A stretch of 64,000 nt of DNA, from assembly GCF_001640025.1 (NCBI RefSeq), contig NC_031672.1:1488001-1552000 (forward strand), written 5' to 3'. The notes under the pieces are model-generated. The model worked only from the letters and a program-made list of their open reading frames with translations, was not told where the DNA came from and made no database searches. Positions 1-64,000 of the stretch are shown here, piece after piece. The stretch's first letter is position 1, and every line of letters starts with the position of its first letter. The DNA comes from Sugiyamaella lignohabitans. Taxonomy: Eukaryota > Ascomycota > Dipodascomycetes > Dipodascales > Trichomonascaceae. The position numbers were made by a program, and so were the translations under genes.

Positions 1-1417
1 CATTATACTGGGTTCTGAACGAACTGAGAATCTTCTCGTTATCAAGAAGATCCAAGTAATTACGAGGGTCGTTAAAAACTCGGGGGAACAATCTTGACAC
101 CAGATCCATGCCAAACCCAGCATCTACTTCACGGTCAGCCAACTCAGCTTGGTTCAAAACGGCTTCTAATCGCTCTTTAGGAATTCCGTTCTCAGCAATG
201 TCGGCAAAGACATTGGCAACTGCCTTTTCAAACTGAGGAACCGCTTCTTTAGTAAGTCCCTGCAAACCAATAGTGAAAATGTTCTTGGCAGGTGTTTCTT
301 CTAACCCGGTATTCACCGAGAAATCAGTACCAATACCAGAATCAATAAGAGCCTTATAGAATGGCGAAGCATGGCCATCTGTCAACAGAGTGCCCAGCAC
401 CTTCCATGCAATAGTACTCTTGAGATCATTCGAATCTCCAACAATCCACGACAACGAGACCTTATACTGCTTATTAGGATCCACAGTAGGATCAATGGGT
501 CCCTCGACTTCTATTTCAGTATTCTTATCAAGAGAAATAGGTTCAGGACGCTGTGGAATAGACTCCTTACCACTATTAACAGCACCCTCCAGTCCACTCT
601 TCTCAGCTCTCTTCTCAATTGCCTTAGCCACAGGATCTAAAGCCTCAGTCAACGGCAAACTTCCATACGAGAAAGAAAACGAGTTCGATGGATGGTATCT
701 GGTGTTATGGAAATTGACCAAATCCTTATACTCCAGAGCAGTCATATGAGCAGGATCACCTCCACTAAACTGTAAACTAGGATATATGGCTTGGAAAAAG
801 CGGATATAAAACAGATAAGCCGGATTCGACAACTGTCCTTTCATCTCATTATAAACGACACCCTTGAACATAAGAGGACTCTCTTTATCCTCGGGAACAT
901 CGTGCTCTAAACGCCAGCCCTCCTGGCGGAAATCCAGTTCTCTCAACAGCGGATCATACACCGAATCCAAATAAACCTGCTGTAAATTGGCAAAATCCTT
1001 GCCATTCGTAGTAGCAAACGGATAAAACGTATAATCAACACCAGTCAAAGCGTTCATATAATTGGCCAGAGATCTCGTCAGCATCTTGAAAAAGGGGTCT
1101 CTCACCGGGAACTTATTCGATCCACACAAAGTGGTATGTTCCAGAATATGAGGCAAACCGCTGTGATCTGGAGGCAGCGTCTTAAACCCAATCGCGAAAA
1201 CATTATTCGTATCCTTTCTATTAACATGCAAATGGCGAGCACCAGTCCCAGCATGAGACAGCTCCACCGCCGTCATGTCCAGTTTCGGCACCTCAACCAC
1301 TCTATCGACCCTAAACCCGCTAACACCATCTCCAACACGCAACGACTGCGACGAGTACAGTCTCCTGCCACCCGACCACAGCCTCAACTGCCTACCAGCA
1401 TCTTTCAATCGCAACAT
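1..1417 (-). CDS. CYM1: Mitochondrial presequence protease Cym1/PreP, N-terminal 472 codons (cut by window edge)
   Basis: M16C metallopeptidase that degrades cleaved targeting presequences and other peptides in the mitochondrial matrix. The reading frame is open from ATG 1417 to base 2 and runs off the left edge, so only the N-terminal part is here (the family is about 990-1,000 residues). The zinc-binding HxxEH motif is seen as HILEH at residues 90-94, followed by the family-typical TTLCGS and RDPFFKML. The first about 25 residues are rich in Arg, Leu and Ser with few acids (MLRLKDAGRQLRLW...), as expected for a mitochondrial presequence. An in-frame TAG lies three codons upstream of the ATG, which fixes this start. 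It is divergent from MSN5, with a GC hairpin element 111 bp upstream. The identity is recognised from family motifs and order; confidence is high. Confidence 0.93.
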   Translation of the reverse strand, partial: MLRLKDAGRQLRLWSGGRRLYSSQSLRVGDGVSGFRVDRVVEVPKLDMTAVELSHAGTGARHLHVNRKDTNNVFAIGFKTLPPDHSGLPHILEHTTLCGSNKFPVRDPFFKMLTRSLANYMNALTGVDYTFYPFATTNGKDFANLQQVYLDSVYDPLLRELDFRQEGWRLEHDVPEDKESPLMFKGVVYNEMKGQLSNPAYLFYIRFFQAIYPSLQFSGGDPAHMTALEYKDLVNFHNTRYHPSNSFSFSYGSLPLTEALDPVAKAIEKRAEKSGLEGAVNSGKESIPQRPEPISLDKNTEIEVEGPIDPTVDPNKQYKVSLSWIVGDSNDLKSTIAWKVLGTLLTDGHASPFYKALIDSGIGTDFSVNTGLEETPAKNIFTIGLQGLTKEAVPQFEKAVANVFADIAENGIPKERLEAVLNQAELADREVDAGFGMDLVSRLFPRVFNDPRNYLDLLDNEKILSSFRTQYN

Positions 1418-1528
1418 TCTCCTCTAACTCTCAAAGGGTGATGTTACTAACCAACCCACCCGCATCAGCTTCACCATGCACCTGAAATTTCGGTCTCGAC
1501 CGTCAGCCGCGCGCTGGGGTGGGGGGTC

Positions 1529-1669
1529 TGCCTCCGGCGGCTGGGGCTCCGCCCCAGACCCTGGTTGCTCCTCTCGCTGCGCTCGAGTCGTTTTGCCACG
1601 GTCCCCCGGCCGTCTCCTGCGAAGCAGGAGCAACCAGGGTCTGGGGCGGAGCCCCAGCCGCCGGAGGCA
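1529..1669. repeat. GC double-hairpin element, two-arm copy
   Basis: Left arm begins TGCCTCCGGCGG and right arm ends CCGCCGGAGGCA, so the ends pair. The arms carry GGGGC-TCC-GCCCC and its complement. The left tail has the GCA variant of the GCGNAGC mini-hairpin. The outer flanks GGGGGGTC and GACCCC extend the inverted repeat. It lies 111 bp upstream of the CYM1 start. Confidence 0.95.
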
Positions 1670-2888
1670 GACCCCTTCCCCGGCCCGTCAGCCCCGTTCG
1701 CGGAGCCAGGGGTGGGGTTTTCCGGGGGTGGGAGAAAGGTGTGGAGGGTGTGGGAGTGGCGAGTATTCGGGGTGGAATGGGGAGGGGAGGGGAGGGGTGG
1801 GGGGTTGGTGAGGGGTGGAGCCGTCAACGCAGGTACCAGATCTGCGCCGTTGCAACGGTTGTGCATACGCACCGGCTAGCGAGATTCGCGGCAATGAGCG
1901 TGAAAAGCTTATTTAAGACACGGTTCTGACAGCTGTTCTGTCGCAGGGGGTGGTTTTCCGGGCTCGAACGGCGATCGAGATTGACGTTTTAGCACTGGTT
2001 TTCAGGAATTGAGTTATTTCAAGTCACAAACCAGACCAGAGAGCCTGGCTGAGGAGAACGGAGGTTGGCTGCTGACTATGGTTCAGTCATGGCAAAAAGG
2101 CCAGATTTAAAAAGATTGTTGCACTAGAATTTTTGACCAGAGCTCCAGTCAATTGCCAGGAGAGAGTTGAGGGCCGATAGACGACGGTATCGGCAGCAAG
2201 CGTCGATTGATCAGCGATCGGGGTTTTTCCGATTGAAAAATAGCGACCGGCCGACTGCCTCTCGCGTCTTTGTTTGAGCGAGGATATCAGATCGAGAGTC
2301 GAATGAGGCTCACTAAATCGAGCCCTGAACCCAAAAATGATTTCTATAGAGCACGGAGTTCATGTGAAGTAAGTCAATTGAAAGAATTTGATAAAAAAAT
2401 CCAGTTTTAAGAGCGAATGAAAAGAAGGAACCGGAGATTGAGCCTCCGATAAGCTTGACACCAATTAATTAATTCACCAGTGTGGCTCGGGAGGTCTGTC
2501 TTCTGTCAGAAAAGCAAGATTAGAGTTTACGTAAGCGCAAAAGTCCCAACCTCCATATAACCGTTATCGGCGGCAAGATAGACCCCAATCAGTACGGCTC
2601 CACCCCCCAACAGGACTAATGCTCGCAAGCTGTCGGCGATTGCCCCCTCACTTTCTCCCTTTCAGCGCCGTTCAGCCTTGCTTATCGAGTATGTCAGCTG
2701 CACCTGCAACCGGAGCTTTTCAAAACAAAAAAAAATACCGCTATTTGGCGTATCCATCTCATCGCAGACAAACTCACGAACCAGCTGATCCTCGACTATC
2801 GGCTTGAATTTCCAGTTGCTAGCAGGTGCAAGTGCCTTTTCCACCTGATTTTCTTGCCATTTGCCTGTCAATTGGACTTCCCAGACGC

Positions 2889-2897
2889 TATAAAATA
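2889..2897 (+). promoter_or_regulatory. Possible TATA box for MSN5
   Basis: TATAAAATA on the + strand, 285 bp upstream of the MSN5 ATG. It is consistent with a yeast promoter, but nothing else ties it to the gene. Confidence 0.3.
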
Positions 2898-3181
2898 GCA
2901 GCATCCAGCGCATTCGCGGGTTTCTGGATCGCGACTGAATGGGTCTGATTCAGTCTTCCTGGCTCTCTGAATACAATTTCAACAATTTCACCAACCTTAA
3001 ACAGGCTGTGGTTCATTGTTCACAAAACTGCAACACGCGTCCAAAACCACAACACCAGTCAACGGGCAATTGTCTACAACTGAGACCAAACGATAAAATA
3101 TCTGTTTAACGACGTCTGACAACAGAGAACACCCTTGTGTGCACCCGGTTCTCAGCCTCGATTCACAAACACATCTCTCCA

Positions 3182-6100
3182 ATGGAGGGTGACGGGGTGG
3201 TTCAAATCACCGCCGCTCTCGAGGCCATTCATCAGTCGTCGTCCACGCCCCAACAGCGTCGCGACGCCCAGAACGTGAGTTGTCCCCCACTGCCTCCGGC
3301 GGCTGGGGCTCCGCCCCAGACCCTGGTTGCTCCTGCTTCGCAGGAGTTTTTTGGCTGGGTCCGGACACGAAAACTACTCGAGCGAAGCGAGAGTAGCCAC
3401 GGGGTCTGGGGCAGCGCCCCAGCCGCCGGAGGCACACCCCCCTCTCCCAGAAAACTAACCGGAATCGCAGTTCCTGGAACAGGTCAAACACAAGGAAGAC
3501 GCGCCGTTTTGGGGATGGCAGCTGTCGACGCCGAAGAATAATAATGATAGTATTGTGAGGCATTTCGGGCTCACGTTGCTACAGCATGCCATTCAGTACC
3601 GGTTTATCGAGTATGACGAGTCTCGAAGGTTGGCGGTACGGAATTGGATTATTGATCTGGCGACGTCGGTTCAGAGCGAGGACCCGCATTTTCTCAAGGA
3701 GAAAATCGCTTTTTTGTGGGTGGCTGTCGCGAAAAGAGTGTGGGGACTGGATTATTCCAGCACTCAGAATGGCAAGTCTGATGGCGAAACTGTCGGTAAT
3801 AATAACGGGGTCCTGAGTGGTCAGACGACCGGGTCTGACGGTTTTGGTACTGATATCGATGTTAAATGGCTTGTTAATGCAAAAGATGATGGCGAGCTGG
3901 AAAATGTGTCGATAGGTTGGCAGGATATGGACTCGGTGCTGGTACAGATGTGGGACCAGACTCCCGCCACGAGAGTTCTGTCGCTTAGCATTTGGAGAAA
4001 TCTGTTTGAAGATATTTATATTCTCGAGGACCCAGTGGCTGCTAAACGTGCCAGTGTTCTGAGTGTTCAATGCATCGAGGTAATCACCTCAGAAGATGAT
4101 TTGAAAGATACGTACAAGTCACGAGTCAATGCATTAGTCAAGCTACGAGGCAGTTCCGAAGGCTGGCTGAGTAAATGGTCGATGCTGCTCAGTGAATGTT
4201 TAAAAATAATGAGCTCTGGTGAACAGCCAGGGTCCACGAATTTCGAAGAGTCGCAGTTGTTTGCTATTAAAGTGCTTGAAACGCTCAAAACTTGTCTTTA
4301 CTGGATGTTGCCGAAAACTATTAGAACCAGTAATTTATTAGAGTTTATCAGTGTTTCGCTGACTTTAGACGACATCCGTGTTAAGACTCTGGCCGCTGAT
4401 TGTCTGCATGTGCTGTTCACTAGAGTGTTTACTGATGAAGAAGATTTCCAAGCCATTGTCGGTGCAGTATTTTTGCCGGCCGGTATTGCTACTTTACAAA
4501 GGGTTTATGATTCTGTTAAGCTCGATATTGAGACGTTTGACGAGAAGTCCTATATTTTCAGGAAAAAGCTCGTGGAAATGATTGTTGGACTGGGTGAATA
4601 TTTGAATGTTTCCAAGACCCAGCAACCACAATTGCAAATGGCTCATGTGGATCTGGACGGGTACCTACGGCTTGTGTTAGCGACTACCAACCATCCTAGT
4701 TTATTAATATCCGGGTTGTCTCTTCAGTTCTGGTGCTCTGTATTGAGAATTGAGAAACTTGCATCCAAACCGGAGGTTAATAAGTTGTTACTGGATCTGT
4801 TACAGCTTGCTGCTGATAGGTGTTTGAAGTATGAAGATGTCAGTGAAGATGATATTTCCCGACAGTTTTTAGAATTGGATTTCGACTCTCCGCCCGAAAC
4901 TCATATGTTTTTAGGAAATTACAGAAGATTCATCGAGGACATTCTAAGGTTGGTTGTGTGTCGTATTCCTGAGTCCGCCATGGCGTATCTTCAGCAGAGA
5001 ATGAGTGCATTTTTCACGTCCGAGGTCGGATGGGTTTCACTCAATTCTGCTAAACTCGAGTATAACGGCAACCCTGCATACTATCTAGCATTTTCACAAT
5101 TCCTTCTTGTAGAATCTGCATTGCGTGGTATTGGACGATGGAAAATATGGTATCAGTTTCCTGATAGAGACATTGTAGCAGCTGGGTTGTCGGAAACGAT
5201 CAAAAACTGGGGTCGCGAATTGACTGCTATGACTATAAGAGATCCTCTGCTGTTACGAAAGTTGGTGCAGTCATTAGTCCAGTTCGCTCCGTTGCTGAAA
5301 GACGATCTTCCAATAATGCTTTTGGTGCTGGAAAAGGTGTTATCTGCCTGTACATGTGACTATCCTGAGAATGCCACGGACGAGGACCGTGAGTTGATTC
5401 GCGATCTTCGTACGTCGTGTGCTACTGAACTTAATAGACTGGCATACATGATCCCGGGGGCATTAATGAAAATATATGACGAACTAGAAAGGGTCATTCG
5501 TGACATTATTACATCCAACAAACTCAGTGACCACGAAACCGTATCATTCAAATCATTCCTTCTCGTCGTGTCGCAGCGAGCCAATGTTCCTAATAAAGAA
5601 GAGCGATTCTCAGCAATAGTAGATCCGATTCTACAATCTTGGAGCGATGAAGCCACTATTAAAGGACTGATGGATCTTCAATGGTTTATGGAACGAGTGG
5701 GAATCGTGAAAATCGCCGAATACTTTCGCTCACGCGGTGTCAATGCCAATACCGACTTACTATCAACAGAGATGGACGAAGCTGGTAAGAAACTCAAAGC
5801 AGAATTAAAAGACAAATGGTCAGCACTGTTCCCGATTCGGGCGACCCGGATCTTCATCCAATACACTATAGAAAAGCTCGATCACCAGTCGCCTGAATAC
5901 CAATATTTATTAAAACTATGGAAACCACGCATCCAACCGATTCTGCCACACATTCTACAACTAATTGCGCAAATCGAGGCGTACCACAACCCCAACAACT
6001 GGGTCGACCTACCCGCTGAAGTCCAAGCGTTTGTAAAGTACAGTTGTACCGAGAGATTCTGGCAAGTGGGAGTGTCAACTCAAACCCGCGATGAGTTTGT

Positions 6101-7244
6101 CGACGAGAGTGTCAAAGCTATGCATACGCTGCGGGATTTTGCTGATTCGGTGGGTCACATTATCCGATATACCAGAGAATATGCGTTTTTGACGCTTGGA
6201 TCCATCAGCCAGCTCGAGGAGACTTTGTACGAAGTGCCGGGAATCGCCAAGAGTCTTTGGCAAGCGCTAGCAGGCGACTCGGCCGGTATCACGTCTCATT
6301 CATGGCGACATATGATCTCGCTGGTACTGCGAAATCTGATTAAAAACTGTCCAGTGAAACTAATCAAGCCGTTTATGGTGGAATTTCTACCAATGGTGCT
6401 GACCAAGCTGGACGAGGTGCTGGTGGAGAAATGGGAAAAGACGTATCAACGCGGATTACAGCTGACTGGCGGCGAAGCTGAAGATGACCTGTCTGAAGAG
6501 ATGATGGAAGAGCATTTATTAAGACAGCTGACTGCCATTGTTGTTCGAATGATGATAGATCTAGCAGGCCAGCTCGGAGCGCGACCCGCTTCAGGAGAAG
6601 GTGAAGTCGATGAAAACAGTAAACAGTCGGTTCTACATGCGACAGTACTTCAAAATAAAGAGATCCTGGCACCGTTTCTGACCCTCTGTTCACATATGAT
6701 GCTGTTCAGAGACAACCGGTGCAGTTTCAACTGCTGTCTCATTGTACGAAACATTCTTCCCCAGATTCTAGGAAAAGACGGCGAAGTCGATATGTTCCTT
6801 TGTGAAGTGATGATGAAAACGTGTCTCGAAATCCTCAGCAATAAACATCTCGACGACGTTCACAGCGAAGCTGGCTACATCATCACCACCATCTACACGA
6901 TCCTACGTGGCCACAGCCAACAACCGTTCCAAACGCTATCATCGCTCCTTCCTGAAGTATCAGCCGAGTCATTAATGGCGTTTGAAATGCGATTAGCAGC
7001 CGCCAAATCGCTCCGCCAGCAACGAGGCGTGTTCCTAGAGTTCCTGTCCTTAGTCAAAGCCATGGAAAACAGCGACCAAGGCGACCTGTCAAGCCGCGAA
7101 GCCCAACGGGCCAAAGCAGAAAAAAAACGCGTCGACTCCAGCAAAATCCACGCCCTCACCAAAAAAAACACCACCGGCGGCGACCTCATGGACGCCGAGG
7201 GTCTCGACGCAGCGTCCATCGCCAACCTCTTCGGCGACGAGTGA
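3182..7244 (+). CDS. MSN5: Exportin-5 family nuclear transport receptor Msn5 (two exons)
   Basis: Karyopherin-beta of the exportin-5/Msn5 class, which carries phosphorylated proteins and RNAs through the nuclear pore in a RanGTP-dependent way. Exon 1 is 3182-3274 (31 codons, starting MEGDGVVQITAALEAI). The intron is 3275-3470 with donor GTGAGT, branch site ACTAAC and acceptor GCAG. Exon 2 is 3471-7244. Splicing joins RRDAQN to FLEQVKHKEDAPFWGW and then VRHFGLTLLQHAIQYRF, the conserved N-terminal HEAT region of exportin-5 proteins. The predicted length is 1,288 residues, close to the family size (Msn5 about 1,220). Almost the whole intron is one GC hairpin element. The C-terminus is basic and Lys-rich. 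Convergent with NCP1; one element lies midway between the two stops. The ATG at 3555 begins only the large exon, and starting there would lose 59 conserved residues. Confidence 0.9.
3275..3470 (+). other. MSN5 intron built around a GC hairpin element
   Basis: The intron is 196 nt, of which 144 nt (3291-3434) are a two-arm element. The donor GTGAGT lies 16 nt before the element, and the branch site ACTAAC with acceptor GCAG lies just after it. Without the element 52 nt would remain, the size of a minimal intron here. Confidence 0.85.
3291..3434. repeat. GC double-hairpin element, two-arm copy, inside the MSN5 intron
   Basis: Inner tails are of the TGCTTCGCAGG type on the left and the GAGCGAAGCGAG type on the right. 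The element is flanked by CAC on both sides, which could be a 3-bp target duplication. Confidence 0.93.
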
Positions 7245-7288
7245 CCTTCTCTCCTGTTGAAATGTATAAAGTTAACTCTAAACGAGCC

Positions 7289-7431
7289 TGCCTCCGGCGG
7301 CTGGGGCTCCGCCCCAGACCCTGGTTGCTCCTCTCGCTTCGCTCGAGTCGTTGCGTCTCCGTCCCCGGCCAAAAACTCCTGCGAAGCAGGAGCAACCAGG
7401 GTCTGGGGCGGAGCCCCAGCCGCCGGAGGCA
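7289..7431. repeat. GC double-hairpin element shared by the convergent MSN5 and NCP1 3' ends
   Basis: It begins 44 bp after the MSN5 stop and ends 45 bp before the NCP1 stop, so it sits midway. Arms are the standard form with GCGAAGC tails. Confidence 0.93.
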
Positions 7432-7476
7432 CACGGGCGACTCACGGTAGTCTACAGGGTATGTATTCGTCGCTAT

Positions 7477-9612
7477 TTACCAGACATCCTCTTGGTAGAT
7501 GTTTTGGGCCTTCATGGCCTTGACGGTCTCCTCGCCCTTTTCGAGCGAGATGTTTCGCTGGCTGCTGATGATGCGGGCCAGTGCCGATTGCACGTCACGG
7601 GCCATGCGTTGGGCGTCGCCACAGACGTAGACGAAAGCTCCTTGTTTCAGCAGCTCGTCGATGTAGGCCGCTTTCTGCTCCAGCAGATGCTGGACGTACA
7701 CTTTTTGTGCCGATTCTCGACTGAAAGCGGTCTCGACTTGTAGGAAGTTCGTCTCGTTAAATGGTCCGTTCTTGTTCTCGGGCTCGTGGGTGTATTTAAC
7801 CCACTCGTCAGCATAGATATTGTCTTCAGTTCGGTTTCGACATCCGAAAAATAACAAACTCTTGCCGACAGGTGTGCCTTTAGCAGCCTGTGCTGCTCGC
7901 TCGTGAATGAATCCTCGGAAAGGTGCTACACCGGTACCGGGTCCGATCATGATGATGGGTTTTTGTGGACTCGATGGCAACTTGAAGTTCGAGTGACGAA
8001 CGTGAATAGGCACGGTGGTCGCGGTCTCGGTGATATACTTGCCACGGGGTCCGGCAATGTTATATTTGGCGTCCTTGGTCGAGATCTCTTTATTGAACGA
8101 CTTCTTGAGATCGAAAATGTAGTTCGTGGCTACACCCTTGAGAACATGGTCCGATCCTTCAGGTTGAATCGACTCAACAGCAGCAGTAATGGAAATCAAG
8201 TCTTTGTTGACTAAAGACGACGACGATATAGAGTAGTAACGGGGTTGTAAATGTTGCAAACTCTCAATGAGGAATGCAAATGGCACCTTATCCCATACAG
8301 CTCCTCTGGAAATTTGTGCCAAAAGACGTGCTGTGTTCAGATAATGTTGTGTCACACTGGAATGGAACAATTCCTTATTAGATCCGAGCTTCAAAGCATC
8401 CTCTTTAGCAGTCTCATTAGGGGCAAAGGCCGCAATAGAAGATAACAACTGACGAGAAACAGGTCCATTGATTTCCAGGTAGTATCGAACAACAGTGTCA
8501 TAAGTAGTAGGTACAGGGAATCGTACTTTGGCAGTGGGATCAATGGCCTTGACATCAATCACCTCATTAGCAGACTCAGTCAGTCCGAAAATCGACAGGA
8601 ATCGTTCAACTTCTTCATTAGAGTTTTGTGACCAGAAAGCAAGATGGTCTCCGGTAGTATAACGCAGACCCGATCCGCTGATATCCAGTTCTAAATGAAT
8701 ACAGTTACGAGAATCCGAATTAAACAGTTCAGTGGATTTAACCACTTTAGCAAGATATGGGTTCGACGCGGTAAATGGACCCTTGGCTGGTCCATTACCA
8801 GCAGAAAGATGGTTCTTATTAACCTCACCAACAAAAACAGAATCCGATTCAGCCACCTCGTCAATTAAAGGAGTCACTTTAAGAACTGGTTCATAGACAG
8901 CATCCTGTTCATCCAAGCCCTTGGCTTGTTTCCAATCAGCGAAAATATCGTCTTTCCATTCAAGATAATCCTCTTCCATAGTGCCATTGCCGTCATCACC
9001 CTCGCCATATCTACCAATTCTATTAGCACCAAGTTTCTGAAGAACTTTCTCCAAGTTTCTAGACACAGCATTGAAATGTTCATAAGTGTTATTACCAAGA
9101 CCGAAAATCACATAATTCAAGTTTCTGAGAGGTTTCTCGTCGACAGACTCTCCATTCGAAAACGACACATCCTCACTAGTAATGAATTCGTAGAAAGCCA
9201 CCGCGTTATCAGTAGGTTCACCTTCACCGTAACTGGCCATGACGAATCCAATAACCTTATCCTCAGGAAACTGGTCGAGATTCTCGAAATCATAGTCCTC
9301 GACATCGGCAGTCATAGTTTTCAGTCCGAATCTCGAAGAAGCCTCCTTTGCCAGACGAGAAGCATAATCTTCGGCCGTACCGGTCTGAGATCCGTAGAAA
9401 ATGACTACACTCTTGTCATTCTTTTCCAGTTTATAGATAATACTGCGATCATTATCGCCTTCATCGCCGGCCGACGAGCCAAACCCGGCATTCGACCCCG
9501 ATCCCGGGAAGTCCTCGCTCTCCACGGCCCACAAAGAGCCCTTGGTGAAATACGCCAGCGTTCCCAGCAAAATCACGCTCAAAACAATGATATCCAGCAA
9601 ATCAACCGCCAT
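7477..9612 (-). CDS. NCP1: NADPH-cytochrome P450 reductase
   Basis: Diflavin reductase of the ER membrane that passes electrons from NADPH through FAD and FMN to P450s (such as Erg11) and squalene epoxidase. It has 711 residues, close to the usual length. A single N-terminal membrane anchor spans residues 5-22. The FMN-binding flavodoxin motif GSQTGTAEDYASRL starts at residue 74, with ASYGEGEPTDNA after it. The FAD motif RYYSISSSS, the NADPH motifs IGPGTGVAPFRGF, FFGCRNRTEDNIYADEW and VCGDAQRM, and the C-terminal aromatic DVW are all present. Start ATG 9612 is directly before the membrane anchor. No intron is seen. A hairpin element (9706-9954) lies 93 bp upstream. Orthology is clear. Confidence 0.96.
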   Translation of the reverse strand: MAVDLLDIIVLSVILLGTLAYFTKGSLWAVESEDFPGSGSNAGFGSSAGDEGDNDRSIIYKLEKNDKSVVIFYGSQTGTAEDYASRLAKEASSRFGLKTMTADVEDYDFENLDQFPEDKVIGFVMASYGEGEPTDNAVAFYEFITSEDVSFSNGESVDEKPLRNLNYVIFGLGNNTYEHFNAVSRNLEKVLQKLGANRIGRYGEGDDGNGTMEEDYLEWKDDIFADWKQAKGLDEQDAVYEPVLKVTPLIDEVAESDSVFVGEVNKNHLSAGNGPAKGPFTASNPYLAKVVKSTELFNSDSRNCIHLELDISGSGLRYTTGDHLAFWSQNSNEEVERFLSIFGLTESANEVIDVKAIDPTAKVRFPVPTTYDTVVRYYLEINGPVSRQLLSSIAAFAPNETAKEDALKLGSNKELFHSSVTQHYLNTARLLAQISRGAVWDKVPFAFLIESLQHLQPRYYSISSSSLVNKDLISITAAVESIQPEGSDHVLKGVATNYIFDLKKSFNKEISTKDAKYNIAGPRGKYITETATTVPIHVRHSNFKLPSSPQKPIIMIGPGTGVAPFRGFIHERAAQAAKGTPVGKSLLFFGCRNRTEDNIYADEWVKYTHEPENKNGPFNETNFLQVETAFSRESAQKVYVQHLLEQKAAYIDELLKQGAFVYVCGDAQRMARDVQSALARIISSQRNISLEKGEETVKAMKAQNIYQEDVW

Positions 9613-9705
9613 CTTTGACTCTTATCTATCTTCTCCTGTTAGCACTCTCTTTTAATACCCAGGGGACCATTGCTGGCTGAAGCGGCAATTTTCCGGTGGG
9701 GGGTG

Positions 9706-9954
9706 TGCCTCCGGCGGCTGGGGCTCTGCCCCAGACCCCGTGGCTCCTCTCGCTTCGCTCGAGTCGGGCATGGGGGGTGCAAGAGCGCGGAGAATAGGCT
9801 GCTTCGCGGGTGTCCCGACATCCAAAACCCGTCATAAAACCTATTCGCCGAAAAAAAACAACCCCACCGCAATCCTGGCCCTGCCAGAACCCTCCAACAG
9901 CTCGCGAAGCGAGCACAACCAGGGTCTGGGGCGGAGCCCCAGCCGCCGGAGGCA
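9706..9954. repeat. GC double-hairpin element with a long central spacer
   Basis: The left arm (9706-9767) and right arm (about 9900-9954) are standard, but the spacer is about 130 bp instead of about 20-40 bp. The right arm has the GCTCGCGAAGCGAGC tail. It lies upstream of NCP1. Confidence 0.88.
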
Positions 9955-10476
9955 GACCCCATTCCCCAAAACGACCACGTCAGAAACTCACAAGTGAAAA
10001 GTGTACCCTGAAAAATCGGTGGTCGCGATTGTTTTCGTTTGTTCAGAAACCAGAGAACCAGTCAGTGGAGTTGGTCAGGTTCGAAAGTGGCAAAATTTCG
10101 ACTTCTGGTGGTGTTAGTGGTCGTGGTCGTGGTTTTCCAGTCACTCGTGTACGGGGATCGGTCTTAAGTTCACCCTGTGCGTCGAGCCAGTTAGGAATCT
10201 ATCGCCAGTGGGTGTGTGAACTGCCAGCTCGCTCGCTCGGTCCGAATGATCTCGAACCCTAACCGGGCTGCTGCGATGTCGGCTCTGTTTCTCGCCCCTT
10301 CTGCCCCTCCTGCCGCCAGCCAGCACATCCCCCGCCCCCGCATTCTCCACATTCAGATCAAGTCAAAGTGGGATGATGAGATGGTGGGCGGCTCCCCGCA
10401 ATTCCGTCTTCCCAGCTTCACTTGCCAAGGTCTCTTTACCCGTCGTGGCACCCATCCTGGGGGCTGGGGGGGGGAC

Positions 10477-10617
10477 TGCCTCCGGCGGCTGGGGCTCCGC
10501 CCCAGACCCTGGTTGCTCCTCTCGCTCCGCTCGAGTCGGACCGGCCGGTAGGAGAAAAAAACTCCTGCGAAGCAGGAGCAACCAGGGTCTGGGGCGGAGC
10601 CCCAGCCGCCGGAGGCA
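10477..10617. repeat. GC double-hairpin element, two-arm copy
   Basis: Flanked by GGGGGGGGAC on the left and CACCCC on the right. The left tail carries the GGA variant (CGCTCCGCTC) of the mini-hairpin loop. No gene is adjacent. Confidence 0.93.
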
Positions 10618-11133
10618 CACCCCGGTTTCCGCTTCTGTAGTACCCCTAGAGTATTGCGGGAGAGCTACCTGTCTTACCTTTTGTATTCTATTCCTTGTAA
10701 CAATCGGTATCTGCAAATAAATAATCTCGTCAGCAGCGCTCTGTGCTCCTTATATCTGGCACCTGTCAGTCAATTGCCGGTTCGTTCGCTACGGACCTGG
10801 CCCCAACACCACCCGTTGTTGAGAGATGCTACTGGCCTGTCTGTCCCGCTCAACCAGGCACCTCGCATCCTACTTACCGTGCGCCGTATATCTCGTTAAG
10901 CTCGGTAACTGCTGCTCAGGGTCTGTGAAAGTTGCACATCACCTCACTTTCTACCACTCACGCTAAAATCAGCTGCTACAAAAATCGGTCGCGCCAAAAC
11001 TACCACTATCAACCAACTCTCTTGGCGGCTCTAGACTGCTTATATACACACTTATCACGAACTGGCCTGCCCTGGGTGCCGCTGCAGCGAGTGCGGAATC
11101 AGTGCGGAACGGGAGTTTGGCAGGCTGGGGTTC

Positions 11134-11194
11134 TGCCTCCGGCGGCTGGGGCTCCGCCCCAGACCCCGCTGCTCCTCTCGCTTCGCTCGAGTCG
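11134..11194 (+). repeat. Single arm of the GC element (left-type)
   Basis: Begins TGCCTCCGGCGG and ends CGCTCGAGTCG with no right arm nearby. Confidence 0.88.
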
Positions 11195-11748
11195 GGCGTT
11201 GGCCGGGCTGTAGAGCGGATAACGAGAGAGATGTGGCTTATTCGGCCGTTCCGTGCTTTGAGTTCCTGAGCTGGGACACTGTTGCGTATCTGCTATAGAC
11301 TTTTAAAACCTGAATCTGCCGTAATTAAACTCCGAATATCCATTAAATTATATATATATTCCCAGTTCCTACCACAGGCTGTATGTAGAGGGAGCATGAG
11401 TGCCTAGACAGTCTTACGACGCTGATGTCACCACACAGCTTGCCAAGCTTCCAAGCCCTCATCTTGGTTTATCTACGAACCTATTGCACAAGTCAACTTC
11501 TCAATTTATCATAAAATACCGATACCATTAAACTGTGATATTTTGTGACTGCTGATGTCTCGGGTACTACGCCCTGACCACCCCCCAAGTACCCCCTCAT
11601 TGACCCCTCATGCCCCTCATGCATGCCACTACCCCTGATTTTGCTGAATATGTCTGACGCCCCAGAGGCGGAATTAAAACATCTCGACCGGTCCCACACT
11701 TCCCTCTATATTCAGTGCCAGCGAGTTAGTAATGGGGGGGGGTGTTTG

Positions 11749-11881
11749 TGCCTTCGGTGGCCGGGCTCTGCCCGGACCTGGTGGTGCTCGCTTCGCGAGC
11801 TGCTGGGACTGTGGACGTAACGACTCGAGCGAAGCGAGAGGAGCTGCGGGGTCTGGGGCAGAGCCCCAGCCGCCGGAGGCA
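11749..11881. repeat. Diverged two-arm GC element
   Basis: The left arm is diverged (TGCCTTCGGTGG), and its hairpin is CCGGGC-TCT-GCCCGG rather than CTGGGGC/GCCCCAG, so both stem sides changed together. The right arm is standard. It is followed by two further right-type arms. Confidence 0.8.
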
Positions 11882-11917
11882 CAAATCACCTTGTACGAGA
11901 GCTGACCGCGGAAGAAA

Positions 11918-11978
11918 CGACTTGAGCGAAGCAAGAGGAGCTACGGGGTCTCGGGCAAAGCCCCAGCCGCCGGAGGCA
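11918..11978 (-). repeat. Single right-type arm of the GC element
   Basis: Slightly diverged (CTTGAGCGAAGCAAG, CGGGCAAAGCCCC). Part of a tandem series of right-type arms from 11821 to 12074. Confidence 0.8.
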
Positions 11979-12013
11979 GCAACCCTTCGGGTGGAAAGTG
12001 CCCGGAGCCGTAA

Positions 12014-12074
12014 CGACTCGAGCGGAGCGAGAGGAGCCACAGGGTCTGAGGCGGAGCCCCAGTCACCGGAGGCA
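12014..12074 (-). repeat. Single right-type arm of the GC element
   Basis: Third right-type arm in the local series, with the GGA loop variant and an AGTCACCGGAGG end. Confidence 0.8.
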
Positions 12075-12473
12075 GCCGTTGGTGTCGTAAGTATAGTGGG
12101 AGAGAATTGGACCCCTATTTTTATCGCAGTGGACTGGGGTGCAGCTCCACTACCATTGCCAGGATAGACATTTACTGGAATCAGCGCTGTACAGCGAATT
12201 TGCTGTCTGTTTGTGGAAACAGACTTTTCGCCCCTGGATGATGCAGTTGCCACTCGATGGGCGAGGACGTTTCCGGTCGCAACTCCACTAGCGCTGCCAG
12301 TCATTGCCAGTTGAAGAACAGGGCGTAGTGCTTAGATAAGCGGATCTAATAAATAAACAAATAGTCTATAAATTAGACTCAGAACTAACAACCGTCAACA
12401 AGCAGCAGTGACAGCTCAGGCGGCTGAGATCATCTCTCAGTGACTCACACTCAACTCACAGGGGGTCGCGTTG

Positions 12474-12534
12474 TGCCTCCGGCGGCTGGGGCTCCGCCCC
12501 AGACCCCGTGGCTCCTCTCGCTTCGCTCGAGTCG
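12474..12534 (+). repeat. Single left-type arm of the GC element
   Basis: Standard left arm TGCCTCCGGCGG to CGCTCGAGTCG. No matching right arm follows within 500 bp. Confidence 0.88.
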
Positions 12535-12717
12535 ATTTCGCTGGGGTGCGATGGTTGCATGGTGCGGGTGGTGAGAGTGTGCATCCACGGGATTATAGGG
12601 TACATTGAGTCCGGTTCGGGTGGTCTTATCGGTCCGACCGCCGTTTATGAAGGGTGGTAAGCAGTGACGGTGGACACATGTTCCGGAGAGCGGTTCAATG
12701 ATAGACCCGGCAGCACG

Positions 12718-12743
12718 AGCTCGAGCTCGAGCTCGAGCTCGTC
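12718..12743. repeat. GAGCTC tandem palindrome tract
   Basis: Four and a half overlapping copies of the self-complementary unit GAGCTC, followed by GTCGACATCGATGCAG. Being fully self-complementary, it could extrude a hairpin. Confidence 0.8.
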
Positions 12744-13088
12744 GACATCGATGCAGTCTGCCCGTCAGAGATATGTTTATTTTTGGTTTGGATTTTCATC
12801 TTACTGAATAAGGATTAATTAAGCTCAAACACAGCCGCTTCTTGTTAGAACCCTGTCCATCCTATTACAGCCCTCTTCAAGTAATAATTTACATCCAATT
12901 TAAAGAGTAAAAAATAGCAGCGACATGGCAAACCCCCACCTCCTTCATATCCCCTGAAAACCCCCAGAATGTCGACCATACCCCTCCCTCTCCTCGCGCC
13001 TCTCCCCTTAGGCCCCTCACCAATCCACTCCCACCCCTCCTGCCCCTCCCATGCCCCACCACCCCACGAACCCCGAACCTCCAAGACC

Positions 13089-13143
13089 GCTCGCGAAGCG
13101 AGCACAACCAGGGTCTGGGGCGGAGCCCCAGCCGCCGGAGGCA
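13089..13143 (-). repeat. Single right-type arm of the GC element
   Basis: Begins GCTCGCGAAGCGAGC and ends CCGCCGGAGGCA. No gene lies nearby. Confidence 0.88.
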
Positions 13144-14672
13144 AACTCCGTCCCCAACGCAGTACCCCTTCGACCCGTTTGAGTCGATGAGGCCGCTATG
13201 TCATCGGGCTTAGCAGGCACGCCGGAGAGGCGTGGTTTAGTAAAAATAGTCAAATATCGACGATGCAGGATGCATTTGGGAGCAGCACCAGACGCAGCAG
13301 GTCGACCCAAACACTGCATGGTTTGTGCATATAAATATAAAAAAAACTGGCTGGACATTATAATAACAGAGCAGTGAGTCCCTGAAAAGAAAACAAAATA
13401 TTACAGACCAGTTGACAGGAGGCGGCATACCGAGACTGGTGGAGTAGTCCGGAAACATAAAAAACCCGGGATTGCATGTCAATTGCTCGACTTTTGTTGG
13501 TTTTAAGATAAGCACGAGGTTACAAGGGTATCTCTTAAATAACGACGCTGGTTGAGTTGTTATTCCAGTTGACGTAATTGTTTTCTGTCAAGAGTGTTTG
13601 CGTTGTTTCTTGGCAAAAAAAAGTATTACTATATAACGGTGGTGCTTCTCCGGCACATTTGTGGTTGCCGATTGTATGCCCGATCTGCACGGAAATTATA
13701 ATTATTATTATTATTACTATAGCTGATTGATTTATTATTAGCGTGAACGCGAACTGGTGTCGTTTTCGTACTTGTCGTTATTGTGGATTACATCTGATAC
13801 GTAGTGATTGCAGGCATTATAGAAGGCATAAAAGTGACAGACAGACAACTGAATTGAATTGACTGAATTGAATGATTGATTGACTGAATGGAACAGATTG
13901 AATTGACAGAACTGACATAATACAACTGGACTGATTTGAACTTACTGAACAGGTTTGATCTGAAGTGACTTTGGAACTGAACTGAAGGTACTGACCTGTA
14001 CATTACAAATTACAGATTGAGATTCTGGTGGACGTAGAAGTAGACATTTTCGTGGAATTATATAAAAACAGCTACTACGATTGGATCTCATTGTCTGCTT
14101 CGCTAACTACCTAGAGACCTGGATCGGATCTCTGCCAGGCGTAGTTTTGGATCTGGTTCGCCATTGACGGTGTTTCTTCAACTCCTCATTCGACTAATTT
14201 GAACCTGGTCTGATCCGATCTGATCTGATCTGGGAAGTGTTACCAGAGACCTAAGTCTACCACCCTAGTCCCGCCAGCGCTGAAGCGTGATCTGGCACTT
14301 TAAAATCAGGGGTTAGCGACCTAAATATTTTCTGGGTTTTGGTATTAATTTTTTGGCGGGTCTGAAAACTGTCGACTGGCTCGTGTGAAACAACCCCGTT
14401 TGCTGTTTCTGGAACTGGTTCTGGAAGGGCTCTGGCCTGCCCACATTTCTGAAAAACAGTTTTTTGAGCGGTGGAGCAGTTGCTGATCTGGGCGTAAGAG
14501 CCTCTCGGACTGGCCAAACTGCCAATCGACCGCCATCCCAACGAGCCACCGCCAGCAGCGCCTGCTGCCAAGACAAACCAAACCTTAAACTATAAGCCCG
14601 CCCGCCAGGTGATTTGCGGCGCGCTCGTCAGCACCAGATTCACCGGAGTCCTGCTCACACAAACCGTGACAA

Positions 14673-17600
14673 ATGGGTGTGTTCAGCTGGCTGCCGTCGT
14701 TCAAACTGTTCGACAGCATCACCGACACCGCCAGCCCGGAACCGGACGTCGTCGCTCTGCCGAAAAGTAAGTGTCTTCACCGGGGACTGCCTCCGGCGGC
14801 TGGGGCTCCGCCCCAGACCCTGGTTGCTCCTCTCGCTTCGCTCGAGTCGTTTCCGCTCCAGTCCCCGCCAAAAATCTCCTGCGAAGCAGGAGCAACCAGG
14901 GTCTGGGGCGGAGCCCCAGCCGCCGGAGGCAGCAGGGCGTCAGAGTACTAACGTGGGGTGTAGGGTCGACCAGTTCGATAGGGAATGATTCGTTTGTGGC
15001 CACCCCGAGGGTGTCGCCGCGGGCTACGTTGACTGGGTTGTCTGCGAGTTCGACGCCGTTGGTGAAGAGTTCAGGTGTGGATTTGCCGGTGCCACGGCCT
15101 CAGAGTCCCGTTCATAGACAGACTGCTTCGTCGGACCTGCTGGCATCGCAGGAGTCTGGTGATACTCTAGGTCCGCTGCGACAGAGCTCGTCCAGACCCA
15201 AGGTTCGTGTTAGTAGCGAGAATTCGGGATCTGTGACAGCTGGTGCTGGTGCTGGTGCTGGTTCTACGGGCTCGGCTACTTCTCTCGATCCGTTGACGGA
15301 TGTGATATTACAGCGTGCTCAGGCAGTTGGATCTGCTTCGACAGGTCCAATGGTTGGAAGTGGAGTTGGAGGTGCTAATAACGGTGGTTCGGGCTTTATT
15401 GCTGTGCTAGGTTCAACCGCTGGAACTGGAAACGCTAGAGAGAGTGGTACAGGTGCTGCGAATCAGGACAACAGTGCCGTTCCAGACGGGTCCTCTGAGA
15501 ACGAATCTCATATTCCTCATAGTCACAGCATCAATTTCGGTCTCCATGGCCATGTCATTGGTACTGGAAATGGGACTGGAGGAAGTGGTTCTGGAGGTGC
15601 TGGTACAGGTACTAGTGCCGGACAGGGGTTCTCTCGGTCTGTTTCTATGAATACTCTGGCTAGTACTGTTAGCAGTGTCGCAAATAACGGTAATATCGCT
15701 AGTAGTGGCGGCAGTGCGAATGGCGGATTCTTCTCGTTGCTGAGAAAATCGTCGGGAAGACCTACTACAGACGACGAACTGGATTATGGCCAGGCAGGCC
15801 GTGATGAAGCCTGGAAGGCCGATGTGGTCGGGTATATTCCCAACACACCAGTACCTCCAAAATATGTCCATGTAAGAGCACATCGCAAGAAGAATCGAGA
15901 ATTTAATCGAGTTTTTCTGGCTCAGGAGTTACGGCCTCCTTACTGTGATCAAGATCACGACGATGCCAGTGCTAATACTAGCACGAATAACAGTGTCAGT
16001 GGTGATATTGGTAGTGGGGGTACGAATGGAAGTCAAAGTAGTCGTGGTTGTCGAACAGAGAAAATGAGCAACGGTCGTCGTTCAACGTCGAAAAACGCTA
16101 TTTGGTCAGCGAAATTCAGTAATGACGGACGATTTCTGGCTGTGGCTGGTGAAGATAGAGTGGTGAGAGTATGGGAGGTGATTTCTACTCCTCAAGATCG
16201 AGACCATGATCGAGGAGGAAGAGAAAAATCCGGCAGTTTTACTGGCTCGTCTGCAGCTACCTTTGCTACATATCCCGACTCTAGCGACTCGGAAGACCAC
16301 CAGCATACCAATTCCCCATTCAAGTCTAAAGGCGGATTCAAACGCCGTCACAATACAGCTGCATATGCTCCAGTGTTCAAGACCAAACCTGTCCGGGAGT
16401 TTTACGGACACACTGCCGATGTTTTGGATCTCAGTTGGAGCAAAAATAATTTTTTGTTATCTTCATCTATGGATAAGACAGTTCGTCTATGGCATATCGA
16501 CAAACAGGAATGTTTGTGTTCATTCTCGCATTCTGATTTTGTGACATCTATCAAATTCCATCCAAAAGACGATCGTTTTTTCATTTCCGGCTCTCTCGAC
16601 TGTAAAGTCAGACTGTGGTCTATTCCCGACAAAGAAATAGCATATGAACGCGATGCACCGACTTATATTACTGCCACAGCATTTTCTCCCGACGGGAACA
16701 CGGTTATTGTGGGATGTTTTGGAGGACAATGTTTATTCTACGAGACGGAAAAGCTACGTAAGAAGAGAGAAATCCGTGTACGAAGTACCAGAGGACGCAA
16801 CTCTAAAGGATCTAAAATCACCGGTATAGAGGTTTTCCAAGTTGTACCACAAAAGCGATACTCCAGCCGATACGTTCAATTCGACAACGACATTAAACTG
16901 CTGATATCGACCAATGACAGTCGACTTCGACTGTATAATTTACACGATGGGTCGATGGAAATCAAATTCAAGGGCCATGAAAATGAACAGACGCAAATCA
17001 GTGCCACCTTCTCAGATGACGGCAGGCACATAATCACTGGCAGTGAAGACTCTAGGACATATATCTGGTCGATTGACGAGAACGATTTATACGAACGAAC
17101 CGGTAAAAAGAAAGAACGTCAGGAATACGAATATTTCCATTCCAACAAATCCATGGTCACAGTAGCAATCTTTGCCCCGACTCTAACAAGGCAAATCCTC
17201 GCTGCCAGCTGTGATCCTATCTATGACATATGTGACCCTCCACCGGTCCAATTAAAAGCATCCACACCCAGTTACGAAGCTAACGACTCCAACGAAACGA
17301 CAACAAAAGAAGCGCCAACAGCCACTAATGACGACAGTGTGCCACTCAGCGAACATAAATACCCACCCCTGCGAACCAGTCGCAAATCTCTACATCGAGC
17401 AGGAAACATTATGGTCACAGCTGATCGCAATGGTATTATCAAGATTTTCAGACAGGATTGTGCTTATGGACCTCGTCGAGTTCTGTTAGAAGCGACTCAA
17501 GCACAAAAAAAACGGTACAGCGGAATAGCACTCAGTCCATCGCATTCTTGGCGTGAGTCTCTGTCTGCGTACAGATCCAAGACCGCTCGTTCTGCTAACG

Positions 17601-18145
17601 GCGGTTCATCAATTACCGGCAGTCCCCGACCACTAACTGTTGGCTACAGCGACACATCATCAGCTTTTGAGAGAGGCCGGTCGAGAGCTGGTTCGTTAAT
17701 ACAAAGTCGGTCATCGTCAAGAGACGATAGTTACTTAATACGACCGTCTGCCAACGCACTTTCTGGACTCAACAGTCCACGAATGCGACCGGTGAGTCCT
17801 GGTTCCAGCAGCGTTCACACCCTTCGAAGCTCGAACAGCCGTCAGAAACTGACTGACCTGAACACCGGAACCACAAACGTGCACCGGAACAGCACCAGCA
17901 CCAGCACCAGCACCACTCACAGCGAGCCCCACGTCGAAACACTCGCAGCTCCCATCCCCGTATCACCACCTCTGCCCTCTCATTCACCTCTGAGCACCGA
18001 AACAACACCCTCCAAACCGCCCACCGACGACCCCAACAGCATCGTCTGCGAAAACTGCGGCTACGGCGAGTTCATCGCCAAATTCATCTGCTCCGAGATG
18101 CGTCTCCTCTGCTCCCGCTGCTCTCATGTGTACACTCCACACTAG
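14673..18145 (+). CDS. WD40-repeat protein of the WDR44 / yeast Dgr2-YMR102C family (two exons)
   Basis: Exon 1 is 14673-14766, the intron is 14767-14963 (donor GTAAGT, branch TACTAAC at 14946-14952, acceptor GTAG), and exon 2 is 14964-18145. The product is 1,091 residues. The first half is low-complexity Ser/Gly-rich. A conserved block follows (HVRAHRKKNREFNRVFLAQEL), then about six WD repeats with typical WD-dipeptide ends (VVRVWEV, TVRLWHID, KVRLWSIP, RTYIWSID). The C-terminus has a small zinc-ribbon-like CENC...CSRC. WDR44 proteins bind Rab11-class GTPases in membrane traffic; a similar role here is inference. An in-frame ATG at 14771 lies inside the intron and would give a false proline/alanine-rich N-terminus encoded by the GC element. 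Confidence is high for the family, lower for the function. Confidence 0.88.
14767..14963 (+). other. Intron of the WD40 gene built around a GC hairpin element
   Basis: The intron is 197 nt, of which 144 nt (14788-14931) are a two-arm element. The flanks supply GTAAGT, a perfect TACTAAC branch site and GTAG. The remainder without the element is 53 nt. Confidence 0.9.
14788..14931. repeat. GC double-hairpin element, two-arm copy, inside the WD40-gene intron
   Basis: Standard arms with GCGAAGC tails. The left flank is CCGGGGAC. Confidence 0.93.
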
Positions 18146-18193
18146 CTAGGACATTAAATGACCATTTCCCGCACTTTCTGGGGTCTCCCGGCC

Positions 18194-18406
18194 TGCCTCC
18201 GGCGGCTGGGGCTCCGCCCCAGACCCCGCTGCTCCTCTCGCTTCGCTCGAGTCGGGCGTCAGGGGATCTGGAAAATTCAGGGGTTCGCGGCTCGGGGAGT
18301 TGTTTTCGCAAATTGTAAACACCCCCTTCGCGAGTCCACTCCCCTCGCCCTCTCCTGCGAAGCAGGAGCCACGGGGTCTGGGGCGGAGCCCCAACCGCCG
18401 GAGGCA
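18194..18406. repeat. GC double-hairpin element downstream of the WD40 gene
   Basis: Starts 48 bp after the WD40-gene stop. Left and right arms are separated by about 90 bp of unrelated sequence. The right arm has one change (CCCCAACCGCCGG). Confidence 0.9.
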
Positions 18407-18603
18407 GAAATGGGGGGTTCGTGGACCCTGATCTCCGGTGCATTATCGGAGCCCGTTGACGGCGGAGATCGACACGGTACGGGCTGAAAAAAAATCGTCA
18501 ATAGATAGCAAGAGAGGCTGTGCTATCGAGGGTGGTTGACAGACTTAATAGTTTGTCAGGAGATTTCAGTCGGTCTGTGAGTTCGTGGTTAGAGTATGCG
18601 TTT

Positions 18604-20040
18604 ATGATGACTAGGGATAATTCGCACCCTTTAGTGAGGCCTTTTAAGGCGCTGGCTAACGAGCTCGGCCTGACGACTATGTATAATACCAGCTTCGATG
18701 TCCATTTGCTGCTGTTGATGAGATTCGTTCGATTGGTTGCGTTTGGCCAGACTTCGATTATTCTGGTTTTATATTTCAAATCTATTGGAATCACTGAAAC
18801 GTTGGTGGGTATTTTTATGTCGTTGACTCTGTTTGGAGATGTGTTTTTATCGTTCGTTTTGACGTTATATGCCGATAGATTGGGTCGTCGGAATGTTCTT
18901 ACAGGTGGTGCTTTGATGATGACCCTTTCAGGAATCGTTTTTGTTTTATCAAATAATTTCTATGTTCTCTTGATAGCTGCTATTATCGGTGTCATTTCTC
19001 CCTCAGGCGGTGAAATCGGTCCTTTTAGGGCTGTTGAAGAATCGTGTTTGGCTCAACTGGTCTCGTTAGAAAGCCGTGCTGATGTGTATGCTTGGAGCAC
19101 TGTTCTTGGAGGCTTGGGTGGTGCTATTGGATCTATTTCTGGTGGCTATTTGATTAGACTGTTACAGGACCAGTACTCGTTTAGTCCTGTTGAGTCGTAC
19201 AAGGGTATTTATGTGTTTTATTCAGTCTGTGGAGCGTTAAAGTTGCTGTTCACTGTTTTGTTGACTAAAAATGTTGAACTCCATCCTGACGATAAAAAGG
19301 CTCAAGACGCAGTTGTTGCTGCTAAAGCTGTTGATAATAGAGCTCCTAATGTGGGTAGTGCCGAGACCGATGCTCTTTTGCAAGGTTCTGGCCAGCCAGC
19401 TCAAAACGCTGCTCCGGTCAAAAGCCAGGGTCTGTTGTCACGTCTTATGCCACATTTATCCCACGAGTCGAAGAAGATCGTCTTTCTTCTCTCTTGTTTG
19501 TTTGCGGTTGATGCACTGGGTTCGTCTATGACTAATAGCTCGTGGACCAGTTACTACATCTCCCGTAAATTCGGTATTTCTGAAAGTTTCCTAGGATCCA
19601 TTTTCTTCACCACTGGCCTGGTCAGCTGTGTTGGTTCGCTTCTCGGCTCGTCCATTTCGAAACGACTGGGTCCTCTGATCACCATGGTAGTCACTCACTT
19701 GCCATCGTCAATACTTCAAATGTTCGTTCCATACCCCAATACTGTTCATGGCGCACTCCTTATCATGATTATTAGAGCCAGTACTTGTACCATGGATGTG
19801 GCACCCAGACAAACGTTTCTGTCTTCGGTGGTGCTCAAGAGCGAGCGTACTGCCGTCATGGGCTGGGTCAATGTCGTCAAAACACTGGCTCAAATGATCG
19901 GTCCCACCTTCACGGGCCACCTCACCGGCATGGACATGCAATGGCTGTGTTTCGTCATTGGCGGAGCCCTCAAGGTGCTGTACGACCTCGGAATCCTGTC
20001 CACCTTCCTCAACGTTAAACTAGATAGAGACCATAATTGA
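18604..20040 (+). CDS. Major facilitator superfamily transporter
   Basis: A membrane transporter of about 478 residues with about 12 hydrophobic segments. The loop between segments 2 and 3 has the MFS signature as ADRLGRRNVLTGG, followed by ISPSGGEIGPFRAVEE, a block I associate with uncharacterised fungal MFS proteins. A central hydrophilic loop separates the two six-helix halves. The first ATG in frame is 18604 (MMTRDNSHPLV). The frame is open upstream to 18505, but only a GTG at 18520 could start there, which is unlikely in yeast. A short upstream exon cannot be ruled out. The substrate is unknown. A single GC arm begins 21 bp after the stop. Confidence 0.85.
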   Translation: MMTRDNSHPLVRPFKALANELGLTTMYNTSFDVHLLLLMRFVRLVAFGQTSIILVLYFKSIGITETLVGIFMSLTLFGDVFLSFVLTLYADRLGRRNVLTGGALMMTLSGIVFVLSNNFYVLLIAAIIGVISPSGGEIGPFRAVEESCLAQLVSLESRADVYAWSTVLGGLGGAIGSISGGYLIRLLQDQYSFSPVESYKGIYVFYSVCGALKLLFTVLLTKNVELHPDDKKAQDAVVAAKAVDNRAPNVGSAETDALLQGSGQPAQNAAPVKSQGLLSRLMPHLSHESKKIVFLLSCLFAVDALGSSMTNSSWTSYYISRKFGISESFLGSIFFTTGLVSCVGSLLGSSISKRLGPLITMVVTHLPSSILQMFVPYPNTVHGALLIMIIRASTCTMDVAPRQTFLSSVVLKSERTAVMGWVNVVKTLAQMIGPTFTGHLTGMDMQWLCFVIGGALKVLYDLGILSTFLNVKLDRDHN

Positions 20041-20061
20041 TTTTGCTAGGGGTCGTGTTTG

Positions 20062-20115
20062 TGCCTCCGGCGGCTGGGGCGCTGCCCCAGACCCCGTTGT
20101 GCTCGCTTCGCGAGC
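20062..20115 (+). repeat. Single left-type GC arm downstream of the MFS gene
   Basis: Begins 21 bp after the stop, with hairpin loop GCT (GGGGC-GCT-GCCCC) and tail GCTCGCTTCGCGAGC. It lies in the sense orientation relative to the gene. Confidence 0.9.
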
Positions 20116-20295
20116 GGCGTGGGGAGCGAGTGGAATTTTTATGGAATATAAAATTAACTTTCGGCGGTTCGAGGGGTGTGTCTTTTTAGGGGAAACTCAG
20201 GGGAGCACGGCTTATCGTGCATCTGGATCCCTGCAGATGGCTAAATTATCATGCGGACCTAAATCAGATTCGATTCTCAACTTCTTCAATGTAAG

Positions 20296-22590
20296 ATGGC
20301 CAAACGACGTCAAACGGTATCGGCTGTCGAGACAAAGAGCAAACGAATAAAGCCAGAGAGCCCGGCACCTGCTGCAACAGTCGTCGACAATGAGCAGGCG
20401 CTCGAGCGGATGCTGAGCCCGTCCTCAGACGGCAACTCGTCCGCCTCAGAAAGCTCGCGAAGCGAGCACAACGGGGTCTGGGGCAGTGCCCCAGCCGCCG
20501 GAGGCAAAGGCGACCCCCCAGAAGACTCCAGCAGTGACGAAGACAGCGACGACGATATTGATTGGGCGGATGTGGACCTGCAACAGGGAGAAGTTCCGGA
20601 GCTGAAGGTGGCTGAGAAGATCGAAATTTCGACCAAGATTGATCCCCAGCCCGAAGAAGATCCAGTTTCAGCAGAGAGAGAAGAAAGGAGGAGAAAAGTC
20701 GAGGCAGCGAATCGGGAAAAGGTTATTCGTTTGACGACTCATGTGCTTCATGTTCAGGCTTTGCTGCATCATGGGTCAGTGAGGAACGAGTGGATAAACG
20801 ATTCTAAATTGCAGAAAACATTAAAAGAGAAACTTCCAAAACCGCTGAGGTCGGCATTTAGAAAGCATGCTAAACACGTTGATAGCGGTAAGAATATTCG
20901 CAAACCGGACGAGGTTATCGATAACTTGGCAGTGCTGGTGACGAAGCTGGCGTTGTATTTCCGCAAACAGTTCGAGATTACGAAACCAGGACTGACTGTG
21001 CACGGATACTATCAGCAGGGAGATAATACTGATGGTAGTACAGGAGCTCTGGATTCAGAAGAATTTATTTTGAAATGTTCAGAACGAGAACAGTTCACTG
21101 ATTTTGAAGATTTTTATAATACAGCTGTGACTTTAAAAGGGTCTAGAGATCTCGGGGCACAGGTGTTTGCATGTATTTTACGCAGTCTGGGTGTCGAAAC
21201 GAGATTGGTATTTTCACCTCCATTGCTGGGGTATTCACTTCATAAACGAGAACAATTTGTTCCTGATAAAGACGGTAGAAAGAGAAAGACGGGTTCTAGT
21301 AGAAAAAGCATGAGTCGAGGTGCGACGCCAGACGATGTTGGAGAACACCAGAGGGTCATAGACAGCAATCTGGCGTATCCCATTTTCTGGTGTGAAATAT
21401 ACGATCCTCGGCTGCAGAGTTATATTGCCATAGATCCAATGATTCTGCCGTTTCCGGATTATGAAGATTTGTTAAACGGCAAATATGCTGCTGAGAAGCC
21501 TGCACAGTTTGAACCACAGGGTCCATATGCTGGAAGTCAGAAGATGTATTATGTTGTTGCGTACGAAGACGATTCAAACTGTCGTGATCTGACTCCTAAA
21601 TATATGAGCAGCAAGACAGTTCCACAAATCATCACTCTTACAGCCACGTCTCTGGTACGACCCATGGCAGCGTCCTCGTTTAAAGACGTCGCATACCTAC
21701 TTTATCTGCGTTCAGTCTGGCTCATGGCTCGAGCTCTGAACAAGAAATCAGATAAACTGCGAGCTGAAGACGCTCAAATGAGAAAATGGATAGCAGCGAA
21801 ATCGAGTACCGAAAACGGCAGTGAGTCAACTGAACCCAGTTATCCCAACGTTCTCTCAGCTTATAAATCACATCCGACGCTAGTGCTCCACAGCAAACTG
21901 TACAAAAGCCAGACATTACGACCTGGAGCAAAACCCGTTCATAAATTCGACATTAAAAGTGCCAAAGGCACACGAACTGAAATTGTATATCATCAAAAAG
22001 ATGTTGTAAACTGCCGACCTCAAGCAGCCTGGTATAAAGAGGGCCGAGTTATCAAGCCAGGAGAAAAGCCTATGATTATAGAAAAAGCCAAGCCGTCTAC
22101 AAGAAACGGCAAGAGAAAACTAGAAACGAGCATCAAATACGGGGATAACCCTGAAGTTGTCGAGCAAGGACTGTATTCATACGAACAAACGATGGAATAC
22201 GTCCCACCAGAAGTGATCGAAGGACAACCCATTCCGCGAAACGAGTTCGGCCGGGTCGAAATCTTTACCCCGAACATGGTCCCCAAAGGAACAGTGCATC
22301 TTCGGTACCAGGGACTCGGACGCATCGCCAAAAAGCTCGGCATTGATTTTGTACCTGCCGTTGTCGGGTTCAAATTCCAGTCCCGGTTTGCCAAACCCGA
22401 CATCGACGGAGGTATCGTCCCCGTCAACTCTGCCGAAATCCTTCTCGACGCCTGGCGTCAGGACCAAGAAACCAAACGCGAAAAAGAAACCGCTGCTCGC
22501 AACGAAGACGCACTCACCCGCTGGAAACTCTACGTCGCACGTCTCCAACTGCTTCGCCGTCTCGAAAACAAGTACGGACGAACCTCTTAA
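20296..22590 (+). CDS. RAD4: DNA-damage recognition protein Rad4/XPC
   Basis: Nucleotide-excision-repair factor that, with Rad23, recognises distorted DNA and starts global-genome repair in the nucleus. It has 764 residues (S. cerevisiae Rad4 is 754). The N-terminus is basic then acidic (DSSSDEDSDDD near residues 77-88). A transglutaminase-like fold follows, seen in REQFTDFEDFYNTAV, SLGVETRLV and FWCEIYDPRLQSYIAIDP. The beta-hairpin domains begin at YKSHPTLVLHSKLYKSQTL and end in the BHD3 region PRNEFGRVEIFTPNM...VPAVVGF. Residues 53-70 are encoded by a single 54-bp GC element arm inserted in frame in the acidic, probably disordered, segment. No splice sites flank that arm. Start ATG 20296. 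Convergent with GPI11. Confidence 0.93.
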   Translation: MAKRRQTVSAVETKSKRIKPESPAPAATVVDNEQALERMLSPSSDGNSSASESSRSEHNGVWGSAPAAGGKGDPPEDSSSDEDSDDDIDWADVDLQQGEVPELKVAEKIEISTKIDPQPEEDPVSAEREERRRKVEAANREKVIRLTTHVLHVQALLHHGSVRNEWINDSKLQKTLKEKLPKPLRSAFRKHAKHVDSGKNIRKPDEVIDNLAVLVTKLALYFRKQFEITKPGLTVHGYYQQGDNTDGSTGALDSEEFILKCSEREQFTDFEDFYNTAVTLKGSRDLGAQVFACILRSLGVETRLVFSPPLLGYSLHKREQFVPDKDGRKRKTGSSRKSMSRGATPDDVGEHQRVIDSNLAYPIFWCEIYDPRLQSYIAIDPMILPFPDYEDLLNGKYAAEKPAQFEPQGPYAGSQKMYYVVAYEDDSNCRDLTPKYMSSKTVPQIITLTATSLVRPMAASSFKDVAYLLYLRSVWLMARALNKKSDKLRAEDAQMRKWIAAKSSTENGSESTEPSYPNVLSAYKSHPTLVLHSKLYKSQTLRPGAKPVHKFDIKSAKGTRTEIVYHQKDVVNCRPQAAWYKEGRVIKPGEKPMIIEKAKPSTRNGKRKLETSIKYGDNPEVVEQGLYSYEQTMEYVPPEVIEGQPIPRNEFGRVEIFTPNMVPKGTVHLRYQGLGRIAKKLGIDFVPAVVGFKFQSRFAKPDIDGGIVPVNSAEILLDAWRQDQETKREKETAARNEDALTRWKLYVARLQLLRRLENKYGRTS
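20453..20506 (-). repeat. Single right-type GC arm inside the RAD4 coding sequence
   Basis: Begins GCTCGCGAAGCGAGC and ends CCGCCGGAGGCA. It is exactly 54 bp (18 codons) and open in the RAD4 frame, where it reads SSRSEHNGVWGSAPAAGG. Confidence 0.93.
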
Positions 22591-22615
22591 ACTATTTATT
22601 TCTTTCTCCCCTTCG

Positions 22616-22752
22616 TGCCTCCGGCGGCTGGGACTCTGCCCCAGACCCCGTAGCTCCTCTCGCTACGCTCGAGTCGTCACGCGACAGTCCCAGCAGCTCC
22701 GCGAAGCGGAGCACAACCAGGGTCTGGGGCGGAGCCCCAGCCGCCGGAGGCA
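22616..22752. repeat. GC double-hairpin element shared by the convergent RAD4 and GPI11 3' ends
   Basis: Begins 25 bp after the RAD4 stop and ends 46 bp before the GPI11 stop. The left tail has the GTA loop variant (CGCTACGCTC) and the right tail has GCTCCGCGAAGCGGAGC. Confidence 0.92.
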
Positions 22753-22798
22753 GCACCCGTTTCAAGTGTTACAGATGTATTTTACAGGGAGGTTGTGG

Positions 22799-23644
22799 CT
22801 AGTGTCTAATCTGGCGGTAGAGAGCGCCGATGAGGGTGCCGAGGGCGGTGCCGAAGTAGGCTCCGGCCACGATGGTGACGGGCCAGCGTTGCCAGGGTCG
22901 GTCCCAGTCAAGAGGAATGGGGACAGCGCCGAGCCACGCTCCGAGCCACGTGCCGACGGATGCTCCATAGACGCCATTCAGTGGTAGTTTGACCGAGACA
23001 ATGTCTTTCCAGATCTTGGAGTCCAGTTTATATACAAACACGAGCGGTTGCACTGACAGGATCGAGATGTGAACGGCACACAGAAACGTCTCGGGAATGT
23101 GTGAAGTGACAGGAGCTCCGAACAGAATCAGGAGTCCGAATACCAGAACTGACATCGCCAGACTGAGAATAGTCGCCAAAATGGCCGTCTGTAATTTGTT
23201 AGTAAAAATAATTGATTCCAGTTGTGAAAGTAGAGCACTTACAGAGATTCTACTGGAGATTCCAGAATCAGTCTTGGGTTGTTTGGATTTGGTCGAAGTT
23301 GAGTGGAGTCCAGACTGGTCGTCGAGTCCTGCTGCACAGTAAACAATTTGAATGAGCACCAGAGCCAGAGTAGTCTCAGTCAGAGTTCGTACTGGATCGG
23401 TCACTAGAGTTCCCTGGGTCAAAGTGTACCAGAAATATGCTAATAAAGTGACGGCATAGGTCACGGATGCTGCTAACGAAGCAGCTGAAGACTTGCCATT
23501 GCTGCTGCTGCTACCGGAAGACCCGGATTTCCCTAAAACTGCTGGTTTTCCAGGAACTGGCGAGCTCTGACGGCCATTACCAGCCGGCGACCCTGATCCA
23601 CTGCTGCCACTGACAACAGCGCCATTGGTCTTTGATTTAGGCAT
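22799..23644 (-). CDS. GPI11: GPI-anchor ethanolamine-phosphate transferase subunit Gpi11/PIG-F
   Basis: ER membrane protein that works with Gpi7 or Gpi13 to add ethanolamine phosphate to GPI precursors. The C-terminal hallmark of PIG-F is clear (VYGASVGTWLGAWLGA, then PIPLDWDRPWQRWPVT). There are several hydrophobic segments, and the N-terminal 60 residues are Ser/Gly-rich. The start is ATG 23644 (MPKSKTN); a GTG nine codons upstream is not a likely yeast start. The reading frame is open throughout (281 residues), but it contains a complete 54-nt intron-like unit at 23189-23242 with GTAAGT, TACTAAC and ACAG. If spliced, the product has 263 residues and lacks VSALLSQLESIIFTNKLQ. Convergent with RAD4. 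Confidence 0.9.
   Translation of the reverse strand: MPKSKTNGAVVSGSSGSGSPAGNGRQSSPVPGKPAVLGKSGSSGSSSSNGKSSAASLAASVTYAVTLLAYFWYTLTQGTLVTDPVRTLTETTLALVLIQIVYCAAGLDDQSGLHSTSTKSKQPKTDSGISSRISVSALLSQLESIIFTNKLQTAILATILSLAMSVLVFGLLILFGAPVTSHIPETFLCAVHISILSVQPLVFVYKLDSKIWKDIVSVKLPLNGVYGASVGTWLGAWLGAVPIPLDWDRPWQRWPVTIVAGAYFGTALGTLIGALYRQIRH
23189..23242 (-). other. Stopless 54-nt intron candidate in GPI11
   Basis: On the minus strand: donor GTAAGT (23242-23237), perfect branch site TACTAAC (23204-23198), acceptor ACAG ending at 23189. The length is a multiple of three and there is no in-frame stop, so spliced and retained forms are both translatable. Confidence 0.7.
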
Positions 23645-23928
23645 TTCTGCGGTCTGTTCGATTCCTAGCACCTGAATTCCAAGTCCACCGGTGCTTCTGT
23701 TCTCAGATCAAACGTCAATTGCAATTCTGGACCCTGGAAAATCCCCTGATTGGTCCCTAAATTCTTCCGACCACTTGCATATATCGATGCTCTTCTCCAG
23801 ACCCTCTCTCTTCGTGTGAAATATGCACATGGCCCTCATCCCTGTATCCGCCTCCACACCTAGCCCGGGGCCTTGCTCCGGGTCAAGTTTCTCCTCGGAG
23901 TATGCTTGTATCCGCGCGGGCGGGGGTC

Positions 23929-24066
23929 TGCCTCCGGCGGCTGGGGCTCCGCCCCAGACCCCGTGGCTCCTCTCGCTTCGCTCGAGTCGGTTCCTCCACG
24001 GTCCCAGCCGCTCCGCGAAGCGGAGCACAACTAGGGTCTGGGGCGGAGCCCCAGCCGCCGGAGGCA
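23929..24066. repeat. GC double-hairpin element between GPI11 and CFT1 promoters
   Basis: Flanked by GGGGGTC and GACC, followed directly by a run of 16 C. It lies between the divergent starts of GPI11 and CFT1. Confidence 0.93.
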
Positions 24067-24068
24067 GA

Positions 24069-24084
24069 CCCCCCCCCCCCCCCC
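24069..24084. repeat. Homopolymer C run abutting a GC element
   Basis: Sixteen consecutive C, two bases beyond the right end of the element at 23929-24066. Confidence 0.95.
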
Positions 24085-24276
24085 GAGCGAGAGGTGCGGC
24101 TGCATGTTGATATTTAGCGATATGCAGAGATGCTGGAAAGTTGGATTCACTGGTTTTGGTCGATTGGTTTTTCCGTTTGTTTTTTGTGAATTGGTTCGAT
24201 TGCTGGTTGCTAGTGTGTGGTTGTTTGTTTGTTTGTTTGGAAGTGGCTTGTTGTGTTTTTGTGGTAGTTAGGCTCG

Positions 24277-27200
24277 ATGCACGTATATAAACAGCTGGTT
24301 CCTCCGTCGGTTGTCAGCCATGTGGTTTCAGGATCTTTCACTGGCGGTGGTAGAAATGAGTTGCTCGTTGTAAGAGGCAATAGTTTGTTGCAATTATATA
24401 AGACGAGTGTTGTTTCGACGAGTGACGATGGTAGTTCTTGTATATCTGCTACGATTGATGCTAATGGTGTGGGTATTAAAGAGAATGGCAATGGCACTGA
24501 TTCACGTATGAACGAGGATGAAGATCCTGAATCGGCTGCTGAAGAGAATATGCTGACTGGTCCTGATTCGTTTGTGACCGAGGTGGCTACTCTTCAGCCG
24601 GAGGGTGAGTCTGATAAATTAGAAAACAAGTCGAAACTGGTTTTGGTAGAAGAATGGCCTTTAGACGGATTCGTCACTGATATTAATAAAGTACGGACTG
24701 TGGCATCTTCAGAATGTGATGCTGTGGTAATCAGTTTTAGGTATGCCAAGATGGTTATTTTACAATGGGATAGTCTGTTACATACTCTCACTCCCATTAG
24801 TGTTCACTTTTACGAAAAGCAGCTGCCTTTTGGTACTGCTCCAGGCCAGAGAAGCGGTGGTGATCGGGCTGAAAATGAACAGAATCAAAAAGGACCCGCT
24901 GGGTTGAGACCCGGATTTACTTCACAATCATCTCGTGCTGCTAGTGCGATTATGGATTCTGCTAGTTCTGTACTTCCTGAACACCAGGCTTACCATTTTG
25001 TGGACCCTAATTTCCCATCGACGTTTATTGTCGACCCGTTTTCGTCATGTCTATGTTTATTATATCAAAAAGATCAAATGGCTTTTCTGCCGTTTACAAA
25101 AGAAGAAGATTTAGACGATTTTAGAAGTGCTAATGGAATCAATGGGAAACACACTGGATCAGATGGAGCAGTGATTCCTGGTGCTGCAGTTCCTGGAACC
25201 ACGGCCAATGGCCGCCTTTTAACGGCTGCTCAGTCGTCTTCTTCTGACTTTCCACCTATTTATTTCCCCAGTTTCCTGGTACATGCTTCGAGATTGGACG
25301 AAAAAATCGCCAATATCATTGACATTGCATTTCTTTATGAATATAGAGAGCCTACTATGGCTATTATCTACGAGCCAGTTGAAACGTGGGCTCCTACTGC
25401 TCCTTTGCACAAGGACACTGTACAGTACTTGGTATTATCTCTAGATCTTCAGAACAGATCTTCTACTGCTATTATTTCGATTGATAGTTTGCCATATGAT
25501 ATCGATCAGGTTATTCCCTTACCGGCTCCTGTTGGAGGATCGCTTCTGGTCGGTGCTAACCACTTGATTCATATCGACTCATCTGGCAAAGTGACTGGTC
25601 TTGCTGTGAATCAATTTTCTAAACTTGTCACGAAGATGAGTCAGGCCTTTTTCGATCAGTCAGCTGAGCTTCAAGATTTGACTTTAGAAGGATGCACTGT
25701 TATCGCCCTTGAGACGTCAACTGATGTTTTAGTGGTGTTACAGAGTGGTGCAAAGTATTCACTCAAGTTTTTCCTTGAGAGCAGAAAGGTGCAGGCTTTG
25801 AGATTGAGGCCAGTAGTGAGTGATGAGCCTGGCGTGGAGACTGCCGGCATCACTCCAACTGCTGGTACATCGTATGATAAAAATCACATTTTCATTGCCA
25901 GTGCTACTGGTGACTCGACCTTGCTTACCTGGAAACACACTGAGAAGGACGAGGCATATGAGGATGCTGTAGTTGCTACTACTGTTAGTATGAGTGGAAC
26001 TTCTGGATCCACTGACAAGAAATCTACACACTCTACCACCACTGCAGTTCCAGCATCGAATAATGTAACTGCATCGGTGGCTGTTGAGGATGATATCGAC
26101 GATGACGACCTCTATGCTGAAGATAATGAAGATGAAAAAGAAGAGGGTGGTGACAGCGAACAGAAGGCTCAAGCGCCTGCTGCTGAGTCGACTGACAAAC
26201 CAGCTACAAAAGACGATGTTGATGAGGAAATGTATGACGATGAATACGATGATATTTACGGTGGTGGAGCCAGTCAGGCCACGAAACACAAGAAAGCAGT
26301 TCAGATTTCTTCGTCAGCTCGTGCCAGTAGTAGTGCGCCCATTCATCTCTCCATTGATGATACTCTTCGAACATATGGACCAATAACTGAAATTGTCGTT
26401 GGTCAGCCAACTACTGACAAATACATCAAATACACAGAGCCTGCAGACTATCTATACGACCTCGTTGCAGCTACAGGATCTGGTCCTACTGGTGGATTAA
26501 GTGTATTCCAGAAGACCATTCGTCCTAAAATCGTTAGCGATCTGAATCTTAACAGTGGTGAGACGCCTCTTATTGGTGTTTGGGCCCTGGCACCTCGAAG
26601 CCGGGTGGTTGCTGAAGGTGTGGGAGTGACTGTGCTTGATAGTTACGTGCTGGCTACCACAAACGACGCATCTGTTCTGTATCGAATTGGTGAAGAGTTT
26701 GCCAATATCACAGACGATACAGAATTGGTACTTAGTCGAACAATCGGTGCCAGTGTCTTGTTAAATGGGCTTGTAGTTGTCCAAGTACGCGAGCAGGGGA
26801 TTTCAGCATATGACTCGACTTTTGCCCGTGTCGGCAGTTACAACATTGAGAGCTCACCAATTATTAAATGCTCCTTTTGTGATCCATATATCACACTTAT
26901 CACGGCGGAAGGTACAAATGTCTTGCAGTTGAACCAAAAAGACCAATCTGGCGCTGTCACATTTGAACAGGTGGAACTTCATTCCGAGCTTTTCTCGTCG
27001 AGTCTGAAATCGGGATATGTAGGCACTTCGTCGTTAACAGGGATCAAATTCCAGACTAACTCGGGACCGACAAGAAAGAAGCGCAAGCGCGACAGTGAAT
27101 CGGTTTCGGGCAAAGACACAGGAAGTTCAACCTCACGGCATCTGGCTGTGTTCGTTGACAATAGTGATGCTGTTATTGTAAGTAAAATCACTTAAGGCTT

Positions 27201-29081
27201 CTCTTGAGAATTGGTTTGATATACAAAGAAACTGGTACTAACTTTATATAGATTTCCAAATTAGATGGACAGGGTGGATATTCGCGTTATACAGAATTTT
27301 CACAACTCGCCAACTATATTCAGGCTACTGTTCCAGGAGATGACGAGTCGACCAATTCAACATCGCCATCTGAGAAAGTATCTATTCAGCAGGCAGCTAT
27401 TGCCAGCTTGGGAGACTTATTAGTAGAACGAGAAGATTATCTCGTTATACTCACGACAAGTGGTGAGCTGGTGGTGTATAAAGCATTGCTAGATGGAGAC
27501 AACCTAAATTTCATGAAAGTCGAGGCTCTTTCGGCACCATTAGTAGCTGAAGACGTGGTGGATGTGACGCTTGAGGTAGTCGGCAATTTCGGTAATAGAG
27601 GACTTTCTGCCATTGTTGTTACAGGAGACAGTCCACAAGTGATTCTGAAAGGATCTCATAACCCTGTGCGTATACATCCATTCATTGGAACGCCATGCTG
27701 GGGATTCACTTTATTTAACACCGAATCTGTGGAAAATGGATTTGCTTACGTGGATGACCAGAGCATTCTACGTATTGCGACCCTGTCAGATACCATTGAT
27801 TATGAAAATGCATGGCCTGTTCAACGAGTTCTTCTTGGTCAAAGTGTGACTAATCTGTGTTACCACTCAACAGCTCAAGTTTACGTAGTATCCACTTGTA
27901 AACCCATTCCATACAATGCACTAGATGCCGACGATGTACCACTCCAAGGTCTAGTTGAGGGCTTCCCTGCTGCAAAATCATTCCAAAGCAGTGTTAAAAT
28001 GGTGTCACCACTGACATGGACTGTGATTGACGAGTTTGATCTGGCAGAAAACGAGGTGATCCTGGCTATGAAAGCTGTTAAATTAGAAGTTTCTGAGAGA
28101 CAAAAACTGAGTAAAGAGTATATTGCATTTGGAACTTCATTTTTGAGAGGAGAGGATCTTGCTGCCAAGGGTGTATTTTATGTTTATGATTGTATCGACG
28201 TTGTTCCAGAACCAGGTCGACCCGAGACAAATCACAAATTGAAAGAAGTTGGCAACGAAGCCACAAAAGGAGCCGTGACGGCTGTGTGTGAAGTGAATGG
28301 ACATCTGTTGGTATCACAAGGACAGAAAGTGGTGGTCCGAAACATCCAAGAAGACAAGTCTATTATTCCAGTAGCATTCATGGATCTGGGAATCTACGTT
28401 TCTTCCGTAGCCAAGGTGAAAAACCTGCTTCTGTTGACGGATGCGATGCGAAACACCATCATCGCCGGCTTTGGACAAGAACCATATCGTATGTCGACCA
28501 TCAGTAAAGACTTCCGCCAGCTGGAAGCCACCAGCTCGGAGTTTATCTACAGCAATGGTTCACTATACGCGATTGTCGCTGACCGGGACAGAAGACTGCA
28601 CCTGTTGCAATACGATCCCGACGACCCCAGCTCGCTCTCTGGCCAAAAACTGATTCGACGGTCCGAGTTCTTCACCGGCAAGCACTTCTCGTCCATGGTA
28701 TCAGCACCTATCAACGACGTTCGCAAAGACGTGACATTAGTGCCACTCTGTGCTGCTGACGACGGAACAATCGCGACAGTTCTGCCGTTATCTGAAGCGT
28801 CGTACCGAGCTCTGTACGTGATCCAGCAGCAAATCATCGACAAAGACGACCATACGGCCTGTCTGAACCCGCGAATGCACCGAGCTCACGGCAGCGAGCT
28901 GGTCACCAACCTCCAAATGACCTCCTCCGGCCGCTCGCTCCTCGACTACGACGTCATCAGCCGCTATATCAAACTCCCCCTCGACCGCCGCCAACAGTAC
29001 GCGCGAAAAGTCGGCCGCAACGGCACCCTCGAGGTCGTGACCAACGTCACCGTCATCGAAAACTGTTTAAACTATATTTAA
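24277..29081 (+). CDS. CFT1: Cleavage and polyadenylation factor subunit Cft1/CPSF160 (two exons)
   Basis: Large scaffold of the mRNA 3'-end processing complex, which binds the poly(A) signal and pre-mRNA in the nucleus. Exon 1 is 24277-27177. A 74-nt intron follows at 27178-27251 (donor GTAAGT, branch TACTAAC at 27236-27242, acceptor ATAG). Exon 2 is 27252-29081. The splice joins ...DNSDAVI to ISKLDGQGGYSRY in frame. The product is 1,576 residues, longer than S. cerevisiae Cft1 (1,357), partly from acidic low-complexity linkers (near residues 605-660). The N-terminus MHVYKQLVPPSVVSH matches the family start. The C-terminal CPSF-A region includes HGSELVTNLQMTSSGRSLLDYDVI. The intron has no GC element. 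Convergent with MKT1. Confidence 0.92.
27178..27251 (+). other. CFT1 intron, ordinary short type
   Basis: 74 nt with GTAAGT, TACTAAC and ATAG, 9 nt from branch-site end to acceptor. It contains an in-frame TAA, so retention truncates the protein. Confidence 0.9.
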
Positions 29082-29109
29082 CTTGTTAATGTTTGTATTC
29101 TCGTGAACC

Positions 29110-29247
29110 TGCCTCTGGCGGCTGGGGCTCCGCCCCAGACCCCGTGGCTCCTCTCGCTCCGCTCGAGTCGTTCCGTCGACGGTCCTAGCCATCTCCTGCG
29201 AAGCAGGAGCAACGGGGTCTGGGGCGGAGCCCCAGCCGCCGGAGGCA
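29110..29247. repeat. GC double-hairpin element shared by the convergent CFT1 and MKT1 3' ends
   Basis: Begins 28 bp after the CFT1 stop and ends 46 bp before the MKT1 stop. The left end is TGCCTCTGGCGG, with the GGA loop variant in the left tail. Confidence 0.92.
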
Positions 29248-29293
29248 CTGGTGCAGGTTGTAGTGGTTTTTATTCGTTATAGGACCCCAGCGG

Positions 29294-31757
29294 TTAGAAC
29301 CGGTTGGCGGAGAGCCATTTGTCGGCGGCATCGAACGGGTCGTAGTCTTTGTCTTTGACGAGATCGGTGTTTTTGGCTTCGGTGGCCACTTTGAAGAGCG
29401 CGTCCCACAGTTCGAAGGCGCTGTGGACGTCGGTGGCCACGTCGACGGCCTGTTTGAACATGGGTTTGAGCGAGCTTTTGGCGCTGTTCACATCACCACC
29501 GTTCGATAGAACTTCTTCGAGATACGATTGGGTTGCAATGGCGGTTCCGACGTTGGGAATGTTGGTGAACGGTAATTGTTTGACGAGATCGGTCCATTGC
29601 TGGTCAGTACGGTTGATTCGCTCGGCTTGGCCGTTGGTGAAAATTGCGGTGATGATCGATTCAAACAGTAATCGGTAATCTTGGGTTTGTTTCGAGATGA
29701 GTGATTGGTAAGAAAGTAGAGTTCGACTCAGTGGTCCCGTGTACCCGATGGGATTGTGTTTGAGGTTGATATGAGCAGCCACTCGTGAAATCAATAGCAC
29801 ATCGCCGTTAATAGTCGATGCCGCGGCATTACGTGCAGTGGGTGTAAACGGTTTCGAGTTGAGGAACCCGTTTTTGAACAGAGTGGTAGCGATAATGAGC
29901 GGTTCTAAAAGCGCAGGGTTGATATCTGAAAACCCTTTTGCAAGTGCTTTACCCCAACTGGTCAGTTTCTGGTCGGCAGAAATAAACCCTGCTGTTTGCA
30001 ATGTCGCCAGAATAGACACACTCAAAATCTCGGAATCCTTCGTTAGCGGTACAAGTTGTTTAGAACCCGTGGCTGGGATGGTGATATCGGTGTTTTCCAG
30101 GTTTAAAAGAAGTTTCCAGGTTGGAGAGGATACAGAAGCAGCAGCAGAATCTAGCTTGTTCGCTTCAACAGCTCGAATCCATGGAGGAACTGTGGACGTA
30201 TAAAGAGGAGGATTGATTCTCTCGAATTTACTGTCTCGTGAAGAATCGTACCAGTACTTGGTTGTTATTGGTTTGAACTGGTAGTATCTATGCAAAGAGC
30301 CTATAAGCAGGTTGAATGCCTTGTTTTTGAGATCTTTTTGTTCTTTAGTGAGAAACTCCCGGTACTCTTTATTGTCTCCGCCATCTAAAGGAGCATACTC
30401 TAGTAGCGAGCCCGAAGTCACTGCATCAAGCAATTCAGGGCCAATCAGTCCCTTTGACAGATAGAAAAAGATCTCATCAGGTAGTCTCTGACCCACAAAT
30501 TCATGTGCATCATTAGGAACATTACCGATATTTTGATACGGCTCGACCTTTCCATCATCTTTGAGAACTGGTTGGAAATCCACACTGGCAAGTGCCTTTT
30601 GGAATCTCTCCAAATATGGAGTACTATCAACAGAAGCGGAATCAGGGGCTGAAGAAGTCACAAAAACCGGTCCGTAGATCGATCCATTAGCTTGAGTGAT
30701 CTCTTGAGCAGCTCGAAGAGCAGTGGTTCGAGGATTGGCTGCCACTATTTGCTCAATAGTAGTAAAGGCCACTCCTCCACTGAGAGAACAGCCGACGCCA
30801 ATTGCAGCTTCAACAAACTGGTCATGGGTCGAGAATCCCAGCTCGTTCATCACTGTCTTTTTAACAACATATTGGATAGTATCATCACTGGAGATATTGG
30901 TGATAACCTTTTCGATACTTTGATACAGGAATGCTTCACTAGTCCCATAAACCGCATCAACATATCGTTCTTGATACAAATAACCAATTTGAGCCGAGGC
31001 AGTGTAAGGAGCCTGAATAAACTTGACACCCAAACTGATTAAAATATTAATAAACTTTCTCAAACCAAAACCCGATAAATGCAAGTCAAACGGATCAATC
31101 TCGTCGAACAGCAAAACTGCCTGTTCTCCTTGACCCTTTTCGTACAAATTCCATGCATTAGTTCTCTGATCAGCTTGTTTCTTCTTTCCACTTAACGAAG
31201 GTCTTGTTTGAACCAGATCAAGTCCATTAAGAACGAACAATGGCTCAATCTTGTGTGAATCCAGCTGCTTGACGAACTTCGAAACTCTCTCCTCCAACGA
31301 CGAAGGGAACCCTCCCACAGCATGAACGAGCGGTTCGCGAACTCCCTGACCACCAGCCAACGACGAATCCTCCTTATTTTTCGCACCGAGAACCTGCGAC
31401 ACAAAATACTCGCCATCCACGGCCAGAGTTGCGCCCTCCAACGCAGCCAGCGCCAAACTCTTCACCAGTCGCTGCTCCGTCACAAACGCATCAAACGAGT
31501 TGACTTCACCTCCAGTTAGCACTGATTCACCGGTTGTCTGAACTCCTCGGCCAATTGACCTGCCTCCGGCGGCTGGGGCTCCGCCCCAGACCCTGGTTGC
31601 TCCTCTCGCTTCGCTCGAGTCGGGCGTCGGGTGAGACCCCGTGGGGGGTGCCGAACGGCTGTTTTCGCCGACTGGGTCCGATATTAGGATTGAGAATCTC
31701 TTGGGATTGCTGCCAGAAGACAGAAAACCCATTCACCTGCTACTTACTTCCTGCCAT
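29294..31757 (-). CDS. MKT1: Post-transcriptional regulator Mkt1 (two exons)
   Basis: XPG/FEN-fold protein that works with Pbp1 in post-transcriptional control (HO mRNA and mitochondrial function in S. cerevisiae). On the minus strand exon 1 is only 10 nt (31757-31748, ATGGCAGGAA), followed by donor GTAAGT. The branch site TGCTAAC is at 31521-31515. The acceptor is at 31504 (exon 2 from 31503) or 31510. The product then starts MAGINSFDAFVTEQRLV (or MAGSEVNSF...), which matches the Mkt1 N-terminal pattern. It continues with AVGGFPSSLEERV and PLFVLNGLDL, typical of the family. Total about 740 residues. A longer unspliced frame starting near 31732 is misleading: its first 60 residues come from the intronic GC arm. 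Convergent with CFT1. Confidence 0.88.
31504..31747 (-). other. MKT1 intron carrying a single GC arm
   Basis: 244 nt between GTAAGT (31747) and acceptor AG at 31504, with branch site TGCTAAC 11 nt upstream of the acceptor. An alternative AG lies six bases earlier at 31510. The single arm 31561-31622 lies in the 3' half. Confidence 0.8.
31561..31622 (+). repeat. Single GC arm inside the MKT1 intron
   Basis: Left-type on the + strand, hence reversed relative to MKT1. Standard GCGAAGC tail. Confidence 0.9.
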
Positions 31758-31932
31758 GTCTAGAACTACTCTACTGTAACAATTGCACGGGTCGAGTCTA
31801 CGGGCATCGATCTCACATGCCAACTTCACCATTCAGTCAGGACCTTTATCCAAATATTCTTATACGCGATATCGGGCCAAGAACCCCCTCCTCGATCACG
31901 TGACTCCAGGGTCCAAACGCAGGGCCCACAGC

Positions 31933-31994
31933 CGACTCGAGCGGAGCGAGAGGAGCTACCAGGGTCTGGGGCGGAGCCCCAGCCGCCGGAGGCA
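31933..31994 (-). repeat. Single right-type GC arm downstream of the 2-oxoglutarate oxygenase gene
   Basis: Ends 42 bp beyond the stop of the minus-strand oxygenase gene. It is in the sense orientation relative to that gene and has the GGA loop variant. Confidence 0.9.
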
Positions 31995-32036
31995 GAGGGG
32001 GGAAGGAAGGGGTCGTAAGTCGTTTATTGAGTAGAA

Positions 32037-33020
32037 TTATTTCTTCCAGCCGTAGGTAGCGGCGAGACGTTTGTCGAGATGCTGTTTGGCGGTGATGGTT
32101 TCTCTGTCGGATCTGTTGGCACCACGGGCCTCGATTTGGGCGACGATGGGGCTGGGGACGGGCTCAAGGAGGGCGTCGTTCTCGGGGTGACAGAAGTAGA
32201 CGATGGAGTATCTGTCGCGGCCGGCTTTTTGGGCTTCGGGCAGGAATCGGACTCTGTGGATGGACGATTTGAGGATTCCGGCGGTCCAGAAACTCAGCAG
32301 GTCAGCAACGTTGACAATAATAGGAGGAGCAGCTCCAGGTTTGCTCGAGGGAACAAACTTGACACGGGTCCATTCTTTAGTGACGGGAGAAAGCACTTCT
32401 AATCCGTCTTCACCCTCTTTCTGGAACAACAGAGTCAAAGATCCGTAGTCGGTATGAGCACCAGCACGAATCTGCTCTTCAGGAGAAGCAGAATTCTGGG
32501 CGTGGTAGTACAAGAATCGGAAAATACAGCCGGATTTCTCATTGGGTCTGTGACGGTCGGCAAACCAGTTGTCTCCGCCCTTATCAGCCTCAATCTTTAA
32601 TCCCTTGGCAAGAAGTTTCAATAAAGTCACACACAAAGCATGACATTTGGACTCCAAATACGTCAGTTCAGGAAGTTTGGACTCGAAAAATTTTGGCAGT
32701 TCGTGCTGAGGACGGCCGTGCAAAAACTGGCCAAAGTTGAATGCTTCCTTAGGATCACCTTTGGGCTGGTTCTCAGGATCCAACACCTCTAAATTGATAC
32801 GCGAGTAACCGTGATTCTCAGGTGTAATAGGTACCTCGGCCTTTTCCTCAACAGGCAGTTTGAAGTACTCTTTCGACAAATCAAAAGCCTGGTCAATGTC
32901 AGCTTGAGTGAACTCAGATCCTTCAATGAACACGAATCCAAGCGTCGAACAAGCATCCACAAGCTCCTGAGCGGCCTTGTTAGAGTCGGCCTGTGAAATA
33001 TCCACTACTGCGACAGACAT
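32037..33020 (-). CDS. 2-oxoglutarate/Fe(II)-dependent oxygenase, isopenicillin-N-synthase-like
   Basis: A non-heme iron oxygenase of 327 residues. The iron ligands are HxD at His189 and Asp191 (AGAHTDYGSLTLL) and His255 (SSIHRVRF). The 2-oxoglutarate-binding RxS is at Arg269 and Ser271 (RDRYSIVYF). The N-terminal DIOX_N-type region is present (TLGFVFIEG). The start is ATG 33020 (MSVAVVDISQ); a TTG four codons upstream is not a likely start. No targeting signal is seen. This family is common in fungi with mostly unknown substrates; it could act on a small metabolite or xenobiotic, which is inference. Degenerate TGATTTGATTTG repeats lie just upstream. No intron is seen. Confidence 0.88.
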   Translation of the reverse strand: MSVAVVDISQADSNKAAQELVDACSTLGFVFIEGSEFTQADIDQAFDLSKEYFKLPVEEKAEVPITPENHGYSRINLEVLDPENQPKGDPKEAFNFGQFLHGRPQHELPKFFESKLPELTYLESKCHALCVTLLKLLAKGLKIEADKGGDNWFADRHRPNEKSGCIFRFLYYHAQNSASPEEQIRAGAHTDYGSLTLLFQKEGEDGLEVLSPVTKEWTRVKFVPSSKPGAAPPIIVNVADLLSFWTAGILKSSIHRVRFLPEAQKAGRDRYSIVYFCHPENDALLEPVPSPIVAQIEARGANRSDRETITAKQHLDKRLAATYGWKK

Positions 33021-33496
33021 TTTGTTTTTCAATGAATAAAATGTAATAAATCAGATGTGATATGATTTGATCTGATTGATTTGATTTGAACAACGGAATT
33101 GAATAATAACGATTCACGATGGTCCAGATAGAGCAGAAAAAGCCAGGAATAAATATAGAAACAGAAATAAAACAGAGAAAAAAATTTTTAAAAAGCCAAG
33201 ACTCAAGACCGGAAAGAAAACCCGCTATTCTTATAGGAAAGAGCAACGGTTAATGCCCGCCAGTAAAAAAGCCCGTAAACAGTGCTTATATCCAGCTAAC
33301 TGCATATCTTAAACTCACGATGCAGCTTAATCGTGCATATGCAGTCAAAATCTTCACTGGTCCTGCATACCCACCGGCGTGCCGCGGCAGACCCCGGGCC
33401 TTTACGGTATCTCGACCCGTCGTAAACCTCAACTCGACCCCAAGGAGCGGGGGACTTATTTCTGAGCCAATTGGGGAGCTTGGGGTGCGGAGGGTG

Positions 33497-33550
33497 TGCC
33501 TACGGCGGCTGGGGCGCTGCCCCAGACCCCGTTGTGCTCGCTTCGCGAGC
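33497..33550 (+). repeat. Left-type GC arm, possibly paired with the arm at 33741
   Basis: Begins TGCCTACGGCGG and ends GCTCGCTTCGCGAGC. A diverged right-type arm lies about 190 bp further, so this may be one element with an expanded spacer. Confidence 0.85.
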
Positions 33551-33740
33551 GCGTGTGGTTGGGGGTGGTTTCTGTGGTCTTGGTGGGTTCGGTTTTGTGA
33601 TCTCCCGGTGTAAATAAAACGTTATTTGAAGTGATAGTTCTGGATCCAGACTCACGTGTTGCGAGCGGGCGGACCCGGGTCAGGACCCTGCGTCTCCAAC
33701 TGCAGCGCGCCAAAACTCTGGGCTGGGTACGATCCCAGGA

Positions 33741-33789
33741 ACGAGCGAAGCGAGCTACGGGTCCGGGCGGAGCCCGGCCGCCGGTGGCA
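33741..33789 (-). repeat. Diverged right-type GC arm
   Basis: Reads ACGAGCGAAGCGAGC, then CCGGGC-GGA-GCCCGG, then CCGCCGGTGGCA. Both sides of the stem differ from the consensus in a matched way. GTGCCACC follows and pairs with its end. Confidence 0.78.
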
Positions 33790-33796
33790 CCGTGCC

Positions 33797-33797
<1 letters not shown>

Positions 33798-33828
<31 letters not shown>
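33798..33828. repeat. Homopolymer run of 31 C
   Basis: Thirty-one consecutive C, directly after the diverged GC arm and its TGCCA extension. The exact length may be uncertain in any assembly. Confidence 0.9.
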
Positions 33829-33829
<1 letters not shown>

Positions 33830-34569
33830 AACTGACCCCGGCCCTGCGACACGGGTATGGGCGGAGCAGCATGCAGAGAACGGGCGGTTAACGCCGGTGG
33901 AGAGATGGGATTGCAAGTGCGGGGTAGTTCCGTCACCGACGACGGAGGGTGGTGTTTTTATTTCGGTTTTTGGTTCGTGAGTTTTTTGTGTTTCGTGAAC
34001 TTTGTGACAGGGGCCAGAATTAGGCGTTTGTAAGTACCGCGGATTTGGAGTGAGTGACACTAGATGGTGGTGGTGCCGGAAAGAGTAAGCGGGTCGGGCG
34101 GTCAGGCCAGTTCATGGGTGCCCTGCATTTGCGAGCGAGATCGGCTGGTGACTGAATCACACCGGTATCGGACCCTTTTTTCCGTTAGCCGTGTAATTAG
34201 GACTTCCCCGTAGTCGGAGCCAAAGAGCTAAACCAGTTTGCGAAGTATACGAAGTAGCTTTTTTGACTTCCACTGACAAGGCCAATTAATTGGTTTTCTT
34301 TGTATCGGAGATATTTTCCCGTGGTTCAATCAAACCCGTCTGTCAAATAAAAAAACCGGCAGCAGAATCAGGTCAACTTGCACTTTGCATTCATTCATTC
34401 ACTTTCCACTCCAGCTGACGAACTTGCACTGGATCAGTGAAATTTCACCAGCCAACTCGAGATCTAACTCCGAACCCAGATCAGGATCCAAATCTTTATT
34501 TTTCACGGAATCCACGTTCTCAGTTCACTGTTCACACATCCGCGAACTGCCAGAATCACCACATAAAAA

Positions 34570-35742
34570 ATGTCGTCTTCGTCAGCGGCAGTAGCAGACG
34601 CCATTGAGCACGAGGACCAGAAACCGGTCAAACACCTCAGCCATTTCGGCGGGTTCATAGCCGGCGGTATCGCGGCCTGTGGAGCTGTCACCGTCACAAA
34701 CCCCATTGAACTGATCAAAACTCGGTAGGTCCACTGTGCACTGTGCCTCCGGCGGCTGGGGCTCTGCCCCAGACCCCGTGGCTCCTCTCGCTCCGCTCGA
34801 GTCGTTTCTTTTGTCGAGCACACTCCCGACGTTCGACTCGAGCGAAGCGAGAGGAGCAACCAGGGTCTGGGGCAGAGCCCCAGCCGCCGGAGGCATGTCC
34901 CCCCTCCCCAGAACTAACAGAATAGAATGCAACTCCAGGGAGAACTGGCTGCTAAAGGTCAGGGAAAGAGAATTTATACCGGTCTGTTTCAGGGTCTGGC
35001 CACTATTTATAAGCACGAGGGTATCAGGGGATGTCAGAAGGGTCTGTTTCCCGCTTATATCTATCAGATCGGACTTAATGGCTGTAGATTGGGTTTCTAT
35101 GAACCGGTCAGAAGAGGACTCAATTCGCTGTTTGGTTACGAGTACACGGACCAGCAGTTCGGACTTAATATCGCTGCTGGTGCTAGTAGTGGCATTATGG
35201 GCGCTATTGCCGGATCTCCTTTTTACCTGATAAAAATCCGGATGCAGTCGTACTCGCCTGTATTCAAAATCGGTGCTCAAACTCATTATACAAGCACTCT
35301 GCAGGGTCTTTCTACCATCTGGAAAACTGAAGGTGTCAGAGGTTTGTACAGAGGTGTGGATGCTGCAATTCTAAGAACCGGTGCTGGTTCTAGTGTACAA
35401 CTGCCCATTTACAACTGGAGTAAGACTGTCATTGAAAAATATAATCTCGCGGCTGATGGGCCTGTTCGCCATCTGCTGGCAAGTGCTGTCAGTGGACTCG
35501 GCGTGTGTATTGTCATGAACCCCTGGGATGTGCTCATGACCCGAATGTACAACCAGAAGGGCAATCTGTATAAAAATCCCTTTGACTGCGCATACAAAAC
35601 CGTCACCATCGAGGGACCCCTGGCTCTTTATAAGGGGTTCATTCCCCATCTCATGAGAATCGGGCCCCATACCATCCTCACTCTGACCTTTATGGAACAG
35701 ACCATGTACTGGATGAAAAAGATCGAAGGTGTACCTTTATAG
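34570..35742 (+). CDS. OAC1: Mitochondrial oxaloacetate/sulfate carrier Oac1 (two exons)
   Basis: Inner-membrane carrier that moves oxaloacetate, sulfate and isopropylmalate. Exon 1 is 34570-34724, the intron is 34725-34925 (donor GTAGGT, branch AACTAAC at 34912-34918, acceptor ATAG), and exon 2 is 34926-35742; 323 residues. The three carrier signatures are PIELIKTR (split by the intron within the arginine codon, CG|A), PFYLIKIR and PWDVLMTR. Oac1-typical blocks include AAYIYQIGLNG-like SAYIYQIGLNG (here PAYIYQIGLNGCRLGFYEP) and DAAILRTGAGSSVQLPIYN. The conserved Leu of the first signature is a CTG codon, which supports a standard code. Most of the intron is a GC hairpin element, and another single arm begins 34 bp after the stop. 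Confidence 0.94.
34725..34925 (+). other. OAC1 intron built around a GC hairpin element
   Basis: The intron is 201 nt, of which 152 nt (34744-34895) are a two-arm element. Donor GTAGGT; branch AACTAAC; acceptor ATAG. The remainder without the element is 49 nt. Confidence 0.9.
34744..34895. repeat. GC double-hairpin element, two-arm copy, inside the OAC1 intron
   Basis: Hairpin loops are TCT on the left and AGA on the right. The left tail is the GGA variant and the right tail is GCGAAGC. Confidence 0.93.
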
Positions 35743-35776
35743 ACGATTTTGCATTTCATCATTTCTCGGGACGGTG

Positions 35777-35838
35777 TGCCTCCGGCGGCTGGGGCTCCGC
35801 CCCAGACCCTGGTGGCTGCTCTCGCTTCGCTCGAGTCG
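35777..35838 (+). repeat. Single left-type GC arm downstream of OAC1
   Basis: Begins 34 bp after the OAC1 stop, in the sense orientation. Confidence 0.9.
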
Positions 35839-37024
35839 GGCGTGGGGTGTCAGTTCCAGCGAGGTTCGTGGTTCTGTGATGCTAGCGAATTTCACTACGG
35901 GTTTGAACCAACTGAATTACGGAAATTACCTCAGCTCAAATACAACAGGATCTGGCAATCTCGAAGTGAACCTGTATCGAACGATTTTTCACCTGTTCTA
36001 AGGAGGGACTGCCTCCGGCGGCTGGGGCTCCGCCCCAGACCCTGGTTGCTCCTCTCGCTTCGCTCGAGTCGGGCGTGGAGTGCGAAGTCCAACGGGATTC
36101 GTGATTCTGAAATTATATTCTGAGAAGCTGGTGGAAATATCAATGGTGAAGCTACCAAAGCACAATCATCGCTCTAATAAACTTGACTCAAGAGCAAAAA
36201 TGGTTCTGAAAGCCTGTCAGTGAAAACAACACCCCACGACTCAAGCTGTCTGAAGCACGATGTTTCCTCTAACGAACCAAACTTGTAAGCAACAGGTCTG
36301 AAAAAACAGCCAGTGGAGACAAAAGGACTTTCCGGAACAAACTCCAAAGAGGTGGAGGACAGCCAGGTCAAGCATAGCACTTCCATGAGGAGCTACAAAT
36401 ACAAACAGGGTTTTTGGAAAGGATTCATCCCTGGAAGTTATGCGGTTGAGTCTTTGCCTAGTGCCCGTGTTCTGGAAATCAGCTTCAATCGACTAAAATT
36501 GTGATCTTGATACCGAGCAAAGTTGGAGTTTTTTAAGACTTTGTTCAAGTCCATGTGGTAGCTGTGTTTCCAAATGATCTCCTAGGAAATCACGGAGCAA
36601 CTCCGATTCGAGAACAATAGGGTCTGAAAACTAGCCAGTAGAATCAAGTGAAGTCTGTGGAGCATTCAGGATGACTGAACAAAAAACATTTCCAAGTGGA
36701 GCTAACTCCATCAATAAAATCGCAGTAAGGGAGCTTTCCCTGACAATTATATCTGGTCTAATCTCGGTTTGGTGCCCAATTTTGAGAAACAAGTCAGACG
36801 AAGATAAAGAACAAACTATACACTCAGTGTGGTTCGAAATTTAGAAAAATGAATAAAGTTCTCGGTAAAACTTTGATGAAGTCCAGTCTCAGGAGACTTC
36901 GTGAACCTTAGCAAACGGTGATCGAAGGTAGCTAGCTGTATTTCCAGATTATATCACCTGGAAACTGTAAAAGCAAAGTCGACTGGGTTTGAAAACCAGA
37001 AACGAGAGGAGGGGCATCCAAGCC
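35839..37024. other. Gene-free region between OAC1 and MUB1 3' ends
   Basis: About 1.2 kb with no supportable gene. It holds a second left-type GC arm (36010-36071); the rest is AT-moderate unique sequence with short open frames only. Confidence 0.55.
36010..36071 (+). repeat. Single left-type GC arm
   Basis: Standard arm in the same orientation as the copy at 35777. Both are followed by GGGCGTGG, so the two copies may be a local duplication. Confidence 0.9.
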
Positions 37025-37086
37025 CGACTCGAGCGAAGCGAGAGGAGCAACCAGGGTCTGGGGCGGAGCCCCAGCCGCCGGAGGCA
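37025..37086 (-). repeat. Single right-type GC arm
   Basis: Standard right arm, first of two in tandem before the MUB1 stop. Confidence 0.9.
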
Positions 37087-37106
37087 TGTTAAGGGAGGAG
37101 AAGCAT

Positions 37107-37167
37107 CGACTCGAGCGAAGCGAGAGGAGCCACGGGGTCTGGGGCAGAGCCCCAGCTGCCGGAGGCA
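37107..37167 (-). repeat. Single right-type GC arm downstream of MUB1
   Basis: Lies 78 bp beyond the MUB1 stop (minus strand), in the sense orientation for MUB1. It has one end change (CAGCTGCCGGAGG). Confidence 0.9.
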
Positions 37168-37245
37168 GGTTTCAAGGGAGAAGAAGTGAGCAAATAAATA
37201 AATGTTTTTGATATGGACATGGCGGAGGGGCAATAAATTAAGTCG

Positions 37246-40200
37246 TCAGGAACTAGTTGTCGACTCTATGGTCGGCAGGGAACGGGATGCAGGGGCCGGG
37301 TTGGGTCCATTGGGGGTAGCAGTAGCAGGAGGTACAGTGCCAGGAGTGGTGGTGCGGACCGAGTGGGTGTGTGAAGTCGTGGTAGATGTAGCAGAGGTGG
37401 CAGTGGAGCTGTTAGTGTGACGAGACGAGCTACTGCCACTGCTAGTACTGCTGCCAGCACCAGATTGTACACACCAGTGACGGTGGAAGTTCCACGCTTG
37501 CAATTGACAGTTCTTGCTGCAATACTTTGTTCGTTTACAGCGTCTGCATTTTGCAAACTGGCGAGGATACTCCTCCCATTTGCCGCAGTCGAAGTTGGCA
37601 CACTGTCGAATACCTCCCAAAGACTCGTTTCTACGACACGAGTTACGCATGATAACACCGGCCCAGTATTGGATTTCCTTGGGGAACTGCTTAACAGTGA
37701 ACTTTTCCACCAGTGGAAAGATGTTGATGGTTTCGCCCAGATACTCGCTGTCGATATCTTTTTCGGCCTCGAAGTCGTACTCGTCATAATTCCATGACTT
37801 TGTTTCGGGACTTGAGGTACTGGTTATAGTGCTAGCAGATGATGATGGCGTAGATGGTAGTTGACTATGGTTGTGGTGGTGATGATGATAGTGGTGATAA
37901 TGGTTGTTGTCCGACTCTTCGGCATCAACGTCCATTTCATCATATCCGCCATTAGATTCTGCAGATCTTGGCGATGTCGATGATGCTGGTGATTTAACTT
38001 GTTGTTGTTGGAATTGTTTTGCAGACTCTCGTACCGACAAACGGGGAACAATATGGCTGTTTTGAAGACTGGGTTTGAGATAGGCGTATTTCGACACGAA
38101 TGCGAGAATCTCTAGAGCCCAAATGATATCTTCTTCACGAGCTACAATCACATGTTCACGGAATTGTCTTGGAACAGCAGACACTGCCGATGCAACACTG
38201 GAGTTAACAGAAGTTCCTCTACTGGTAGTGGCATCGGCTTGATTAGCAGCAGCATTTGTAGCATTTGTAGCACCAGTAGCACCATCCATAGTAGTACCAA
38301 CACCTCTTCTGGCAACTGAAGTCGCAGTTTGCACCGCGCCTTGGGCTGGTCGAATAGGTAATGGGAATCGCTGTTGTTCAGTAGTAAGGTTATCTCCTAA
38401 TAATTGCTGTTGTAATGGCAATTGTAATGGTAATTGTTGTTGTTGCTGCTGTTGCTGTTGTTGCATCTCTTGACGTTGCTGTTGTTGTTCTTGCTGTTGT
38501 TGCCGTTCCTGTTGAGGACGAAGAATCATGTCTGACCAGGTCGACAGTGGATTATCGTCTTCCGAGGTCGACTCGGGGTCGACGATAGCAGTCGAAATCG
38601 ACCCATCACCCATGGTAGCAGGGATTGTAGTGCTAGTGGTGATGGTAGTGGCAGAGTCATATTCTTCATTGTCTTCATCAGGAAGACTCGACAATGCAAG
38701 GGTACTACCAGTTGTAGAACCAGAACCAGGAGGTGCCTCAGGAGAGACTGATCTCATGCTATCAAGACTAGTACTAGTAGCACTAGAAGCATTAGAGTCG
38801 AGACGATGATGGTGATGATGGTGATCGTGAAAGTGGTGGTGATGATGATGGTGTTGTTGTTGTTGACGAGTAAAATTGGGAATCACACCAGATCCAGGTA
38901 CAATTCCGGTCACAGCTCCAGCAGCCACAGCTCCGGGTCCTAGCAAGTTTCCGGCTGAAGGTCCAGCTGGACTTACAGATCCCGAAACCGAGCTAGCAGA
39001 TCCGTGGGTATGAGTATGAGCCGATGGTGAAGCTCGTGCATGGGTGTGGAATACGGCATTCGATGCTTGGGAATGAAGAGGAGGGAATCGAGGGTTGGGC
39101 TGATTGGTGCGTAATGAATTAGCAGGCACTGAAGCAGCTGCTAGCATATTTTGTGCAAATGACGAGTTAATAGTTGCTGAAGTAGACATTGGTCTTCGAT
39201 CATTGGGCATCGATCGTTGTTGTAACTGTTCAGTCAATTGTTGTTGGGCCATTGCCTGTTGGACTTGCTGTTGTTGCTGTTGGAAATAGGACACATTTTG
39301 TGAGTTTGCAACAGCAGCGGCACTGGCCATTTCATTGCGACTATCGAAACTTTCTAAAGAAGAGACTGAAGAAACAGATGAAGACATGGATGCTACTGAA
39401 AAGACGCTAGAAGCCGAGCTAGAAGCTACAGATTCAGCAGTGGAATTGTTGGATCGTACTGGTCGAAGGTGATTAGAAAATGGTGTAAACGAAGACGAAG
39501 AAAAAGTAGATGAAGGACCGAATGAAGAAGAAGTAGAAGATTGTGAAGATGAATTTGAAGAAGAATTTGCAAAACCAGCAACACTAGTGCCAGCACTAGT
39601 AGCAGTGGTAGAAGCAACAGCAACTGAGCCAGGACCAGGGGTGTCGTCGCCAAAGGCAGCAGTAGTTAAAGCAGCGGCTGCTGTAGTATGGCCACTAACA
39701 TATCGTCTACCTTCAGTGCTACTTGGATTCATACTAACGGCATTTCCAGTACCGGTACTTCCCATACTACGAACACCATTACTAGACCCATGACTCGATC
39801 CAGTGCTACCAACACTGCCACCACTACTACTACTACTACTAGTCTTTCCTAAGAAATTAGCACGAGCCTTTTGCATCCACTTTGTCTTTTCAGTGGTATT
39901 GTATAAATAATTGTCGAGAATAGTAGTAATCACAGGAATCAAGCCAGCATCCACGACTCTACTACGAATCTGTTCAGTTCCACGAGTACCAAGAAAAACC
40001 AGGCACTGAAGAGCCAGAGTCCATTTCCATGCAGTGAGCATTTCTTGCTCTTTTGTAATGCGAGACAAGGTCATATTAGTACCATCATTTTCACCATCCT
40101 CAAGACCGCCATCAGTTTTTTCTTCTTTAACAGCTGGATTCGAATGAAAATCATCTCGACACTCTTTCAGAATAGCCACTAATCGTTCCAGACCGCCATC

Positions 40201-40377
40201 GACACACAACGTCTCGCGAACACGAGCACTTGACGACGCCAAATAAGTCAAATGATTCAACGAATTGACAAGCGGTCTATCAGCAGTACAATCGAGGGCT
40301 CTCCGATCGTACAGGGTAGTAGTAATCGACACGGCCGCTCTGTTAGATGGCACCGATCTAAAATTTAGCTCTCTCAT
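37246..40377 (-). CDS. MUB1: MYND zinc-finger protein Mub1/SamB
   Basis: Partner of the E3 ligase Ubr2 in ubiquitination of Rpn4 in S. cerevisiae; the Aspergillus ortholog SamB affects morphogenesis. It has 1,043 residues (yeast Mub1 is 620). The N-terminus is strongly conserved (MRELNFRSVPSNRAAVSITT, then LYDRRALDCTADRPLVNSLN). A second conserved block follows the low-complexity region (HVIVAREEDIIWALEILAF and PKEIQYWAGVIMRNSCRR). The MYND finger is CANFDC...CRRC...YCSKNCQLQAW...HRHWC. The extra length comes from Ser-, Gln- and His-rich tracts, including long poly-Gln (around + strand 38400-38520) and His runs. Start ATG 40377. No intron is seen. Confidence 0.92.
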   Translation of the reverse strand: MRELNFRSVPSNRAAVSITTTLYDRRALDCTADRPLVNSLNHLTYLASSSARVRETLCVDGGLERLVAILKECRDDFHSNPAVKEEKTDGGLEDGENDGTNMTLSRITKEQEMLTAWKWTLALQCLVFLGTRGTEQIRSRVVDAGLIPVITTILDNYLYNTTEKTKWMQKARANFLGKTSSSSSSGGSVGSTGSSHGSSNGVRSMGSTGTGNAVSMNPSSTEGRRYVSGHTTAAAALTTAAFGDDTPGPGSVAVASTTATSAGTSVAGFANSSSNSSSQSSTSSSFGPSSTFSSSSFTPFSNHLRPVRSNNSTAESVASSSASSVFSVASMSSSVSSVSSLESFDSRNEMASAAAVANSQNVSYFQQQQQQVQQAMAQQQLTEQLQQRSMPNDRRPMSTSATINSSFAQNMLAAASVPANSLRTNQPNPRFPPLHSQASNAVFHTHARASPSAHTHTHGSASSVSGSVSPAGPSAGNLLGPGAVAAGAVTGIVPGSGVIPNFTRQQQQHHHHHHHFHDHHHHHHRLDSNASSATSTSLDSMRSVSPEAPPGSGSTTGSTLALSSLPDEDNEEYDSATTITTSTTIPATMGDGSISTAIVDPESTSEDDNPLSTWSDMILRPQQERQQQQEQQQQRQEMQQQQQQQQQQLPLQLPLQQQLLGDNLTTEQQRFPLPIRPAQGAVQTATSVARRGVGTTMDGATGATNATNAAANQADATTSRGTSVNSSVASAVSAVPRQFREHVIVAREEDIIWALEILAFVSKYAYLKPSLQNSHIVPRLSVRESAKQFQQQQVKSPASSTSPRSAESNGGYDEMDVDAEESDNNHYHHYHHHHHNHSQLPSTPSSSASTITSTSSPETKSWNYDEYDFEAEKDIDSEYLGETINIFPLVEKFTVKQFPKEIQYWAGVIMRNSCRRNESLGGIRQCANFDCGKWEEYPRQFAKCRRCKRTKYCSKNCQLQAWNFHRHWCVQSGAGSSTSSGSSSSRHTNSSTATSATSTTTSHTHSVRTTTPGTVPPATATPNGPNPAPASRSLPTIESTTSS

Positions 40378-40864
40378 TTAAGCTTGGATATTAAAGACGA
40401 TGCAAAAAAAGGGAAAATAAGGAGTCAAAAAGTGGCAATATCTGACATCAATTGAATCGGGTGAATGAACAGAATAGAGTCGACTGACAAATGAGACAGA
40501 CCTAAAAGGAACAGAAGTTGCTTTTCAAAGCCAGGATAGAGTATAGTGAAGAAAGCAGTAAGCAAAGGACGTAAAGCACGTAAATGAGGTGATAGAACCA
40601 GATCTTGCCACGCACTATTCACTTAAAAAAAACCTTCAAAAAACCTCGCACAAACTCGTACAAACTCTCACAAAAGCTGAAGTTCAGGTATGCGTGACGA
40701 GTACTTCACGAGAAACTCAAGTCACAAATGCTACCAAATGCTCTCAAAAAAGCCACGCTCACAGTCGATCTAAAACTCACGTTAGTCCCATGAACCCAAT
40801 CAAACCGCCATCAAACCCCCAAAAACGACTCCACCCTAACGTATAGCACACATCACCCAACGCA

Positions 40865-40916
40865 ACGAGCGAAGCGAGCCACGGGGTCTGGGGCAGAGCC
40901 CCAGCCGCCGGAGGCA
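40865..40916 (-). repeat. Single right-type GC arm upstream of MUB1
   Basis: Short arm beginning CGAGCGAAGCGAGCC and ending CCGCCGGAGGCA. Confidence 0.88.
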
Positions 40917-41863
40917 AAAACCAACCCCCATCGTGTCACCGCCACAAACCGAACCAAAGCCAGAGTTCAGTGGTGTGTAATACAAACCCAAAACTAACCC
41001 AGAAATTGAATCAATACTCCAATCGTGAAAAAATAGCCACCAGAACTAAAAACCAGTCAGGGAGGCGTCAACGACAACGTAAGACCAGAAATACAGTGAA
41101 TAAAAAGTGAGCAATCGAGTACAATCGCACGATCCAAAACTCCCTTCTGATACAAGAAACCAGTTGAGAAACCAGAGAACTTGAGAAAGAAAGCGAGAGG
41201 GTGATTCCGTTAAGGTAAGCACCACAAACGGCAGCAGAAGCAGCAGTGGCAGAAGCAGTAGCTTTTGTCAGTCAGTCAAAAAAACACAAACAAAAACCAC
41301 ACCTGGACAGTGTACAACGGGCCTGAATTAATCAGCCACGAGGTCCAAGACAATCAAACAGAACCAACAAAGTTTAAACAGAGAAGAGCCAGAAAATCAC
41401 TGGCAAATCTAAAAACAGGGTCGAAACAGGTACCAAACGGAAAAAAGTGTTGTACAAAGGTCCTGGTCCAAATATGACTTAGGGAGAGAAATGAGAGGCG
41501 AAAAAGACCTATAAACATGCACCTCCTACACACCACGGCAGGCCTGGTTGCCCCCGCCGGAGCAATAACCCATCTGCCCCGTTGCCGCCATCCACGCCCC
41601 ATCCTCGCAGTGGCCGCCATTCCCAACCCCCGATAGTAGCATACAAATTAGCAAGCACCCAGGCCACTACCTCCCACCGCCCACGCCAGGCACCAGATTT
41701 GGAGGGGGCGGGCCGCATCCGGCTGGGAGACCAGGTGGCACCGACCCCCCTCCCCCCAGCAGCACCTGGCAGCCGCAGCAACCCCCCGCGGCCCAGTGGC
41801 GACCTTTGGGAGCAACTGCAGCCGCCCACGCGGGCTGCCTGGCTGGGATGGGCTGGGGGGCTC

Positions 41864-42030
41864 TGCCTCCGGCGGCTGGGGCTCCGCCCCAGACCCCGTG
41901 GCTCCTCTCGCTTCGCTCGAGTCGTGCGTCGGGAGATGGGGGTGGCGTGCGGGGGGGGGGGGGGGGGTCGCCCAACCTTCGAGCGAAGCGAGCTACGGGG
42001 TCTGGGGCAGCGCCCCAGCCGCCGGAGGCA
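41864..42030. repeat. GC double-hairpin element with a poly-G run in its spacer
   Basis: Left arm 41864-41925, right arm about 41979-42030. The spacer contains 17 consecutive G (41951-41967). Confidence 0.92.
41951..41967. repeat. Homopolymer run of 17 G
   Basis: Lies between the two arms of the GC element at 41864-42030. Confidence 0.92.
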
Positions 42031-42491
42031 GAGGCAGCACCCATCCCTGACAAATGCCCCTAGCGCCATTGGTGGGTGGGTAGGCCCCGGGCTGGCGGTG
42101 GTGGCTTTGTAGCCCGCTATCGCAGGGTGGGGCCGCCGGTGGCGATCGTCGGGATTAAGCAATCGTAAACGTGCATGAGTGGCAAATTGTGTAATCATAT
42201 ACCCCGTGCCGCCACCGCCGGGATATGCCCCCCAACCCGGGTCTTACATGCATGCCTCTACACGCCATCAAACATCCCCTTATCCGACAGGGTTGTCGGG
42301 ACCAGATGCCACGTGACACTCATGGTGGTGCCGGCACCTTTCTCCGGCACCAGCGTCTCCTGGCCTCCTCGTTACACGGATCCTCGCCTGATCTTCGGCC
42401 CCCTCAACACGGATTCGCGCCACACATCCCCCTGCGGAGCCCCCTGCCTGACGCACCGCGTAGCGACCCGAGTGCCGACCCCGCGGGGGAC

Positions 42492-42629
42492 TGCCTCCGG
42501 CGGCTGGGGCTCCGCCCCAGACCCTGGTAGCTCCTGCTTCGCAGGAGTGGTCGCGATCCGTGAGGAAACGACTCGAGCGAAGCGAGAGGAGCCGGGGGGT
42601 CTGGGGCGCAGCCCCAGCTGCCGGAGGCA
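42492..42629. repeat. GC double-hairpin element, two-arm copy
   Basis: Left flank GCGGGGGAC, right flank CACAACCC. The left tail is of the CTCCTGCTTCGCAGGAG type, and the right hairpin has loop GCA. Confidence 0.93.
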
Positions 42630-43359
42630 CAACCCGGACCCCGACTCGGGTGGAGAGAAGCCCGCGGGGTGAGTGTCGGCGGGGGTAGTGCCAAGAAAGT
42701 CCCGCGGGGGTATGTGGATGTGGTTTGGAATCCGTATGTGGACTGTATTTCTGCAGTGTATGCTAAGTTAAAAGATAAGTGGATGTGGTATGCACGATAG
42801 CGGTGGGTCAATCCCCGCTGTTCACTCCGCTTGTGAGTTGGGTGTGTAAAGTAATTGGGTTTAGTGATGGTGTTCGGGCAAAAGATACAGCAGTGGTAGC
42901 CCGGATTCGTTAGTTGCTGTCTAGTGGTTCGTATAGAGTCTGGAGTGCCGTGCTGGTAGACGGGCTGGCGGTGATGGATATGGCGGAGATGATGGTAGGT
43001 GGGGGTTCGACGGTTGTGGGGTGCAGGTCTGGGGGTGTAGTTTAGTTCACCACACGAGCACATGCTGACCCAAAACTTCGACTCGGGGGTGGGGGTTACA
43101 CAAACATAAGCTTTTCAGGCATTTTGTGGGGTAGCCAGACCTAATCCCCCACTCGTCCCACGAAGGTGTCTGGGGTAGCTGGTCTGTTCCTGGCGCTAGT
43201 ATAAAATGCACAGGGTCTTCCTGGTTCATAGTCTTATTTATTTATTTATTTATTCAGAGTTAATTTGTAAGGAAGCTACTGATTATACCGGGTCGCTATT
43301 CTGTCACCGCATATCATAACTAGCTCGAGTTTAATTTATTCTGAAAGCTATCTCTAATC

Positions 43360-43635
43360 TCTCGGTCTTGTCATCTCGGGTCCTATCATCTTGGATCCTA
43401 TTATATCAGATCTCTTAGATCCTATTATATCAGATCTCTTAGATCCCATTATCTAGATTCTTTATTTTCTAGATCTTGTCATCTTAGATCTTACTATCTA
43501 GATCTTGTCATATTGGATCCTGCTATACGGGTCAGAACCGATTATCTAGATCTATCATCTAGATCCCACTGAATCAGATTCTATCATCTCAGATACTCTA
43601 TACCAGATTGTCTAGATCCTACTACATCAGTTAGT
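43360..43635. repeat. Degenerate GATC-centred repeats upstream of the TauD-type gene
   Basis: Many near-copies of TCTAGATC, TTAGATC and TCAGATC spaced about 12-25 bp apart, ending some 30 bp before the ATG at 43667. They include a near-perfect duplication of CCTATTATATCAGATCTCTT. Confidence 0.8.
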
Positions 43636-43666
43636 ATCTTCCCAGCACATCCAAGACACATCAAAC

Positions 43667-44677
43667 ATGACTCAGGACACTCTCCAGTTCATTCCTCTTC
43701 ACAAGACGTTTGGCGCCCAATGCGTGGGCGTCGATTTTAGCAAGGAGCTGCCACCAGAAGTGGTTCAGCAAGTCAAAGACGGCCTACACAAGTACGGACT
43801 TTTGACATTCCGCAAGACTGGTTTGACTGACGAGAATTTCGTCAAGTTTGGCCAACATTTTGGCGAACTATGTCCCAACGCTTCGGCTGACAACAGAGTC
43901 AAGTCTAAGTATATTGGAGATCCTAGCAACATCCACCGTGACGGCACTGTTGTCCAGAAAGGTGAACTGCAATATTTCATTGGCAAGGCCACTGGTATCT
44001 TCCATGTTGACAAATCATATGATCCAAGAAGAGTTCGTTACACCACTCTGAAATGTACAGTTCCCGTGCCAGCAGGTACAGGAGGAGCTACCGAGTTTGC
44101 TGACAGTAGAACTGCTTATGACGACCTCGACGAAGAGACCAAGCAGTACATTCAAGACAAAGTCGGAGCACACTCGATTTTCGAGTCTCGTCGAAAAGCT
44201 GCTCCTTGGCTCAAGACATTCCAAATGCTTGATCCTAACGACTTCCCATTCGGCAAGTTCCCTGTAGTTGAGACCCAACCTCAGACCGGACGTAAAGATC
44301 TTTACCTGGCAGGCCATTTGCATCATATTGAAGGCATGGACCAAGAAGAAAGCACCAAACTCATTGAAAAGCTGTTTAATCACGCTACCCAGCCGAAATA
44401 CGTGCACAAAGTCAACTACGAAGAGCCCGGCGACTTTGTCATCTGGGACAATCTGGCAGTCCTGCACCGAGCCGGCGGCGGGTCCTACGTCGGAATCCAC
44501 CCGCGAGACGTGCGAAACCTGACCATCTACGACAACTCGGACGGTGAATGGGGGTTCAACGACCGCAACCAAGAGCGCATCGACCCCATGAAATACATCC
44601 GGGCTGCCCACGAAAAGGCCTTTGCCGGCGACTCCACCGCCAACGACTTCAACAACGAGATCCTCGACTACGATTAA
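43667..44677 (+). CDS. TauD/TfdA-family 2-oxoglutarate dioxygenase
   Basis: An Fe(II)/2-oxoglutarate dioxygenase of 336 residues, full length for the family. The iron ligands are His113 and Asp115 (IFHVDKSYD) and the distal His267 (AVLHRAGG). Arg280 or Arg283 (IHPRDVRNLTIYD) fits the 2-oxoglutarate-binding position. The N-terminal block LHKTFGAQCVGVDFS is typical of fungal proteins annotated as 2,4-D- or taurine-type dioxygenases. In yeasts such enzymes free sulfite from sulfonates or act on other carboxylates; the substrate here is unknown. No intron. Convergent with a broken HD-domain hydrolase; both 3' ends share a GC element. Confidence 0.88.
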   Translation: MTQDTLQFIPLHKTFGAQCVGVDFSKELPPEVVQQVKDGLHKYGLLTFRKTGLTDENFVKFGQHFGELCPNASADNRVKSKYIGDPSNIHRDGTVVQKGELQYFIGKATGIFHVDKSYDPRRVRYTTLKCTVPVPAGTGGATEFADSRTAYDDLDEETKQYIQDKVGAHSIFESRRKAAPWLKTFQMLDPNDFPFGKFPVVETQPQTGRKDLYLAGHLHHIEGMDQEESTKLIEKLFNHATQPKYVHKVNYEEPGDFVIWDNLAVLHRAGGGSYVGIHPRDVRNLTIYDNSDGEWGFNDRNQERIDPMKYIRAAHEKAFAGDSTANDFNNEILDYD

Positions 44678-44713
44678 TTTAATCCTGTAACAGTGTTAAC
44701 TTCCTTCCCCGCT

Positions 44714-44854
44714 TGCCTCCGGCGGCTGGGGCTCCGCCCCAGACCCTGGTTGCTCCTCTCGCTGCGCTCGAGTCGTTCCGTCCCCGTTCCCCGGTCAACT
44801 CCTGCGAAGCAGGAGCAACCAGGGTCTGGGGCGGAGCCCCAGCCGCCGGAGGCA
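44714..44854. repeat. GC double-hairpin element between the TauD-type gene and the HD pseudogene
   Basis: Begins 36 bp after the dioxygenase stop and ends 31 bp before the pseudogene stop. The left tail has the GCA loop variant. Confidence 0.93.
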
Positions 44855-44885
44855 GTCCCCCGACCCCAACCGTATATAACCCGTA

Positions 44886-45560
44886 TCAGTTATCGTATTT
44901 GGCCATGATCTTGTTGGTCCGGATCTTGTCCGGGAGAGCGACAATTTCGCGGCAGCTGGTTAGGGACCACGTCTTTGTTTGCACCTGGTGGCCCATTTGG
45001 TAGCCGAAATAGTGGTTGATTCGCACACGGGATAGGCCTGGACCGCCATCTCGACAACCTTATCGCTGGCTAGGTGTCCACACATACCGGAGATGTCGAT
45101 GGCTGTGGTAACATCTATGAACCACCCGATAGAGATAGTTTTGCCGCTCATCGCCGGCAGACTGTGTCTAAAGATAGCTTCAACAATGCAATCGACTTGA
45201 TCTGCGGGATAATCAGCTTGGATCAGCCATTCTCTCGCCAGAATGCCGCCGTAGAACTCGAAGCTCATCTTTGTTTTGGCCTGGTTCTCCGGGCTTGCAC
45301 CAATGTCGTGGAACAGGCAGCACAGGTAGAACGTTTCTTTGTCAAAAAATTCGTACTCAACATGTTTAGATATGACCACTCCAAAGGCGTAACATCGCTG
45401 CAAGTGGTGCTGCAGCTCCACTGTTAAAGTTGGCTTTCACTTATTCCAATACTTTGGTAGCGACAACTGTTTGCGGTGGGGCCAGGTCTTCAGTAGAATA
45501 GTCCCCTGGAACGTACGATTCCTCGGGTCCGCTAATTGGCACCGCTTGTAGTCCGTACAT
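44886..45560 (-). pseudogene. Broken cyanamide-hydratase-like HD-domain protein (Ddi2/3 family)
   Basis: Family members hydrate cyanamide to urea and have an HD-fold metal site. From ATG 45560 the frame reads MYGLQAVPISGPEESY... and reaches VATKVLE, where a TAA (about 45443-45441) interrupts it. About 15 nt later the homology resumes one base out of frame (from about 45424) and continues with LCCLFHDIG (the HD motif), KMSFEFYGGILARE and AIFRH. Near 45022 homology shifts frame again, from QAYPV into INHYFGYQMGHQV, and ends at TGA 44888-44886 with a normal-looking C-terminus. So there is one nonsense change and two frameshifts in an otherwise well-kept sequence. A 38-nt intron over the first lesion was considered and rejected because it would remove conserved-looking coding sequence. 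Sequencing error is the other option. Confidence 0.75.
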
Positions 45561-45904
45561 TTACTCTTGATTCACTGAATTACTCCATTTTTTCGGATCT
45601 GGTTCAGTCAGGTTAACTGAAGTTTTGGACTGGCTGACTCCGTTCACTCCGTTATTCAAGTTTGGGGTTGAATGTGGAGATTCTCCATCTGAACGGCTGT
45701 TTATTAGAGTGAGAGGCCTGCATACATGACATGAATGACATACGACAATGATCGATAGACGCGATCTGCTTGTCATTGACCAAGTTGAAATATAGGACTG
45801 AAATGGAAAATCCATAGTGGTAAAAAGAAACTAGTTTGACATGGTGAACCTGAAAAAAAAAGCAATGTAACAATGCGATAATCTTCTTGACTAATACAAT
45901 GAAC

Positions 45905-45934
45905 ATGATGATGATGATGATGATGATGATGATG
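45905..45934. repeat. GAT trinucleotide microsatellite
   Basis: About ten uninterrupted ATG/GAT triplets. Confidence 0.9.
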
Positions 45935-47574
45935 GGAAGCCGCTAATTCACGTATGGAACAATTAGACTAAAGAGCTGGTTCCATGTACTTGAGCTATTT
46001 GGGATAATGTTGTTGGGGAATTGATGCTAATTCTTTGCATCAAATCCATTAGTGTGGAGCATAGTTTAGTCAAGCCTCGTTGAGAGAAGTGAAGAGAATC
46101 AAAGCGAAGCTCAGATCTGGCTTAGTGGTGTGACTCCCAGCTGAGCCAAGCCAGTTTATTCTGGCCGGATTGAGTAAAGCCATTTGAATCAAGGCAGCTA
46201 GCCAAGCCAGTTAAACTAAACAGTGAGCCAAGCCCAGTTGAGTGAAGGTACGATGGAATTGAGGCATGCTAATAGAGCCATGCCATGCCATGCCATTTGA
46301 AGATGCAATTGACAATGCAATTAAAGACGCAACTGACGATATACAATTGGCAATGAAATTGGCGATAAATGAGCCATGTAATTAAAGGATCTAGACATAT
46401 CCACTTGACAGTCGGTGTCGGGCGTCGGTGTGATCTCCGACTTGGCGCTCGACGGTCTCACTGTCCGCTTTTGGTAGACCATTATCAGTAGATAGAGTAG
46501 ATAGGAATACGATACGATACTCGTGGTATACCGTAGCATAAGTGGGGTTTCAAGCCAAGATAGCATAGCCAAGAGTAGGTAGGAGGGTGGGGGATCACAG
46601 GCGGAGGGGGTCAAGAAGGCGGTGAGGGATAAGGATGGGGGGCGGATGTCCAGGCGGGCTGAGATCACTGATTGAGGAGTGAATGAGGAGGAGGTGGTTG
46701 GCGAAGATCCGGAACAGGATACTGAACGACAATGATCTACTTGAGTCACCCCATGTAGAGACGGTTGATAGCCGTCGTTAGTTGTCGCTACACGGATCAC
46801 AGCCGTTTTGTCTGAGACATGGCTATCCATACGATGCCAAATCTGATACATATTATTTGGATACCATTGATAACAAACTTCTCAGTTTGGTTGGTAAGGT
46901 TTTTGGTATCATCAGTTGTTACTGCGTTGGGTTCGTCAATGTACCATGTGGTTCCTGTACGTCAAAGTGGGTCGTATGGACCAGTCAGATGGCGGTGATG
47001 CCGCTGCTCCTGCAATGCGAAGCAGTGAGTCCTGTGGTTACGTGTGGTTACAATTCAGTAGCAGCAGCAGCAGCGGAAGCAGCGGCAGAAGCAGAAATCA
47101 GCGGCAGAAGCAATAGCAGTAACGGCATTAGCAACAGCGAGAATGACGCGTCAACGATCACGGAAACTGGTGAACAAAGCACTTTGGCATCTTGGCGGAG
47201 CACAGATCTAGGAACAAGCTAACATTTTTTACGTTCGATTCCATTCTTATCAGCATCAATAGCTAATAGTTTAATGTAAAGTTTAATTTTAATATTAACC
47301 CTGTCAAACTATATACAATATGATTGTGGCTAGGGTAAAGTTTAAAACATTATAAGTGGAGCCGACGTGCGTGATCCTCAGGATCACCGACTCAATTGAA
47401 ATTAAGCACGAAACTCAAACCTAATTTGTCATGCCAACCGAACGTTTAATTATTTTGTTGAATTTTTGACAAGTCGCCGAAAGCGTTGCACGAGTAAGGC
47501 GGCAATCGACAGTGTCGTAATAATATTTTGGTACTGTTGGACAGGCAGATCATTTGACATGACTGTTCGAGTAT

Positions 47575-47820
47575 CGTATCGTTCGGGTATCATTCGTCCA
47601 TCAATTGAACATCATTCGCCGTCATTGTCCTTCTTTTGAACATCATTGGCGTTCATTGTCTTTCTTTTGAGCATATTTGACCATCATTGAATATCATTGA
47701 ATATCACCGAGCATCATTGGCCGTCTTTAACCGTAATTTGACCGTATCTTGACCGTAAGTTGAACATCCTGTGAACATCCTGTGACCATCCTGTGAACAT
47801 CTGAACATCACATGAACATC
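47575..47820. repeat. Degenerate GAACATC(A/C)-type repeats
   Basis: About 245 bp of imperfect short repeats with cores GAACATCATTG and GAACATCCTGTG. Confidence 0.75.
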
Positions 47821-49929
47821 ATCTGTCGTTGTCTGTCGTTGACTGTCACACTCTCTGTCTCTGTCTCTGTCGGTCTCTGCCTATCATCACAGTTAATCTG
47901 TTGCCGTCTATCTCCAATCGGGTTTATCATACCAAGACATCCTCAACCCGTAATAGCAACTAAGTGTGTGGGTGCTGACCTTGGGTACCAGGCTGGTAAA
48001 CGACCCAATCGGATCGTTTCTTTCCCTAATTGTGTACGACCTTCCCCCCTCATATACGCCGAGATTGCAGTAATTGCAGTATTTGCTGGTAAAAATGCGG
48101 GGGGGATATTTCGGTCCACACGAATGGCCAAGATCCGAAAATGGTAACTATTCGGTACTAATAACAGTGAGAGGGGTAAGAATTATGGTGGGCTGGTTCG
48201 TCGCTAGTTCCTGACTAGTATGGTGACCGCGATGGTTCGAATGGCGCAGCTTATGGATTACGTTAGCTAGCTAGCTGTTCGTCGATGTTTGTCTGGTACC
48301 ACTTTGAGAGTGCATGCAAGAGACTTGATAGATAGACTAAGACCGCCTCGGAAGCGTGCATTGCATAATGTAAACTAAGAGCAGATCCAGATTGGCGTTT
48401 TCGTTTAAGCAGTTTCCTATTAAGGACGGTCCAGCACCCCTCATCTGGCATTTATGTAGCCTGTTCACGCGTAGGCTCGTGAGCTTCGGCTTGTAATGTT
48501 TGTCAAGATCTGAGGGGATTCCTTCCCGTTCCCCCTCTCATAACTCATTAGTTGAATCTAGGAGGTTCTCCAAGTATGTATAGACAGAAAATCACCTTTT
48601 ATCAGTATAAATATTGTAAATTATAGTCAATTGATCAATGTTTGGTATTCTCAATACAAAACTATTTAAATTAACTGTTTACTCTTCGATGTCTGTTGAT
48701 ATTTTACGACATACTTGCTTGGCGCAATGTATAAGCACTGAGCAATAATCGAGCTCATAGCCAATAATATTATCTATCGGGGTCCAAGTCTCCTTGTATA
48801 ACCAAAATGTATAACACAATCCTTTATAGTAGTGGCAACTATTGGCGCCAAAAATAGCATCTTATCATTGTCACCTCTAAAAAGTCAGTCAGTCAGTCCT
48901 CTTGTTCCAATACAGGATATGCCTAGAAAATATTATTATTATTATTATTCAGATTATACTGCATTTGTTGAGTAGTCGTCGCGATTGAATCGCATATAAC
49001 CCTCGATCACCCTATAACCACCAAATGGCGGGGACGATCGTTTGGAGAGTCTCCTCGATTGTCCATCATGATAGACAATATGATAGACCATGATGAACAG
49101 CCACCAATAATATTTTCAACCATTAAATTTCCTGATTCTTATGATTGCCAAGCCAATCCCTGCTAGAACCTTGTAGATTACCCCGAGAAGGCCGCTAGTT
49201 CGGTTTCTACAAGTATTCCACCACTAAACCGAATTATGTTTGGAATGTGAGTATATCAGTTGATGCCTATTTTTTTTCGTAATAAAAAATCCACTAGTAA
49301 ACAAATAGTAATAAATTTATAGGTCGCATATACCTCGGGATTCTACTATACGGCTACTCGGTCCTTCCTTTGACTTATAACGGCACCGTTTAGATCTCGA
49401 GATTCCAACCCACTGTCAAGTCAAGTACGGGTCCAATTTCGATTCCCTGCATTTTACTACTGCTATGCAGAGCCTCAGATCGGGAAATCAAATTAACTAA
49501 TTTATGCAGGTTTAATCCCAAATAGATCATCGATGTGCAATGCGTCCCACCAAAAAGGGTCTAAGAGCGGAGTCCCCTGCATTTAGTTCACGCAGGCCAA
49601 ATTTCACCAAAACCACTTTTCGGACCAAATGTTCACGTATTGAATACCAATAGAAGAAATGTTGACGGCTTTTTAATTCCCGTTTATCGTACTAGTCGAC
49701 TAACGTGTGCAGCGTTTCCATGCCACGGCAGATCGCTGTCGATAATAAGAACTGTTAATGGGTCTAACATAAAAGACCCGATACCGCCCCTTGCTTTATT
49801 GGAATTTTTTTCTCTTCCTGTTCTTTTCTTCATTAATATACTTGTGTTAATTACCTTGGTTTAATTCATTCGTTACCCTTGTTAAACGCCTAGGTTTTTA
49901 TTCATTCGTTTATTTATTCCACAAAAATA

Positions 49930-52900
49930 ATGAAGCTATCTACCATAGCTTTTGTGGGGTTGACAGTCCTCCAGGCTGTGTTCGCTCAGTCTGTTACTGA
50001 GACTGTCTGTTCTGGAACAAACACTGTTACTACTGTTGTTCCATGTACCGCTACTGGTGCTGTGTTAAATTTGGTCACAACTATCAATGACGTTGGTCAA
50101 TTGTTGACCAATGGTGATTATACTGATGCATCTCAATCTCTCGTTCAAGCCGTTGATACTCTTGGTTCTCTTGGTGATCTTTCTCCCTGTGACGAGGTTT
50201 CTCTCGAACAAGCTCTTTCCAGTCTGATTAGTGGTCTTTCAAGTGATCTTGCCAACCTTGTTACTGAGGGTCTTTCTGCTTCTGATCTTGATGCCATTGT
50301 TACTTTATACGATGCTATTGAAGAACTTATCTCGGAGCTTGGTTTCAGTTGTACATTCACAAATGGTCTGCTTACTCTTCTTGAGACTCTAGCGAGCGTC
50401 ATTAATACCCTTATTAACTTGTACAATACGACGATAGGTATTCTAGCTGGCAGGATATCTACTATCACCAGTCCGACTGTTTCATGTAATTCAGCATCAA
50501 GTTCAGGTTTAGTGTGCACGGCAAGTTCATCGGCTGCTTCCTCAGCGGCCTCTTCTTCTGCTGCCTCGTCTGCTGCTTCCAGCGCTGCTTCATCTGCTGC
50601 TTCATCCGCCGCTTCTAGTGCCGCTTCATCTGCTGCTTCATCCGCCGCTTCTAGTGCCGCTTCGTCTGCTGCTTCTAGTGCTGCCTCTTCCGGTGCTTCA
50701 TCTGCCGCTTCATCTGCTGCCTCCTCAGCTGCTTCTTCGGCTGCTTCTAGTGCCGCTTCCAGTGCTGCTTCTTCTGCTGCTGCTTCTAGTGCCGCTTCTT
50801 CTGGTGCTTCTTCTGCTGCTGTTACCAGTGGCCCTTCTGCATCCATCAGTGTCACCGAGACTGTCTGTTCCGGTACCGCAACCGTCACGACTGTCGTTCC
50901 TTGTACCGCCAGCGGTGTTGTGTTGAACTTGGTTACCACTATCAATGAAGTCGGTCAACTTTTGACCAACGGTGATTTTACTGATGCTTCTCAATCTCTT
51001 GTTCAAGCTCTTAACACTCTTGGTTCTCTTGGTGACCTCTCTCCTTGTGATGAGCTCACTCTTGAACAAGCTCTTTCTGGTCTTATCAGTGGCCTTTCCA
51101 GTGATCTTGCTAACCTTGTTACTGAGGGTCTTTCTGCTTCTGATCTTGATGCCGTCGTTACTTTGTACGATGCATTGGAAGAACTTATTGCCGAGCTTGG
51201 ATTTGACTGTACTTTTACTAATACCTTATTGACTCTCCTCGAGACCCTCGCTGGTGTTATTAACACTTTGATTGACCTGTACAACACCACTCTTGGAATC
51301 TTAGCTGGTCAAATTTCTACTATCCAGAGCCCTACTATTTCCTGTAACTCTGCTAGTAGCACTGGTTTGGTTTGTACCGCTTCGTCCAGTGCTGTTTCAT
51401 CTAGTGCTGCTTCTTCCAGCGCCGCTTCATCTGCTGCATCCAGTGCTGCTTCTTCTGCTGCTTCCAGTGCCGCCTCTTCAGCTGCTTCTTCTGCTGCCTC
51501 GAGTGCTGCTTCCAGTGCTGCCTCTAGTGCTGCATCCAGTGCTGCTTCTTCTGCTGCCTCCAGTGCTGCTTCTTCAGGTGCTTCTTCTGCCGCTTCTAGT
51601 GCCGCTTCTTCTGGCGCTTCCAGTGCTGCTTCTAGTGCCGCTTCTTCTGGTGCTTCATCTGCTGCTTCTTCTGGTGCCTCCTCTGCTGCTGTTACCAGTG
51701 GCCCTTCTGCCTCCATTAGCGTTACTCAAACCGTCTGCTCTGGTACTGCTACCGTCACTACTGTCGTTCCTTGTACCGCCAGCGGTGTTGTGTTGAACTT
51801 GGTTACCACTATCAATGAAGTCGGTCAACTTTTGACCAACGGTGATTTCGCTGACGCTTCTCAATCACTTGTGCAAGCTCTTAACACTCTTGGTTCTCTT
51901 GGTGACCTCTCTCCTTGTGATGAGATTACTCTCGAGCAAGCCCTTTCTGACTTGATTGGCGGTTTGTCCAGTGATCTTACCAATCTTCTTACAGAGGGTC
52001 TTTCGGCCTCTGACCTTGATGCCGTTGTCACTTTGTACGATGCTTTGGAGGAGTTGGTTGCCGAGCTTGGATTTGACTGTACATTTAGCAACCTTTTGTT
52101 AACTCTCCTGGAGACTCTCGCTGGTGTGATTAACACTTTGATTGACCTGTACAACACTACCCTTGGACTCTTGGCTGGTCAAATTTCTACTATCCAGAGC
52201 CCAACTATTACCTGTAACTCTGCTAGCAGTACTGGATTAGTCTGTACTGCTTCTTCTGCTGCTTCATCTAGTGCTGCTTCTTCCGCAGCTTCTTCTGCTG
52301 CTTCGTCTAGTGCTGCCTCTTCTGCTGCTTCATCTAGTGCCGCTTCTTCTGCTGCTTCATCTAGTGCTGCCTCTTCTGCTGCTTCATCTAGTGCCGCTTC
52401 TTCTGCTGCTTCATCTAGTGCCGCTTCTTCTGCTGCTTCATCTAGTGCCGCTTCTTCTGCTGCTTCATCTAGTGCTGCTTCATCGCTGCTTCATCTAGTG
52501 CTGCTTCATCCGCTGCTTCCTCTAGTGCTGCTTCATCCGCTGCTTCCTCTAGTGCTGCTTCATCTGCTGCTTCTTCTGCCGCCTCTTCAGCTGCTGCTTC
52601 TTCTGGTGCTTCCTCTGCTGCCTCCAGTGCTGCCTCATCCGGTGCCTCTTCAGCTGCTGCTTCTAGTGCTGCTGCCTCTTCAGGTTCTTCCTCAGCTGCC
52701 GCTTCTTCTGCCGCAGCCTCCTCAGCTGCTGCTTCATCTGGTGCTTCGTCTGCTGCTGCCTCTTCTGCCGCTTCTAGTGCTGCTGCCTCTTCAGCTGGTC
52801 CTTTCACCAACTCGACTATCAGCTCTGCTGCTGCTTCTAGTGCTGCTGCTTCATCTGCTGCTGCCTCGAGTGTTGCTGCTTCGACTAGTGCCGCTGCATC

Positions 52901-54065
52901 ATCTGCTGCTGCCTCTTCTGCCGCTGCATCATCTGCTGCTGCCTCCTCTGCTGCTGCTTCGTCTGGTGCCGCCTCTTCTGCCGCTGCTTCTTCTTCCGCT
53001 GCTGGTCCTACCTTGGGATGCAGAGGTATCAACTGTCCTAACGGCGGTGCTTCCTCATCTGCTGCTGCTTCTTCCGGTGCTGCTTCTGGCTCTGCTTCGG
53101 CTTCTGCTTCTGCTTCTGCCTCTGCTTCTGCTTCAACCTCCGGAGCTGCCTCTGCCTCTGCTTCCGCCTCTGGTGCTGCTTCTGCCTCTGCCTCTGGTGC
53201 CGCTTCTGCTTCGGCCTCTGCTTCTGCTTCAGTCACCACTTCTCCCGCTGGTCCTACCTTGGGATGCAGAGGTGTCAACTGTCCTAACGGAGGTGCCTCT
53301 TCGGCTGCTGGTTCTGGTTCTGCCGCTGCTTCTTCCTCTTCTGTAGCCACTTCTCCTGCTGGAGGTAACGGTGGTTCTGGATCTCCTACTGGATCTGGTA
53401 GCGGATCTTCTCCAAGTGGAACCAGTGGTAACGGTGGTTCTGGTCCTGGTAATGGTGGATCTGGTGCTGGCAACGGTGGTTCCGGTCCCGGCAATGGTGG
53501 ATCTGGTGCTGGTAACGGTGGTTCCGGTGCTGGCAATGGTGCTGGTAATGGTTCTGGTAATGGCGGCTCTGGCGCTGGCAATGGAGCTGGTAATGGTGGA
53601 TCTGGTGCTGGCAATGGAGCTGGTAATGGCTCTGGTGCTGGTAACGGTTCTGGTTCTGGTCCTGCCTCGACCAACCCTGAAAACAACTTCTCCGGTTCTG
53701 GCAATGGTGCTGGTAATGGTGGATCTGGCGCTGGTAACGGTGCTGGCAATGGTGCTGGCAACGGATCTGGTGCTGGTAATGGAGCTGGTAACGGATCTGG
53801 TGCTGGAGCTGGTAATGGATCTGGTGCTGGTAACGGCAACGGTTCTGGAGCTGGCAATGGCGCTGGCAACGGTTCTGGCGCTGGTGCTGGCTCTGGCTCT
53901 GGCTCTGGCTCTGGTGCTGGTAATGGCGCCGGTGCCGGTGCCGGTAATGGTTCAGGCTCGGGCTCAGGTAATGAACAAACTGGCCCTGCCGAAAACACAT
54001 CCGGTGCATCTAAAATCACAATCAGTTCCTTGGTTGTTTTCTGTTCTTTATTATTGGTCCTTTAG
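49930..54065 (+). CDS. Giant Ala/Ser-rich modular cell-surface protein, with a one-base frameshift
   Basis: The protein starts with a signal peptide ([19 protein letters not shown]). Three copies of a domain of about 175 residues follow (coding about 49990-50520, 50845-51380 and 51715-52250), each beginning SVTETVC or SVTQTVC and containing VVPC, SPCDE, ELGF.C and a final VC. Alanine/serine linkers separate them, then a long A/S tract, two [20 protein letters not shown] motifs (about 53025 and 53270), a Gly/Asn/Ser tract and a hydrophobic tail ending VFCSLLLVL. The tail looks like a GPI-anchor signal. At about 52484 one base is missing from the repeat (TCATC-GCTGCT), so the frame as given runs into a Leu-rich sequence and stops at 53346. 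The domains, linkers and tail are coherent only if both frames are joined. I do not recognise the domain. Likely an adhesin or wall mannoprotein. Confidence 0.75.
52262..52484 (+). repeat. 27-bp minisatellite in the surface-protein gene
   Basis: About eight near-identical copies of a 27-bp unit encoding AASSSAASS (GCTTCATCTAGTGCC then GCTTCTTCTGCT). The frameshift lies at the 3' edge. Confidence 0.85.
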
Positions 54066-54182
54066 ATTTTGTGACCAATATTTTCATTTGTAATGTATTT
54101 TCTTGATTAATTTATGATTCTTTATTTTACTATACATCCGTGCCATGAACTACTCTCGAGAACCTCCCAGGGGGGAAGGGTG

Positions 54183-54322
54183 TGCCTCCGGCGGCTGGGG
54201 CGCTGCCCCAGACCCCGTAGCTCCTGCTTCGCAGGAGACAACTTGGGGGACTCCTCGTAACGACTCGAGCGCAGCGAGAGGAGCAACCAGGGTCTGGGGC
54301 GGAGCCCCAGCCGCCGGAGGCA
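54183..54322. repeat. GC double-hairpin element downstream of the surface-protein gene
   Basis: Begins 117 bp after the stop at 54065. Flanks GGGTG and CACACCC extend the inverted repeat. The left hairpin has loop GCT and the right tail has the GCA variant. Confidence 0.92.
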
Positions 54323-55151
54323 CACCCACCCCCTCACACACCATCGCCAAGGACAGTAAATAATATTTTAATGTCTACTTCTCCAGTTACTGGAGCGATG
54401 TTTGTTTACAGCAGCTGTGGTCTGCAGCTAACCCTACAGATGTATCACAGGAATCTGCATGTCGACCGTTGTCATAGTACTAGCGTCACGCAGCTGGTAC
54501 CCACCTGCTGCTAGCGATAAAGCAGGCCGCTGCTTGCAGCGAGCGTAGTCGCTAGCCAGAACTAAATAAGTTCGTTCCTGCCTGTACTTCAGGGCTGAAC
54601 TAGTGACTTTCAGTGCCTCAGCATGGCATACAAGCACAGCATAAAATCACAGCATAAAAACACAGCATAAAAGCATAGCATGTAACGACTCGTCAAAAAG
54701 ACATTTCCGGCATGAACCCTAGCACGACTTTAACCTCGTGAAGCCTATACAACCGGTTTGTCAGACGGCTGGCTGACTGACCGGCCGACCGACTGACTGA
54801 CCTGTTTGTCCCATCTCACCGTTCATTCTAATAATAGAATATTTCTATTTATAAGCCTTACTGCGATTGTTTGTGTTGTAGTGGGATCCAGCTAACATTC
54901 TCTGCACGCACGGCAGTAGCCAAACTTTGTATACCCCCACTGCAACCTGAATATTTTTGGTTTAGCTTGACTAATAAAGTTCATTGGCGCGGCAACCGCA
55001 CCTCGCCTCTCCCAAGACAGTAACAGTTTCCGCCGCTAATGCCCTCCATCCAACCGGTTCCGGGCAGACACTAGCGGAAAAAACCCTGCCGGCCAGGGGC
55101 AACCAGCCCGACCGGCGGCATCAGGCACCAGGGGAAGAAACCTTCAGGGGG

Positions 55152-55185
55152 ACCAGTCACCAGTCACCAGTCACCAGTCACCAGG
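55152..55185. repeat. CAGTCAC tandem repeat
   Basis: Four consecutive copies of the 7-bp unit CAGTCAC (ACCAGTCACC...). Confidence 0.85.
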
Positions 55186-55226
55186 GGCCATTTTCCCCGA
55201 ACGGGTTGGGTTTCGGGGGGTCGGAC

Positions 55227-55364
55227 TGCCTCCGGCGGCTGGGGCGCTGCCCCAGACCCCGTAGCTCCTGCTTCGCAGGAGTTTGCTGGGACCTTGGACG
55301 GACCGACTCGAGCGGAGCGAGAGGAGCCACGGGGTCTGGGGCAGAGCCCCAGCCGCCGGAGGCA
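55227..55364. repeat. GC double-hairpin element, two-arm copy
   Basis: Hairpin loops GCT and AGA. The left tail is CTCCTGCTTCGCAGGAG and the right tail has the GGA variant. It lies upstream of the GH17 gene. Confidence 0.92.
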
Positions 55365-55520
55365 CACCCACCACCCCCAATAGCCCGGACCCCCAGCGGC
55401 CCAAAGAGGGTGCAGGGTGTATGCAAGGTTGCTATTTTTGGAAATAAGGGGTGAGGGTTGTTGCTGGATTGGGCGGCGGTTGGCAGTGGACTAGCGAAAA
55501 TCGGCACACGCCCTGAATGA

Positions 55521-55528
55521 TATATAAA
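55521..55528 (+). promoter_or_regulatory. Probable TATA box of the GH17 gene
   Basis: TATATAAA, 432 bp before the ATG. The distance implies a long leader or a leader intron. Confidence 0.45.
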
Positions 55529-55960
55529 CAGGTGCCGGAGATGGACTGGTAAATCTCTTCTTGTTTTTGTCCGGCTGAGCCTTATTTGTTCTGTGTTTTT
55601 TGCTGACTGTGGATTTTTTGTATTTTCACATTCTCATTTTTTCTTGTTAGTTCGATTTGTTTGTTTATTAATAATAACACAACAAATTTGTCTAGCTTGT
55701 TTCTCTCCAATCTTTATAACACTATTTTTTGGATTTAACACCGTTTCCGGTTCCTCTCTCGCTCGCTGTTCTGTTTATCCAGTCCGGAGAATTTCGTCTC
55801 GATCTCTAGTATTTACTACGGCACTCTCGATCACAACATCATCGACTATCTACAACAACATCTAACTCACTTTTTTGTTTGTGGTATTACTCGATAAAAA
55901 TATTTTATTTCGACTTTTACAAAAGAAAACAACTCAAATTCTTTAAAAAAAAACTGAAAA

Positions 55961-57406
55961 ATGAAGTTCACTACTGCTCAAATTGTCGGCTTGGCCGCTG
56001 CTCTCAGCTCTACTGCTGCTGCTGACCTTGTCAAGGGTTTCAACTACGGTTCCACTGACTCTTCTAACCAACCCATTACTCAATCTCAATATGAGGACTT
56101 GTTCAAGACCGCCGAGGGTCTTAAGGGTACTGCTGGTTTCACCAGTGCTCGTCTTTATACCATGATTCAAGCTGGTACTCCCAACTCTCCTATTGAGGCT
56201 ATTCCTGCTGCTATTGCTCAAAACACCAAGTTGTTGCTTGGTTTGTGGGCTTCTGCTGGCCAGGACCAATTCAACCAAGAGTTGACTGCCTTGAAGTCGG
56301 CTATTGACACTTATGGTAGTCAATTGGGTGACCTTCTTCTTGGTATCTCTGTTGGTTCTGAGGATTTGTACCGTGACTCTATCATGGGAATCCAAGCCAA
56401 TGCTGGTATCGGTGCTGGTCCTGACGTGATCTTGTCTTATATTAAGCAAGTTAAGCAACTGATTTCTGGTACTGCTTTGGCTAATACTCCTATTACCCAT
56501 GTTGATACTTGGACTGCTTGGGTCAACGGATCTAATGCCGATGTTGTTTCCAGCATCGACTTTGTCAGTGTGGATTTGTACCCTTACTTCCAAAACACCA
56601 TGGCCAACTCGATTGATGTTGCCAAGAATTTGTTCTGGGATGCTATTGACCAAACTCAAGCCAATGCTCAAGGTAAAGATATCTGGGTCACTGAGACCGG
56701 TTGGCCCGTCAGCGGTCCTAATGAGAACCAAGCTGTTGCTTCTCTTGCTAATGCCAAGACCTACTGGGACGAGGTTGGTTGTGACATTTTCACCAAGATG
56801 AACACTTTCTGGTACACTTTGCAAGATGCCAGTCCTGTTACCCCCAGCCCCAGTTTCGGTGTGGTCGGTTCTCAATTGAGCACTACTCCTTTGTTCGACT
56901 TGACCTGTCCTGCCGGTTCTTCTTCGTCTTCTTCTTCTTCTTCTTCTTCTGCCGCTGCCACTTCTTCTTCTTCGAGCGCCGATCCTTCTTCTAGTGCTGC
57001 TGCCACTTCTACCGAGGCCACTACCTCTTCTAGCGACCCTGCTTCCAGCTCTGCTGCCGCCTCTACCCCCTCGAGCTCTGCTGCTGCTGCTGCTACCGCC
57101 TCTTCTGCTGCTGTTTCTGCTGACGATGTGGCCAAGTCCAGTGCCACTTCTGGCCCTGCCTCGACTTCCGAGGCTGCTCCTGCCACCAGCTCTGCTGCTG
57201 CCGCTGTCTCCAGTGCCGCTCCTGTCTCCAGTGAGGCTCCTGCTGCTCCCTCTACCACCACTGAGGCTGCTCCTGCCACCTCTGCTGCCGAGTCGGTTGC
57301 CCCCGTCGAGTCCACCACCGCCCCCGTCGCCACCGGCGCTGCTGCCTCTGTCGTCGCCTCGACCCTCTCTGTCCTCGGACTCGCTGCATTTGTTTCTTTG
57401 TTGTAA
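55961..57406 (+). CDS. GPI-anchored GH17 beta-1,3-glucanase/glucanosyltransferase-like cell-wall protein
   Basis: A secreted wall enzyme of 481 residues. The signal peptide is about residues 1-21 ([20 protein letters not shown]). The GH17 catalytic domain spans about 22-310, with the acid/base Glu134 ([11 protein letters not shown]) and nucleophile Glu245 ([11 protein letters not shown]). A Ser/Ala/Thr-rich stalk follows, and a hydrophobic tail ([15 protein letters not shown]) looks like a GPI signal. The architecture matches fungal EglC-type glucan endo-1,3-beta-glucosidases, which act on wall glucan. Codon use is strongly biased to C- or T-ending triplets (GCT, GCC, ACC), suggesting high expression. 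Start ATG 55961 follows an A-rich leader. No intron. A GC element begins 70 bp after the stop. Confidence 0.92.
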
Positions 57407-57476
57407 TCGTTAGATATACCCCCCTGTTGACCTAGAATATTTAAAATAGAAAGTAATTTATCACTCTTACGGGCTC

Positions 57477-57633
57477 TGCCTCCGGCGGCTGGGGCTGCGC
57501 CCCAGACCCCGCGGCTCCTCTCGCTGCGCTCGAGTCGTTTCGTCGGCGTCCCCAGCAGTTCCTTACGGTCCTAGCAATCTCTTGCGAAGCAAGAGCCACG
57601 GGGTCTGGGGCGGAGCCCCAGCCGCCGGAGGCA
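57477..57633. repeat. GC double-hairpin element downstream of the GH17 gene
   Basis: The last copy in the window. Hairpin loop TGC on the left and GGA on the right. The left tail is the GCA variant and the right tail is TCTTGCGAAGCAAGA, a matched change from CTCCTGC/GCAGGAG. Confidence 0.92.
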
Positions 57634-58728
57634 GCGAGGCACCCCCGCCAGATGGCATCGCCGTGCCTGACCCGTGCTCAGGGGTAACTAACCCTTAGCC
57701 TTATCTAATCGAGCCGATCATTGACTGAGGAAGGTGGGGGGTCCATCTGAAAGACTGTGAGCTTTCTGTTCCGTGTATCCCCACAACTTGCTATCCGTGA
57801 GAATGGAAATGTGAATGATGCGATTTGATAGCGGACTCCGCAGGGAATGTATTGTATGTCTATCAGGAGACAGCTTCGTTGCACAACATTACCCAGGTCT
57901 TATCTTATCCAGTCTTTTGCTATAAAGCGACAGAGGTTTGTGGCCTGTCAGTGGCACGGAATATAAAGTCGCTTTCTCAACAGAATTAAACTATTTCTTG
58001 AAAAGCTGGCAGCAAACTACTACTCTCATCCTGGGTTAACTACCCCCACGCAGACACCTGTCATGCATGCTGCTGCTTATCGGGGTTATTAGCCGATATG
58101 ACTTTATATTAACCGTGGACGTTGGGCTCTGCCCGTGTCTGGCTGTGCGAAACGGCTCTAAGATATGGATTAAAATACTTTTATGTTAATTTTATTGGGA
58201 TTTTAAACTAATGTATGTTTTTTCAAGCTAATTTTGAGGGGGATATGGCCGTTTTCTTGGACATTGTCAGTACCGATGAATGCTGAGGTACTTTGAAATA
58301 GTCCAGTGCCCCCCGCACTTACCCCACTTTGTTCACTTGGTGCATCTACAGGCACCTGCAACTTGACTTCTCCAGTTCAGTTTTGATATATCTACGGCGA
58401 TTTTTTCTTGTTGCAATTATTTATTTAATTAACGAGTCATTTTACAGAAAGGTACGAGACTTGTGTTTTCTTTGTAAGTCCATGCTCAAATTCAGTTATC
58501 TCTAAGGTCCCAACTTTTAAAGAGGGTCCCTGAATCCTTAGGTCTACTGGAATTTATGTGGGGGTCAATGTTGAACTAACAAAATGTGTAGTATTGTACA
58601 AATAATTTTATTTTATTTGAATAGAAAATAATAATCCGGTTGTAGTCGGTTGGCTCCTATTTGTTCTTTCTTGATCAAGGTTTAATAATCCAGCTTCTTA
58701 GCTTCTTCACTATCGATATGTCAACAAG
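57634..58728. other. Upstream region of the transcription-factor gene
   Basis: About 1.1 kb, AT-richer than the left part of the window, with no gene or GC element seen. Confidence 0.55.
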
Positions 58729-61700
58729 ATGGATTTATCTATTATAGCCTCACAGCCTATGCCTCCTAGTAACGATAATGTCACGCCAGACTCGCGGGGT
58801 GAAGTCACCACTCCAAATGGCAGTCTTTCCAAAAGATCTCGAGCTAGGGTGGAAAAGCGCTACATATGTGACAAACCTGACTGTGGAAAGAAGTTTACTC
58901 GTCGAGAACACCTTAATAGACATCAGTTAAATCGTATGTTCAACGCGGGATGTGAGATGTGTGGGATGATGTGGTAGTAGAATGCAAATACCTACTTTCC
59001 TGGTATTATTATTATGATTATTCTAACACTTTTAGACCAACCCAAAAAAATATATAAATGTGATTGGGAAGACTGTTCACGAACATTTGTACGTGAAGAC
59101 TTATGGTCTCGACATGTTGCCAGACATTTGAATCCTAGACAAGAGTCTCGAATGAAGAGACTCAGATTACGCTATAATCAAATGAAGCAAGATATGGAAG
59201 CTGATGGTATCAAAATGGGCGAATTAAACCAGTTGACTGATGATTCAGATGATCAGGATACGGAGGGTATGAGCCAAGATCCCCAGCAACCGCCTCATTC
59301 AGAGTCACTTCCTGTTCTTAACAATACCGCAAATCCTGCTATTCCATTAACTAAAATGACAAACCCTTTTGAGCCTTTTAGGCCCATAAATGGTCCAACT
59401 GGTATTGCCACTGCATTGTATTCCAACGAACGAAGTACTACAAGACCAGAAATGGCTCCTCCACAACAGATGTATCCCTATTCTTATCCTCCAGAACAAC
59501 CACCTAGTCCTCCTATCCAAACTGAGAGACCCATAAAGCAACAGCTATCGCAACCTATAGAGGATCCTCCCATGTCACAAATTATAATACAGGATAGAAT
59601 CATGCCAATTGCTGGCAACACACCTACTAGTAGTGGAACTGCTCTTACCATTACTACTACTTCCGTTGCCCAAACCGCGGCCATGACCAATCAAAATCCC
59701 GACCCCATGTTAACAGGGTCAGTTGAGAGCAACGAAGTTGTTTCAGATTTACTACCTCTAAACTCGTCAGACTTGATTTCCTGGCTCTTTTCCGATGAGC
59801 TGTTGTCAAATGTAAAAGACCCACTACTATCTCCCTCATACTTTCATTCGCCTGTCTCTCTACAAAACTTGTTAACACCACCAGAGCACCAAGAATCAGT
59901 TTCAATGAGTGAGGACAAACGACAAGAACTTTTAGCGATATTGCCTATTGCTACCTCGTTCAAGTATAGCGGTTTGGTTTACTTACAGAGATATATTGGC
60001 AAGTTCTGGACATATTTTCACCCTCAATATCCACTTCTTCACAAGCCAAGCTTCACTGCTGATATGTGTCCTTCTGGATTACTCTGGGCTATAATTTTAC
60101 TAGGTGCCTCGTATGATCAAGCAGGTGAGTTTGCTGCCTCAATATCAGAGCCACTTCGTTTGTATATTCTTCAGTCGCCCGATTTCCATCCACCAGCAAA
60201 GCTCTGGGTTATTCAAACATTGGTACTGCTAGAAGTCTTTGAAAAGACTATGTCGACACGTAAGATTCATGAACGAGGACACATATATCATGGCATCACA
60301 TTACAGCTGATTCGAAGAGGCTCGGTATTGATGGGTTTAGAACTTCAACGCCAATATGATCCTTGGCAACGATGGATCGAGAGTGAGTCGAATAATAGAG
60401 CAGCTTTGATGGCATTTATCTTAGATGTGTTTGATGCTACTCTCTTTGGACACTCCATGGTTCTTTCACTCCATGAAATCCAACTGAGCCTTCCATGTTC
60501 AGAGTCTGTCTGGTCTCAATTCCCTAGTAAAAAGGCTATTCCTCCAAGATCCAACATGCCATTTTTAGAAGCTCTTAAGAGAACGCTAAACAAACAACCA
60601 GTGGTGACCGGCTCTTTTGGTCGTCGGGTACTTCTCGGTGGACTACTTTGCATATCACAACAGATGTTACAGCGTGATTTGCAGATTGCCAGTATAGGAT
60701 GGAAGACTTTCAAAGAGACATGGCGAGGTATTCTAGGACCAACTTATGACTTTTGGAAACAAGATTATGATACTTTCCTGGAGCAGCAAAAAGGCGAACC
60801 TGTACAAGAAATAGAAGAAGCTCCCGACGCTGTCAAAGCCCATCATGACGATGAAGAATCTCGAAGTGTTATCAGCACTACCATGAGTAATGCGAGTACC
60901 AGTACCTCGTTGGAAGTTAATGGATGTACTGCTCCATTCTATCATCTTGCCTATCTAACTTTAAGAATCCCCATCCGGTCGATTCTAGTGTACTCAGGTT
61001 TCCCTAATGTTATCAGTTCACCTGTGAGGTCCGGAGATCGTGAGAATAGTGTTCGCGCTTTGAAAGACTGGGCATTTGGTAATATTGATGGCAAGGTGTA
61101 CGGAAATCATGGAGGAAAAATCGCTTATTGGCACGCAATCGAGTTTCTTAGAGAGATGTATCTCACAACCTATGATGAGCTAATTATTATGAAAGAGAAG
61201 GGAATATATCGTGGAAGTACCAACGAAGAAGACTTCAACAACGGGAACATTGTAGATATAGAGCTTTTTGGTTGTTGCTGTCCATTCTTGTTGAACCCGG
61301 TAAGCAACTTTAGCCGAGATCATGACCAAACTGCTGATAACACACATCGCAAATCAGCATCCTCTCCTGTTAGAAGATATCTTCGTCGTAATTATTTCGC
61401 AAGAGACGATCCCATTGACAAAAGGCCATATGCTGTTTATATTTGTGCTCTTGCCGTGTGGGCTTTTGGTCATTGTCAACATGGCGTGGAATCAAACGCT
61501 CTCAAAAATACATTGGTTGACCTGGGAGTTTCAGTACGTGATGTTGGGGCTGAGACCACACCAAACTCGCCATCGGTACAAAAGGTACCACATGTGGGAG
61601 GAAATACTTCTGAAAAAGTTGCTGACAATATACTCGAAAGCATGAACCATATTGAAAGCAAAGAAGATGGATACGACTTTCTTTACCGAATAACCTCTAA

Positions 61701-61896
61701 TAAGCCAGCTGATCTCAGTGAAGTACAAAACAAGCAGAATACAGTTGGTCTGCTGCGTATGGTTGTTGACTCGCTAAAGGACGTTCAGGGTGAGCTAGTT
61801 CGTGAGGGTCGACGTCTGCTAATCAACTGTATCGAGCGGTCTCTTGGTCGAGAGAAAGTTGTCTGTGAATACATGTTTGACCATCAAATAAAGTAG
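58729..61896 (+). CDS. C2H2 zinc-finger transcription factor with fungal-specific regulatory domain (two exons)
   Basis: A nuclear DNA-binding regulator of 1,021 residues. Exon 1 is 58729-58933, the intron is 58934-59035 (donor GTATGT, branch TTCTAAC at 59021-59027, acceptor TTAG), and exon 2 is 59036-61896. Finger 1 has Cys47, Cys52, His65 and His69. The last histidine codon is split by the intron (C|AC), which strongly supports the splice. Finger 2 has Cys77, Cys82, His95 and His99. A Pro/Gln/Thr-rich linker follows, then the fungal transcription-factor middle domain (YIGKFWTYFHPQYPLLHKPSF, LWVIQTLVLLEVF, RRGSVLMGLE). This layout is seen in regulators such as yeast Rsf2/Tda9-type and S. pombe Klf1-type proteins. 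The target genes are unknown. Convergent with the GH5 gene, without an element between. Confidence 0.88.
58934..59035 (+). other. Intron of the zinc-finger gene, ordinary type
   Basis: 102 nt, GTATGT donor, TTCTAAC branch, TTAG acceptor, with no GC element. It splits the codon of zinc ligand His69. Confidence 0.88.
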
Positions 61897-62074
61897 ATTA
61901 TGTGTAATGATATTTATATTTATGTTAATTAATGATTAGAGCTACATTTGACGAGTTGTTAATGATAGAAGAGATATTGCTAATTTTCACTTTTCTAAGT
62001 AGGATGCACTTGTCAGACGAGACTTGTACATGTGATTAAAGGGTGAACTTCATCTATTAATGCTTAAATGCTAT

Positions 62075-63514
62075 TTAGTATTCGGCAAGATATTGGTTAA
62101 GGACATCTCTCTTTTCAACGTTCTCAAACTTGAAACAAGCAGCCAACTCATCCAAATCCTCAAAGGAGAGGCCCTTGAAGTAGGAAGCAAACTCATAAGT
62201 TAAGTACTGAGATAAGAGATTTTCTCGAAGAACACGGTCAATGTAGTTCTCAAAGTTTCTGTGAGTTGGGTAAACAATGCTTTGGAACTCCTTAGGAATG
62301 ACCTCCTTGAAGTGCTTTTTAACTGGATCATAGACATTCTTCTCGATCTCAGGATCGGAATCTTTACCCCAACCGTCAAGACCCAACTTCTTCTTCTTCT
62401 CCAACCAAGGTCCAAGCAATTGGAACCACTTGGACTTGGGAGAAACATAAGTTAAACCTTGATATCCAATATCCTTGTATAACCAGATAGACCAAGAAAT
62501 TGGGGACTCATCACCACTGGGATCACCCTTGGCATAGATCTTGAGCTGATCTCTGAGTACCTTGTATCTGACAAGATTGGTCTCTTCGATGTTTTTATCA
62601 CCTCTAACTTCAGAAGAGTAGACAGGTCCAAATTCTCCATTCCAGACAGGAACTTGGATCTTCTTAATGTAATCGATCTTGTTCTCATATTGGGACTTGA
62701 GTTTGCCCAATTGCTCATCGCTTCCTACGTACTTTTCCTTGCAGCTAGGGAATCCGTAGATAGCATAATCGTGAATAGCATACACAGTGTTAGGGTAAAC
62801 TCTATCAAGAGGGAATTGGGAAAAGTCCATTGAATAAGTGTTACCATCCAAAAAGAGGATATGGTTAGGATCAACTTCTCTAATAGCCTTTTCACACTTG
62901 TCGTAGAAAGAAATCAATCTGTGATGCTTAGAATCAGCAGGCTCGTTCAATGGGTTGTAACCAGCGACCCAGGTGTTATCTTTGTAATGAGCAGCAATGA
63001 CCTTCCAGAGATCAATGATGCTGTCTTGGAGGCTATTAAAGTTCCAGAACAGAGCCTTGTGGAGACCTGCATCACAGTGCCAGCCTTGGTTTTGACCAGC
63101 AGGAGCAGTGTGTAAATCTAGAATTGTGTAAATGCCATACTTAGCACAACTGTCGACGATACGGTCCAGTAATCTGAAACCTTCAGGCTTGACTTTGGTA
63201 AGATCATTGTCGTCCAAAAAGTGGTGATAGTTGAATGGAATTCTAAGACAGTTGAGTTTCAATGAAGCGAAAAACTCAGAATCCTTATCAGTCCAGAAGT
63301 ATTCATAGAACTTTTCAAAGAAAAAATCAAACTTCTCTTGACCAAGAACCTTTAAAAGAGCTTCCTTATGTTCAGTTTCAGTACCAGGATAACCAGTAAT
63401 GAAGTTCTCCATGTTGAGGTGACCACCATTGGCAGCACCCTTCAGAACAACAGGCTTGTCATTCTGGTCAACAATTTTGGTTCCTTTGACTTTTAAAAAT
63501 CCTTGAGCAGTCAT
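62075..63514 (-). CDS. Intracellular GH5-family glycosidase
   Basis: A glycoside hydrolase family 5 enzyme of 479 residues. The acid/base Glu191 is in NPLNEPAD and the nucleophile Glu294 in VPVWNGEFGPVY. The family-typical LRIPFNYHHF and TILDLHTAP are present. No signal peptide is seen (MTAQGFLKVKGTKIV), so it probably acts in the cytosol or vacuole lumen after other targeting. The block ENFITGYPGTETEHK is shared with uncharacterised ascomycete GH5 proteins. The substrate, perhaps a beta-glucoside or glucan fragment, is not evident. The start is ATG 63514 with a TATA box 60 bp upstream. Codon use is well biased. No intron. Confidence 0.88.
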   Translation of the reverse strand: MTAQGFLKVKGTKIVDQNDKPVVLKGAANGGHLNMENFITGYPGTETEHKEALLKVLGQEKFDFFFEKFYEYFWTDKDSEFFASLKLNCLRIPFNYHHFLDDNDLTKVKPEGFRLLDRIVDSCAKYGIYTILDLHTAPAGQNQGWHCDAGLHKALFWNFNSLQDSIIDLWKVIAAHYKDNTWVAGYNPLNEPADSKHHRLISFYDKCEKAIREVDPNHILFLDGNTYSMDFSQFPLDRVYPNTVYAIHDYAIYGFPSCKEKYVGSDEQLGKLKSQYENKIDYIKKIQVPVWNGEFGPVYSSEVRGDKNIEETNLVRYKVLRDQLKIYAKGDPSGDESPISWSIWLYKDIGYQGLTYVSPKSKWFQLLGPWLEKKKKLGLDGWGKDSDPEIEKNVYDPVKKHFKEVIPKEFQSIVYPTHRNFENYIDRVLRENLLSQYLTYEFASYFKGLSFEDLDELAACFKFENVEKRDVLNQYLAEY

Positions 63515-63574
63515 CTTTTAAAGCTAATTGAATTACCAATTACCTACTTTGAGTGGTATTCGTAGCAGGTTCGC

Positions 63575-63582
63575 TATTTATA
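63575..63582 (-). promoter_or_regulatory. Probable TATA box of the GH5 gene
   Basis: TATAAATA on the minus strand, about 60 bp upstream of ATG 63514. Confidence 0.55.
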
Positions 63583-64000
63583 CTTTGCCAATTCGAAGTC
63601 CGAGCATACATTTTAACCGACTGCGTGGGGGTATCGGGGAAACCTGGAGAAACGTACCGATCTCCATATAATGCATTAGCCGGTTAAAATGGATCGGCAA
63701 GAGTCTGGGGTGTGAAACTGATAATCGCGATACGGATAAGAGACATTATATATAATGAAATGTGTTTATAAAATTAATGATAATATAAGGTTTAAGAAGT
63801 TCAGTGGAATAAAGAACCACTCCTATTATTTAGTATCCTATTTTGACAGAATATATCCCACAAACCAGTTTTTGAGGTCAGTAGTTGGAGTGGGATTGAG
63901 TGGGGTATTATGCAGACAGCCGATCAATGGACCCTGCTGAATGCGAGTCTATCGCTAGAATGATTCACCGAAGATTTATAAAAGTTCCTATTTGTCTATT
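63583..64000. other. Upstream of the GH5 gene to window end
   Basis: No gene seen. CCGGTTAAAATGGATCGGC and a nearby reverse-like TTTTAACCGACTG form an imperfect inverted pair (about 63610-63705) that could be a regulatory site. Confidence 0.35.

Follow-up and report, generated by a model that had tools for sequence, protein, structure and literature searches.

A dense family of GC-rich two-arm palindromic repeats in the nuclear genome of Sugiyamaella lignohabitans

Double-hairpin elements of fungal mitochondria carry two hairpins in a row, and MITEs are small, high-copy units with terminal inverted ends and no open reading frame (ORF). The GC clusters of yeast mitochondria are short GC-rich palindromes with a kept stem and a variable loop, whose units merge and shuffle and encode no enzyme; for GC42, a 2-nt AG duplication is described by Wu and Hao (2015, PMC4478555). 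According to a study on bacterial REP, BIME and REPIN sequences (PMC3733652), these are high-copy, mostly intergenic, non-autonomous palindromes that also form inverted pairs, and REPs are defined by a GTAG or CGTC tag at the hairpin foot. The family characterized here shares the general form of these elements, recalling above all the GC clusters of mitochondria and the REP pairs of bacteria, yet it departs from both REPs and MITEs in defining features that were examined. Unlike the GC clusters, it is nuclear, has thousands of copies and a two-arm 140-bp unit of other sequence, and shows no notable 2-nt excess at offsets 0-7 of 52 two-arm copies. Each arm holds two hairpins in a row like the double-hairpin elements, whereas the nuclear location, the fixed head sequence and the pairing of arms as inverted repeats set the family apart from them. 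It differs from REP/BIME in an arm consensus without the GTAG or CGTC tag, a genome without a Y1 transposase and a GNA-loop tail hairpin. No fixed-length target-site duplication of the MITE kind was found (52 two-arm copies, 53 single arms), and the target-site duplication of SINEs was likewise not found.

We assessed the abundance of the family in the window, the whole 64-kb stretch of DNA analyzed. The exact main hairpin, CTGGGGC-NNN-GCCCCAG, occurred 46 times compared to none in 100 dinucleotide shuffles. Allowing up to 6 substitutions, 50 arm cores were found, and 2 further arms carried a compensated CCGGGC/GCCCGG stem, the second stem class. The resulting 52 arms form 34 copies (Table 1), so that the dense nuclear family of the original prediction was recovered and its count of 18 two-arm and 16 single-arm copies reproduced exactly; 17 of the two-arm copies have both arms in the common class, and the other is the mixed pair. 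Across the 15.93 Mb genome, 6160 exact main hairpins were counted against 0 for the reversed control pattern, which removes the reading as a local duplication only, and the second stem class had 154 exact occurrences. The copies, at a nuclear density of about 0.4 per kb, sit on megabase contigs beside nuclear genes. COX1 was not found in the assembly, and mitochondrial DNA is thus apparently not part of it. No Rfam family reached its curated score in the window, which fits the initial interpretation. Sub-threshold miRNA-precursor and VA matches to one copy were taken as an effect of palindromy. The literature search returned no described nuclear family of such repeats, in line with the initial claim, although the core motif proved to be multi-copy in some bacteria as well; the genome paper (FEMS Yeast Res fow037) lay outside the scope of this search and may describe the repeat.

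Table 1. Copies of the family in the window, with form, context and strand; the inner end of every single arm is approximate.
Position	Form and context	Strand
1529..1669	two-arm	
3291..3434	two-arm, inside 196-nt intron 3275-3470 of exportin-5/MSN5 gene	
7289..7431	two-arm, between convergent exportin-5 (stop 7244) and reductase (stop 7477); minus-strand splice-like signals	
9706..9954	two-arm, long centre; left arm flanked on each side by 9-nt direct repeat TGGGGGGTG	
10477..10617	two-arm	
11134..11195	single arm, core and tail hairpin	+
11749..11881	two-arm, mixed stem classes: left CCGGGC-type, right CTGGGGC-type	
11917..11978	single arm, tandem array	-
12013..12074	single arm, tandem array, decayed	-
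12474..12535	single arm	+
13087..13143	single arm	-
14788..14931	two-arm, probable WD40 gene intron	
18194..18406	two-arm, long centre	
20062..20118	single arm	+
20450..20506	single arm, in frame within ORF 20296-22587 (Rad4/XPC)	-
22616..22752	two-arm	
23929..24066	two-arm, then C16 run	
29110..29247	two-arm	
31561..31622	single arm	+
31933..31994	single arm	-
33497..33553	single arm	+
33741..33791	single arm, second stem class; G31 run beyond outer end	-
34744..34895	two-arm, in intron 34725-34925 of mitochondrial carrier gene	
35777..35838	single arm, tandem duplicate 1	+
36010..36071	single arm, tandem duplicate 2	+
37025..37086	single arm, tandem	-
37106..37167	single arm, tandem	-
40864..40916	single arm	-
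41864..42030	two-arm, centre with G17 run	
42492..42629	two-arm	
44714..44854	two-arm	
54183..54322	two-arm	
55227..55364	two-arm	
57477..57633	two-arm	

Most arm statistics were taken from a 264 kb sample comprising 52 two-arm copies and 70 single arms. A typical copy spans about 140 bp and consists of two inverted arms around a poorly conserved centre, with two-arm sizes clustering at 136-146 bp; the proposed inverted repeat with two hairpins per arm was confirmed. The inverted ends measure about 43 bp, the outer ends are sharp (T at the outer boundary in 95% of 173 arms) and the centre is asymmetric. Arm cores were 96-98% identical among 35 aligned CTC/TGC copies, and the centre ranged from 20 to 128 nt, with 67% identity among the 7 copies that have a 22-nt centre. 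Single arms extend over roughly 55-62 nt, tail hairpin included; tandem arms were also seen, together with a loop-fused arm pair at C1:221.4 kb. One tail of each type was present in 41/52 two-arm copies, and the inner variants matched between arms in 30/52 compared to 19.9 expected (reached by 6/5000 shuffles). This pairing of unlike tails with agreeing inner variants indicates that the arms travel together. The element had been described as encoding no transposase ORF, and it has no ORF. Arm translations compared with a protein collection gave 82 candidates, none of them at E 0.01.

The hairpin motifs of the arms were then compared. The expected GCGNAGC-centred tail was observed as a GC-GNA-GC core at most 45 nt from the stem in 158/165 arms of the 264 kb sample, where the script accepts a GNA match wherever present and 5 of these 158 arms have no pairing beyond the core. 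The variable position was A in 121, C in 19, G in 17 and T in 1. Tail stems vary with compensation (CTCCT/AGGAG, GCTC/GAGC, CTCCC/GGGAG) or contain tandem G.A pairs, and on one strand the head can fold into a third mini-hairpin, GCC-GGA-GGC. By its sequence, the tail core matches DNA mini-hairpins published as extraordinarily stable; in PMC4686876, a Tm of 78 C is given for GCGAAGC, along with protection from 3'-exonuclease by GNA mini-hairpins. Of the 164 arms whose main loop is 3 nt long, 126 have GNA there and 31 have AGA or AGC, the latter counting against a GNA-based explanation. Computed folds count against it too: for four strands, all with CTC arms, they gained only modestly over shuffles (z -1.3 to -2.3), paired the head with the GACCC side in place of the head mini-hairpin, and gave the CTC tail a stem of 4 bp closing a loop of 7 nt.

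The copies had been placed in nuclear genes, and this was found to be true for some introns and one ORF, while most lie outside coding sequence. Copies are depleted in long ORFs: only 13/174 arms fell in ORFs of at least 200 aa, though such ORFs cover 51% of the 264 kb sample, and at a looser cut-off (150 aa) 25/117 placed copies were inside an ORF. Two introns with copies were traced through their spliced products, namely the exportin-5/MSN5 product, which aligns ungapped over the junction to MSN5 (E 4.5e-29), and the mitochondrial carrier, whose Mito_carr match spans the junction (E 1e-19). Introner elements create an intron by inserting, with splice sites supplied by the element or by a duplicated target; in these two introns the splice signals lie outside the copies. 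GTAAGT at 14767 and CTAAC at 14948 flank the WD40 gene copy, whose placement in an intron is probable, judging from splice signals and frame only. An intron reading at 7289-7431 was dropped because its splice-like signals lie downstream of the reductase stop.

In the flanks, G-runs were found 5' of arms: of 170 arms, 26% had GGGG at -6 to -3 compared to 0.37% in the background, and CCCC reached 4% at most at any position in the 60 nt upstream. The 264 kb sample held 6 runs of at least 8 G, 5 within 15 nt outside an arm and 1 within 60 nt inside, and none of the opposite polarity at an outer arm end. A G-run was present at both ends in 20/52 two-arm copies. Single arms also have G-runs on the inner side, which are unexplained by C-tailing of 3' ends; the runs may instead have arisen by slippage or reflect a preferred kind of target. 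Quasi-palindrome copying was rejected as their source, as it predicts flanks ending in AGGGTC in the GACCCTGG class, where column -6 was A in 11% and G in 51%. Duplication of an entire single arm by fold-back was rejected as well, the left and right flanks being not clearly more complementary than shuffled ones. No target-site duplication of at least 6 nt exceeded chance at either end (52 two-arm copies, 53 single arms); in the 52 two-arm copies, none of 6-8 nt was found at offsets 0-7, and 2-5 nt showed no clear excess. Direct 5-mers near both ends numbered 14 in the 52 two-arm copies compared to 9.3 after shuffling (reached by 5% of shuffles), and 27 compared to 19.8 in the 53 usable single arms of 70 (1.3% of shuffles). 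With arms masked, 4/122 copies had a flank that matched another place in the 264 kb, and in no case did both sides match; no empty site was thus found in this sample and an insertion event was not seen directly.

The core was unexpectedly encountered in bacteria too. The same core of about 30 nt is a multi-copy repeat in an Acetobacteraceae genome, with inverted pairs of 107-122 bp at 3/5 distinct places examined, and a looser version occurs in Desulfovibrionaceae with stems of many lengths. The 12-nt head and GACCC of this bacterial repeat, which reads GCCTCCGGCGGC-stem-loop-GACCC in both groups, are identical to the yeast arm, and the Acetobacteraceae version also shares the TGGGGC/GCCCCA stem. 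Unlike yeast arms, the bacterial copies inspected have no GCGNAGC tail hairpin, and the outer flanks of three bacterial pairs inspected were mostly A/T-rich, whereas those in yeast carry G/C-runs. The Acetobacteraceae genome gave no Y1 match, and in 3/4 bacterial genomes no exact CCTCCGGCGG was found within the 1.9-3.3 kb examined near Y1 loci. A plasmid search returned no match to a yeast copy or to the Acetobacteraceae core. The Desulfovibrionaceae core had three plasmid matches, of which one covers the core. That yeast arms and bacterial repeats form one lineage crossing between bacteria and nucleus, using the same enzyme-free or host-enzyme route via hairpin-capped single-stranded DNA, appears unlikely.

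Our tentative preference, held at less than even confidence, is a selfish, non-autonomous DNA palindrome in the nuclear genome that may move via hairpin-capped single-stranded DNA. The dispersing unit is mostly the two-arm form of about 140 bp, and single arms arise by insertion, truncation or tandem duplication. We infer that the element would pass through a single-stranded DNA stage, in which the 3' arm of each strand may fold into GNA-loop hairpins, of which GCC-GGA-GGC-A comes last and lies at the sharp outer end. Heat-stable mini-hairpins of this kind could shield the 3' end from exonuclease, and the surviving strand, or a duplex with C-lengthened 3' ends, might be captured by host repair at breaks or stalled forks. 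Capture would leave G/C-runs outside the arms and no duplication, and fold-back exchange at the hairpin loop may produce arms that are fused, in tandem or single. Searches of the genome for enzyme families yielded none that could be linked to the copies: a profile search for Y1 transposase (PF01797) gave no match in yeast and was positive in 5/14 controls, and the Helitron profile (PF14214) gave none in yeast and was positive in no control either.

An ordinary MITE, moved by cut-and-paste through its terminal inverted repeats by a host-encoded DDE transposase, would account for the length, the inverted and sharp outer ends and the asymmetric centre, and long open frames of the genome contain two DDE_1 (pogo-type) matches. 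DDE_1/Tc1-type elements duplicate TA, however, which we count against this reading together with the duplication results above and the unusual pairing of near-constant arms with a decayed centre; a hAT search also found nothing, although it was positive in no control. We consider it unlikely. A SINE-like origin, in which a small structured RNA is retroposed by the LINE of the genome, appears quite unlikely. Such a LINE exists in near-identical copies, and reverse transcriptases add untemplated C to cDNA ends, which would give G-runs at the RNA 5' end. Runs at both ends do not fit this, nor does the chance level of duplications of at least 6 nt; no A-tail was evident in the flanks inspected, no arm lay within the LINE stretches read, and the GNA loop is a DNA stability motif. 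An RNA route is discussed for mitochondrial GC42 by Wu and Hao (PMC4478555).

In another account no mobility machinery takes part, and GC-rich palindromes let the arms multiply through slippage during replication, switches of template and gene conversion. This is consistent with the tandem arrays, loop-to-loop fusion, truncated arms and adjoining G-run expansion, and with a centre decayed like a hairpin loop. The sharp outer boundary argues against it, as does the retention of one tail of each type, since whole units must then be transmitted, and this too seems an unlikely account. It is very unlikely that the arms serve the host under selection at thousands of places, whether as insulator, terminator or protein-binding site. 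They are conserved to a far greater degree than the centre, and some bacterial relatives adjoin A/T runs in a terminator-like manner. Yet density was 1.06 per kb in convergent and tandem gaps alike and lower only in divergent gaps (0.55), and 28 copies in tandem gaps were closer to the stop and 20 closer to the start. Density is also uneven in the 264 kb sample: stretches of 10 kb hold between 0 and 19 arms, and C2, C3 and C4 have no arm in their first 10 kb. Copies occur, moreover, in introns and in one ORF.

Palindromes without an enzyme are known in organelles and bacteria, and the present family is a nuclear case with about 0.4 copies per kb and a defined code of DNA mini-hairpins. A nuclear family in a culturable yeast would make palindrome mobility testable. 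If hairpin stability itself drives spread, this would be a simple selection rule for selfish DNA, and if the shared bacterial core reflects common descent, the family would be an unusually small mobile element across domains.

The palindrome family of this yeast, first noticed in the window alone, is real, nuclear and genome-wide. The window is part of a 5.93 Mb contig in an assembly of 15.93 Mb and four contigs (C1-C4), and the core of each arm was found to read T-GCCTCCGGCGGC-TGGGGC-nnn-GCCCCA-GACCC. Exact hairpins numbered 46 in the window and 0 in dinucleotide shuffles (n = 100), while the whole genome contained 6160 compared to 0 for a reversed-pattern control. A second stem class, CCGGGC-nnn-GCCCGG, was encountered behind the same head (the fixed outer part of the core) as the main class in 154 exact copies. 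Within a 264-kb sample comprising the 64-kb window and 200 kb from 20 fetched stretches, 173 arm cores were identified at six or fewer substitutions, with 130 exact; joining neighbouring stretches brings the count to 174. No description of the family was found in the papers searched, a set without this yeast's genome paper. It was also noted that along C1:200-260 kb (L001-L006) 9-19 arms per 10 kb were followed by 0-2 across the next 30 kb, and that ORF cover was low at C1:220-240 kb.

The 122 delimited copies in the sample comprise 52 two-arm copies (53 if one overlapping pair is included), mostly 136-146 bp in size, and 70 single arms, part of which may have a partner that is present but decayed or of the second class. 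A CTC-type tail (CTCTCGCTTCGCTCGAG) was joined with a TGC-type tail (CTCCTGCTTCGCAGGAG) in 41 of the 52 two-arm copies. The centre between the tails was variable, ranging from 20 to 128 nt; in several copies it could be recognised as TTYCGTCGACGGTCCCRGCCAT-like. Its identity was 67% among seven copies with a 22-nt centre, compared to a core identity of 96-98% among 35 aligned copies. The two arms of a copy agreed in their inner variants in 30 of 52 cases (19.9 expected) and in their loops in 35 (31.4 expected). Among the forms listed were arms in tandem, at 11.8-12.1 kb of the window and at C1:210 kb, a hairpin-loop fusion of two arms (C1:221.4 kb) and shortened arms. These rearranged forms suggest exchange at palindromes, as has been reported for mitochondrial GC clusters (PMC4478555).

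The tail hairpin possessed a GC-GNA-GC core in 158 of 165 arms (121 GAA, 19 GCA, 17 GGA, 1 GTA). Outside this core the tail stem differs between types with Watson-Crick pairing retained, and tandem G.A pairs are an alternative in the CTC type. The main-hairpin loop was GNA in 126 of 164 arms with a 3-nt loop, the rest being chiefly AGA (19) and AGC (12). Loops of both hairpins were scored on the strand with the outer edge ...GGAGGCA-3'. DNA mini-hairpins with a GNA loop and a G-C closing pair are described as extraordinarily stable and nuclease-resistant (PMC4686876). Computed folds of CTC-type arms were moderately better than those of shuffled sequence, no more, and comprised one extended hairpin and a 4-bp tail stem; three mini-hairpins were not formed. 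The chromosome ends of C2, C3 and C4 (L011 1-250, L016 30-280, L019 30-260) have AT-rich hairpins in common, the loops being TTC/GAA (TAGGCTTCGCCTA, TTTTGCTTCGCAAAA); the preference in loops may extend over the whole genome. No arms were found in the first 10 kb of these ends.

The outer boundary of the arms is sharp. No duplication of at least 6 nt was detected at either end of the 52 two-arm copies, and direct 5-mers near both ends were in slight excess in these copies and also in 53 single arms. Of 170 arms, 26% had GGGG at positions -6 to -3, compared to 0.37% of the background, with a second peak approximately 7 nt farther outward, and enrichment of CCCC upstream was not comparable. Both outer ends carried GGG in 20 two-arm copies, one end in 19 and neither in 13. 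All six G runs of at least 8 nt in the 264 kb lay beside arms, five of them within 15 nt outside the outer end and one on the inner side.

Very long runs of G or C in the window
Window positions	Length (nt)	Relation to copy
24069-24084	16	directly beside or inside
33798-33828	31	directly beside or inside
41951-41967	17	directly beside or inside

Long ORFs rarely hold copies: 13 of 174 arms fell within ORFs of at least 200 aa, and 25 of 117 copies within ORFs of at least 150 aa. One single arm lies in frame inside the Rad4/XPC reading frame. Flanking by the splice signals GTRAGT and CTAAC..AG was observed for 10 of 122 copies compared to 115 of 20,000 random positions, and in reversed order for 1 of 122. 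Protein-level checks covered two introns, with splice signals outside the copy in both: the spliced exportin product matches MSN5 with no gap at the junction, and the carrier domain of the carrier gene continues over its spliced junction. Overlapping low-complexity ORFs with repeats of ~12 nt and strong skew were noted at window 49894-54065; no Pfam match was found for 49894-53343.

Profile searches of the yeast genome returned no Y1 transposase, two DDE_1 matches and 0 Helitron or hAT matches, the control genomes likewise giving 0 for the latter two; no transposase domain was found among 15 scanned window proteins. Thirteen reverse-transcriptase matches included near-identical LINE copies, and those at C1:3056 kb, C3:657 kb, C3:704 kb, C1:3599 kb, C2:643 kb and C4:1331 kb (G000) are 96-99.8% identical. 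Judged from these sequences, the LINE was probably active recently; the LINE stretches read contained no arms.

The exact 32-nt yeast pattern was encountered in four stretches of the GTDB collection, one from Acetobacteraceae and three from Desulfovibrionaceae, the family of Solidesulfovibrio. A looser form (head, GGGG, GACCC) gave 203, 10, 330 and 91 matches in the genomes G001, G002, G003 (the Acetobacteraceae genome) and G004, and 0 for the reversed control. The TGGGGC-stem form had 272 matches in G003 and 0 in 384 other genomes sampled from its class. G001 and G003 (L033-L044) contain GCCTCCGGCGGC-hairpin-GACCC repeats with covarying stems, many of them forming inverted pairs with a spacing of ~90-240 nt; inverted pairing was seen at 3 of 5 distinct places read in G003, where the outer flanks of three pairs were mostly A- or T-rich. 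In IMG/VR, a similar pattern was present on 17 contigs (18 stretches), several showing inverted pairs. The bacterial copies read are without the tail hairpin, and no name for their repeat was found in the papers searched. On sequence comparison, the yeast-bacterial identity of head, stem and GACCC would be hard to put down to chance.

The yeast family has the form of GC clusters and REP pairs, and lacks defining properties tested for REPs, MITEs and SINEs. It is probably mobile. The strand-specific GNA motifs, sharp 3' ends, polarity of the G runs and missing duplications point to a possible single-stranded-DNA route, which the modelled folds do not strongly support and by which the palindrome would have spread through the yeast genome.
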